Positions 1 to 41,127 of a stretch of 41,127 bases of DNA are shown one piece after another. Source of the DNA: Rufibacter ruber (GTDB lineage: Bacteria; Bacteroidota; Bacteroidia; Cytophagales; Hymenobacteraceae); contig NZ_LRMM01000044.1 of NCBI RefSeq assembly GCF_001647275.1, forward strand, positions 1 through 41,127. The letters are read 5' to 3'. The position numbers and the translations under genes were made by a program. The notes beneath the pieces were generated by a model that saw only the letters and a list, made by a program, of their open reading frames with translations, made no database searches and was not told the DNA's origin. Numbering within the stretch: position 1 is the first letter of the stretch; the number at the start of each line of letters is the position of its first letter.

Positions 1-1224
1 ACGCTCCTCAGACTTTCCGTTCACCGTGTACTGCACTCTGCGTGCCGTCATCCCTGTGTGCCTGGCAGTCTCAGAGAAAATAGGGTTCTGCAGCCCGAAA
101 CGGGTCACAATGTCATACGGGCGCATCTCAAACAGCTCATTCACTTTATTGGCAATCTCGCCGTCGGTCATGGTCTCGCCGTTGGTGCCTTTTACTTTGG
201 TGGTGCCGTAGGTGGTCACGTATAAACCAACCGGTTCGGCTACCCCAATGGCATAGGCCACCTGCACCAGCACCTGATCAGCCACTCCCGCGGCCACCAA
301 GTTCTTGGCAATGTGGCGGGCGGCGTACGCGGCAGAACGGTCTACCTTAGAAGAGTCTTTCCCAGAGAAAGCACCTCCGCCGTGCGCACCTTTTCCACCG
401 TAGGTGTCTACAATAATTTTACGGCCCGTCAGACCGGTATCACCGTGCGGGCCACCAATCACAAATTTCCCGGTGGGGTTAATGTGGTACGTGATATCAC
501 CGGAGAATAGATCTACCGTACGCTGCGGCAACTGGCTTTTCACGCGCGGCAGCAGAATATTCAGCACATCTTCTTTGATCTTGGCTACCATTTTCTCCTC
601 AGCGGCCTTGGAGGCGGCACGGTCATTGGCATCAGAAGCTTCAAACTCATCATGCTGGGTAGAGATGACAATGGTGTCAATCTTCTCCGGCACGTGGTTG
701 TCTGAGTACCTGATGGTCACCTGAGACTTGGCGTCTGGGCGCAGGTAGGTCATTTCCTTACCCTCTTTTCTGATGGCAGACAGCTCCTTGAGCAGCAAAT
801 GGGAGATCTCCAGAGCCAGTGGCATATAGCTATCAGTCTCATTGGTGGCATAGCCGAACATCATACCCTGGTCACCGGCTCCCTGGTCTTCCGGGTTCTC
901 GCGCTCCACGCCCTGGTTGATATCACCAGACTGCTCATGAATGGCAGAAATCACGCCGCAGGCCTCAGCATCAAACTTGTACTCAGACTTGGTGTAGCCA
1001 ATGCGCTTGATCACGTCACGCGCCACTTTCTGCACATCTACGTAGGCATCTGTCTTCACTTCGCCACTCAACACCACCAGCCCTGTGGTTACCAGTGTCT
1101 CACAGGCAACTTTTGACTGGGGGTCCTGCTTCAAGAACTCATCTAAAAGCGCATCAGATATTTGGTCAGCCACTTTATCCGGATGTCCTTCCGAAACTGA
1201 CTCAGATGTAAAAAGATAAGGCAT
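1..1224 (-). CDS. metK: S-adenosylmethionine synthetase (partial, C-terminus beyond window)
   Basis: Cytoplasmic enzyme that makes S-adenosylmethionine from methionine and ATP, releasing phosphate and diphosphate. The protein starts [22 protein letters not shown] at residues 13-17 is the conserved ATP-binding N-terminal motif. The GAGDQG hexapeptide lies near residue 115 and the glycine-rich GGGAFSGKD loop near residue 282, so all three MetK signatures are intact. The window holds 408 codons with no stop. MetK is usually about 385-430 residues, so only a short C-terminal end is missing at position 1. It is transcribed away from the PAP2 pair across a 265-bp divergent gap that holds a good promoter match and one copy of the dispersed palindrome. 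Identification is secure. Confidence 0.97.
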
Positions 1225-1278
1225 CTATAAAAAGATTATTTACAAGATAGAACAGGCCCTCTGCAGAGCCATGAGAGA

Positions 1279-1308
1279 CAAAATTACGCGAATTGCCGGA
1301 TATGCAAA
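1279..1308 (-). promoter_or_regulatory. Candidate Bacteroidota-type promoter of metK
   Basis: On the minus strand, TTTG (1305-1308) is followed after 18 bases by TAATTTTG (1279-1286). This fits the Bacteroidota -33 TTTG / -7 TAnnTTTG pattern. Transcription would start near 1272, leaving a leader of about 50 nt, too short for the known SAM riboswitch classes. Prediction from motif only. Confidence 0.5.
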
Positions 1309-1368
1309 AAGATGAATAAGAATTCAGAGGCTTTATGGGACATTGCCTTCCCTCAAGAATCTACCCCT

Positions 1369-1414
1369 GTTTCTGTTTTCGGGCTGATTTCAGGAAAACA
1401 GCGAAAACAGAAAC
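1369..1414. repeat. Dispersed CTGTTTT palindrome, copy 1
   Basis: Outer arms GTTTCTGTTTTC / GAAAACAGAAAC pair perfectly over 12 bp, with an imperfect GGGCTGATTT inner part. This is the only copy lying between two divergent genes (metK and the first PAP2 gene). It cannot be a terminator for either, which argues that the family is not simply terminators. Confidence 0.8.
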
Positions 1415-1489
1415 AAAAACCTTTTAGAGGGCATCGCGTTTTCTAACCATCTTTCAATTACTATTTACCCATACTTATATTCTTTTCAG

Positions 1490-2308
1490 ATGATGAAGAA
1501 ATATTTCTATACGCTCTTCTTGACCGCAGTTACCCTGACCCAAACCATGGGGCAGTCTAACTCTCCCTACAAAACATCTTTCAAAGTAGATGCCCCTATC
1601 ACGGTGGCCGGGGCTGGTTTAAGCGGTCTGGGCCTGTACCTGATGCAGCAGAAGGACCCGTTTACCAATACAGAGGCAATGAACCTGAACAAGGAGGATG
1701 TCAACGGGTTTGACCGCTTTGCGGCCGGTAATCATAGTGAAAGCGCCAAGAAAGTGAGTGACGTCATGCTTTATAGTTCTATTGCCGCCCCTGCCCTGCT
1801 GCTGTTTAATGACAAAATCAATGACAACACCGGGCAAATGCTCGCGCTTTACCTGGAAACCATGTCTATTACGGGTGCGGTCTTCACGTTAAGCTCAGCG
1901 GCCTTCCCAAGGGCGCGGCCTCTCACGTATAGCCCTGAGGTGGAAATTGGGGAGAAAACCAGAGCCAATTCCCAAAACTCTTTCTTTGCAGGGCACACTG
2001 CCGCTGTCTCCACCATGACCTTTTTCACCGCCAAGGTTTTCCATGACTATAACCCAGATTCGCCGGCGCGCCCGTTTGTGTGGGCCGGAGCGGCCATTGT
2101 CCCTGCCGCGGTGGGTTATCTTCGGCTGGAAGCCGGAAAACATTTCCTGAGTGACAACCTTGTAGGATATGGCGTGGGTGCCGCCATTGGTATTCTGGTA
2201 CCGCAGCTGCACAAGAAAGGGAATAACAGCGGTATTTCTATTTCACCAAGTGTGATCCCTGTCCCCGGAAAGTATGTAGATGGCGTGGCCCTGCAGTACA
2301 AGTTCTAA
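1490..2308 (+). CDS. PAP2-family phosphatase, secreted (first of a tandem pair)
   Basis: 272-residue protein with an N-terminal signal sequence (about residues 1-22, ending near TMGQS) and several hydrophobic helices. The PAP2/acid-phosphatase core is visible: SFFAGHT at 164-170 (H169, equivalent to the PSGH motif) and R212-x5-H218-x3-D222, the third catalytic motif. Family members remove phosphate from lipids such as undecaprenyl diphosphate, phosphatidic acid or lipid A, or from other phosphomonoesters. Substrate cannot be read from sequence. The stop at 2306-2308 is one base before the ATG of a close paralogue at 2310, so the two are certainly co-transcribed. The start is one of two adjacent ATG codons (1490, 1493). 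Confidence 0.88.
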   Translation: MMKKYFYTLFLTAVTLTQTMGQSNSPYKTSFKVDAPITVAGAGLSGLGLYLMQQKDPFTNTEAMNLNKEDVNGFDRFAAGNHSESAKKVSDVMLYSSIAAPALLLFNDKINDNTGQMLALYLETMSITGAVFTLSSAAFPRARPLTYSPEVEIGEKTRANSQNSFFAGHTAAVSTMTFFTAKVFHDYNPDSPARPFVWAGAAIVPAAVGYLRLEAGKHFLSDNLVGYGVGAAIGILVPQLHKKGNNSGISISPSVIPVPGKYVDGVALQYKF

Positions 2309-2309
2309 T

Positions 2310-3140
2310 ATGAGGATTTCAGCGCTCCCGTTCCTGTTCGTCTTTTCTCTGTGGCTAAGCCTGCCGTTGCCCCTACATGCCCAACCGCCAGAAAAGATCT
2401 ACCACACCAGTTTGCTGCGCGATGGTTTAATTACCGCAGGCGGAGTGACCATGGCGGTGACCGGGTCTTTGCTGCTTACCAACAAAGACCGATTGACAGA
2501 GGCAGATTTGGCTTCTATCAACCCGGACCAGGTGAATAAATTTGACCGTTGGGCGGCTGGTAATTACAGTAAAAAGGCCCAAGACGCGAGCGATATCCCC
2601 TTTTACACGTCTTTTGCCTTACCGCTGCTGTTTCTGGCAGATCAGAACGCACGGCCGCACGCACCAGACATCTATTTTCTGTACGCCCAGACCGTTTCTC
2701 TGGCAGGAGGACTGTATGCCTTGACCGCTGGCTTAACCAACCGGAAGCGGCCCAATGTCTATGCCACGCATGCCCCCGTAGAAGAACGGCTGCACAAGTA
2801 CGCCACCAATTCGTTCTTTGCCGGCCATACCGCCGCTACCGCCAGCGCCACTTTTTTTACGGCCAAGGTGTTCCATGACCTCCACCCTAATTCGCCCTGG
2901 CGGCCGGTGGTGTGGACGGCCGCTGCCGCTGTACCCGCCACCGTAGGCTATCTTCGGCTGAAGGCCGGAAAGCATTTCCTGAGCGACAACCTCATTGGGT
3001 ACGCGGTGGGAGCCAGCATTGGGATTCTAGTGCCTGAGCTGCATAAGAACAACCATGAAACCAGCTGGCGCCTGGTGCCCTCATCAGATGCAGCTGCGGG
3101 AGACTACTTACAGGGGGTTGCGTTGACCAAGCGTTTTTGA
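2310..3140 (+). CDS. PAP2-family phosphatase, secreted (second of a tandem pair)
   Basis: 276-residue paralogue of the preceding gene. ATG at 2310 is chosen because it directly precedes a signal peptide (MRISALPFLF...LPLHAQ) and follows the upstream stop by one base. An earlier in-frame ATG at 2280 would overlap the first gene and put ten unrelated residues before the signal. Core motifs are kept: SFFAGHTA and R-L-K-A-G-K-H-F-L-S-D. Both paralogues end in similar GVAL...F tails, consistent with local duplication. The last codons and the TGA stop (3138-3140) lie inside the left arm of a perfect 16-bp palindrome, so the C-terminal residues are partly dictated by the repeat. Substrate unknown. 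Confidence 0.87.
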   Translation: MRISALPFLFVFSLWLSLPLPLHAQPPEKIYHTSLLRDGLITAGGVTMAVTGSLLLTNKDRLTEADLASINPDQVNKFDRWAAGNYSKKAQDASDIPFYTSFALPLLFLADQNARPHAPDIYFLYAQTVSLAGGLYALTAGLTNRKRPNVYATHAPVEERLHKYATNSFFAGHTAATASATFFTAKVFHDLHPNSPWRPVVWTAAAAVPATVGYLRLKAGKHFLSDNLIGYAVGASIGILVPELHKNNHETSWRLVPSSDAAAGDYLQGVALTKRF

Positions 3141-3168
3141 CCTGTTTTCCCAAAAACAGGTCAAAAAC
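3133..3168. repeat. Dispersed CTGTTTT palindrome, copy 2 (perfect 16-bp arms)
   Basis: GTTTTTGACCTGTTTT pairs perfectly with AAAACAGGTCAAAAAC around a 4-nt loop (3149-3152). It overlaps the last codons and stop of the second PAP2 gene. Confidence 0.9.
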
Positions 3169-3170
3169 AG

Positions 3171-3200
3171 AAACACCCGGCATTGTTGTACCGGGTGTTT
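3171..3200 (+). terminator. Intrinsic terminator of the PAP2 operon
   Basis: AAACACCCGG (3171-3180) pairs perfectly with CCGGGTGTTT (3191-3200) around 10 nt, followed by a short T-rich stretch. It directly follows palindrome copy 2. It serves the PAP2 pair. Confidence 0.65.
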
Positions 3201-3261
3201 CTGTATTAGGGATCTGTTGTCCTGAGCTGGAATGCCCACAGCCTGAGAGAGGTTTTTCAAT

Positions 3262-3307
3262 TTCCTGTTTTGGGGGTGTTTTTAGAAAAACAGCCCCAAA
3301 ACAGGAA
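3262..3307. repeat. Dispersed CTGTTTT palindrome, copy 3 (22-bp arms, one mismatch)
   Basis: Arms 3262-3283 and 3286-3307 pair over 22 bp with one mismatch. The core reads GGGG/CCCC where most copies read GGCC/GGCC, so both arms changed together. It lies 30 bp beyond the 3' end of the minus-strand S9 peptidase gene. Confidence 0.88.
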
Positions 3308-3337
3308 CAGGCTTCCTTGCCAGAAACCGCAGAGTGC

Positions 3338-5695
3338 TTATTTGTTGAGATTTGTCTCGAAAAGTTTTAGAATACGTTTGTACTCGTCTGTCCAGCTGGA
3401 AGGCTCCACAAACCCGTGGTCTTCTACCGGATAGACCGCCAACTCCCAGTTATCTTTGCCCAGCTCAATGAGGCGCTGGGAGAGCCGTACAATATCTTGA
3501 AAGTGCACATTGGTGTCTACCATGCCATGACACATGAGCAGTGCGCCCTTCAGGCCTTCTGCGAAATAAATGGGTGAGCTTCTGGTATAGGCGAGGCTGT
3601 CTGTCTGGGGCTCATTTAGAATGTTGGAGGTATAGCCGTGGTTATAATGGGCCCAGTCAGTTACAGACCGCAGGGCTGCGCCGGCGGCAAAAACATCTGG
3701 CTGGGTGAACATGGCCATCAAGGTGATAAATCCACCATAGGACCCGCCATAGATCCCAATCCGTTTAGGGTCCACGCCATATTTTTCTACTAAGAGTTTG
3801 GCGCCGTCTACATGGTCACTCAGGTCTTTTCCGCCCATGTGGCGATAAATTCCGGTACGCCAATCACGGCCGTAGCCGGCGCTGCCCCGGTAATCAATAT
3901 CCAGTACGGTATAGCCTTTGTCAACCAACAGGTTGTGAAACATATATTCCCTGAAGTAACTGCTCCACCACTTGTGGGCGTTTTGCAGATACCCCGCCCC
4001 GTGCACAAAAATCACGGCTGGGCCTGAACCGGCAGATTTGGCAGGTTTGTACAGACGGGCGTAGACATCTGCCCCGTCTGCCGCTTTGTAAGAGATCACC
4101 TCGGGTTCCCGCCATGGGTACGCATTAAAATCCTGGGTGGTAGATTGGGTGATCTGCTCCGGTTTTGCGCCCGGCTTGTTGGGCATGAGGTACAGCTCCC
4201 AGGGCTTGTTTGTGTAAGAATACCTGATGGCCAACGTCTTCTCATCTGGCGACAGGGTTACTTCATGGGCTCCTGTCATTTTGGTGATTTGCTCCCGTTT
4301 GCCACCGGCCAGAGGCATTCTGTAGAAATGCTGCTCCCCGGGGTGCACCTCATTGGAGGTGAAATACCAGTATTTTTCATCGGCTGAGATCCTGACATTC
4401 TGCACTTCAAAGTTTCCGGAGGTCAATGCTTTCTTCTGCCCGGTGGTGGCATCTAGCACGTAAAGATGGGCATAGCCGCTTTCTTCAGAGAGGAACCACA
4501 CCTGCTGATGGTTGGGCATCCACCCTATTTCACCGGGGCCATAGCCGTTCACCCACGCCTCATCATGCAGCCGGTCCAGCACCTTTACCGCTCTGGTAGC
4601 CGGGTCAAAGCCCATAATCCAGCGGTCTTTGTTGTCCAGGGACCTAGCCACCAGTACGGCATTTTTACCGTCTTTAGAATAGTACGGACCAAACATCATC
4701 AGCTGCCTGTTTTCTGCGGCTGAGGTTTTCTGCTCTTGCTTCAGGTACGCCGGCTGCTCCTTAATGCCTGGTAAACCTGAAAAGGAAATGGCGTAGGTGG
4801 TGTCTAACTGCACATCATACAGCGCAAGTTCATAGGTAGCCTGCCCCGCCCCAACTTTGGTTCTGGTAGGAATGTCTTCTGTATAGCCAGACGCGGTGAT
4901 ATAATTGGGCACCTGGGCAATCTTGGAGTTGGCCGGCCGCCCCACCAGTCTGTACGTGATGTACCTTCTATTAGGGGCCAGCACAATGTTGTCCACAGAT
5001 TTGTCTTCGGTATAAATCTCTTTGGGCTTGTTCTTTGAAAGTTCGGCCTGCTGCCGGCGCAGGTTGGCCCGTTCTTCCTCCCGCTTCTGTATGATCTGCA
5101 GTAACTCCACCTGCTGCTCCCGCAGGGCACGCTCCTGCTTGTCCTTGATCAGATCAGGGTTGGAGGGCTTACGGCCCTTTCTGAAGTCTGTCAGCTGACT
5201 TACCTGCCCATTGGTGAGGTTCCAGGTGTACAAATTCCCGTCCCTCAGAAAGGTGATGTCTTTTTCATCAAAGGTGAAGGCCGGTGCATATTCCCGTTCA
5301 ACCGTTTTGGTGATTTGCCTCACCTCTCCCTTCTTCACGTTTAGCAAGTACAAATCACCGCCACGCTCATACACCCGCAGGGTTTTTTGAAGATTAAAAA
5401 TCCCGGTGGGGGCAGTACTGTTTTTTCTTTTGGCTGCAGGCACCTTCTGCACCTGCCCTCCCCTGGCAGAGACCCAGTACAAAGAGTCGCGCTTCGCCTT
5501 CTCCGGATTCCACTGAAAGAACACCTGCCTGCTGTCATCTGACCAGTAAATGTTGCTGGGGGAGGTGCCTATCCATTGGGCAGGATCCTGCATTATTTTC
5601 TCAACGGTGAGGGCAGGTTGGTTTTGTGCAAAGCAATTACTACTCAACAATAAGACGAAGGCTCCTAAAAGACAGGCAGTGATTCTGGTGGTCAT
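3338..5695 (-). CDS. S9-family serine peptidase (dipeptidyl peptidase IV / prolyl oligopeptidase type)
   Basis: About 785 residues from ATG at 5695, chosen because it begins the signal peptide MTTRITACLL...NCFA; the open frame continues upstream without signal-like sequence. The N-terminal two thirds is a WD/beta-propeller region with DPP-IV-type repeats. The C-terminal alpha/beta-hydrolase carries nucleophile S652 in GGSYGGF, D727 in GMVDTN and H760 in EDHGF, a complete catalytic triad. A lysine/glutamate/glutamine-rich stretch (roughly residues 180-220, KQERALREQQVELLQ) looks like a helical insert in the propeller. The enzyme would remove dipeptides or cut short peptides in the periplasm. 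It is monocistronic. Exact specificity is not established. Confidence 0.92.
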   Translation of the reverse strand: MTTRITACLLGAFVLLLSSNCFAQNQPALTVEKIMQDPAQWIGTSPSNIYWSDDSRQVFFQWNPEKAKRDSLYWVSARGGQVQKVPAAKRKNSTAPTGIFNLQKTLRVYERGGDLYLLNVKKGEVRQITKTVEREYAPAFTFDEKDITFLRDGNLYTWNLTNGQVSQLTDFRKGRKPSNPDLIKDKQERALREQQVELLQIIQKREEERANLRRQQAELSKNKPKEIYTEDKSVDNIVLAPNRRYITYRLVGRPANSKIAQVPNYITASGYTEDIPTRTKVGAGQATYELALYDVQLDTTYAISFSGLPGIKEQPAYLKQEQKTSAAENRQLMMFGPYYSKDGKNAVLVARSLDNKDRWIMGFDPATRAVKVLDRLHDEAWVNGYGPGEIGWMPNHQQVWFLSEESGYAHLYVLDATTGQKKALTSGNFEVQNVRISADEKYWYFTSNEVHPGEQHFYRMPLAGGKREQITKMTGAHEVTLSPDEKTLAIRYSYTNKPWELYLMPNKPGAKPEQITQSTTQDFNAYPWREPEVISYKAADGADVYARLYKPAKSAGSGPAVIFVHGAGYLQNAHKWWSSYFREYMFHNLLVDKGYTVLDIDYRGSAGYGRDWRTGIYRHMGGKDLSDHVDGAKLLVEKYGVDPKRIGIYGGSYGGFITLMAMFTQPDVFAAGAALRSVTDWAHYNHGYTSNILNEPQTDSLAYTRSSPIYFAEGLKGALLMCHGMVDTNVHFQDIVRLSQRLIELGKDNWELAVYPVEDHGFVEPSSWTDEYKRILKLFETNLNK

Positions 5696-6327
5696 ATCAT
5701 TTAACAAATGGGTGTGCTGTAAAATTAAGTTGTGTTTATATGGTGTCTGGGGAAAACGGCAGCAAGATAGCCTGCAGGAAGTAAAGCGCAGGAGAACTAC
5801 GTGCGCCACTTGCCCCTGCTGCCACGGAGTGAAGGTAGTAAAAAACGGTGTGAAGCGCATGCACAGGCAGAACTTCCTGGCACTGCTGCCCAGCCAGTTT
5901 CACTGCGGGTTCTTCCCCAAAAGGATTGAGGCTGGCCCCTCTGCTGTTGGCACCTTAGCAGAAGAGGAGGAGCACGTTATTTGAACAAAGCGAGAAAGGA
6001 ATGGCGTTTTCGGCCTGTTTTTCTAAAAACAGGCCAAAAACAGAAAACCGCAAAACACAGCGAGAGAGGCAGAAGCCATAGAAATAACAGCGGGGAATAG
6101 CAGATGCGAGGCTCTCAAACCGCTTCTCCAGAACCTTAACCAGCCTTTCTTCTACCATTAGTAATATTCTGACAGATAGCCCCTCTGAGAAGTCTTCAAA
6201 CTTCCTGTGTGCTCCAACGTCACCAAGGGGAACAAAGGCTGCCCCTACGGGCAAATAGAAACAGGTGCTACTCTATTACCTATATTATAATAAGGAGTAG
6301 TTGCTGGCTTCCCCTTCTCCGCCAGGT
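5696..6327. other. Intergenic stretch upstream of the S9 peptidase
   Basis: 632 bp between the S9 gene start and the 3' end of the DUF4112 gene. It contains palindrome copy 4. I see no supportable gene: short frames here have no homology I recognise and run into the palindrome or the neighbouring gene. No clear TAnnTTTG box precedes the S9 gene; TAATTTTA about 25-30 bp upstream is only approximate. Confidence 0.6.
6006..6041. repeat. Dispersed CTGTTTT palindrome, copy 4
   Basis: GTTTTCGGCCTGTTTTT (6006-6022) pairs with AAAAACAGGCCAAAAAC (6025-6041), 17 bp with one mismatch. It lies downstream of the minus-strand DUF4112 gene. Close to the family consensus. Confidence 0.88.
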
Positions 6328-6816
6328 CTACCATACCGAGGAAGCCCAGAGCCACAGGTATTCAGCTAACTTCCAGAGGCCGTACAGCAGCACGCCAAAC
6401 AGCACAATAAACGCAAGCAGTACTGCTATCAGGAACCCGGTACCCTTTCCCTGGTACTTCCCCTCCTGATAATGGCGGCGCAGCATTTCCACATTGCGCT
6501 GGTTGGCTTTATAGCCAAAGTCAAACAACCACCCTACTATAGGAATACTACCGATCACGGCATCCAGGAAAATGTTAAACAACATCCTGATCACCAGATA
6601 ACGGCTTGCGCCGTGGCGGGCCATGGTCATTACCAGCACCCCAGACATGGCAAAGGAAGACAGATCTCCCACAATAGGAACCAGTCCCATGATAGGGTCC
6701 AGTCCAAACCTGAAGTTAGTCCCGGGCACTTTAAACTGGTTGTCCAGTAAACGGGAGATAGACTCTACCCACTTCAGGCGTTCGTCAAGAGGAGTGCGTG
6801 GGTCTTGGGCATTCAT
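6328..6816 (-). CDS. DUF4112 domain-containing membrane protein
   Basis: 162 residues. The N-terminal part (MNAQDPRTPLDERLKW) is soluble. It is followed by the DUF4112 signature of alternating glycine/proline-rich hydrophobic segments: FGLDPIMGLVPIVGDLSS near residue 38 and DAVIGSIPIVGWLFDFGYKAN near residue 88. A strong transmembrane helix (about 127-150) ends the protein. Family function is unknown; it is widespread in bacteria as a small inner-membrane protein. The gene stands alone, with 451 bp upstream to the SusC gene and a palindrome copy beyond its end. Family assignment is confident, role unassigned. Confidence 0.85.
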   Translation of the reverse strand: MNAQDPRTPLDERLKWVESISRLLDNQFKVPGTNFRFGLDPIMGLVPIVGDLSSFAMSGVLVMTMARHGASRYLVIRMLFNIFLDAVIGSIPIVGWLFDFGYKANQRNVEMLRRHYQEGKYQGKGTGFLIAVLLAFIVLFGVLLYGLWKLAEYLWLWASSVW

Positions 6817-7282
6817 GGCTTAAAAGAAGTTTTTCTTACATACGCATATACAAGCAGATGGGTAAAACCCTGTTGGCTTCAGGAGCAGCCTAGATGTTTT
6901 TAAAATACTTGGATCGTTACATTTCTGAACCGAAAACTATTGAACCACTGCATAGTTATGCTCCAGTGGCCTTAGAGTGTGCCAGCGCCACCAAGAATTC
7001 AAATACACAGAGAGCCGTGTACTGGCCAGGGAGTTGCCCCACCCAGAAATAAAATTTTATCCAACCCATTCTTTTTAATCCCTCTGGTTTAAATGAATCT
7101 TGTGTTTGTCAATTTTTTAAAAAGATATTTAAGATTTTAATTTTATTTAATAATAAGTTCATATATATTTATCCAAGAAATACATTTGGCATGTCTACTC
7201 CCCCCTCCGGCCATGTCTGTATTCCCTTACCAGTCTTTACTAAAGTTTTTCTACGCCCAATCTGTTCGTGATTAGTACCTGT
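6817..7282. other. Divergent intergenic region between DUF4112 gene and SusC
   Basis: 466 bp with no gene. The SusC-proximal half is strikingly AT-rich (about 7070-7190). It includes TTTG at 7105-7108 followed 21 bp later by TAAGATTT (7130-7137), an imperfect Bacteroidota promoter match. A GTG at 7268 is in frame with SusC but has no support as the start. Confidence 0.45.
7105..7137 (+). promoter_or_regulatory. Possible promoter of the 7.3-13.1 kb SusCD operon
   Basis: TTTG, 21-bp spacer, TAAGATTT in an AT-rich tract. The -7 box departs from TAnnTTTG in the last bases. It would give a leader of about 140 nt. Weak prediction. Confidence 0.28.
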
Positions 7283-10200
7283 ATGAAAAAAAATTTACAC
7301 CCTTTCAACTTAGTCCTTTTAGGTTTAGCTCTACAGTGTACTGTAGGAAACACGGGCGCCATGGCTGCCAGTGCCGGCAAACCTATGACAGAGGCACCAG
7401 CTCACTCTCTGAAAAAGCGGGAAAGGCTTCCTGTACCCACTGAAATTACCGGGAAAGTTACCTCTGCCAGCGGGGAGGCCCTGGCTGGGGTAACGGTGGT
7501 ATTAAAAGGAACTACCCTTGCCACTTCAACCAATGGGAACGGTATCTTCTCTCTGAGGCTCCCAGAGGCGTCAGGCACTTTAGTCTTCACTTATATTGGG
7601 TACACCACCCGTGAGGTTCCCGTTACCAATGCCACGGTCTATAATATAAAGCTGTCAGAAGACGCCCAGGCCCTGCAAGAAATTGAGGTGGTGAATATTG
7701 GCTACGGCGAGGCCCGCAGAGCAGACTTGACTGGTTCCATTGGTACCGTTAACATGGCCGATCTGTACAAAGCCCCGGTCAAATCGTTTGATGAGGCGCT
7801 GGCCGGTCGCGTGGCGGGGGTGCAGGTAACGTCTTCAGAAGGACAACCCGGCTCGCCCATCAACATCGTGATCAGGGGGGCTAACTCAATTACCCAAAAT
7901 AACGCGCCCCTCTACGTCATTGACGGGTTCCCTATTGAAGACCCTAGCATCAATGCCCTCAGCCCTAATGAGATTGAGTCAATTGATATTCTCAAAGACG
8001 CCTCGGCTACGGCTATTTACGGAGCAAGGGGGGCTAATGGGGTCATCCTGATCACCACTAAAAAAGGGAAAGCTGGCACTCCTTCTATCACCTACAGCGG
8101 CTACTACGGTATTCAGGAAAGCAACAAACGTATGCCAGTACTCAGCCCGTATGAATTTGTGAAACTGCAGCAGGAGCTGGATCCCATCAAAACCGCAGAG
8201 CTCTATCTGGCGGGGAAAGGGAAAACCCTGGAAGACTACCGCAACGTGCAAGGCTATGACTGGGAAGACGCTATCATGCAGACAGCTCCCATTCAGAGCC
8301 ACCAGGTCTCCCTTTCTGGGGGCAGTGAGAAAACCCGCTATACCTTGTCTGCCTCCTATTTTGACCAGGAAGGGGTCATCATCAACTCCGGCTTTGACCG
8401 CTTCCAGTCCAGATTCTCCCTTACCCAGGACGTATCTGAAAAGCTGCGCGTGAATGTGAATGCCTCCTACTCCCAATATAAATCCTATGGCACGCCTCCT
8501 TCAGCCGGCCAGGGCTCTGGCCAGAACAACCTGCTTTACAGCGTTTGGGGGTACAGGCCGGTGTCTTCTGAGGGAATCAACCTGATAGAACTAACAGATG
8601 ACCCTGAGATTGAGACCAACAATGAGTTCCGGTTCAACCCTATTCTCACCGTGCAGAATGAGTTACGGGACAACAACTTTGAGACTCTTATTGGAAACGC
8701 TTTTGCAGACTACAGCATCCTGAAAAACCTGAAGCTGCGGGTAGCCGGGGGCGTTACCCGCTCCAGTAGAAAATTTGAGTTCTTTAACGGCTCCAAGTCC
8801 AGAAGTGCCCAAGCCAACGATAAAGTAAATGGCGGATTCACCAACATCGCCTCCACCAGCTGGCAGAGCATCAACACGCTTACCTTTGACAAGAAGATTG
8901 CCTCCCATCATAACCTGAACGTGGTGGGGGTGTTCAGTGCCGAGGGGTCAGAGGGCTCTACCTATGGCGCCACCGCAAAGCTACTACCCAACGAGACCTT
9001 GGGCCTGAGTGGCCTGGATGAGGGAACCGTTGGTACCGTGAGCGCTGCTTCCTCAGACTGGACGCTGCTTTCGTTCCTAAGCCGGGTCAACTACAACTAC
9101 AAGTCTAAATACCTGCTCACGGTTTCTTTACGGGCAGACGGTTCCTCTAAGTTTGCCACGGGCAACAAGTGGAGTTACTTTCCTTCCGGGTCTTTTGCCT
9201 GGCAGCTGGGCAAGGAGGAGTTTATGAAAGAGCTTACTTTCATCAATAGCGCCAAAATAAGAACCAGCTGGGGAATTACGGGCAATAACCGCGTAGGAGA
9301 TTACTCTTATATGCCACGCATTACCGTACCGCAAGACGGCGGCTATTTCTTCGGGAACCAACCCAGCAAGGGTTCTTACCCCACTGATCTGGGTAACTCT
9401 GACCTGAAATGGGAAAGTACGCGTCAGGTAGACCTGGGCATAGACCTGGCCTTGTTCAACCACCGGGTTACGTTCACCGCAGATGTGTACCGCAAAACAA
9501 CTGATGACCTCCTCCTGAACGCCAACCTGCCCCTTTCCACTGGGTACAGCAGAGGCTTCAAAAACATAGGGAAAGTGCAGAACCAAGGCCTGGAAATGGC
9601 TTTGGGGTTATCGCCCATCCAGGGAAAGGAATTCACCTGGACCACAGACATCAACATCTCCTTCAACCGGAACAAAGTATTGTCTCTGGCTGAGAACGAA
9701 ACGTCATTGCTCACGGCTATTGGCTGGGACTACGGCTGGACCGCTATTCCTGCGTACATTGCTAAAATAGGGAAGCCTATAGCACAGATGTATGGCCTCA
9801 TCTGGGACGGGGTCTATACCTATGAAGATTTTGATGTGTCTGCCTCCGGGGCGTATAGCCTAAAAGACCTGGTACCTGATAATGGCACCCCCAGAAACAG
9901 CATACGCCCCGGCGATATCAAATACCGTGATATTAACCAGGATGGCGTAATCAATGAATATGACAAAACCATCATTGGCAATCCTAACCCCATCCATTTT
10001 GGAGGGATCTCCAACAACTTCGCCTACAAAGGCTTTGACCTGAGCGTTTTCTTTCAGTGGTCATACGGCAATGATGTCATCAACGCCAACAGAATCTTTC
10101 TGGAATCTGGTTACCGCTACAACGTAAACCAGTACGCCACGTTTGCAGACCGCTGGTCTGAGGAGAACCCTACCTCTAATATTCCGCGCGCCAAAGGCCA

Positions 10201-10480
10201 GTTGTACAGCACCTATTCCTCCCGCATTGTGGAAGATGGTTCCTTTATCAGACTTAAAACGGTGCAGTTGGGCTACAGAGTACCACAGCATTTGCTCAGC
10301 CGTGCCAAAATAAAGAGCCTGCGTCTGTATGTGGCCGCACAGAACCTGCACACCTGGTCTAACTACAGTGGCTATGACCCTGAAGTATCTGTAAGACCAG
10401 GGGCTTTGACTGAGGGCTTTGACTATTCTGCCTATCCAAGGGCCAGAACTACCACTGTTGGGCTAGATGTTACTTTCTAA
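7283..10480 (+). CDS. SusC/RagA-family TonB-dependent outer-membrane transporter
   Basis: About 1065 residues from ATG 7283 ([15 protein letters not shown]), which starts the signal peptide; a GTG five codons earlier is possible but unnecessary. Order: signal peptide (1 to about 30), carboxypeptidase-regulatory-like beta-sandwich (about 55-135, [19 protein letters not shown]), SusC junction [20 protein letters not shown], plug domain with [21 protein letters not shown] and the [28 protein letters not shown] signature region, then the 22-strand barrel ending in an aromatic-rich [10 protein letters not shown]. It forms the outer-membrane channel for a glycan or peptide oligomer, with SusD as its lid. 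No STN domain is present, so anti-sigma signalling is not suggested. Followed by SusD after 19 bp. Substrate unknown. Confidence 0.95.
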   Translation: [1065 protein letters not shown]

Positions 10481-10499
10481 TTGATTTCTAAGAACCGTC

Positions 10500-12169
10500 A
10501 TGAAAAGATTTTTCTATACCGTCACCGTTTTAGCAACCCTGGGTCTCTCCTCCTGCAAAGACTTTTTGGAGACCACCCCAGATGATTTTGTGACACCAGC
10601 CAACTATTACCGAAACGAGGAAGAGGTGAATGCCGCCCTGGCCGGGGTGTATGACATTCTGGGCCGAAACCAAACGTACGGCCGCACCCTGTGGTGGGAG
10701 CTGGACGTAGCTGACCAGTTCTTTGATAACCGCTCCAACGCTATTGTAGACTTTTCTTTAAACAACTATGACGCCACAGACACCAAGGTGGCCGGTTTAT
10801 GGCAGTCTCTCTACCTGGGCATTAACCGCGCCAACATGCTCCTGGAGAACCTGGACAAAGCCGACATGCCCCAGGATGCCAAGACAAAGGTGCTGGGGCA
10901 GGCGAAGTTCCTGCGGGCGTACTACTACTTCCTGCTGGTAACCAACTGGGGAGATGTGCCGCTGCGCCTGAATGCGACCGCCTCTGTGAAAGAAGTGAAC
11001 ATACCCAAAACCCCGTCCAGAACCATCTATGACTTTATTGTGCGGGAAATGGAAGAAGCAGAAGCCATGGTGGAGGTAACAGGTACCAAAAACACAGGCG
11101 GCACCACGGTTATCTATAAGTTCAACCATGCTGGCCGGGTAACCAACACCATTGTACAAGGCATTCTGGCCCGGGTAAACCTTAAAATGGCGGGTGCCCC
11201 CCTTAATGACAGAAGCCGCTACAGCGAAGTGATCAAGTGGGCCACCAAAGTGAAAGAGTCTGGACTCCATAGCCTCAACCCCAGCTATAAACAAATCTTC
11301 ATTAACCACATGCAAGACCGCTATGATCTACAATACCGTGAGTCTATGTGGGAAGCCGAGTTTGCCAGCGCGGGCCCGGCCTTGCGTATGAAGAAGGTTC
11401 ATTGGGGGTAACAGGTGGGATTCCTACCGGAGACCCGGAAATTGGCTACAGCTACGGTATCATCCAGATTTTGAAAAGCCACTATGACCTATACCCTATC
11501 AGTGGCACCCGCACGCTTGTGAGAACCAATGTAACACCGGCCACCATCACGGTAGAAGATTCCCGTGACACCCGTCGTGATTGGAATATTGCTCCGTTCT
11601 ACTACTCTGGGAAAGACAGCATTGCTTACAGCAAAGACCAGATCTACAACCGTAAAAACGGCAAATGGAGACGCATTTACCAGACGGCATTGCCTAAGAA
11701 CACCAATAGTTCCCCGGCCAACTTCCCCATCTTACGCTACGCAGATGTGCTCCTGATGCTGGCCGAGGCCGAAAACGCTGTAAATGGGCCCACTCCCCTG
11801 GCCAAAGAGCTCGTAAATCAGGTAAGGCGCCGTGCGTACGCTGTTGCCCCAGACCCCACCAACCCGGCGGCCGGCACTATTGCAGACGTACCGGCAAATC
11901 TAGACCAGGATCAACTACTTACCTTTATCCAGGATGAACGGGCAAGGGAGCTGTTCTCAGAGGGCCTCCGCAAGTTTGACCTCATACGGTGGGGCGAATA
12001 CTTGGAGGTGATGCGGGCCCTGTCTAACCAGATAGCCGTTTCGGCGCCCTCTGGTTATGGCTATGCGGGAAGAGCGGCTACTAACGTGACCGAGAAGCAC
12101 CTGCTGTTGCCTATCCCAACGGGTGAGACCACCCTCAACAGCGCCATTGTTCAAAACAGCGGCTGGTAG
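10500..12169 (+). pseudogene. RagB/SusD-family lipoprotein, interrupted by a one-base frameshift
   Basis: The frame beginning MKRFFYTVTVLATLGLSSCKD has a lipobox (LSSC) and SusD features (FLETTPDDF, a TPR-like helix with FLRAYYYFLLVTNWGDVP). It runs to a premature stop at 11411. The rest of SusD (PILRYADVLLMLAEAEN, FIQDERARELFSEGLRKFDLIRWGEYLE, ending IVQNSGW) continues in the frame beginning before 11348 and ending at 12169. Restoring one C in the GC run 11371-11380 (GCGGGCCCGGCC) gives a continuous ASAGPGLAYEEG junction and a normal protein of about 556 residues. Either the gene is freshly broken or the base is a sequencing/assembly error. The intact SusC and DUF5017 genes on both sides favour an error. 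SusD normally binds substrate at the cell surface over SusC. Confidence 0.85.
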
Positions 12170-12213
12170 TATCTTAAGATTTCTGACGTTCCAATTCAAG
12201 AAACAACCATATC

Positions 12214-13128
12214 ATGAAACGTAACTATATCTTTTACCTGCTGCTTTCACTTAGCTTCTACTCCTGCCAGGATACTGAAGTAGAGTCTCCCTCTTTTGAC
12301 GTACAGCCTACCAGCCTCCAGTACAAACTGGGGGATTCCGTTCGGTTCAACTTCACCGGTGATACAGACTTTCTTACGTTCTATTCAGGGGAGCAGGGCC
12401 GTGAGTACCAGTACAAAGACCGGCTGGAGCTAACCGGCGGAACTTTGTTCCTGGAATTTGTGAGCCGGGCGTTGTACGCCTCTGAGGGAGACATCAAACT
12501 ACTGGTCTCCACCAACTTCAATGGCAGCTATGACACCACCAGCGTCAAAAATGCCACCTGGACAGACATCTCCAACCGCTTTACCTGGGCCACTCCGGTA
12601 CCCGGCGGAGTAGGCGCGAACCAGGAATCAGGCAAGGCGAACATTTCAGATTTGCTGGTAAGCGGCAAACCGCTGTACCTGGCGTACCAGTACAAGGCGG
12701 CCAAACCACCTACCAGCGTGGCCACCCAACGCACCTGGCGTATCTTCAGCCTCTCCATGACCAATGTGTTCCCAGACGGCACCGTGGCCACGGTATCTAA
12801 CCTGGCCAATGCGGCCTGGGTAAACGTAGACTTCAAAAACCCGAACAACAAATGGATTTACGCCAATAGCTACCTACAGCTAGCGCCTAACCATATTGCC
12901 ACTAATCCTCTGGCTACTGAAGACTGGGCCATCTCCAAACCGTTCAACCCCAACAAAGTCACGCCAGACCGTGGAGTCGCCATCAAGGAATTCTCCAGAC
13001 GGAAGACCTCGCATGCTTATTTATACAGCAAACCGGGCACCTATAAAGTCACTTTTGTGGCCACCAACGGCACTATAGACGGCCAGAAATCTATGGTGAA
13101 AGAACTGGAGATTACAATATTGCCGTAA
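12214..13128 (+). CDS. DUF5017-type surface lipoprotein (probable glycan-binding partner of SusCD)
   Basis: 304 residues. A lipoprotein signal is seen (MKRNYIFYLLLSLSFYSCQD, Cys about residue 19). The mature start (FDVQPTSLQYKLGDSVRFNFTGD then FLTFYSGEQGREY) matches the DUF5017 pattern of Bacteroidota lipoproteins coded beside SusCD. The C-terminal segment (about 265-304, YLYSKPGTYKVTFVATNG) resembles a PKD-like beta-sandwich strand. It follows SusD by 44 bp and ends the operon before a strong terminator. By position it is the SusE/F-like surface-binding protein of this unit. DUF5017 has no proven biochemical function, so binding is inference. No enzyme accompanies the trio. Confidence 0.75.
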   Translation: MKRNYIFYLLLSLSFYSCQDTEVESPSFDVQPTSLQYKLGDSVRFNFTGDTDFLTFYSGEQGREYQYKDRLELTGGTLFLEFVSRALYASEGDIKLLVSTNFNGSYDTTSVKNATWTDISNRFTWATPVPGGVGANQESGKANISDLLVSGKPLYLAYQYKAAKPPTSVATQRTWRIFSLSMTNVFPDGTVATVSNLANAAWVNVDFKNPNNKWIYANSYLQLAPNHIATNPLATEDWAISKPFNPNKVTPDRGVAIKEFSRRKTSHAYLYSKPGTYKVTFVATNGTIDGQKSMVKELEITILP

Positions 13129-13157
13129 CCGCCACCCCACCCCTACAAGGTCAACAA

Positions 13158-13201
13158 AAGAGGGCCGCCTGCCAGACAAAGTCTTGACAGGCGGCCCTCT
13201 T
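13158..13201 (+). terminator. Strong intrinsic terminator of the SusC-SusD-DUF5017 operon
   Basis: AAGAGGGCCGCCTG (13158-13171) pairs perfectly over 14 bp with CAGGCGGCCCTCTT (13188-13201). An inner AGAC/GTCT helix extends the stem, and a pyrimidine-rich CTTCCTT follows. It lies 30 bp after the DUF5017 stop. Confidence 0.8.
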
Positions 13202-13267
13202 CCTTAACCGGCATATTTACGTCCTCTCCTCTTGCATCAGAACAGACAACCTCTCACTTTTTCTAGC

Positions 13268-13302
13268 GTTTTTAGGCTATTTTCTCAAAACAAGGCTAAA
13301 AC
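13268..13302. repeat. Dispersed CTGTTTT palindrome, copy 5 (degenerate)
   Basis: GTTTTTAGGCTATTTT / AAAACAAGGCTAAAAC. The outer GTTTT/AAAAC and inner TTTT/AAAA are kept but the centre no longer pairs well. Recognisable by layout only. Confidence 0.55.
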
Positions 13303-13337
13303 AGCTCTACCATGAGTTGTCTGTCCTCTAAAAGAAG

Positions 13338-13382
13338 CAGCCCAGCTGGGGTAGAGAAAGATTCTCTGCCCCAGCTGGGCTG
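13338..13382. terminator. Long hairpin, probably terminator for the minus-strand lipoprotein gene
   Basis: Arms 13338-13357 and 13363-13382 pair over 20 bp with one G-T wobble and a 5-nt loop. On the minus strand the stem is followed by CTTCTTTTAG, a T-rich tract. On the plus strand it is not. That favours action on transcripts entering from the 13614 gene. Confidence 0.55.
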
Positions 13383-13503
13383 TGTACCTGAGAATAGGTT
13401 TAAACTTAGTTTAGCGCTAGACGAAACCCAAAAGTCCGCGCGAATTCCGGTGGCGGTAGGAAAGGTCTTTTCCCTGCTGTAGCAGCCGTCTGCTTGTTCT
13501 TCT

Positions 13504-13538
13504 GTTTTAGGGCTACTTTTCCAAAATCAGCTTAAAAC
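13504..13538. repeat. Dispersed CTGTTTT palindrome, copy 6 (degenerate)
   Basis: GTTTTAGGGCTACTTTT / AAAATCAGCTTAAAAC. End pairing is kept and the centre partly lost. It lies 75 bp beyond the 3' end of the lipoprotein gene. Confidence 0.55.
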
Positions 13539-13613
13539 AGGGTACTGGCCAGGTGTACAGCTGCGCCAGCACTCTTTGAAGTGCCAAAGGGAACCAAGCA
13601 TGCTCTACCAAGT

Positions 13614-14477
13614 CTATTGCTTCCCTACAATATCAATTCTCTCGCCGCCTTGCTGAATATTGGCGGTGGGCGTGACCACAATGTATTGGGCATCTGGGCA
13701 GCGCATGTCGGTGAGGCGGGCGGGGGGCATGGGCACTTGCAGATCACCGCGGTGCAGGGTGGTGTAGAGCCATTCAGAACCTGTGACCTTGGCCGTGGTG
13801 GCCTGGGCGGGTTTGCCTTCGTTGCGCACCTGGTCAATGGCGTTCACGCGTTTGAACTGGCGCTTGGCGTCTGGGGTGAAGCCTTCGGCGTCAAAGTCCA
13901 CCTCGAAGCGTTTCTTGGGGTGTTTCCCGGCATCGGCAATGACCATGCGCAGTTTCTGGGGCGCCACCATCACCACCGACATTTGAATGGTGTCTCCCGG
14001 GTGCCAGGTGTAATGCTCCACGTTGGGCGGGTTGTTCCAAACCTTCGTGCGCCAGAACGGCCGCCAGGCAATGCGTTGGGCGCTGGTTTTGCCGGTGGCT
14101 TTGTCTACGGAGAACGTCCAGGTCATGCCCGCGTCTACCTCATAATGCCCACCGGCGTTGCCGCCCATGTAAATAGAGAAATTATCTAGCGGCAGGTTGT
14201 TGCGCTGGCTGTCTAGGCGGTTGGGGTCGGTGGAGGGGTGCCCCAGGACCACTACGCCCGTAATGCCCGTCCAGGTGTCATAACTGCTCACCACCTTGCG
14301 GTAATAAGCCCCGGGGAAACAGGGAATGGAGGCTTCCGGAGGAATTTCGCCGGCAATTTTCTGGTCTTGAGCGCCGCCATTAGACGTAGAGGAAGACGAG
14401 GTGCTTTTGCAGCCCAGCACAGAGACGAAGAGGAGGCCAAGGGCCACTTTCTTCAGCGGTTGAATACGCATACGCAT
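13614..14477 (-). CDS. Lipoprotein of unknown family, last gene of the amino-sugar block
   Basis: 287 residues. The signal MRMRIQPLKKVALGLLFVS is followed by the lipobox VLGC (Cys about residue 23) and a serine-rich linker (KSTSSSSTSNGG) typical of exported lipoproteins. The mature part has alternating hydrophobic and aromatic residues (NFSIYMGGNAGGHYEVDAG, TWTFSVDKATGK, WHPGDTIQMSVV), suggesting an all-beta, carbohydrate-binding-like fold. I do not recognise a family. It lies 124 bp downstream of the GH20 gene with a palindrome copy between. Its place suggests a surface or periplasmic glycan-binding or lyase-type protein, but no catalytic motif is visible. Either ATG (codon 1 or 3) could be the start. 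Confidence 0.7.
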   Translation of the reverse strand: MRMRIQPLKKVALGLLFVSVLGCKSTSSSSTSNGGAQDQKIAGEIPPEASIPCFPGAYYRKVVSSYDTWTGITGVVVLGHPSTDPNRLDSQRNNLPLDNFSIYMGGNAGGHYEVDAGMTWTFSVDKATGKTSAQRIAWRPFWRTKVWNNPPNVEHYTWHPGDTIQMSVVMVAPQKLRMVIADAGKHPKKRFEVDFDAEGFTPDAKRQFKRVNAIDQVRNEGKPAQATTAKVTGSEWLYTTLHRGDLQVPMPPARLTDMRCPDAQYIVVTPTANIQQGGERIDIVGKQ

Positions 14478-14551
14478 GGTAAGTTTGAGGATGTAAAAGG
14501 GTTATATAATTAGTTTGATGCTGATGATTTGACGGGCAGAAACCTCTTCCC

Positions 14552-14594
14552 GTTTCTGACCTGTTTTTCTGAAAACAGGCCCAAAACAGGAAAC
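14552..14594. repeat. Dispersed CTGTTTT palindrome, copy 7 (imperfect)
   Basis: The core ACCTGTTTTTCTGAAAACAGG pairs over 8 bp. Outer GTTTC/GAAAC ends are kept, but the left arm lacks several bases present on the right. It lies in the gap after the GH20 gene. Confidence 0.7.
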
Positions 14595-14601
14595 ATACTA
14601 G

Positions 14602-16493
14602 TTACTTCCTTACCCGTTTCTCCACCTCAGACAGCGGCAAGTTAATCTCGCGGCCCACCCGTTTGCCGTGGCGGTAACTCACCACCCTGATGTGGTGCGC
14701 CCCCTTGGGGATGTCCAGCGGTTGGCCCTGGTATTTGGGGTAGAACTTGTCTGGGTTGGAGTCGTCAAAGGTGTAGTACATTTCAATGTCTTTGATCTCT
14801 GAGGAAAGCACCACTTGGAGAGCACCTGAACTGTCTTTCACCCCCGAGACAATGGGCTCATAGAAATGGGTGGCGTAGTTTACCTGCGCCGAGTCCAGCC
14901 GCGGCAAATGGGCTTCCAGGCGCGGAATGAAGTTCTCCCACTGGCGTTTGGGTTGGGGCGTCCAGAAGACTTCGGCCAGGGAAAGGGCGCGGGGCCAGGT
15001 CATAGATTGCAGCTTCCGCTCGTGGGCTACCTGTTCGGTCCAGAGACTCCCCTGCCCGCCCAGAATATTGGCGGCATTGGCTTCCAGGGGAACAGGGTTC
15101 CAGTTGTAGGTGGCATTGAGGCGGGTAACGGTGAAGGGGCCGTTCTCCAGGTAAGGGTCTCCCTGGTAAAAATCCAGGTAGGTGTTGAAGGCGGGCGTCA
15201 TGACTACTTTATGGCCCTGCTGCGAGGCGGCAATACCGCCTTTCATGTCTTTCCAGCTCATGACCGCCATGTTGGGGGCCAAACCGCCCTCCAGTTTCTC
15301 GTACCAGCCCATGGGTTTCTTGCCTTTGCTTTGGATGATGCGGGCCAGCCGTTTCAGGAAATAAGTCTGCAGCTCCTCAGAGTTTTTGAGGCCTTCGGTT
15401 TTGATGCGTTGCTGGCATTTGGCGCATTTGTCCCAGTAAGACCGGGTTACCTCATCGCCGCCCATGTGCAGGTACTCGCCGGGGAACAGCTGGGCCAGCT
15501 CAGAGAAGACTTTCTCCAGCTCCGTAAAGGTAGAATCATTCCCGATGCACAGCACGTTGGTACGCTGGGGGTTCCAGGGATCACCGGCCAGCACCTGCTG
15601 CGGCGTCTGGGTGCAGGACAGGTTGGGATAAGACGCGATCAAGGCGAGGCTGTGGCCGGGTACGTTTACCTCAGGCACAATGGTCACAAAACGTTCTTCC
15701 GCATAGCGGATAATCTCTTTGATGTCTTCCTGGGAGTAAAAGCCGCCGTCTGTTGCGGGCTCACCGGGCTCGGGGGCCTTGAAGCCTTTCCAGTAGCCGG
15801 TGCGGGGCACGCGCCAGGCACCTACCTGGGTCAGTTTGGGCAGGCTTTTGATTTCCACGCGCCAGCCCTGGTTGTCGGTTAAGTGCCAGTGGAACGTGTT
15901 GAGCTTGTATTTGGCCATCTGGTCTATGTAGGCCATGATCACTTCCTTGGGAAAGAAATGGCGGCTCACGTCTACCATGAGCCCGCGCCAGGCCAACCGG
16001 GGGTAATCTTTGATCTTCACCCCGGCAATCTCCCAGCGCACGCCAGCCACCGTCTGCTTACTCTCTACCGCGGGCGGCAACAGTTGCAGCAGTGTCTGAA
16101 TACCGTACGAACCACCCGGCGGGCGTTGGCCTGAAGCAGGATAGCCTGCGGCGTTACTTCCAGCGTGTACCCCTCGGGTCCTAATTCTGGCTGAGGCTGC
16201 GGGAACAGCTGGAACTGAATACTGTTTTTCTTTCGGTCACCCACTTTTACGGGCAGCGCAAAACCGGTAGGCACCTGCAAACGCTGTGACAGGAGCTGCG
16301 CCACCCCAAGATGGGCCTCGTGCCCCTTCGGCAGTACAATAACGGTTTTGGCAGTGAGTTCAAACGCGCCCTTGGTCTGCGCTACCTGCACCAGCTCCGG
16401 AATCAGGGCCAAGGCGGGGGCGGGCTTGGCTTTTTGGGCGAAAACAGAGGAGCTGACCAGTACCAACAGAAGCAGAAAGCCAATTTTAGACAT
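14602..16493 (-). pseudogene. GH20 beta-N-acetylhexosaminidase, interrupted by a one-base frameshift
   Basis: The N-terminal part begins MSKIGFLLLLVLVSSSVFAQ (signal peptide; ATG at 16493). It contains the GH20b-like small domain (FELTAKTVIVLPKGHEAHLG to GYTLEVTPQAILLQANA) and then loses frame. The next frame carries the catalytic TIM barrel: GLMVDVSRHFFP, YKLNTFHWHLTDNQGWR, and the HMGGDEV Asp-Glu pair (about D347/E348 in the repaired protein). A chitobiase-like C-terminal domain follows. Restoring one base in 16115-16126 (GCCCGCCGGG on the coding strand) yields a normal NAPPGGSYGIQTLLQLLPPA junction and about 630 residues. It would release terminal GlcNAc/GalNAc in the periplasm. As with the SusD at 11.37 kb, a missing C in a GC run may be a sequencing error. 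Confidence 0.88.
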
Positions 16494-16569
16494 GCGGCAA
16501 AAGGATATCATTGGGCAAAGGGATAGCTGGGAAGAAGCAAACTCCTTCCTCCAGAGATATAGAAAATGC

Positions 16570-16605
16570 GTTTTGAGCCTGTTTTCAGAAAAGGAGCCGC
16601 TAAAC
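16570..16605. repeat. Dispersed CTGTTTT palindrome, copy 8 (degenerate)
   Basis: GTTTTGAGCCTGTTTT / AAAAGGAGCCGCTAAAC. The end pairing and central gagcc/gagcc remain; other positions have drifted. It lies in the CstA-GH20 gap, 43 bp before copy 9. Confidence 0.5.
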
Positions 16606-16647
16606 GGCAAGCCACTCCATGTCAGATTCAGCCGAGAGGAATTGTGT

Positions 16648-16683
16648 GTTTAGGGGCCGTTTTTCTAAAAAGAGCCGCTAAAC
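16648..16683. repeat. Dispersed CTGTTTT palindrome, copy 9
   Basis: GTTTAGGGGCCGTTTTT / AAAAAGAGCCGCTAAAC. The outer TTTAG/CTAAA differs from the usual TTTTC/GAAAA in both arms, so pairing survives. Its right arm (GAGCCGCTAAAC) is identical to that of copy 8, so the two may be a local duplication. Confidence 0.65.
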
Positions 16684-16711
16684 AGACATTGTCCTCCCTG
16701 TCATACTGGGA

Positions 16712-18166
16712 CTATTTCACCAGTTCCACGGTGGTTGGACTGTTCTTCACGCGGGACACGTGCAGCAAAGTGAACCCTAGCAGCACCACCGCCGCACCAA
16801 TGCCCACCGCATAAGAAATCTCCACTGGCAGCTGGAATCCTTCGGGGGCCACCAAAATATAGGACGTAGCCACCGCCGTCATGAACACCGCCGGCACCAG
16901 TGAAATCCAGTACTGTTTCTTCTCCCTGATGAGGTACGCCGTCACTACCCACAGCACCACCGTGGCCAGAGACTGGTTTGTCCAGGCGAAATAACGCCAC
17001 ACCACCCCAAAATCAATGAGGGTAAGAGCGTAGCCGGCGGCAAAAAGGGGAATGCAGATGAAGATTCGGTTTTTGAACGGCCCCTGGTCAGACTTCAGGA
17101 AATCTGCCACAATGAGGCGGGCACTTCTAAAGGCGGTGTCGCCGGAGGTGATCGGCGCAGCCACCACCCCTAATAAGGCCAGAATACCGCCCACTTTGCC
17201 CAGCAGTGAGTTGGAGATTTGGCTCACTACCCAGGCCGCGTTTCCGTTCTGCTGGGTCATGACCTCGTTCAATTCACGTACGCCGCCAAAGAAACTCATA
17301 CTGATGGCCGCCCAGATCAAGGCTACCACGCCCTCAGTGATCATGGCACCGTAGAAAATACTGCGGCCCTGTTTCTCATTGGTCATGCACCGCGCCATCA
17401 TAGGGCTTTGTGACGCATGGAACCCCGAAATGGCTCCGCAGGCCACCGTCACAAACAGCATGGGAAACAGCGGAAACTTGTCGGGGCTGGTGTGTTGGTT
17501 GTACAGACTATCCCAGGTGACCTCGGGCACGTGCAGCCCGTCTTTGAACATGACCAGGGAGATGCCCACCGCCATAAACAGCATGGCCACCCCAAACAGC
17601 GGGTACAGTTTGCCAATGAGTTTGTCAATGGGCAAAATGGTAGACAGGAAATAATACCCAAAAATAATCCAGACCCACATGGTCACGCCGCCGCCGGCGT
17701 TTCCGGAGATGTCGTTCAGGATCTTGGCGGGCCCCATGATGAACACAGCGCCCAGCATGATCATGAGAATGATGGTGAACACGCGCATGAACTGTTTCAT
17801 GCCGTTGCCCAGGTACCGGCCGGTGGTCTCGGTGATGCTCTCCCCGCCGTGCCGCAGAGACAGCATTCCGGAGAAATAATCATGCACGCCTCCGGCGAAG
17901 ATAGAGCCCAGCACAATCCAGAGGAAGGCAGACGGCCCCCACATGGCCCCGGCCACCGCCCCGAAGATGGGCCCCAACCCGGCTATGTTCAGGAACTGAA
18001 TGAGGAAAATCTTCCAGCGCGGCAGCGGCACATAGTCTACCCCGTCTTGCATAGAAATAGCAGGGGTAGGCCGGTTAGGGTCTATCACAAAGATGCGCTC
18101 CACTACTTTAGAGTACACCAGATAGCCTACTACCAGAACCACCACGGCAACAAAAAATGAAATCAT
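16712..18166 (-). CDS. cstA: CstA-family (carbon starvation) membrane transporter, short form
   Basis: 484 residues from ATG 18166 (MISFFVAVVVLVVGYLVYS). The longer open frame upstream would run through a palindrome copy and is not credible. About 13-15 hydrophobic helices. CstA-type motifs include IDPNRPTPAISMQDGVDYVP, WKIFLIQFLNIAGLGPIFGAVAGA, HDYFSGMLSLRHGG and GFHASQSPMMAR. The E. coli CstA and BtsT proteins (about 700 residues) import peptides or pyruvate; this is the shorter form. It follows the epimerase gene after 130 bp with a palindrome between. Its place in a glycan locus is unusual: it could take up pyruvate or peptides released with the sugar, or be unrelated cargo. Confidence 0.9.
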   Translation of the reverse strand: MISFFVAVVVLVVGYLVYSKVVERIFVIDPNRPTPAISMQDGVDYVPLPRWKIFLIQFLNIAGLGPIFGAVAGAMWGPSAFLWIVLGSIFAGGVHDYFSGMLSLRHGGESITETTGRYLGNGMKQFMRVFTIILMIMLGAVFIMGPAKILNDISGNAGGGVTMWVWIIFGYYFLSTILPIDKLIGKLYPLFGVAMLFMAVGISLVMFKDGLHVPEVTWDSLYNQHTSPDKFPLFPMLFVTVACGAISGFHASQSPMMARCMTNEKQGRSIFYGAMITEGVVALIWAAISMSFFGGVRELNEVMTQQNGNAAWVVSQISNSLLGKVGGILALLGVVAAPITSGDTAFRSARLIVADFLKSDQGPFKNRIFICIPLFAAGYALTLIDFGVVWRYFAWTNQSLATVVLWVVTAYLIREKKQYWISLVPAVFMTAVATSYILVAPEGFQLPVEISYAVGIGAAVVLLGFTLLHVSRVKNSPTTVELVK

Positions 18167-18202
18167 TGGCTTTGTTTGTTTAGCGTGGGCGAAGCATGAG
18201 GG

Positions 18203-18240
18203 CTGTTTTCGGCCTGTTTTTGGAAAAACAGCGAAAACAG
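18203..18240. repeat. Dispersed CTGTTTT palindrome, copy 10
   Basis: CTGTTTTCG/CGAAAACAG (9 bp) and CTGTTTTT/AAAAACAG (8 bp) pair, with a GC bulge in the left arm. It lies between the epimerase and cstA genes. Confidence 0.85.
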
Positions 18241-18296
18241 AAAGTAAGAATAGCATCGCCTGCCCGGTTACCCAAGCAGGCGAAGGCAAAAGAGTG

Positions 18297-19481
18297 TTAA
18301 CGGGCTAATACAATCTCTGGCTGCGCAGGCACATTCTCCAGCGTCTTGTACACCTGGTACAGGCCGCGCGGAATATGGAAACAGCCTTTCCACTTGCCGC
18401 CTTTGAGCGGCAGCAATACCTCATTGCGGCGGTTCAGGTAGCCGAACCACTCGCCGTACTGCTCATCTCTGAAGTTGCTCCAGGTGTAGTCATGCAGTTT
18501 GTCAAACCATTTCTGGCAACGCTCATCGCCGGTCACGGCGTAGGCTTTGGCCATGCACACCAGCGCCTCTACGTGCGGCCACCAGAGTTTCTGGTCCCAC
18601 TCCAGCTGCTGCGGCGGATACCCTTTGATGTCTTTGAAGTACAGCAGACCGCCAAACTCGTTGTCCCAGCCGTAGTCCAGGGCGTTGAGGGCAATCTCCA
18701 CGGTGCGGTTCACCAGGGCTTTGTCTCCCTGGCGCACCGCCAGGTCCATGATGAACCACATGGCCTCAATGATGTGCCCGGGGTTGATGACACGGCCCTC
18801 AAAACAGTCGGCAAACGAACCGTCTGGCGACACGTTCTCCAGAATAAGGCCGCTTTCTTCATGGTAGAACACGTTCATCACCTCATGGATGATCTCCTGG
18901 CTAAGTGTCTCAATGAGGCTCTTGTCCAGCAGGTGCTCCATCTCCAAAGACAGGTTGCTCAGAATCATGGGCAGCGAGAAGTTGCGTAGGTTCCGGGTGC
19001 CGGGGTACGCTTTGCTGTATTTGCCTTTGGGGTTCTGGCGGCGGTCCAGAATGTTCTGGAAGGTTTTCTTCGCAATGTCAGCGTATTCGTCTTCGGGCTT
19101 GATTTTGTAGAGCGCCCCAAAGCCCATGGCGGCAAAACAGTCTGAGAAGATGTTGTACGGCTGCACCAGCGGCTGGCCCTGCTGGTTCAGGGAGAAATAG
19201 AAATTGCCTTCGGCGTCACGGCCGTGTTTCTTGAGGAATTCGGCGCCGTGTACGGCCATGTCCAGCCACTCGGGGCGCTGCTCCACCTTGTCATAGAGCA
19301 TGGAGAACATCCAGGTTTCGCGGCCCTGTAGCCAGATGAATTTATCTGTATCAAATACGTTCCCGAATTGGTCTAAGCAGGTGAAAAATCCGCCGTGTTG
19401 CTCATCCTTAGAATGCTTCATCCAGAAGGGGATGACATTCTCCAATAACTCCTGCTTGTACAGCGTAGAATAGTGATTCAT
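18297..19481 (-). CDS. AGE-family epimerase, RENBP-type N-acylglucosamine 2-epimerase
   Basis: 394 residues, no signal peptide, so cytoplasmic. The N-terminal region (HGGFFTCL, then KFIWLQGRETWMFSMLY, about residues 28-65) closely resembles the mammalian RENBP/GlcNAc 2-epimerase pattern HGGFFTCL...YVWLQGRQVWM. The AGE motif NPGHIIEAMWF (H about 236) and LWWPHVEAL are also present, giving the (alpha/alpha)6-barrel histidines. The likely reaction is GlcNAc-ManNAc interconversion; ManNAc is what sialic-acid aldolase releases. Cellobiose epimerase and mannose isomerase belong to the same fold but lack this N-terminal match. It lies 11 bp after the DUF4434 gene, clearly one operon. This is the best clue that the locus handles N-acetylated amino sugars. 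Confidence 0.9.
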   Translation of the reverse strand: MNHYSTLYKQELLENVIPFWMKHSKDEQHGGFFTCLDQFGNVFDTDKFIWLQGRETWMFSMLYDKVEQRPEWLDMAVHGAEFLKKHGRDAEGNFYFSLNQQGQPLVQPYNIFSDCFAAMGFGALYKIKPEDEYADIAKKTFQNILDRRQNPKGKYSKAYPGTRNLRNFSLPMILSNLSLEMEHLLDKSLIETLSQEIIHEVMNVFYHEESGLILENVSPDGSFADCFEGRVINPGHIIEAMWFIMDLAVRQGDKALVNRTVEIALNALDYGWDNEFGGLLYFKDIKGYPPQQLEWDQKLWWPHVEALVCMAKAYAVTGDERCQKWFDKLHDYTWSNFRDEQYGEWFGYLNRRNEVLLPLKGGKWKGCFHIPRGLYQVYKTLENVPAQPEIVLAR

Positions 19482-19492
19482 AAAATCTATAA

Positions 19493-20428
19493 TTAGCGTA
19501 AGCTCTGTAAGTACTCTTTGTATCTGTTGTAAAGGTGGCCCGCCTGCAAATACGCGCTCTGGGGACTCATGAAATGTGAAAACTCAAACGTGATGGCCTT
19601 GTCATACCCGGCTTTGCGGGCGGCCTCCAACTTCAGGCGCAGCTTCTCAAACTTGATGGGCAGGAACTTGATGGGCATGTCACGGTCAAAGCTCTCAGCG
19701 TTGGTCCAGCACTGCAGGCCAAACTGGTCGGCCATTTTCTTGTTCACGGCGAAGAAATCTTCCAACTCATGGTAGTCAATGTGCCCGTCCTGGAAAGCCA
19801 CCGCGTCTACTGATCCATGTAGACCAGAGAAGATCTCGCTCCACTCCTCCTCGTGCTGGCGCAGTGAGACCGCGTCTTCTTTGGAGAGTTGCGAGGTAGC
19901 CGCCATCACGGCTTTTTTGCCATCTATCCAGGGCGAGATGAACGTGGGCAGCCCGCCACTCACGTCTTTGCACTGCTGGCCCAGTGTTCTGAAAGCCTCC
20001 GTGGCGCCTTTGGTCTTGCGGCTGATTTCCATGCTCAGGTACCAACCCCCGAAGCTCTTGAAATGGCCATACTGTTTCCAGACTTCGTCAATGACGTAGC
20101 GGTTGGCGTCAATCTCAGACTGCAGGTTACCGGTATCCCAGTAATGGCCGCTGTCATACAACCCGAAGTAGAATTTCAAGCCGTGTTTCTCGGCCAGTTC
20201 CAGGTACATCTGCACCAGGTCTACCGGCGGCTCATAGCACCCGAAGTTCTGCTGCAGATAGGCAGACGGATAAGTTATAAATCGGCGGTAGCCGCTCCTG
20301 ATCATGATGACCGTGTCAATGCCCACGGCTTTCATGTACCCGAAATCGCGGTCCCACTCTTCGCGGCCCCAGTTCTGGTGCGGGATGTCGTGGGAGATTT
20401 CGTCTATAAAGGTTCCGGTAATCTTCAT
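19493..20428 (-). CDS. DUF4434 TIM-barrel glycosidase-like protein
   Basis: 311 residues with no signal peptide: it begins MKITGTFIDEISHDIPHQNW directly in the fold. Features of DUF4434 are EEWDRDFGYMKAVGIDTVIMIRSGYR (about 24-48), FYFGLYDSGHYW near residue 87 and GWYLSMEIS (E near 133). Late acidic strand ends are HIDYHELEDF and WTNAESFDRD. The layout fits an (alpha/beta)8 glycoside hydrolase with carboxylates at strand C-termini. No activity is proven for the family. Lack of an export signal while its neighbours are exported or cytosolic sugar enzymes suggests action on an imported oligosaccharide, if it is an enzyme. It lies between an SGNH hydrolase (58 bp) and the epimerase (11 bp). Confidence 0.75.
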   Translation of the reverse strand: MKITGTFIDEISHDIPHQNWGREEWDRDFGYMKAVGIDTVIMIRSGYRRFITYPSAYLQQNFGCYEPPVDLVQMYLELAEKHGLKFYFGLYDSGHYWDTGNLQSEIDANRYVIDEVWKQYGHFKSFGGWYLSMEISRKTKGATEAFRTLGQQCKDVSGGLPTFISPWIDGKKAVMAATSQLSKEDAVSLRQHEEEWSEIFSGLHGSVDAVAFQDGHIDYHELEDFFAVNKKMADQFGLQCWTNAESFDRDMPIKFLPIKFEKLRLKLEAARKAGYDKAITFEFSHFMSPQSAYLQAGHLYNRYKEYLQSLR

Positions 20429-20486
20429 GCGTGTGTATTCAAAGTGGGGTAACGGCCAAGGCGTTCCCCTATGTTTTCAATTTGGG

Positions 20487-21191
20487 TTACAGGTATTTTT
20501 TTTCTTTCAGGTACTGCACCCACATGGGGTAGGCCGCGTCTGTGACGTGGATGCCATCCAGCGAGTACTCTTTCTTGAGCTGGCCGCTGGCATCTGCGAA
20601 GATTGGGTGCAGGTTAATGTAAGTGAGTTTGTGCTTTTTAGCGAAGGCCTGGAGCTGCGTGTTCAGGCTGGTCACCGCCGGGTTCAGGTTTTTCAGGTAA
20701 TCTGGCTTGAGCATGTCATCCAGCAGCGGCAGCACGCTCTGCACGTACAGCTTGGTCTTAGGCGACTGTTGTTTCACGCGCCGTACCAGCCGTTCATAGT
20801 TCTGCAAAATGATGGCCTCCGGAATGCGGCGCGACAAATCATTGATGCCGATGAGCAGGAAAATCTTCCTGGGTTTGGCCGCTAAAATGTCATCCAGCCT
20901 TGCCAGAACACCGTGCGTGATGTCGCCGCCAATGCCGCGGTTGGCCACCGGCACGCCCGGCAGCAACTCCGCCCACTTGCCCCGCGCCGTGATGCTGTTG
21001 CCCAGAAACACAATGGCGTTCTTGGGAATGGGCTGCGCGCTGAATTCTTTCATGCGCAGCTCATAGTGCGGGTTCACGTAATTGCTGTCAATCCTGGTGG
21101 TTTGGGCAAAACCGTTCAGGGCAAGCGAGCAGCAAAGGGCACCTAACCCGGCTTTAAGTATTTGTTTTAACCGAACCATTGGTTGTCTCAT
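20487..21191 (-). CDS. SGNH/GDSL-family hydrolase (first listed of two paralogues)
   Basis: 234 residues (or 230 from the ATG at 21179). A signal peptide ends near LALNGFAQ. All four SGNH blocks are visible: FLGNSITA (Ser nucleophile, block I), NRGIGGD (Gly, block II), LLIGINDL (Asn, block III) and SLDGIH (Asp-x-x-His, block V). The closest functional class is secreted carbohydrate esterase/acetylhydrolase that strips O-acetyl groups from sugars. The paralogue lies directly upstream in the operon, separated by 149 bp containing two palindrome copies. Specificity is inferred from context, not proven. Confidence 0.88.
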   Translation of the reverse strand: MRQPMVRLKQILKAGLGALCCSLALNGFAQTTRIDSNYVNPHYELRMKEFSAQPIPKNAIVFLGNSITARGKWAELLPGVPVANRGIGGDITHGVLARLDDILAAKPRKIFLLIGINDLSRRIPEAIILQNYERLVRRVKQQSPKTKLYVQSVLPLLDDMLKPDYLKNLNPAVTSLNTQLQAFAKKHKLTYINLHPIFADASGQLKKEYSLDGIHVTDAAYPMWVQYLKEKKYL

Positions 21192-21205
21192 TTTTCTCTG
21201 TTTCT

Positions 21206-21241
21206 GTTTTTAGCCTGTTTTCTGAAAAACAGGTCAAAAAC
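21206..21241. repeat. Dispersed CTGTTTT palindrome, copy 11
   Basis: GTTTTTAGCCTGTTTT / AAAACAGGTCAAAAAC, 16 bp with two central mismatches. It starts 15 bp upstream of the longer start codon of the downstream SGNH gene, so it would sit in that gene's ribosome-binding region if co-transcribed. Confidence 0.85.
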
Positions 21242-21297
21242 GCAGTCCATCTTTTTCTTTCACTCGGGCTTCACGGCATAACCGGGAGGAAGTGCCA

Positions 21298-21342
21298 AAT
21301 TCCGTTTCGCTGTTTTATGAAAAACAGCCCGAAAACGGAATT
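21298..21342. repeat. Dispersed CTGTTTT palindrome, copy 12
   Basis: Outer AATTCCGTTT pairs with AAACGGAATT and inner CTGTTTT with AAAACAG. The outer end AATTCCG/CGGAATT is unique to this copy yet complementary. It overlaps the stop codon (21341-21343) of the upstream SGNH gene by two bases. Confidence 0.85.
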
Positions 21343-22027
21343 ACAGGGCTTTCGCCAGTTTCAGCTGGTTCACCCACTTGATGTACGCCACCAGCTTGAG
21401 GTGAATGCCGTCTGTGGTCAACTCCTTGTCCAGTTGCCCCTGTGCATCGGTCAGGGCCGGGTGAAGGTCCAGGAACGGAACCTGCAGCTGCTCGGCCAGC
21501 CTCTTCAGCTCTTGATTTAAGGCCGAGATGCGCGCCAGCGTCACATGCTGGTAGGCGGTGCTCAACAGGCTTTCATTCACCGGCAGCACGCTTTGCAGGT
21601 ACACCCTGGTTTTAGGCGATTCTGCTTTGATGCGCTGCAAAATGCGGCGGTGGTTTTGCGCAATCATGGCTGGGTCTATGCCACGTTTGAGGTCATTCAC
21701 GCCAATGAGCAGGAACACCTTGGCGGGTTTGGAGGCCAGCACCTCGTCTAGCCGGGCCAGCACGCCCCAGGTCACGTCCCCGCTAATGCCCCGGTTCACC
21801 ACCGGTTTGCACGGCACCAGCTCCTGCCACTCCCCCGCCTCGGTGATGGAGTTGCCCAGAAAGACAATCTCCTTCTTATGGTTCGGCATTTGCCGAAAGA
21901 AATCCAGGCGCATGCGGTAATGGCTGTTGGCGTAGCTGCTGTCAATTTTGGCAGGTGCCTGGGCAAACGCCTCCACAGCAAAGAGCACCCCCAGCAGCAT
22001 AAGAAGATAGAATACCTTTCTAGCCAT
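21341..22027 (-). CDS. SGNH/GDSL-family hydrolase (second paralogue)
   Basis: 228 residues with signal peptide MARKVFYLLMLLGVLFAVEAFAQ. The SGNH blocks are FLGNSITEAGEW, NRGISGD, LLIGVNDLKRG and TTDGIHL, so the catalytic set is complete. It is similar in length and layout to the neighbouring SGNH protein (both start their mature part with KIDSSYAN / RIDSNYVN and HYRMRLDFF / HYELRMKEF), which shows a tandem duplication. The start codon lies 4 bp after the symporter stop, indicating translational coupling. Two copies may act on different acetyl positions of one glycan, or one on glycan and one on a peptidoglycan-like sugar. Substrate unproven. Confidence 0.88.
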   Translation of the reverse strand: MARKVFYLLMLLGVLFAVEAFAQAPAKIDSSYANSHYRMRLDFFRQMPNHKKEIVFLGNSITEAGEWQELVPCKPVVNRGISGDVTWGVLARLDEVLASKPAKVFLLIGVNDLKRGIDPAMIAQNHRRILQRIKAESPKTRVYLQSVLPVNESLLSTAYQHVTLARISALNQELKRLAEQLQVPFLDLHPALTDAQGQLDKELTTDGIHLKLVAYIKWVNQLKLAKAL

Positions 22028-22031
22028 GTCG

Positions 22032-23912
22032 TTACCCTATTTTTACCAGCTTTTCTTTCACAGGCTGAGGTGCCGCCGGTACTTCATCGGCATCTTTGAG
22101 CTTGTCCCACCAGTTCTTCTTCAGAATCACGCTGGTGATCACCAGCACCACGGTCCAGGCGGCGGCATAGTAATTCTCCCTAATCATGAAGTAGATAGGA
22201 ATCAATACCTGTGACATCTGCCACACAATGCCCACCACTATGTTGAGGGCATCACGGCCGCCGTCTTTGTTAGGCACAAACGTGGGGTCCTCGGCCATGA
22301 CTTCGCGCTTGATAGGTCCCCAGAAGCCCCACGGGCGGGTCTCGCGGTAGTAGTTTTTCACAGCCTCGCGGTTAGGCAGCGGCGCCAGGTACGTACCCAG
22401 CAAACAGCCAATCAGAGAGAACAGCAGAATGATGGGGAACACATAGATGTCTACAATCTCAGGGAACACGAACAGCTTGATGGTTGAAGCAATGAGTCCG
22501 AACAGCATGCCATAGAAATAGCCGTAGCCGGTGAAGCGCCACCACACCCACTTGAGCAGGTTAGCCGCCACGTAGCCGCCGTACAGGGCCGAGGTAATCC
22601 AAAGCGTGAGTTTATTCAAAGAGCCCGCATTGAACCCGAACACAATGCCCACCATCACCAGCACAATAGACGAGATGATGCTCAGGCGCACGTACTTCTT
22701 ATCTGAGGCTTTGTCATTGATGTATTTGCGGTAGATGTCGTTCACAATGTAGGCCGGGGCTGAGTTTACGAAGGCCGAGAACGTGCCCATGAACGCCGCC
22801 AGCAGACCAGCCAAAAGCAAGCCTCTGAACCCGTCTGGCACAAACTTGTTGATAGCGAACGGCAAGATTTTCTCAAAGTCCATGTTCGCGCCCATGCCGT
22901 TGAGTTCAGGCACCAGGTACACCAGCGCCAGCACTGCAAACCCGGCAATCATGAGGTACCGCGGAATGTACATCACCCAGATGGTGGTGAAGCTCATCTT
23001 GGCGGCCTCAGACGGCGTGCGCGCCGAAAGCACGCGCTGCATGTCATAAGACGGCACCGGACCAGCAATAGACGCGAAGATTCCCTTGAACAGCATCATC
23101 ATGAACAGCAGCCCGAAGAGGTCAAAGCCATCGGTTTCCAGCTTTTGGTTCACCGCCGGGAACGGTGTATTGCTCCAATCCAGGTTCAGGTTCCAGCCAA
23201 AGGTCAGGTCTTTCCAGCCCGCCGGGATGGCCGCGTTGATTTGCTCGGCGCTTACCGAGGTATAGGCCACGTACCCAATCACAAAGCACGAGATGGTCAT
23301 GATGATGAACTGCAGAATCTCAGTGGCCACCACGCTGTACATGCCGCCTTTCACGGTGTAGAGGGTGGTAATAGCGCAGATGATCAAGGCATACGAACGC
23401 TCCGAAGACACAAACCAGTCACCCAGGTAGAAGCTCATGTCCCAGGGCAAAATGGTGGTGCACAGTTTGCCTATCCCTTCAAAAAAGTAGGCGATAAACC
23501 CAAGTACGCTAATCACGGCAAAGGCCACAATGATGATGTGTGAAAGCTTGGCTCCTTTGCCGTCACCAAAACGGAAGGTTATCCACTGCGCGCCGGTCAT
23601 TACTTTGGAGCGGCGCATCCAGATGGCCAGGAACACAAACACGAACACCTGGTTCCAGACCGGCCAGAGCCACGGAATCCAGGCGCTTTTGAGGCCGTAG
23701 ACAAACAGAATCATCACCGTCCACATAGTGCCAGACACGTCAAACATACCCGAGGCATTGCTCAGCCCCAGGTAGTACCATTTCATAGTATTGCCCCCCA
23801 AAAAGTAGCTCTGCATATCTTTAGAAGCCCTTTTGGAGATGTAGAACCCAATGCCCAAGATGCCCACGATGTAGGCAAAGATGATGGCAATATCTAGTAC
23901 ACTTAAATTCAT
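22032..23912 (-). CDS. Sodium:solute symporter family (SSS) transporter
   Basis: 626 residues, with about 14 transmembrane helices. It begins MNLSVLDIAIIFAYIVGIL and continues GFYISKRASKDMQSYFLGGNTMKWYYLGLSNASGMFDVSG, the classic SSS N-terminal signature (FLGG, then the unwound first helix). The protein is inner-membrane and Na+-driven; family members carry sugars, sialic acid, proline and others. At 626 residues it is longer than the usual 480-550, the extra being a C-terminal cytosolic stretch plus helices (after VKNYYRETRPWGFWGP, a segment common in large Bacteroidota SSS sugar transporters). Its genes are packed: 55 bp after the DUF5009 gene and 4 bp before an SGNH gene. Likely cargo is the monosaccharide or disaccharide made by this locus. 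Confidence 0.92.
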   Translation of the reverse strand: MNLSVLDIAIIFAYIVGILGIGFYISKRASKDMQSYFLGGNTMKWYYLGLSNASGMFDVSGTMWTVMILFVYGLKSAWIPWLWPVWNQVFVFVFLAIWMRRSKVMTGAQWITFRFGDGKGAKLSHIIIVAFAVISVLGFIAYFFEGIGKLCTTILPWDMSFYLGDWFVSSERSYALIICAITTLYTVKGGMYSVVATEILQFIIMTISCFVIGYVAYTSVSAEQINAAIPAGWKDLTFGWNLNLDWSNTPFPAVNQKLETDGFDLFGLLFMMMLFKGIFASIAGPVPSYDMQRVLSARTPSEAAKMSFTTIWVMYIPRYLMIAGFAVLALVYLVPELNGMGANMDFEKILPFAINKFVPDGFRGLLLAGLLAAFMGTFSAFVNSAPAYIVNDIYRKYINDKASDKKYVRLSIISSIVLVMVGIVFGFNAGSLNKLTLWITSALYGGYVAANLLKWVWWRFTGYGYFYGMLFGLIASTIKLFVFPEIVDIYVFPIILLFSLIGCLLGTYLAPLPNREAVKNYYRETRPWGFWGPIKREVMAEDPTFVPNKDGGRDALNIVVGIVWQMSQVLIPIYFMIRENYYAAAWTVVLVITSVILKKNWWDKLKDADEVPAAPQPVKEKLVKIG

Positions 23913-23967
23913 TCTAATTTAATTATTGGGCAGTTTGTTAGTTTCGTTTGTCAGTTCTCAAGGATAA

Positions 23968-25431
23968 TTAGGTGCGCCAGAACCAGCCTTTGCGGGTGGT
24001 AAAAGCTGTGACGGCCACCACGGCGCCGGTAATCACAAAAGTTTTCACCACACCCAGGTACACATTGGTTTCGCGCAGGGCCTCCAGCCCGACAGAGAGG
24101 TGCGTGAGCGCCAGCAGCGGAGACACCAGGAAACCCGCGGCCACGTACGCCACCATGGGGTTCTGGCCCGACTGGATAATGGATTTCCAGAGCAGGTTTT
24201 GGGAGAGTTTCTGCGAAAGCAGTTCGCAGAGAATGTACGCCGAAAACCCAAGGCCGCTGGTTAGAAACCAGAAGCTGTAAGAAGACGGGTCTTTCTTGAT
24301 GCCGCCCTCATAGGGTTCAAACGCGAGGCCCAGGAATAGGAAGAATATGCCCCAGCCAAAGAGTTTCTGGAACAGCTGCTCCTGCACTGTAAGTGGTTTG
24401 CGCAGGAGCCACAGCCCCGCCGCGCACAACGCGGCATCCAGGGCCAGCGTGAGGCCTATCTGGCGGGTGTACAGGCCGTACAGGTTAGTTACCAGCAACG
24501 CGAAGCAAACCAACCCCAGCCAACCTCTGGAAACACCCGCTCCGGCAGAAGCATCTGTGCTGCGGTATTTCACCAGCAGATCACCCAGCACCGAGCCGGG
24601 CAGCACAATGCAGAGGTATTTCAGGAACATGAACTGGTACATCCACTTCACAGAAGGGTGAAAGTCCCAGATCACGCTAGTCCAACTGCCTTCCAGGTCA
24701 TGTGTGAGCCTAATGGCGGCAAAAAACGCCAGCGCGCCCATGCGCAGCAGCAGGTTGTGGCGGGTGATAATCCAGATGATGGACCCGAACACCGCCATGT
24801 TGGCCAGCACCACAATAATGATGTCGTTGCGGCTTTTGTCAAAGGTAAAGTCAGTGAACATCAGGTGCGCGCCCAGTAACGCGGCAATCAGGGCAAAGCC
24901 TGCTATTTTCAATCCTGTTGCTTGGCCGCTGCCCAACTTAGGGAACCGCATGAACACCAGGAAAAAACACCCGAAGGTGAGCAGCGACGTGAGTTGGTTC
25001 ACCCAGCCCGGCCCTTGCAGCCCGAACCAGCTCAAATGCCGGATCACCACCGCAAAGAACAGCAGCAGCGCCCCGCGCTTGAACACGTTCAAGAGCACCT
25101 CAGCCCATTGCCCCTGCTCCAGTTTCTTGCCCATGGCCAGCGGGAACGCCGCCCCCATGGAAAACAGGAAAAACGGAAACACCAGGTCTACCCACGTAAT
25201 GCCGGGCACCTCTGGGGTATAAGTAAAATTGGGCGGACCCACCTGCGCATGGAACATCCAGCCTGGCCACGGCGCCTCATGCGGAAACACCCCGGAGAAC
25301 ACCATGCCAATAATAGCCAAACCCCGCAGCGCATCTATGCCCAACGCCCGTGCAGCCGTAGGCTTTCCCACAGCAGCGGGAGCTTCAGCAAATGGTTTTG
25401 GTTTAAGGGTTGGAGTGGCAAGTAGAGCCAT
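23968..25431 (-). CDS. DUF5009 / NagX-like membrane protein (heparan-alpha-glucosaminide N-acetyltransferase relative)
   Basis: 487 residues with about 11-12 hydrophobic helices after a proline/alanine-rich N-terminal tail. The signature GIDALRGLAIIGMVFSG (about 31-47) followed by TWVDLVFPFFLFSMGAAFPL is shared by DUF5009 proteins and the human lysosomal HGSNAT acetyltransferase. HGSNAT uses cytosolic acetyl-CoA to acetylate the amino group of terminal glucosamine on the other side of the membrane. Bacterial NagX relatives are coded in GlcNAc utilisation clusters of Xanthomonas and Shewanella. Here it precedes the symporter by 55 bp and follows the GHL10-like gene after 252 bp. Suggested role: N-acetylation of periplasmic amino sugar before import. 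Function inferred. Confidence 0.85.
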   Translation of the reverse strand: MALLATPTLKPKPFAEAPAAVGKPTAARALGIDALRGLAIIGMVFSGVFPHEAPWPGWMFHAQVGPPNFTYTPEVPGITWVDLVFPFFLFSMGAAFPLAMGKKLEQGQWAEVLLNVFKRGALLLFFAVVIRHLSWFGLQGPGWVNQLTSLLTFGCFFLVFMRFPKLGSGQATGLKIAGFALIAALLGAHLMFTDFTFDKSRNDIIIVVLANMAVFGSIIWIITRHNLLLRMGALAFFAAIRLTHDLEGSWTSVIWDFHPSVKWMYQFMFLKYLCIVLPGSVLGDLLVKYRSTDASAGAGVSRGWLGLVCFALLVTNLYGLYTRQIGLTLALDAALCAAGLWLLRKPLTVQEQLFQKLFGWGIFFLFLGLAFEPYEGGIKKDPSSYSFWFLTSGLGFSAYILCELLSQKLSQNLLWKSIIQSGQNPMVAYVAAGFLVSPLLALTHLSVGLEALRETNVYLGVVKTFVITGAVVAVTAFTTRKGWFWRT

Positions 25432-25683
25432 AGCGAATGGTGTTTAAGGCGTGTGTCTTGGGTCTGGTATACTACTTATTTCAAAATATTGACAGGAGCA
25501 TCTCCTCCCGTATTTCTAATTATCACCCTGCCCGGCCCTGGCTAACAATAACGCCATGTGTGGTGAACGCCCGCTGTTGACCAGAAGCTTCAAGCAGGAA
25601 TGATAATCAGGACAAGAATGCCGAAGCACTTCTTGCTCTTTTTGCCCTGTTTTCCAAAAAACAGGGCAAAAACAGACTTTTTA
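25432..25683. other. 252-bp gap between DUF5009 and GHL10-like genes
   Basis: No gene. It holds palindrome copy 13 close to the end of the GHL10-like gene. The remaining sequence shows no clear promoter box on the minus strand, so whether a new transcript begins here is open. Confidence 0.5.
25639..25672. repeat. Dispersed CTGTTTT palindrome, copy 13 (perfect 15-bp arms)
   Basis: TTTTTGCCCTGTTTT (25639-25653) pairs perfectly with AAAACAGGGCAAAAA (25658-25672) around CCAA. The centre GCCC/GGGC differs from the usual GGCC on both arms together. Confidence 0.9.
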
Positions 25684-27060
25684 CTATTCTTTTAAACCGC
25701 GTTTCAGCTCAGCCCACCAGCCTTCATTGATCACGTGCACAATGTCAAAGACCATGGCCCCGTCAGATTTGGCGCGGCACATTTTCAAGGCTTTCACAAA
25801 CTGCTCAGGGTGCCCAATGTATTGGTCCACGTACACACCGGCGTACACCGGCACTTTGCCTTTGGTGATCTTCATGGCCATTTCGGCGGAACCTTCCACG
25901 GTGTACCAGTCTTCTTTGCCTTTGCCCTGACCCGCCTCGGTGCGGTTCACAGTGTTCACGTCAATATTCTTGGCTTCAGACTTGGCTACCTCAAAGTAGT
26001 AGCTGCCGGTGGTGTACAGGTCCAGCGCCTCGGCGTAGCCGAAGTTCTTGTAGTTAGGCGTGGCCCAGCTGTAGGTCTGAGACGGGTCATACTCCTTGCT
26101 GGCCCAGTTCACGCCCACTTCATAATAAGTAGGGTACCAGGAGCCGGTGTAATCCCCGAAGATGAGTTTGGGGTTGATTTTCTTAAGCTCGGCGCGGGCC
26201 TCGTAGATGAAGTCATGGATCACCTTGGCACGCCACTCAATCCACTGCTTGTACAGCGGGCCAGGAACGCGTTCGGGCTTGCCGTCTTTGGTTTTGGCGT
26301 CTTTGGAGTACGTGTAAATGTCTGCCGGGAAGTTGGTCACAGCTTTGCCGATGTATTTCTCAAACAGCTTTCTGGAAGCGTCTGAGAAATCTGCCTCAAT
26401 GCCGTCATAGCGCACGCGGTCCAGCACCACCCCGTCCAGTTTGGGGTATTTGCTCACCAGTTCTTTCAGGATGGAAAGCTCGTATTTCTGCACCTCAGGC
26501 AAAGCCGGGTTCACCATGGCCGAGTATTTGTGCTTGAGGGTGCTGATGGGTTTCATACCCTCAGCCGTGTAATTCAATGACTGCCAGTTTTTCTTGGCCG
26601 GGTCTGTGAACACCGGTCCGCGGCTGAAGTGGTTGTGGCCCGCCACAAAGATGTTGGTAGACGCGTGTACTGTCATGCCCAGTTTGTGCGCTTCTTCAAT
26701 GAAAGCGGTGAGCAGATCAAATTTTTCGGTTTTGGTGAAACCCGCCCACTCGTTCATCACGGGTGCAATCTGGCTGGGGTACAGCACCTCGCCTGAGATG
26801 GGTTTTACGTCTACAATCACATCGGTCACGCCGGCGTCTTTTGACTTGGCCAGGTAATACTTCACTGAGTCCTGGTAAGAGAACCGCTTGAAGTTGGCAG
26901 TGGCGTCAAAGTACAGCAGGTTGCGGCCTTTGGCGTTGGCCATGGGGTTGGGATTGGCTTGCGCCGAGGGGGCGGCGGGAGTGGCTGACTGTGGTTTGGA
27001 GCACATGCTCAGGGAAGCCATCAAAGCAGCCCCAATCACCGGTACAAATATTTTTTTCAT
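25684..27060 (-). CDS. GHL10-type (family 10 glycosylhydrolase-like) lipoprotein
   Basis: 458 residues. Lipobox LSMC after MKKIFVPVIGAALMAS; then a Pro/Ala/Asn-rich linker (SATPAAPSAQANPNPMANA) and a TIM-barrel. GHL10-like landmarks are LLYFDATANFKRFSYQDSV (about 50-68), GVTDVIVDVKPISGEVLYPS (77-97), KLGMTVHASTNIF and LDGVVLDRVRYDGIEADF (about 208-226). The last matches the family pattern LDGIhLDyiRY, with the DR-R motif and nearby acids as likely active-site residues. GHL10 proteins are presumed glycoside hydrolases; a Bacteroidota GHL10 activity is not something I can state. Coded 111 bp after SusD with a palindrome between. It is surface-anchored or periplasmic, likely the first cutter of the glycan. 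Confidence 0.78.
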   Translation of the reverse strand: MKKIFVPVIGAALMASLSMCSKPQSATPAAPSAQANPNPMANAKGRNLLYFDATANFKRFSYQDSVKYYLAKSKDAGVTDVIVDVKPISGEVLYPSQIAPVMNEWAGFTKTEKFDLLTAFIEEAHKLGMTVHASTNIFVAGHNHFSRGPVFTDPAKKNWQSLNYTAEGMKPISTLKHKYSAMVNPALPEVQKYELSILKELVSKYPKLDGVVLDRVRYDGIEADFSDASRKLFEKYIGKAVTNFPADIYTYSKDAKTKDGKPERVPGPLYKQWIEWRAKVIHDFIYEARAELKKINPKLIFGDYTGSWYPTYYEVGVNWASKEYDPSQTYSWATPNYKNFGYAEALDLYTTGSYYFEVAKSEAKNIDVNTVNRTEAGQGKGKEDWYTVEGSAEMAMKITKGKVPVYAGVYVDQYIGHPEQFVKALKMCRAKSDGAMVFDIVHVINEGWWAELKRGLKE

Positions 27061-27120
27061 GTAAGCGAAATTTAAAACAGAGTACTACCAGGAAGCGTGC
27101 AAAGACGCTTCAACTGTTAT

Positions 27121-27166
27121 TTCCTGTTTTTGGCCTTCTTTTCATGAAAAAGAGCAAAAACAGGAA
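27121..27166. repeat. Dispersed CTGTTTT palindrome, copy 14
   Basis: TTCCTGTTTTTG pairs with CAAAAACAGGAA over 12 bp; the inner TTCTTTT/AAAAAGA also pairs. It starts 6 bp past the end of the SusD gene. Confidence 0.85.
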
Positions 27167-27171
27167 TTTGA

Positions 27172-28866
27172 TTAATTCCAGCCGGTGTTTTGGCTGAGGG
27201 TTTTGCTCAGGTCACGCTCGCGCTGCGGAATAGGCAACAGGTAATGCTTGGCCTCAAAGAGGCGGTTGTCCCGCTTGAAGCGCAGGGCCGCAGAAGCCGT
27301 ATAGTCTGGAATGCTGTTCAGGTCGTGCTTATCTGTGAGTTTGAAGTTTGGCGTGGCCGGTACGTTGGCGGGGTTCAGCGCGGCCCCGTACACCGGCCCC
27401 GGCATCACCAGCTCAGCGATCTGCCAGCGGCGGATGTCAAACCACCGGAACCCTTCTAACGCCAGTTCCACGGTACGCTCCCGGCGCACCAGTTCCTGCA
27501 GTTCCCGCTGGTTGCCCGCAATAGAGGCATCCACATTTGGCTGACCAGCTCTGGCACGCACTTTATTGAGCGCGTCAATGACTGTATTGTCTATCTGGCC
27601 CAATTCAATTTTGGCCTCAGCGTAGGTGAGCAGAATCTCGGCGTAGCGCATAAAGATCCAGCTTACCTTGGAGGTGAAGAGGGTTTCATCTGAGAAGCTG
27701 TATTTGGCCCACAGGTACCCAACCCCGTTTTTCACCGGCCCAAACGCGTTAGAGAAGTCACCGTTGGTTCTAGTCACCCAGGCCCCGTTTTCCAGGAAAT
27801 TGGTTTTGTCACTGTAAATGTTGAAAACGGCGGTTTGCTTGTTCTCTGTGATGGTATCACCGTTCATGACCACCGTGTATTTCAGGCGCTTGTCTCGGTT
27901 AAGACGCGGTTTGGAAGAATCATACACCTGTGACTCGTCTATCCGTTTGCCGTCTTTGCCTTCAAACATGTCTACCAACCGCTGGGTAGGGAAACGGCCT
28001 GACTGCCCGCCCAAGCTTCTGGACCCGTGGCCCAACGGCACATAGGTAATGGAATTGGTGTACGCATCTGAGTAGAGGAGCTCAAACATGATCTCCTTGT
28101 TCACATTAGCTTTCTGCCCCGCCGTAGTAAACAGATCCTGGAACTTGGGGTTGAGATCTAATCCGGCATTTGCCATCACTAACTGAGCACTGGCGGCAGC
28201 CGTCTCGTAGTCTTTGTTGTAAAGCGCAATTCTGGCTTTGAGGCCATAGGCCACGGCTTTGTTGAGCCTGCCTCTTTCTTGGGTCGCCCAATTCAGGGCT
28301 GGGGCTGCCTCCTCCAGTTCTTTGTAGAGAAAGCTCACCACCTCGGCCTTGGGTGTGCGGGTCTGGGTATAGAATTCCTCCGGTGCAAGTGGCTTGGTGA
28401 TCAAAGGCACGTCTCCGTACATGAACACCAGGTGGTAATAGGCGAATGCTCTCAGCACCCGGGCCTCGGCCTGAATTCTGTTATAGGTTGCTTCCGGCAC
28501 ATTGCCCTTGCCTGCTTCCATGCCGGCAATTAGGTTGTTGGTTCTTTGTATGGTGGTATAGGCGAAATTCCATAAACTGGACACGGAACCGTTGTTCACA
28601 TCAAACACCCCGGCGGCATTGCCCTGGTTACGCTCCACCCCAATGTCGGTCCAGTGGTCAAAGAATACCTGGAACGGAACAGTGGCGCTCTCCCACCTGA
28701 TGGAACTATATGCCCCGGTGAGGCCGGCGTTCATCTCTACCTCTGTCTGCAGGAAGGTGGCCGTGGTGGGGGTATCTAATGGTACCTGGTCCAGAAAATC
28801 ATTGCAGGCAGGCAGCAAAGACATGGACAGGCACAAACTCGCTATATATAAAACCTTTTTCTTCAT
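27172..28866 (-). CDS. RagB/SusD-family nutrient-uptake lipoprotein
   Basis: 564 residues. Lipobox LPAC after MKKKVLYIASLCLSMSL, then NDFLDQVPLDTPT, the standard SusD start. Helical TPR-like SusD core: YTTIQRTNNLIAGME, RVLRAFAYYHLVFMYGDVPLI, then RYAEILLTYAEAK and RRERTVELALEGFRWFDIRRWQIAE, ending LSQNTGWN. All hallmarks are intact and in frame, unlike the SusD at 10.5 kb. It is exported to the outer leaflet of the outer membrane and forms a lid over the SusC channel. It starts 11 bp after the SusC stop, so the pair is coupled. Confidence 0.95.
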   Translation of the reverse strand: MKKKVLYIASLCLSMSLLPACNDFLDQVPLDTPTTATFLQTEVEMNAGLTGAYSSIRWESATVPFQVFFDHWTDIGVERNQGNAAGVFDVNNGSVSSLWNFAYTTIQRTNNLIAGMEAGKGNVPEATYNRIQAEARVLRAFAYYHLVFMYGDVPLITKPLAPEEFYTQTRTPKAEVVSFLYKELEEAAPALNWATQERGRLNKAVAYGLKARIALYNKDYETAAASAQLVMANAGLDLNPKFQDLFTTAGQKANVNKEIMFELLYSDAYTNSITYVPLGHGSRSLGGQSGRFPTQRLVDMFEGKDGKRIDESQVYDSSKPRLNRDKRLKYTVVMNGDTITENKQTAVFNIYSDKTNFLENGAWVTRTNGDFSNAFGPVKNGVGYLWAKYSFSDETLFTSKVSWIFMRYAEILLTYAEAKIELGQIDNTVIDALNKVRARAGQPNVDASIAGNQRELQELVRRERTVELALEGFRWFDIRRWQIAELVMPGPVYGAALNPANVPATPNFKLTDKHDLNSIPDYTASAALRFKRDNRLFEAKHYLLPIPQRERDLSKTLSQNTGWN

Positions 28867-28877
28867 CTTCTTAGTCC

Positions 28878-31800
28878 TTAGAATTTGATGTTCATCCCGA
28901 AGGTGAATGTTTTCATGATGGGGTAGAAATCACCGGTATTGTCGTTGATCTCCGGGTCAAAACCTGGGTAGAAGTTGTCCCAGGTGAAGAGGTTCTGGGC
29001 ACTGGCGTAGAATCTCCAGGAGCTGATTTTTACTTTTTTGGTCAGTGTCTGTGGCAACGTGTAGCCCAGTACCACGTTTTTCAACCGCAGGTAAGCGCCA
29101 GACTTGATCCAGTAAGACGAAGGCCGGTAGTTAGGATTGTCAGACACATTCTTTATGCTCAGCTGTGGGTAAGCGGCCCCGGTGTTCTCAGGCGTCCAGA
29201 AGTCTTTCTGGAACTCATACATGGTACCCTGGAAGCCACCGGAGTAGAACGGCTGCACGCCGGTACCAGACATGTAGTTGTCACGCTTGCCTATGCCCTG
29301 AAAGAAAACGGTGGCGTCAAAACCTTTGTACTGGGCGGCAAAGTTGGCGCTGTACTCATACCGTGGCATAGAGTTGCCCAACACTACGCGGTCATAGGTG
29401 TCAATCACGCCGTCTGGAATTCCGTTAGGGCCGCTCACATCGCGGTACTTCACGTCACCGGGTTTGTTGCCGGTAATACGCGGAGAGGAGTTTACCTCAT
29501 CCTGGCTCTGGAACAGGCCTTCGGCGATATAGCCATAGTAAGAATTGTAGGAATAGCCCTCACGGCCAATCAGGTTTCCGGTCACGTACTCCTGCCCATT
29601 CAGGTTGGTCACCTCGTTTTTCACGTCTGAGAGGTTAGCCGTTATCTGGTAGTGGAAATCCTTGATATCATCTTTCCAGGTCACGCCCAGTTCCCAACCC
29701 GTGTTGCGCATGGTACCGGCATTCACATAAGGGGCGGCCGCACCTACGTAGTTAGGAATAGGAATGCGCTGGAGCATGTCCTCAATGTCGCGGCTGAAAT
29801 AGTCAGCGGTGATGGTGAGTTGGTTGTTCAGCAACCCAAAGTCAGCGCCTATGTCAAAGATTTTGGAGGTTTCCCACAGAATGCCCCGGTTGGGGGTATC
29901 TAACAGCACATACCCTGGGCTAACGGAGTTATTGAAGAAATAATTATAAGCATTGCCGGCGGCATAAGAAGGGTAGGTAGGATAAAAGCCAAAGGTACTG
30001 TTCCCCAGGTTCTGGTTGCCCAAAGCACCGTAAGAAGCCCTGATTTTCGCCTCATTTACTACGTTAGAGATGCCTTCCCAGAACTTCTCCTGGGAAACAC
30101 GCCAGCCGGCAGAGATAGACGGGAACATGCCCCAGCGGTTGCCATCCTGGAATCTGGAAGAGGCGTCCCAGCGGCCGTTCAGCTCCAACAGGTATTTCTC
30201 GTCATAGTTATAGGCTACGCGGCTGTAGAGAGACACCATGGTCTGGCGTCTGCCACCAGACAAAGCTATCTGTGTGGCAGGGTCGCCGCTGCTGAGGTAC
30301 GGTAGATCTGGCGTCAGCAAATTGGCACGGGACCCGTTGATGAAATTGTAGATATTGTCTTCTGTGCTAAAACCGCCCAGCAAGGTAAGATTATGTTTCC
30401 CGAAAGACTTGTTGTACGTAGCCTGCGTACGGAACAGGTCTTGCCCAATATCTGTAGACATGTCTGAGATAAAGGAGTTAGGCGGATAGAGGGTTTTCAG
30501 TTTCAGCACATTGTTTACCAAGTCCGGCTCATACACCTGGTATTGTCTGATCAGGTTGGTGCTCCGCTCATTGGCTCTGTTGATGCTGTAAGTGGCAAAT
30601 AGCTCTAGGCCTTCAATAGGAGTGTAGCGCAAGGTTCCGCTGATGATTCTGGAATTGGTGATTTTGTCATTGAACCCTGAGGCCTCAGCCTGCGCAATGG
30701 GGTTACGGTTTTCCCAGCCGGCACCGTACTCACCGGTGTTGAATCTGCCGGGCACATACGCGGGCAAACCAATGGCCTGCCGGATGAGGAACCCAGGGGA
30801 AGAATCTCCCGGCCAGGTTCTGTCACCACGGTTCATGACCAAGTCCATGGAAGCCGTCAACCCTTTGGCCAGTTCCATGTCGGTATTGAACCGGAAGTCT
30901 ATCCTTTTGTAGTTGGTGTTTTGGGTAAGTCCGTTCTGGTTAAGATAAGAACCAGAGGCAAAGGTCTTGATTTTGTCTGTGCCGCCAGTTAGGATGAGGT
31001 TATGGCTCTGCATAGCCCCGTTATTAGACAACACTTCGTCTACCCAGTCTGTATTGAAGAGAGAGAAATTGTCTGGTCCGGTAGCCTCATAGCGGGCAAT
31101 GGCATCTGTGAAAGAAGGCCGGTTGCCGTCGTTTACCTGGGCAATGTCAAAATACTTCATGTGGTCCAGGGCGTTCACCTTGTCTGGCATGTTGGTGGCT
31201 TTTTGCCAACCGGCGTACATGTTGTACTGCACGTTAATGCCCTTTGCGCTGCCCCGCTTGGTAGTAATAAGCACTACCCCGTTTGCTGCTTTTGAACCGT
31301 ATACCGCCGCCGCGGCGGCGTCTTTCAGAATAGAGATGCTTTCAATGTTGTTGGGGTCAATGGCATCTAAGCTCATCTCCACGTTGTCTACCAGCACCAA
31401 TGGATTACTGCCGGCGGCAATAGAACCTAACCCTCTGATCCGGATGGTAGGGGAATCACCGCCCGGCAAGCCGGACTGCTGCTGCACGTTTACCCCGGGG
31501 GCAATCCCCTGCAAGGCCAAACCGGTAGAGGCCACGGGGCGTTTGGTCAACTCCTGTCCTTCCACCACAGACACTGACCCGGTCAGGTTCACCTTCTTTT
31601 GGGTTCCGTACCCTACCACCACTACTTCGCCAATTTGTTTGGCGGCGTCTTTCAACACTATGGTTAATGCGCTGTTTCCCTGTACCGCCACTTCCTGTGA
31701 CTCATAGCCAATGTAATTAAATACCAGCACTGGATTTGCCTCCGTCACTTGCACATTGAAACGGCCCTCCACATCAGTAGATGAACCATTGGTGGTGCCT

Positions 31801-31976
31801 TTCACAATGACAGAGACGCCAGGCAAAGGCACTTTAGCGGCATCTGTCACGACTCCTGTCACTGTTCTACTCTGCGCCATTACGGTCACAGACGCACAGA
31901 ATATTATAAAAACGTGAAGCATAAGAGCAACAAGAAGTTTCTTGCAAATTGCCCCTCCTGGTGGGTTTACCATCAT
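28878..31976 (-). CDS. SusC/RagA-family TonB-dependent outer-membrane transporter
   Basis: 1032 residues. The first two codons are ATG; the start may be 31976 or 31973. An atypical N-terminus (MMVNPPGGAICKKLLVAL) precedes the hydrophobic signal that ends near VTVMAQS. Then a carboxypeptidase-like sandwich (RTVTGVVTDAAKVPLPGVSV), EVVVVGYGTQKKVNLTGSVSV, plug domain with VDNVEMSLDAIDPNNIESIS and SILKDAAAAAVYGSKAANG, and barrel strands to the C-terminal FTFGMNIKF. No STN domain. It is the importer of the minus-strand locus; 47 bp after the FAD enzyme and 11 bp before SusD, so part of one operon. Confidence 0.95.
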   Translation of the reverse strand: MMVNPPGGAICKKLLVALMLHVFIIFCASVTVMAQSRTVTGVVTDAAKVPLPGVSVIVKGTTNGSSTDVEGRFNVQVTEANPVLVFNYIGYESQEVAVQGNSALTIVLKDAAKQIGEVVVVGYGTQKKVNLTGSVSVVEGQELTKRPVASTGLALQGIAPGVNVQQQSGLPGGDSPTIRIRGLGSIAAGSNPLVLVDNVEMSLDAIDPNNIESISILKDAAAAAVYGSKAANGVVLITTKRGSAKGINVQYNMYAGWQKATNMPDKVNALDHMKYFDIAQVNDGNRPSFTDAIARYEATGPDNFSLFNTDWVDEVLSNNGAMQSHNLILTGGTDKIKTFASGSYLNQNGLTQNTNYKRIDFRFNTDMELAKGLTASMDLVMNRGDRTWPGDSSPGFLIRQAIGLPAYVPGRFNTGEYGAGWENRNPIAQAEASGFNDKITNSRIISGTLRYTPIEGLELFATYSINRANERSTNLIRQYQVYEPDLVNNVLKLKTLYPPNSFISDMSTDIGQDLFRTQATYNKSFGKHNLTLLGGFSTEDNIYNFINGSRANLLTPDLPYLSSGDPATQIALSGGRRQTMVSLYSRVAYNYDEKYLLELNGRWDASSRFQDGNRWGMFPSISAGWRVSQEKFWEGISNVVNEAKIRASYGALGNQNLGNSTFGFYPTYPSYAAGNAYNYFFNNSVSPGYVLLDTPNRGILWETSKIFDIGADFGLLNNQLTITADYFSRDIEDMLQRIPIPNYVGAAAPYVNAGTMRNTGWELGVTWKDDIKDFHYQITANLSDVKNEVTNLNGQEYVTGNLIGREGYSYNSYYGYIAEGLFQSQDEVNSSPRITGNKPGDVKYRDVSGPNGIPDGVIDTYDRVVLGNSMPRYEYSANFAAQYKGFDATVFFQGIGKRDNYMSGTGVQPFYSGGFQGTMYEFQKDFWTPENTGAAYPQLSIKNVSDNPNYRPSSYWIKSGAYLRLKNVVLGYTLPQTLTKKVKISSWRFYASAQNLFTWDNFYPGFDPEINDNTGDFYPIMKTFTFGMNIKF

Positions 31977-32023
31977 TTTGTTAGTTTGGCGTGAGAAAAG
32001 GATTGTGGTGATTAATAAAAGAG

Positions 32024-33886
32024 TTATTGCCCTACAGGTTGACCGTCAAAATTGATTTTCACGGCAAATGGGTTTAAGAGACGGTCTACCAGCAACGCAG
32101 CCTCGCGGCGGTTTAACTCAAGCTCAGGTGATGCGGCTCTGTTTAGTTGCAAGGCACCGTATTCAGCGGCTACTTTGTCATAAGTGACAGCAGAATTCAC
32201 TGTACCCAGAATTTCGCCCAGAAACTTGAGGGTAAGATTGGCACCTGAGGCCTGAAAGGTTTTCAAGGCTTCATAATAAGGCTTAAGGCCAGATACCAGT
32301 TCGTATTCGCTCACGGGGCGCTCTGGATAGAACCACGTTTGGTTCGCCCATTTGTACGGCAGCCCGGTTCCTTTTAAGATGCCGGTGGCGCCTATGCGTT
32401 GCAGGGCAGCAAAATGGGGATCCTGCGGCTTCACGTCAATGTACGGCATGAGGTAGGCTTTAGAATCTAACAGGGCCTGCTGCACCTCGCGTATGTTCAC
32501 ATCTTTAGGCTGCACGTTGTTTTTTAGCGCCACGGCCGCCAATGCGCCAGCCGCCTGGCCAATACCCAGCACTACCGGCTGCAGACGGGTAGCCCCGTTC
32601 ACTATGTTGGTCACCCCAATGCTCTTCTCTGCTACAATCAAACCGTCTACCCCCTGCGGAATCAATGAACCCAGGGGCACATTGTAAGAGGGCACTTTGA
32701 TTTTCACAAAGTCAATGGCGGGGGCATTGGGGTTCTTGAGGTGATGGTGGTCAATGGTATAATCCCCAACGGCTATGCCAGTACGGTAATACGCCTCTTT
32801 CTGGTCATAGGGCTTTGCGACATGCTGCAGGGCGAATTGCGCCAAGCCTTTTACCCTCCTAGACTCACGGTGGTACGGAATCATAGGGAAATCATCTTTG
32901 GTAGGGAACTCATCTTGGGCTATGCCAAAATTCCTGAACCCGAGCTCTGTCTGCAGATAATACACAAAGCGCAAGGTGTGCAGCTTGGCTTCTTTTAAAG
33001 CCTCTGCCCGCTCTGCAGGTGTTTTCTCAATAATATTCAGGTAAATATCATTCCCGCATTTAGGCCAGTTGATCATGTACTTGCCATTGGGCAGCTTGCC
33101 GTAGCCCATCATCTGGAGGCAGTTGTTGTTGGGGCCGCCGTCAGCGGCGGGGTCAGACACGTCACAGGCGCAGTCAAATTCTTTAGGGTTGTACCCCGCC
33201 GGTTTCTTAATGGTCTTGTCTACGCCCTTAGGGTATTCTTTCAAAACCACTACATACGTCATGTCTTGAATGATGTCATTGGCCTGCTCCGGGGCAAACT
33301 CCTCACCGGTCTCCTGCCTGCTGTCCATGCCAATGTCATATTTGGCACCGGCTTTGGCCATCACATCACCCAACTCTGTGGCGTCAATGATTAATTTCGC
33401 TTCTATGGTACGGGTTTTCTTACCGTTTTTCACGGTAACCGTCCACCCCGCCCCTTTTTTCTTCACATCTTGCCAGGTGGTGTTGTACCAGATGGTAAGG
33501 TTCTTCTCATTGGCCAACTCTTTAAGCATTCTGTTCCCTATGCTGGGCTCAAACAGGGTATTACTTACCCATCCTGTCTCTACCGCCGCCGGGCCGCCAT
33601 AATAGTTGTACAGTTTCTGCCGGAACTCCCCCCATAACCCAGACGGCATCTGGTGGTTGCCATCAATGGCGGCTACCCCTGCGGCCGTCAGCATGCCGCC
33701 CAGCCACTCGGTTTCCTCCACAATAAGAACTTTGGACCCCATTCTGGCGGCCTGCACTCCCGCGGTTGTGCCACTGGCACCCCCACCAATGATCAATAAA
33801 TCTGTTTTAACCTGAGCAAAGGCTGCTGGGGAGCCCAGAAAGCACAGTAACGATGCTAGAAGTATGGTTAACCTGTTTGAAAACAT
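32024..33886 (-). CDS. Secreted FAD-dependent oxidoreductase with an SLH-like C-terminal segment
   Basis: 620 residues with signal peptide MFSNRLTILLASLLCFLGS...AFAQ. A Rossmann FAD motif LLIIGGGASGTTAG (GxGxxG, about 30-43) and EETEWLGGMLTAAGVAAIDG follow, typical of the PF12831 FAD_oxidored family. The middle region has CACDVSDPAADGG and the substrate-pocket stretch DEFPTKDDFPMIPYHRESRR. Residues about 480-540 (DVKPQDPHFAALQRIGATGI, then FYPERPVSEYELV) resemble an S-layer-homology repeat, and LNRREAALLVDRLL near 590 resembles a second one. The substrate is unknown for this secreted group. As first gene of the operon and divergent from the ROK repressor, it is a key and unexplained enzyme of the locus. 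Confidence 0.85.
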   Translation of the reverse strand: MFSNRLTILLASLLCFLGSPAAFAQVKTDLLIIGGGASGTTAGVQAARMGSKVLIVEETEWLGGMLTAAGVAAIDGNHQMPSGLWGEFRQKLYNYYGGPAAVETGWVSNTLFEPSIGNRMLKELANEKNLTIWYNTTWQDVKKKGAGWTVTVKNGKKTRTIEAKLIIDATELGDVMAKAGAKYDIGMDSRQETGEEFAPEQANDIIQDMTYVVVLKEYPKGVDKTIKKPAGYNPKEFDCACDVSDPAADGGPNNNCLQMMGYGKLPNGKYMINWPKCGNDIYLNIIEKTPAERAEALKEAKLHTLRFVYYLQTELGFRNFGIAQDEFPTKDDFPMIPYHRESRRVKGLAQFALQHVAKPYDQKEAYYRTGIAVGDYTIDHHHLKNPNAPAIDFVKIKVPSYNVPLGSLIPQGVDGLIVAEKSIGVTNIVNGATRLQPVVLGIGQAAGALAAVALKNNVQPKDVNIREVQQALLDSKAYLMPYIDVKPQDPHFAALQRIGATGILKGTGLPYKWANQTWFYPERPVSEYELVSGLKPYYEALKTFQASGANLTLKFLGEILGTVNSAVTYDKVAAEYGALQLNRAASPELELNRREAALLVDRLLNPFAVKINFDGQPVGQ

Positions 33887-34109
33887 GATGCATTTTTATT
33901 TCTCCTCTAAAGTAGTAATAAAAATTATTAACCTAAAATAACTTATTAAAATTCTTTATTAAGTGGCCGTTTTTTTACGGTGTTGATAAAAACCAAGGAA
34001 AAGCTGGGGAGAAATTATTAATATTATCTCTTGGTTCTGCTGCTTCCTTTTTGAAGAGCTAAAAAGTAGCATTCTTATATAATATGATCTATCCACTATA
34101 TTATCTAAT
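33887..34109. promoter_or_regulatory. Divergent promoter/operator region between FAD oxidoreductase and ROK repressor
   Basis: 223 bp, very AT-rich. Likely promoters for both the minus-strand operon and the ROK gene. ATAATAT (34079-34085) and ATATTAT (34098-34104) form an inverted repeat centred about 20 bp before the ROK ATG, a possible operator, although chance is likely in such AT-rich sequence. The FAD gene is preceded on its strand by GAGGAG about 17 bp upstream, too far for a normal ribosome site. Confidence 0.4.
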
Positions 34110-35342
34110 ATGACAAAAACTTTCTTTGAGGAAATTAACAGCAATAGTCCTACTGGGGTGGCATACAAAAATGTAAACCTCAAGAAGAAGGTTATCTCTT
34201 ACTTTGCGAACACCGGTAATGCCACCATTGCAGAACTGGGGAAGGAGCTAAATCTAAGCATACCCAAGATCACCAGCCTGCTTGGGGACCTGATACAGGA
34301 TGGTCTGGTACGCGACCACGGCAAAATAGACTCTACCGGCGGCAGAAAGCCCAATGTCTATGGCCTTGCCCCAGATTCTGGCTTCTTTTTAGGGATTGAT
34401 GTGAAAAGAAACCATATCAATATTGGTCTTACTGATTTCCAGAAGAACCTGGTCAGCAGCATTGAGAAGTACGCCTACCGCCTTAGCAACAATGAGGAAT
34501 CTCTGCAGGAGCTTTGCCAGATCATCAATGACTTTATAAAAAAGCTCCCAATCCCTAAAGAAAAGATTTTAGGCATTGGCATTAACCTTACAGGGCGGAT
34601 CAACTATTCTAAAGGCTACAGCTACAGCTTTTTCCACTTCTATGAAGACCCGTTAAGCCAAGTCATAGAGTCACAGGTGGGCATCAAAGTCTTTCTGGAA
34701 AACGACTCCCGGGCCATGGCCTACGGCGAGTTCTGCTCTGGCGTAGTGAACAATGAAAAAGACGTGCTCTTTTTGAACCTGGATTACGGTCTAGGCATGG
34801 GGGTCATGATCAATGGCCAGCTTTATTATGGCAAATCAGGCTATTCTGGTGAATTTGGCCACATGCCCCTGTTCCAGAACGAGATTATTTGCAAGTGCGG
34901 CAAAAAAGGGTGTCTGGAAACCGAAGGATCAGGGTGGGCGCTTATTGAAATGTTTAAAGAGAGAATTCAGGCTGGCGCCACCACCCTTATTGCACGGGAA
35001 GGCTTTAAGCCAGAAGATCTAAAACTGGAAGACATTATAGAGGCCGCCCAGAATGATGACGTGCTGGCCATTGAACTGATTGCTAAAGTTGGTGAGAAAA
35101 TAGGCAGAGGAATTGCCCTGCTCATTAACATTTTCAACCCAGAACTGGTGATTTTAGGAGGAAGCCTCTCTTCAACAGAAGAATACATTCTGCTCCCTAT
35201 CAAGAGCGCCATTAATAAATACTCCTTGAGTTTGGTAAACAATGACACGCAGTTAAAAGTGTCAAATTTAGGTGAGGAATCTGGCGTTATTGGGGCATGT
35301 CTCCTGGTACGCCACAGATTGTTAGCCTTAGAGCATATTTAG
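34110..35342 (+). CDS. ROK-family transcriptional regulator (NagC/Mlc-like)
   Basis: 410 residues: a winged-helix DNA-binding domain (helix-turn-helix about 38-67, TIAELGKELNLSIPKITSLL) joined to a ROK sugar-sensing domain (from GFFLGIDVKRNHINIGL). The ROK zinc site is intact: H251 in GEFGHMP and CKCGKKGCLE (C261, C263, C268). Such proteins bind a sugar or sugar phosphate such as GlcNAc-6-P and release their operators. It is transcribed divergently from the 13-gene minus-strand block, the usual arrangement for its local regulator. It is most likely a repressor of that block, relieved by the amino sugar. No catalytic kinase activity is implied, because the DNA-binding domain is present. Confidence 0.92.
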   Translation: MTKTFFEEINSNSPTGVAYKNVNLKKKVISYFANTGNATIAELGKELNLSIPKITSLLGDLIQDGLVRDHGKIDSTGGRKPNVYGLAPDSGFFLGIDVKRNHINIGLTDFQKNLVSSIEKYAYRLSNNEESLQELCQIINDFIKKLPIPKEKILGIGINLTGRINYSKGYSYSFFHFYEDPLSQVIESQVGIKVFLENDSRAMAYGEFCSGVVNNEKDVLFLNLDYGLGMGVMINGQLYYGKSGYSGEFGHMPLFQNEIICKCGKKGCLETEGSGWALIEMFKERIQAGATTLIAREGFKPEDLKLEDIIEAAQNDDVLAIELIAKVGEKIGRGIALLINIFNPELVILGGSLSSTEEYILLPIKSAINKYSLSLVNNDTQLKVSNLGEESGVIGACLLVRHRLLALEHI

Positions 35343-35498
35343 CAGATAGTCTGGGTTGGCCAAAGTATAGAACAGATGCCCCTTGCATCTACTTCTTGAT
35401 ACTGCTGAAACTGCTTTTTCTGAGCATGGCTTTGCTTTTGCCAACAAATAGAAAAAGAAGCGGTGCTTTTTTAAATAGAGGCGCTCCGCAAGTTCATG

Positions 35499-35545
35499 AT
35501 TTCTGTTTTCGCCTGTTTTTTGAGAAACAGGCCGAAAACAGAAAT
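35499..35545. repeat. Dispersed CTGTTTT palindrome, copy 15
   Basis: ATTTCTGTTTTCG pairs with CGAAAACAGAAAT (13 bp) and an inner CCTGTTT with AAACAGG. It lies 156 bp beyond the ROK stop. Confidence 0.87.
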
Positions 35546-35758
35546 GGCGGCATTTTAAAATCGGGATGTTGCCACCTTTTCCCGGCAGCACTAAAACCGC
35601 CATTACCATCACAGTTGAATATATTATAACTGAGCTGTTTAGGGTTCTTGAAACTGCCTATAGATGGGCTGCGATGTGATTTTTTCACGTTCTGGCAATT
35701 CTGTCATAGAACGCCAGAAGAGTGGCCCTTGGCAAGCATCACCATTGCCGGTTCTTAG

Positions 35759-36034
35759 ATGAGTTTCTCCCTGTCCATGTGCTGCTTCTCCCAATGCTGC
35801 CAACCCCTGAAGCGGGCTGGTCTGGTGCTGGTCCTCTTTTTGATCTTCGGCGCAGCCGATGCCCAGAGCGTGGACATGGACATTGCTGCGTGCCAGGGCG
35901 TGTACAACCTATGCCATGCAGACCACATAGGAATGCGCGACTCAGCATGTGTACCTCTGCACGAGCAATCATTCCCCTACCCCTTCAAAGGGGACAATCA
36001 GATACTGTGCGCATCTGGTTTGGCAGAAACATAG
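35759..36034 (+). CDS. Possible small cysteine-rich secreted protein (uncertain)
   Basis: 91-residue frame. It has a credible signal peptide: MSFSLSMCCFSQCC, then basic residues KR, a hydrophobic run AGLVLVLFLIFGAA and a DAQS cleavage-like site. The predicted mature peptide of about 55 residues holds four cysteines. It ends 15 bp before a palindrome copy. I recognise no family and see no ribosome-binding site. The Cys-rich pre-signal tract is unusual. It may be a degraded or chance frame: frames overlap it on the other strand and in another phase. Listed only because the signal-like layout is better than expected by chance. Confidence 0.25.
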   Translation: MSFSLSMCCFSQCCQPLKRAGLVLVLFLIFGAADAQSVDMDIAACQGVYNLCHADHIGMRDSACVPLHEQSFPYPFKGDNQILCASGLAET

Positions 36035-36048
36035 AACCACTGCACTCC

Positions 36049-36086
36049 CGTTTCTGGCCTGTTTTTCTGAAAACAGGCCAGAAACG
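36049..36086. repeat. Dispersed CTGTTTT palindrome, copy 16 (perfect 17-bp arms)
   Basis: CGTTTCTGGCCTGTTTT (36049-36065) pairs perfectly with AAAACAGGCCAGAAACG (36070-36086), loop TCTG. It lies 95 bp upstream of lemA and about 50 bp upstream of its candidate -7 box. Confidence 0.92.
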
Positions 36087-36137
36087 CATATTTTTTGCGG
36101 CAAACACGTAAGAAGCAAAGCTGTATACATTTCTGAA

Positions 36138-36145
36138 TATATTTG
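36138..36145 (+). promoter_or_regulatory. Candidate -7 box of the lemA operon
   Basis: TATATTTG matches TAnnTTTG exactly and would place the start of transcription near 36152, about 29 nt before the lemA ATG. No clear TTTG is seen 19-21 bp upstream. Confidence 0.35.
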
Positions 36146-36180
36146 TGTACCTTAACTACTTCTGAAACTATAAACCCACT

Positions 36181-36759
36181 ATGAGAAAAGTATTGCTTTA
36201 CTTCTTCGGCTTGCTGGTACTGGCCTCCCAGACTTCCTGCGGCTATAACACCATGGTAGAACTGGACGAGCAGGTGTCTGGCCAATGGGGCCAGGTGCAG
36301 AACGCCTACCAACGCCGCGCTGACCTGGTGCCCAACCTGGTGAACACCGTGAAAGGCGCCGCCAACTTTGAGAAGGAAACCCTCACCCAAGTGATGGAAG
36401 CCCGCGCCCAGGCCACCAGCGTAAACTTGAACGCCGACCAGCTCACCCCAGAGAACATCCAGAAGTTTCAGGCGGCGCAGGGCCAGTTGAGCGGCTCGCT
36501 TTCGCGCCTTTTGGCCACCGTTGAAGCCTACCCAGACCTGAAAGCCAACCAGAACTTTCTGGAGCTGCAGGCCCAGCTGGAAGGCACAGAGAACCGCATC
36601 TCTGTGGAGCGCAACAAATTCAACACCGTGGTGCAGGAGTACAACACCTACATCAGGTCGTTCCCGCGCAACATCTACGCCGGCTGGTTTGACTTTGAGA
36701 AGAAAGGCTACTTTGAGGCAGATGCCGGTGCCCAGAAAGCGCCTACCGTACAGTTCTAA
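36181..36759 (+). CDS. lemA: LemA family lipoprotein
   Basis: 192 residues. A lipoprotein-like signal (MRKVLLYFFGLLVLASQ) ends in TSCG (Cys near 20). It is followed by the LemA signature YNTMVELDEQVSGQWGQVQNAYQRRADLVPNLVNTV, FEKETLTQVMEARAQA and the terminal RNIYAGWFDFEKKGYFEADAG. LemA proteins form a helical bundle facing the periplasm; function is not firmly known. It is first of three genes with two TPM-domain genes, a conserved Bacteroidota arrangement usually seen with envelope homeostasis functions. A palindrome and heptamer repeats separate it from the next gene. Confidence 0.93.
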   Translation: MRKVLLYFFGLLVLASQTSCGYNTMVELDEQVSGQWGQVQNAYQRRADLVPNLVNTVKGAANFEKETLTQVMEARAQATSVNLNADQLTPENIQKFQAAQGQLSGSLSRLLATVEAYPDLKANQNFLELQAQLEGTENRISVERNKFNTVVQEYNTYIRSFPRNIYAGWFDFEKKGYFEADAGAQKAPTVQF

Positions 36760-36798
36760 TGCGTAGCAAGTAGCACGTATTACGTAGCAAGACGATGG

Positions 36799-36842
36799 TT
36801 TCTGTTTTCGGGCTGTTTTAGCTAAAACACCGAAAACAGAAA
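36799..36842. repeat. Dispersed CTGTTTT palindrome, copy 17
   Basis: TTTCTGTTTTCG pairs with CGAAAACAGAAA (12 bp) and an inner GTTTTA with TAAAAC; the CTG/CAC part is imperfect. It lies between lemA and the first TPM gene. Confidence 0.85.
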
Positions 36843-36850
36843 TTCCCCTT

Positions 36851-36883
36851 GACTCAGAATTCATAACTCAAGACTCAGAACTC
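36851..36883 (-). repeat. Degenerate heptamer tandem repeat upstream of a TPM gene
   Basis: Read on the minus strand: GAGTTCT, GAGTCTT, GAGTTAT, GAATTCT, GAGTC, i.e. four and a half copies of a GAGTYCT-like heptamer. It ends 8 bp before the ATG of the TPM gene at 36891. The same heptamer recurs in four clean copies at 40494-40521 on the other strand. Confidence 0.7.
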
Positions 36884-36890
36884 TCCAAAC

Positions 36891-37355
36891 ATGCCCCGCG
36901 ACGTTATAACCGAGGCCGATGAGGCCGTGATTGTGCAGGCCATTCAGGAGGCGGAACGCAACACCTCTGGCGAGATACGGGTGCACATTGAAGAAACCTG
37001 CGAGGGCCACATGCTGGACCGCGCCGCCCAGGTTTTTGCCTACCTGCACATGCACCAGACCAAACTGCGCAACGGCGTGCTGTTTTACGTGGCCATGAAA
37101 AGCCACAAGTTTGCCGTGCTCGGTGACGCCGGCATCAACGCCGTGGTGCCTAAGAACTTCTGGGAAGAGATCAATAAAGTGGTCATTGCTGATTTCAAGC
37201 AAGGCAAGTACGCCGAAGGCCTGAGCAAAGGCATTCAAATGGCCGGAGACCAGCTCAAAAGTTACTTCCCGTACGCCGGTGACCACAAAGACATCAATGA
37301 ACTGTCTGATGACATCTCCTTTGGGAGAGACATGGGCAAGGAACCAACCACATGA
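36891..37355 (+). CDS. TPM-domain protein, cytosolic form
   Basis: 154 residues without signal peptide or membrane helix (MPRDVITEADEAVIVQAIQ). TPM (Psb32/YgcG-like) fold: SGEIRVHIEETCEGHMLDRAAQVFAYLHM, KLRNGVLFYVAMKSHKFAVLGDAGINAVVP, and GKYAEGLSKGIQMAGDQL. The second TPM gene overlaps its stop by 4 bp (ATGA), so the two are translationally coupled. TPM domains have weak phosphatase or structural roles reported in plants. In Bacteroidota this short TPM protein accompanies LemA, with no known function. Odd: no export signal, although its partner is membrane-anchored. Confidence 0.88.
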   Translation: MPRDVITEADEAVIVQAIQEAERNTSGEIRVHIEETCEGHMLDRAAQVFAYLHMHQTKLRNGVLFYVAMKSHKFAVLGDAGINAVVPKNFWEEINKVVIADFKQGKYAEGLSKGIQMAGDQLKSYFPYAGDHKDINELSDDISFGRDMGKEPTT

Positions 37356-38134
37356 GAAAAACCACCTTACTTCTGGGCTTGCTGTGGCTATGGGCGGTTA
37401 CCGCATGGGCGCAGGATTTTCCGCCCAGGCCCAACCCGCCAAGGCTGGTCAATGACCTGGCCAACATTCTCTCACCAGAGGAAGAACAGGCGCTGGAGCA
37501 GAAACTGGTCAATTACAATGACAGCACCTCTACCCAGATTGCCATTGTCAACATCACCTCCATTGGGCCTTATGATATTTCTGACTATGCCTTTCGGCTG
37601 GCCGAACAATGGGGTATAGGGCAGAAAGGCAAAAACAACGGTATTCTCATCATCACGGCCGTACAGGAGCGCAAAGTGTTCATTGCCACCGGCTACGGCA
37701 TGGAAGGCGTGGTGCCAGACGCCATTGCCAAACGCATCACCGAGTACACCATCAAGCCCGAGTACCAGCAAGGCCGCTACTACGCAGGTCTGGACAAAGG
37801 CACCAGCTTCATCATTGACGTGGCCAGCGGCGAATACAAAGCCGACCCGCGTGACCGGCAGGGCGAGGGGGAAGGCGGGTTCTCTATTCTCTGGGTCATC
37901 ATTGGTGTCATGATCCTTATCTTCATCATTAGCCGCAGAGGCGGTGGCGGCCGCGGCGGAAGACGCAGTTCCCGCACCCTGGGCGGCCCGTTCTTCCCGC
38001 CTGTCATCTTCGGGGATTTCTCCGGCGGCCGCGGCATTTTTGGCGGCGGGGGCGGTTTTGGGGGAGGAGGCGGTGGCTTCGGTGGTTTTGGCGGCGGGAG
38101 CTTTGGCGGCGGCGGCGCCGGGTCTGACTGGTAA
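37352..38134 (+). CDS. TPM-domain membrane protein with glycine-rich tail (YgcG family)
   Basis: 260 residues: signal peptide MRKTTLLLGLLWLWAVTAWAQ, TPM domain (about 30-150: RLVNDLANILSPEEEQALEQ, STQIAIVNITSIG, RKVFIATGYGMEGVVPDAIAKRI), one transmembrane helix (ILWVIIGVMILIFII, near 175), then an arginine/glycine-rich stretch and a glycine-rich tail of GGGGFGG type ending GSDW. The domain faces the periplasm and the low-complexity tail lies across the membrane. It is a typical YgcG/TPM protein. It overlaps the previous gene by 4 bp and is last in the operon. Confidence 0.92.
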   Translation: MRKTTLLLGLLWLWAVTAWAQDFPPRPNPPRLVNDLANILSPEEEQALEQKLVNYNDSTSTQIAIVNITSIGPYDISDYAFRLAEQWGIGQKGKNNGILIITAVQERKVFIATGYGMEGVVPDAIAKRITEYTIKPEYQQGRYYAGLDKGTSFIIDVASGEYKADPRDRQGEGEGGFSILWVIIGVMILIFIISRRGGGGRGGRRSSRTLGGPFFPPVIFGDFSGGRGIFGGGGGFGGGGGGFGGFGGGSFGGGGAGSDW

Positions 38135-38174
38135 CTAGTCTGTTTCCGCGCTGCGGAAGATTAATCTGAGAAAC

Positions 38175-38214
38175 GCGTTTTCGGCCTGGTTTTCAGAAAT
38201 CAGGCTGAAAACGC
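38175..38214. repeat. Dispersed CTGTTTT palindrome, copy 18
   Basis: GCGTTTTCGGCCTGGTTTT / GAAATCAGGCTGAAAACGC, 19 bp with three non-Watson-Crick pairs. A TTTTCTTTTCT tract follows on the plus strand, so this copy could terminate the TPM operon. Confidence 0.8.
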
Positions 38215-38229
38215 TTTTCTTTTCTGCCG

Positions 38230-38379
38230 CAAGTTTGAGCGCAGCGGTAACTTGTGGCTGCACATGGTGTCAGTTTTCAACTGACGAATTTCATTCACAG
38301 ATTAATCAACTTCTCCAACTTCCGCCAGTTGAAAACTGGCTGTCATTTCTACTCCAAGTTACCGCTACGCTCAAACTTG
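38230..38379. repeat. 150-bp nested inverted repeat (MITE-like)
   Basis: The outer arms (25 bp, 38230-38254 and 38355-38379) pair with one mismatch. Each begins CAAGTT and ends AACTTG. Nested inside are a second pair of arms (38269-38285 and 38324-38340, 15 of 17 paired), each itself a palindrome: GTCAGTT-TTC-AACTGAC and GCCAGTT-GAA-AACTGGC. No coding sequence. The nested layout suggests a small mobile element remnant or a folded RNA. Confidence 0.8.
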
Positions 38380-38504
38380 AAGTAGGCGAAGTGCGCCTGC
38401 TCCAAACCTCGCAGTGTCTTCCAGACCTGCGAGTGTCTGCGCCAACTGCAGCTTCAACTGCATTGCCCTCCTCCTAACCTTCTCCCAGAGGGAGTAGGAA
38501 CACC

Positions 38505-38556
38505 GCTTTCTTGTTTTCAGCCTGTTTTTGGGAAAACAGGCTGAAAACAAGAAAGC
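38505..38556. repeat. Dispersed CTGTTTT palindrome, copy 19 (perfect 24-bp arms)
   Basis: Longest perfect copy: arms 38505-38528 and 38533-38556, 24 bp with no mismatch, loop TGGG. The core is TGTTTTCAGCCTGTTTT. Its right arm overlaps the aldolase terminator hairpin by 6 bases, so the two hairpins cannot both form fully. Confidence 0.93.
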
Positions 38557-38578
38557 CAACTCTTGCGAGTCGGCTTTC
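38551..38578 (-). terminator. Intrinsic terminator of the aldolase gene
   Basis: GAAAGCC (38551-38557) pairs with GGCTTTC (38572-38578); inner ACTC/GAGT continues the stem across a mismatch, loop TTGC. Read on the minus strand it is followed by TTGTTTTC, a T-rich tract. It lies about 52 bp after the aldolase stop. Confidence 0.75.
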
Positions 38579-38630
38579 TGTTAGACAAATGTGCTGGGAG
38601 AGCACATTTGCACATTAATCAATTAGTACA

Positions 38631-39701
38631 TTATTCCGCGTTGCGGTTTAGGCAGTTCAGGTCTTCAAAGGCTTCTTTCAGGCGGGCCACAAAGGTTTCT
38701 TCGCCGGCGCGCAACCATACGCGGGGGTCGTAGTGCTTTTTGTTAGGGCTGTCTTCGCCGTCTGGGTTCCCGATCTGACCCTGCAGGTAGTCTTTCTTCT
38801 TCTCGTAATAGCCGCGTACGCCGTCCCAGAAGGCCCATTGCATGTCAGTGTCAATGTTCATCTTGATGGCACCGTACTCAATGGCCTCGGTGATTTTCTC
38901 TTTCTCAGAGCCAGAACCGCCGTGGAACACGAAGTTCACCGGGTTAGGGCCCGTACCGAATTTCTGCTGGATATAGTCCTGGGAGTTTTTCAAAATCTCA
39001 GGGCGAAGCTCTACGTTACCGGGCTTGTACACGCCGTGCACATTGCCAAAGGCCGCGGCCACGGTGAAACGATGGCTTACTTTGCCTAATTCTTCATAGG
39101 CGTAGGCCACGTGCTCAGGCTGGGTGTACAGGTGCGCGCTGTCTACATCAGAGTTGTCAACACCGTCTTCCTCACCGCCGGTCACGCCAAGTTCAATCTC
39201 AACGGTCATGCCCAGTTTGGCCATGCGCGCCAGGTACTTGGCAGAGATCTCAATGTTTTCCTCAATGGGCTCCTCAGACAGATCCAGCATGTGCGAACTG
39301 AACAGGGGCTTGCCGTGCTGCGCGTGGAACTTCTCACCGGCGTCTAGCAGACCGTCAATCCAGGGGAGGAGTTTCTTGGCGGCGTGGTCAGTGTGCAGAA
39401 TCACCGGCACCCCGTAGGCCTCTGCCATCTGGTGTACGTGGTGGGCACCAGAGATAGCGCCGGCAATAGCGGCCGCCTGGCCGTCATTGTTCAGGCTCTT
39501 GCCTGCATAGAATTGGGCTCCGCCCTGGGAAAACTGAATGATGACAGGAGAGTTCACCGCCTTGGCTGTTTCCAACACCGCGTTGATGGAGTTGGTGCCA
39601 ATCACGTTCACGGCCGGAAGCGCGAAGTTGTTCTCGTTAGCGTACTTGAATAATTCCTGCACTTCGTCTCCGTGCAGAACGCCAGATCTAAATTTAGGCA
39701 T
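38631..39701 (-). CDS. fbaA: Class II fructose-bisphosphate aldolase
   Basis: 356 residues. Zinc-dependent reversible cleavage of fructose-1,6-bisphosphate to dihydroxyacetone phosphate and glyceraldehyde-3-phosphate in glycolysis and gluconeogenesis. Family IIA pattern: SPVIIQFSQGGAQFYAGK, VPVILHTDHAAKK (catalytic Asp and zinc His, about residues 103-107), VEIELGVTGGEEDG, FGNVHGVYKPGN, FHGGSGSEKEKI and IKMNIDTDMQWAFWDG. Length equals E. coli FbaA (359), and the extended N-terminal region marks the IIA type. It lies 52 bp downstream of the 2TM-protein gene on the same strand, with a promoter match between. Assignment is secure. Confidence 0.97.
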   Translation of the reverse strand: MPKFRSGVLHGDEVQELFKYANENNFALPAVNVIGTNSINAVLETAKAVNSPVIIQFSQGGAQFYAGKSLNNDGQAAAIAGAISGAHHVHQMAEAYGVPVILHTDHAAKKLLPWIDGLLDAGEKFHAQHGKPLFSSHMLDLSEEPIEENIEISAKYLARMAKLGMTVEIELGVTGGEEDGVDNSDVDSAHLYTQPEHVAYAYEELGKVSHRFTVAAAFGNVHGVYKPGNVELRPEILKNSQDYIQQKFGTGPNPVNFVFHGGSGSEKEKITEAIEYGAIKMNIDTDMQWAFWDGVRGYYEKKKDYLQGQIGNPDGEDSPNKKHYDPRVWLRAGEETFVARLKEAFEDLNCLNRNAE

Positions 39702-39726
39702 GGTTTAGCTAGTTTTGGTCTACTAG

Positions 39727-39757
39727 CAAAACTACCAAATTATTGGTTAGGTTCTAA
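39727..39757 (-). promoter_or_regulatory. Candidate Bacteroidota-type promoter of the aldolase gene
   Basis: On the minus strand TTAG (39754-39757), 19-bp spacer, TAGTTTTG (39727-39734, exact TAnnTTTG). It lies 26 bp before the start codon, so the leader is about 20 nt. The -33 part overlaps the stop codon of the 2TM gene. Confidence 0.42.
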
Positions 39758-40035
39758 GAATTCTTCTTGCGGGTTAACTTCTCGTATTCCCGGGCGGCGG
39801 CGGCATCATGTCTGGCGTGGTAGGCATCATAGTAACTGAACGCCAAGGCCGTTCCCCAGCCCAACGTTACCCACGCCGGCCAGGGCAGGCCGCTGTAGTG
39901 GCTCTGGTACGTGCTGTTGAAATACCACAGCGCCCACAGAAACGCGTTCACAACCAGGTACGAAGATACATGGCGCTTGAACGCCACCCGCTTCTTCGCA
40001 ATCTTCCAGAGGGTTTTGTCTCTTTCGGCTTCCAT
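39754..40035 (-). CDS. 2TM domain-containing small membrane protein
   Basis: 93 residues: a charged N-terminus (MEAERDKTLWKIAKKRVAFKRH), two hydrophobic helices (about 25-41, LVVNAFLWALWYF; and 53-67, WVTLGWGTALAFSYY) and a charged C-terminal tail (HARHDAAAAREYEKLTRKKNS). This is the 2TM domain (PF13239) layout, often seen alone or fused to LytTR/histidine-kinase proteins in Bacteroidota. Function unknown; it may assist a signalling membrane protein. It lies 52 bp upstream of the aldolase gene on the same strand. A 1.1-kb palindrome-rich region lies upstream of it. Confidence 0.85.
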   Translation of the reverse strand: MEAERDKTLWKIAKKRVAFKRHVSSYLVVNAFLWALWYFNSTYQSHYSGLPWPAWVTLGWGTALAFSYYDAYHARHDAAAAREYEKLTRKKNS

Positions 40036-40126
40036 CTTTGAAGAGGTATATAGTAATGTTTGAATATAACGGAAGAATCAATAAAGTGTTCTTTTCTCCA
40101 CATCAATTTAGGGTTAGTTGCTGCTG

Positions 40127-40161
40127 GTTTGGCGTTGTTTTGGAAAAAGTAGGTCAGAAAC
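40127..40161. repeat. Dispersed CTGTTTT palindrome, remnant copy
   Basis: GTTTGGCGTTGTTTT / AAAAAGTAGGTCAGAAAC, with the outer GTTT/AAAC and inner TTTT/AAAA only. Weak match; listed as a possible decayed copy. Confidence 0.3.
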
Positions 40162-40273
40162 GGGAAGCAGGATTTTCAGGATGAACTTTGACTTACAGGA
40201 TTGGGTCACCTGTTAACAACGTTATCTGTGGGCCTGATGAATAGTTAAGGGCAGGTGGTTGGGAGAAGGAACT

Positions 40274-40297
40274 GACGCGAGACTGGAGTCTCGTGTC
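40274..40297. repeat. Compact hairpin GACGCGAGACT/AGTCTCGTGTC
   Basis: 11-bp arms with one G-T wobble and a 2-nt loop (GG at 40285-40286). A related GCGA...TCGC motif with a CTCCAGA centre follows at about 40309. No T-run, so not a clear terminator. Confidence 0.6.
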
Positions 40298-40493
40298 AAG
40301 GAATGGGGCGATTCTCCAGACTCGCCGGGAGCCACGGGGAGATCAGCCATGCGTAAAGCCCACCCCTAACCCCTCCCGGGAGAGAAGTTGTCCGGCATGC
40401 GTGGGGCAAGTGCCGTGTGACCGTACCTCAGCAATACGTGCTCTCCTGTGTAAACACCCCCCTTCGCCCCCTTCCAAGGGGGAGTATTGGAGT

Positions 40494-40521
40494 GAGTTCT
40501 GAGTTCTGAGTCCTGAGTCCT
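40494..40521 (+). repeat. Heptamer tandem repeat GAGTYCT, four units
   Basis: GAGTTCT GAGTTCT GAGTCCT GAGTCCT, exactly 28 bp. The same heptamer, degenerate and on the opposite strand, lies at 36851-36883 upstream of a TPM gene. Confidence 0.8.
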
Positions 40522-40667
40522 TCCTTTTTTCTTTAGGCAAATCAGCACGAATGAAGCAGCAATGCCTGGTTTCGCCGCCGTGCCGCGAGGGCAGGCTGAG
40601 AACACCCATCAGCTGTAGGCACGAGCCTGGAGGTTCGCGCAAGCGTGAGTATCAGGTAGCGTTAGAA

Positions 40668-40784
40668 GGCACGGAAGTAACTTCCGCGCCATAGAGGGCA
40701 GAAGAAGCAGAAGTAATGTGAGGCTGCCGCCTCATGGAAGCTGAAAGCTTCCGCCATTGTAGGTCCAAGTTGGAAACTTGAACC
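40668..40784. repeat. Run of four short hairpins
   Basis: GGCACGGAAG/CTTCCGCGCC (40668-40690, one mismatch), TGAGGC/GCCTCA (40719-40734), GGAAGCT-GAA-AGCTTCC (40736-40752) and GGT-CAAGTT/AACTTG-ACC (40762-40784). All in 117 bp, with loops of 3-4 nt. Either a cluster of REP-like units or one structured RNA. Confidence 0.65.
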
Positions 40785-40992
40785 AGAGAAAGCGGCAAAC
40801 AAGCAGCAATAAGTAAGCAAACAAGCAGCAATGAACAATCAACACTTCTGCCAGTGGCACCTGGGTTAATTAGCACTTCTGCCCCTGACTGATGTGCGCA
40901 GCACGGGCTCGCCTCAGGCTAGCGGATCAGCAGTAGTTACCTACTGAAACAGAGAGAGCAAATAAGGCTGATCAGGAGGGGAACCGAAACCA

Positions 40993-41083
40993 GTCCTGGC
41001 GGTGAGCGCCTCTGTTAATACGGTGCCGCTTCAGCGGCAAGGCCGGAGGGCCTAGTTTTAACAGCAGTGCTCACCGCCAGGAC
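40993..41083. repeat. Branched palindrome: outer stem with two internal hairpins
   Basis: Perfect 15-bp outer arms GTCCTGGCGGTGAGC (40993-41007) / GCTCACCGCCAGGAC (41069-41083). After a 4x4 internal loop, CTGTTAA (41012-41018) pairs with TTAACAG (41058-41064). Enclosed are two hairpins: TGCCGCT/AGCGGCA (41024-41039) and AGGCC/GGCCT (41040-41053). Together they form a three-way junction. Continues near a CGGGGCCCCG palindrome toward the window end. Confidence 0.75.
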
Positions 41084-41127
41084 GGGGCCCCGCGGCCGTG
41101 AGCGCTTACCGGAAAAGATGAAACAAC

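Follow-up and report, generated by a model that had tools for sequence, protein, structure and literature searches.

This SusCD locus raises two questions: which polymer it serves, and whether its genes form a single functional unit. The window (the whole stretch of DNA analysed, 41,127 nucleotides of a Rufibacter-like genome) contains 13 minus-strand genes at 13614-33886 and a divergent ROK regulator, assigned from open reading frames and Pfam/NCBIfam families (Table 1). SusC adjoins SusD among glycan-active enzymes with a linked regulator, as in polysaccharide utilisation loci (PULs). The gene content, strand and coordinates given for this block in a preliminary description of the sequence are upheld, except that its GH20 gene needs correcting. 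The host is a soil-type bacterium; no Rfam family reached its gathering score in the window and no tRNA was found there.

Table 1. Features of the window. Signal peptides and lipoboxes were judged by eye.
Feature	Position	Strand	Evidence
ROK-family transcription regulator	34110..35342	+	winged HTH and ROK domain; PF00480 193 bits, HTH_24
Predicted ROK operator	33941..33964	.	palindrome CTTAWTAAA-N4-TTTAWTAAG
Predicted -7 box (TAnnTTTG-like) of operon promoter	33907..33914	-	downstream of operator
FAD-dependent oxidoreductase, first operon gene	32024..33886	-	PF12831 348 bits; signal peptide
SusC TonB-dependent transporter	28878..31976	-	TIGR04056 960 bits
SusD binding protein	27172..28866	-	PF07980 172 bits
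GHL10 glycoside hydrolase-like protein with DUF4985	25684..27060	-	lipobox
DUF5009 NagX/HGSNAT-like transmembrane protein	23968..25431	-	PF16401 239 bits
SSS sodium:sugar symporter, SGLT-like	22032..23912	-	PF00474 98.6 bits
SGNH esterase 1	21341..22027	-	PF13472
SGNH esterase 2, tandem paralogue	20487..21191	-	PF13472
DUF4434 protein without signal peptide	19493..20428	-	PF14488 283 bits
N-acylglucosamine 2-epimerase (AGE/RENBP type)	18297..19481	-	NF052547 671.4 bits, cut-off 600
CstA-family transporter, start re-placed at ATG	16712..18166	-	PF02554 213 bits
GH20 beta-hexosaminidase, interrupted	14602..16511	-	GH20b 47 bits, GH20 374 bits
287-aa lipoprotein-like protein, doubtful member	13614..14477	-	no Pfam family
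Second SusC - SusD (interrupted) - DUF5017 set, convergent	7268..13128	+	

The GH20 gene consists of two overlapping ORFs in different frames, one for the GH20b domain (16065-16511) and one for the catalytic domain (14602-16080). Its orthologue in R. immobilis is an intact single ORF of 636 amino acids, with 97% DNA identity and three gap positions. By codon position, substitutions relative to R. immobilis number 9/3/35 for the catalytic part, whereas the N-terminal part has 2/3/10. This pattern indicates either a recent break or an assembly error.

The ROK protein contains the zinc motif CKCGKKGCLE, and inspection of the sequence found no DxGxT-type ATP motif at GIDVKRNHINIG. With HTH_24 present and the ATP-binding motif absent, the protein does not qualify as a ROK sugar kinase. 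The gap between the ROK and FAD genes contains a conserved palindrome, which appears to be a newly described candidate operator. It matches the motif without mismatch (shuffled sequences are expected to give 0) and is the sole exact site in the genome, where 11 further matches carry three mismatches each and total counts of the motif are close to the reversed control. The site is kept in the Rufibacter group (0-3 mismatches in five further genomes) and is absent from locus L012, where the best match has seven. The sequence TACYTTRG aligns across 6/6 intergenic regions of the Rufibacter group at the position of the predicted -7 box. ROK control of the second SusC gene at 7268 was rejected, as the best upstream site carries five mismatches.

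The preliminary description regarded the gene set as unusual, a view that neighbourhood comparison does not sustain. Homologous loci are present in Rufibacter, Pedobacter, Chitinophaga and Bacteroides-like genomes, and the shared gene families recur jointly in several Bacteroidota families. Genes were labelled by BLAST similarity (some GHL10 down to about 22-26% identity) or by clusters with one or two members Pfam-checked each; on these labels, the 27 mapped DUF4434 loci include GHL10 in 21, AGE in 18, the FAD oxidoreductase in 16, and ROK and a NagX-like gene in 13 each. Outside the 27 are loci where no DUF4434 was called (L007, L008, L009, L010, L011, L014, L015, L016, G302, G243, G216 and G379; the L014 gene is cut by the locus edge), together with G835 and G840, which also have DUF4434 matches. 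A NagB-type gene adjoins AGE in G748 and DUF4434 in G253. SusCD pairs, esterases and transporters vary among relatives; in three of them, Pedobacter (L005), Sphingobacterium (L007) and Pseudoflavitalea (L009), the locus itself includes a set homologous to the second SusCD set. Locus G134 is reduced to little beyond SSS-DUF4434-FAD.

One group of relatives, f11, has the gene order ROK-DUF4434-MFS-AGE-SusCD. It is taken for Bacteroidaceae because the closest named homologues of its G238 DUF4434 protein are from Bacteroides, with Tannerellaceae and Prevotella names also listed. The ROK protein of the window matches five f11 ROKs adjoining DUF4434 at 46-48% and, as in BT0433-type loci, is encoded beside DUF4434, AGE and SusCD genes. 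Six of seven f11 gaps align on a related palindrome, though single sites are weak: the numbers of shuffles (of 200) reaching the best score were 35 (G997), 0 (G853), 8, 3, 39, 38 and 134 (G230), and the best site of G853 differs from the related palindrome.

DUF4434, for which no paper was found in the literature searched, has a solved homologue (4h41, E 5e-166) that we take to be BT_0435 of B. thetaiotaomicron. This is the one sequence of that species compared, the other BT genes being drawn from papers. By names printed in the sources, the BT0433-BT0454 region likewise encodes ROK, SusCD, DUF5009 and two family-10 glycosylhydrolases (PMC3878776, PMC10434189). Operons of this region are reported to be induced in vivo, by substrates described as not yet known (PMC6989115). 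The gene set of the window locus resembles that of this region and is not unique. The window block has GH20 and SGNH esterases, whereas its f11/BT0433-type counterparts have GH89, MetallophosNC and SASA; it also combines an SSS symporter with a leaderless DUF4434, in contrast to the sugar-porter MFS and Tat-type DUF4434 of f11. A Tat-type leader was found on DUF4434 in 12 of the 27 loci, and a sugar-porter transporter accompanies it in 12/12 of these versus 0/15 of the others. This apparently new link is confounded with phylogeny, the 12 loci belonging to f11 (10), f12 (1) and a named Bacteroidales MAG (1). No PUL with such a gene set or with a teichoic-acid substrate was found in the literature searched, weak evidence of absence given noisy short search terms.

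The AGE protein clears the curated N-acyl-glucosamine 2-epimerase cut-off, is the sole match in the genome and has the solved relatives 6f04, 2gz6 and 1fp3. For the SSS symporter, all eight solved sequences at E<=1e-5 are sodium/glucose cotransporters. CstA falls below the equivalog cut-off for a pyruvate symporter (113 vs 1188 bits). An AmpG identity was rejected for the alternative MFS of L005, L007 and G115 (best NCBIfam match of L007 TIGR00901, 111.8 vs 350 bits), which had no solved relatives at E<=0.01. CstA occurs in 6/27 mapped loci, all of the Rufibacter group, and the 287-aa protein has many homologues beyond the locus (670 matches, some named Acidobacteriota); both therefore look like local additions. 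The 287-aa protein holds the same position in three other Rufibacter loci and follows AGE in Pedobacter L005.

The GHL10 protein scores with PF02638 and is modelled as a TIM barrel. The two solved folds closest to the model, apparently a new observation, are Cwp19 of C. difficile (23% identity), a protein associated with the lysis of peptidoglycan, and the glycoside hydrolase domain of PgaB (12% identity to the PgaB C-terminal domain); other glycosidases come next. DUF4985 sits inside the range superposing on the Cwp19 TIM barrel. The residue aligned with the proposed catalytic Asp196 of Cwp19, a role described as conjecture by the Cwp19 authors, is Arg. In the DUF5009 protein, His61, Asp33 and Arg36 are invariant across 17 locus homologues and supply the His and DxxR of NagX/HGSNAT, the histidine being matched to HGSNAT His297 by motif rather than alignment. 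Re-N-acetylation of glucosamine is proposed for this protein; DUF5009 is without experimental confirmation (PMC12423673). The two SGNH genes share a 72% DNA match over 185 nt.

The reported absence of NagA and NagB is true of the block, but profile searches place NagA on contig C125 (322 bits) and NagB on contig C134 (248 bits), so that a lack of GlcNAc catabolism in the genome is not supported. A second cluster, seemingly new, lies on contig C145; its predicted products are the phosphodiester glycosidase NAGPA, a GHL10 protein, a GH20 enzyme and esterases, and in relatives some of this cluster adjoins ROK. The NAGPA label was Pfam-checked in the C145 protein and in 2/12 clustered proteins of relatives.

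The assignment to a ROK-linked PUL for N-acetylated hexosamine gains support from the AGE score, the GHL10 folds, the NagB-type neighbours and the conserved palindrome. This SusCD locus is probably repressed by ROK and serves to salvage an amino-sugar-rich polymer bearing O-acyl groups. We infer the repression, inducer, target and enzymatic steps as follows. ROK would occupy the palindrome beside the promoter while the inducer is absent. At the cell surface, SusD and the GHL10 lipoprotein would bind and cut the polymer, and SusC would take in the pieces, to be trimmed in the periplasm by the SGNH esterases and GH20. The NagX-like protein would re-acetylate free glucosamine using cytosolic acetyl-CoA, and the SSS symporter would carry sugar into the cytosol, where DUF4434 would act and AGE would convert ManNAc to GlcNAc, which may then pass through a kinase, NagA and NagB. 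The C145 cluster may contribute NAGPA, a second GHL10, a second GH20 and further esterases. The leading candidate for the target class, though held with less than even confidence, is a polymer of the bacterial envelope (a capsule, the glycan of peptidoglycan or a teichoic-acid-like polymer) rather than a sialoglycan, perhaps one with ManNAc and HexNAc-1-phosphate.

Epimerases of the AGE type take part in sialic acid utilisation in B. fragilis, whose nanLET operon shares this epimerase type with the window block. In a sialoglycan or host-glycan locus, AGE would be the ManNAc epimerase of the sialic acid route and ROK a NanR answering sialic acid or GlcNAc. In Ravcheev 2013 (PMC3878776), BT0433 is predicted in silico as NanR, with the effectors 'Sialic acid; N-acetylglucosamine' and orthologues in 11/11 Bacteroides genomes. 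A SASA-family esterase in 5/8 f11 loci (one Pfam-checked) and the GH156 exosialidase among the GHL10 fold neighbours point the same way. Unlike nanLET, the block has no sialidase family (Pfam), as the preliminary description had noted, and the genome (assembly 98% complete) has no NanA by profile: the only match (117.7 vs 382 bits) is assigned to DapA (282.7 vs 206 bits). A sialic acid route is therefore unlikely and was dropped as the main reading; the best match to the one sialidase profile searched (BNR_2, 36.8 bits) lies on another contig, the solved SSS relatives are SGLT, and a sialoglycan locus is quite improbable. A chitin, chitosan or PNAG locus is less easily dismissed, although still rather unlikely. 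Here GHL10 would cut a GlcNAc/GlcN polymer, GH20 would free GlcNAc, NagX would repair de-acetylated units and AGE would merely balance a GlcNAc/ManNAc pool or signal. PgaB belongs to the PNAG system, GH20, NagA and NagB are present, and members of the NagX family have been connected with chitin operons and with the utilisation of glucosamine (PMC9007349). The window shares the NagX-like membrane acetyltransferase and a genomic NagA with those operons, but its protein is of the DUF5009 (PF16401) branch rather than PF07786 and lies inside a SusCD PUL with AGE. No GH18 or GH19 family was found among the locus proteins scanned, and this reading leaves AGE, the phosphodiester-type enzymes and the paired esterases unexplained.

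The oxidative step suggested in the preliminary description is conjectural. In such a locus, which we consider improbable, the exported FAD enzyme would oxidise a hydroxyl group of a sugar, after which another enzyme, DUF4434 for instance, would cleave the oxidised glycoside, as in 3-keto-glycoside routes; for lactose, a periplasmic oxidation by LacABC that involves DUF1080 has been proposed (PMC9007349). The frequency of the FAD gene, its place by ROK in 5/11 listed loci with a divergent ROK and the reduced locus G134 favour an oxidative role, but the gene is missing within range in 11/27 loci. Its family is very large (at least 7762 matches at E<=1e-60 among the 8000 candidates listed), and neither its sequence nor its fold led to a specific solved relative: among the 50 fold matches listed, the model (pLDDT 92) gave only generic FAD-domain matches (query TM <=0.33), which do not assign a function. 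A chance patchwork of generic PUL genes would account for the variable SusCD pairs, esterases and transporters and for the local CstA and 287-aa genes; joint recurrence of the shared families and related operator sites in relatives make it very improbable. A GPI-anchor target would suit GH92, GH89, GDPD and NagX but leaves AGE, NAGPA and GHL10 out of place, and was dropped for that reason.

Salvage of an O-acylated, amino-sugar-rich polymer may extend to a wider idea, which we hold as doubtful: that loci of this family form a class of PULs directed at phosphoglycans of the bacterial cell envelope. Such polymers would contain ManNAc and HexNAc-1-phosphodiester bonds; examples are sugar-1-phosphate capsules and the linkage units that join teichoic acid to peptidoglycan. 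GHL10 enzymes would cleave the glycan chain, the phosphodiesters would be opened by NAGPA together with phosphoesterases (MetallophosNC, GDPD), SGNH/SASA would strip O-acyl groups, NagX would re-acetylate glucosamine, GH20/GH3/GH89 would remove beta- and alpha-GlcNAc, and AGE would recover ManNAc. A defined operator, a core gene set and candidate envelope polymers make this orphan locus experimentally tractable. If the walls of other bacteria are indeed food, the locus would add a feeding relationship among bacteria of soil or gut, and, if the phosphoglycan idea is true, Bacteroidota would graze on such walls in both habitats.

The minus-strand block encodes, in order, an FAD oxidoreductase, SusC, SusD, GHL10 (glycoside hydrolase-like), a DUF5009/NagX-like protein and an SSS symporter, followed by two SGNH esterases, DUF4434, an N-acylglucosamine 2-epimerase (AGE), CstA, GH20 and a 287-aa protein. 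The ROK regulator is encoded divergently on the opposite strand. The genome is 5.5 Mb in 166 contigs, the window being contig C106, and the closest named record is Rufibacter immobilis (98% identity, GHL10 protein). The GH20 gene is interrupted and is separated by three gap positions from the intact R. immobilis orthologue, with substitutions mostly at third codon positions. The second SusD gene is likewise split and differs from the R. immobilis copy by one gap position. Having two frameshifts within 41 kb points to indel errors in the assembly or to decay.

Coordinates of features in the window and in related loci
Feature	Position	Strand	Remark
Tandem PAP2 gene pair	1490-3140		242-nt direct repeat, 74% identity
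Second SusD	10500-12169		split
PUL block	13614-33886	-	13 genes
DUF4434	19493-20428	-	no signal peptide
FAD oxidoreductase	32024-33886	-	first of operon
Predicted operator	33941-33964	both	CTTAWTAAA-N4-TTTAWTAAG
ROK regulator	34110-35342	+	divergent
39-nt palindrome, example copies	6008-6046, 14554-14592, 36052-36090		core CCTGTTTT-N4-AAAACAGG
Second cluster (L142)	G000:C145:35000-52000		contig C145, same genome
NagB-deacetylase fusion	L081:9297-11216, L145:7166-9085		~640 aa

The gap between the ROK and FAD genes holds a palindrome that is exact on both strands, with 0 expected in shuffles, and we infer that ROK binds there. It is the only exact site in the genome, the 11 other matches all carrying three mismatches, and the genome-wide counts of 5 forward and 8 reverse matches differ little from the 3 and 8 of the reversed control. 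This count points to a local rather than a global regulator. A site at the equivalent position was identified with 0-3 mismatches in five further Rufibacter-group genomes, including G748, with TACYTTRG downstream. Pseudoflavitalea (L009) and a MAG (L010) have sites with three mismatches; none was found in locus L012. A related palindrome aligned in six of seven ROK gaps of family f11 (that of genome G238). Taken singly, these sites are weak given the AT-rich DNA: of 200 simple shuffles, 0 to 39 reached the best score, and for the seventh gap 134 of 200 did so. The best-scoring site of G853 (f11) differs from the aligned palindrome. A separate 39-nt interspersed palindrome occurs in 20 copies over the window, eight of them within the block; its exact core is found 301 times in this genome vs 2 to 210 times in 15 congeners (reversed control 0), and it is an amplified REP-like element.

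DUF4434 served as the marker for related loci. Hits came from 10 of 395 genomes at class level, 6 of 100 at family level (6/16 of the genus and 0/84 others) and 12 of 251 f11 genomes; the class-level and family-level counts include the genome of the window itself. The proteins of the six carriers in the genus are 95-99% identical despite this patchy distribution, a pattern suggestive of horizontal transfer or recurrent loss. Marker searches and named loci yielded 27 mapped loci with a called DUF4434 gene. Gene labels were assigned from BLAST matches to proteins of the window or to clusters in which one or two members had been checked against Pfam. Since flanks were bounded at ~17 kb or by contig ends, the following counts are lower bounds: SusC 23, GHL10 21, AGE 18, SusD 18, FAD 16, ROK 13, NagX 13, sugar-porter MFS 12, DUF5018 11, SGNH 10, SSS 10, NAGPA 6, CstA 6, MetallophosNC 6, GH92 5 and GH20 5. 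In G955 (L132), a second DUF4434 protein (461 aa), GDPD, Metallophos and ADP-ribosylglycohydrolase adjoin the core locus. The G230, G969 and G894 loci each encode two Tat-type DUF4434 paralogues, which share ~75% and ~60% identity with the window protein.

An RRxFLK-type (Tat) leader is present on DUF4434 in 12 of the 27 loci and absent in 15. A sugar porter is encoded in all 12 Tat-type loci vs none of the leaderless ones, which instead contain SSS (10), an AmpG-like MFS (2) or no transporter that was found (3). In the Tat group DUF4434 therefore likely acts prior to import, and in the window locus once import has taken place. Shared ancestry could also explain the link between leader and porter; the Tat-type loci comprise ten from f11, one from another family (f12) and one named Bacteroidales MAG.

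The window DUF4434 matched the solved chain 4h41 (E 5e-166), which we take to be BT_0435. The f11 loci, of varying completeness, are ordered ROK / DUF4434 - sugar porter - AGE - SusC - SusD - DUF5018 - GHL10 - MetallophosNC - SASA esterase - GHL10 - NagX. The nearest named homologues of f11 DUF4434 are Bacteroides proteins, so f11 was taken as Bacteroidaceae. This layout agrees with the printed annotation of the B. thetaiotaomicron BT0433-BT0454 region. One paper predicts the ROK regulator BT0433 to be NanR, with sialic acid and GlcNAc as its effectors (PMC3878776), and another gives BT0438 as GH89 (PMC8225759). The annotation in PMC10434189 lists BT0438-40 as alpha-N-acetylglucosaminidase, TonB receptor and SusD, BT0442 as DUF4855, BT0446-49 as DUF5009, two family-10 hydrolases and a calcineurin-like phosphoesterase, and BT0451-54 as SusD, TonB receptor and sugar porter. 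The SusC BT_0439 is reported in GOS and HMO culture proteomes (PMC5238430).

The cluster on C145 is ordered u9 (no Pfam family) - GxDLY SGNH - SGNH - GH20 - GHL10 - NAGPA (Pfam), the last a phosphodiester glycosidase by family name. Because portions of this set directly adjoin ROK in R. immobilis, R. roseus, G748 and G739, the cluster is read as a detached part of the ROK-linked system. NAGPA occurs at three more places in the genome. Golvesin_C and Por secretion-tail domains terminate the C145 NAGPA and the GHL10 of a relative. NagA was located on contig C125 (322 bits) and NagB on C134 (248 bits; 86% identity to the closest of the G748 and G253 homologues). In L081 and L145, NagB is fused with a PIG-L-type deacetylase domain, and in G748 the fusion adjoins AGE. 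The sole NanA-profile match in the genome is DapA and the window AGE is the only AGE match. If AGE acts on ManNAc, this sugar should therefore have a source other than a sialic acid lyase.

Judged by family names and neighbourhood rather than activity, an envelope phosphoglycan would jointly explain AGE, NAGPA, the phosphoesterases, the esterases, NagX and GHL10. We judge the block to be a ROK-linked PUL, probably for an amino-sugar glycan, that belongs to a family also seen in Bacteroides.
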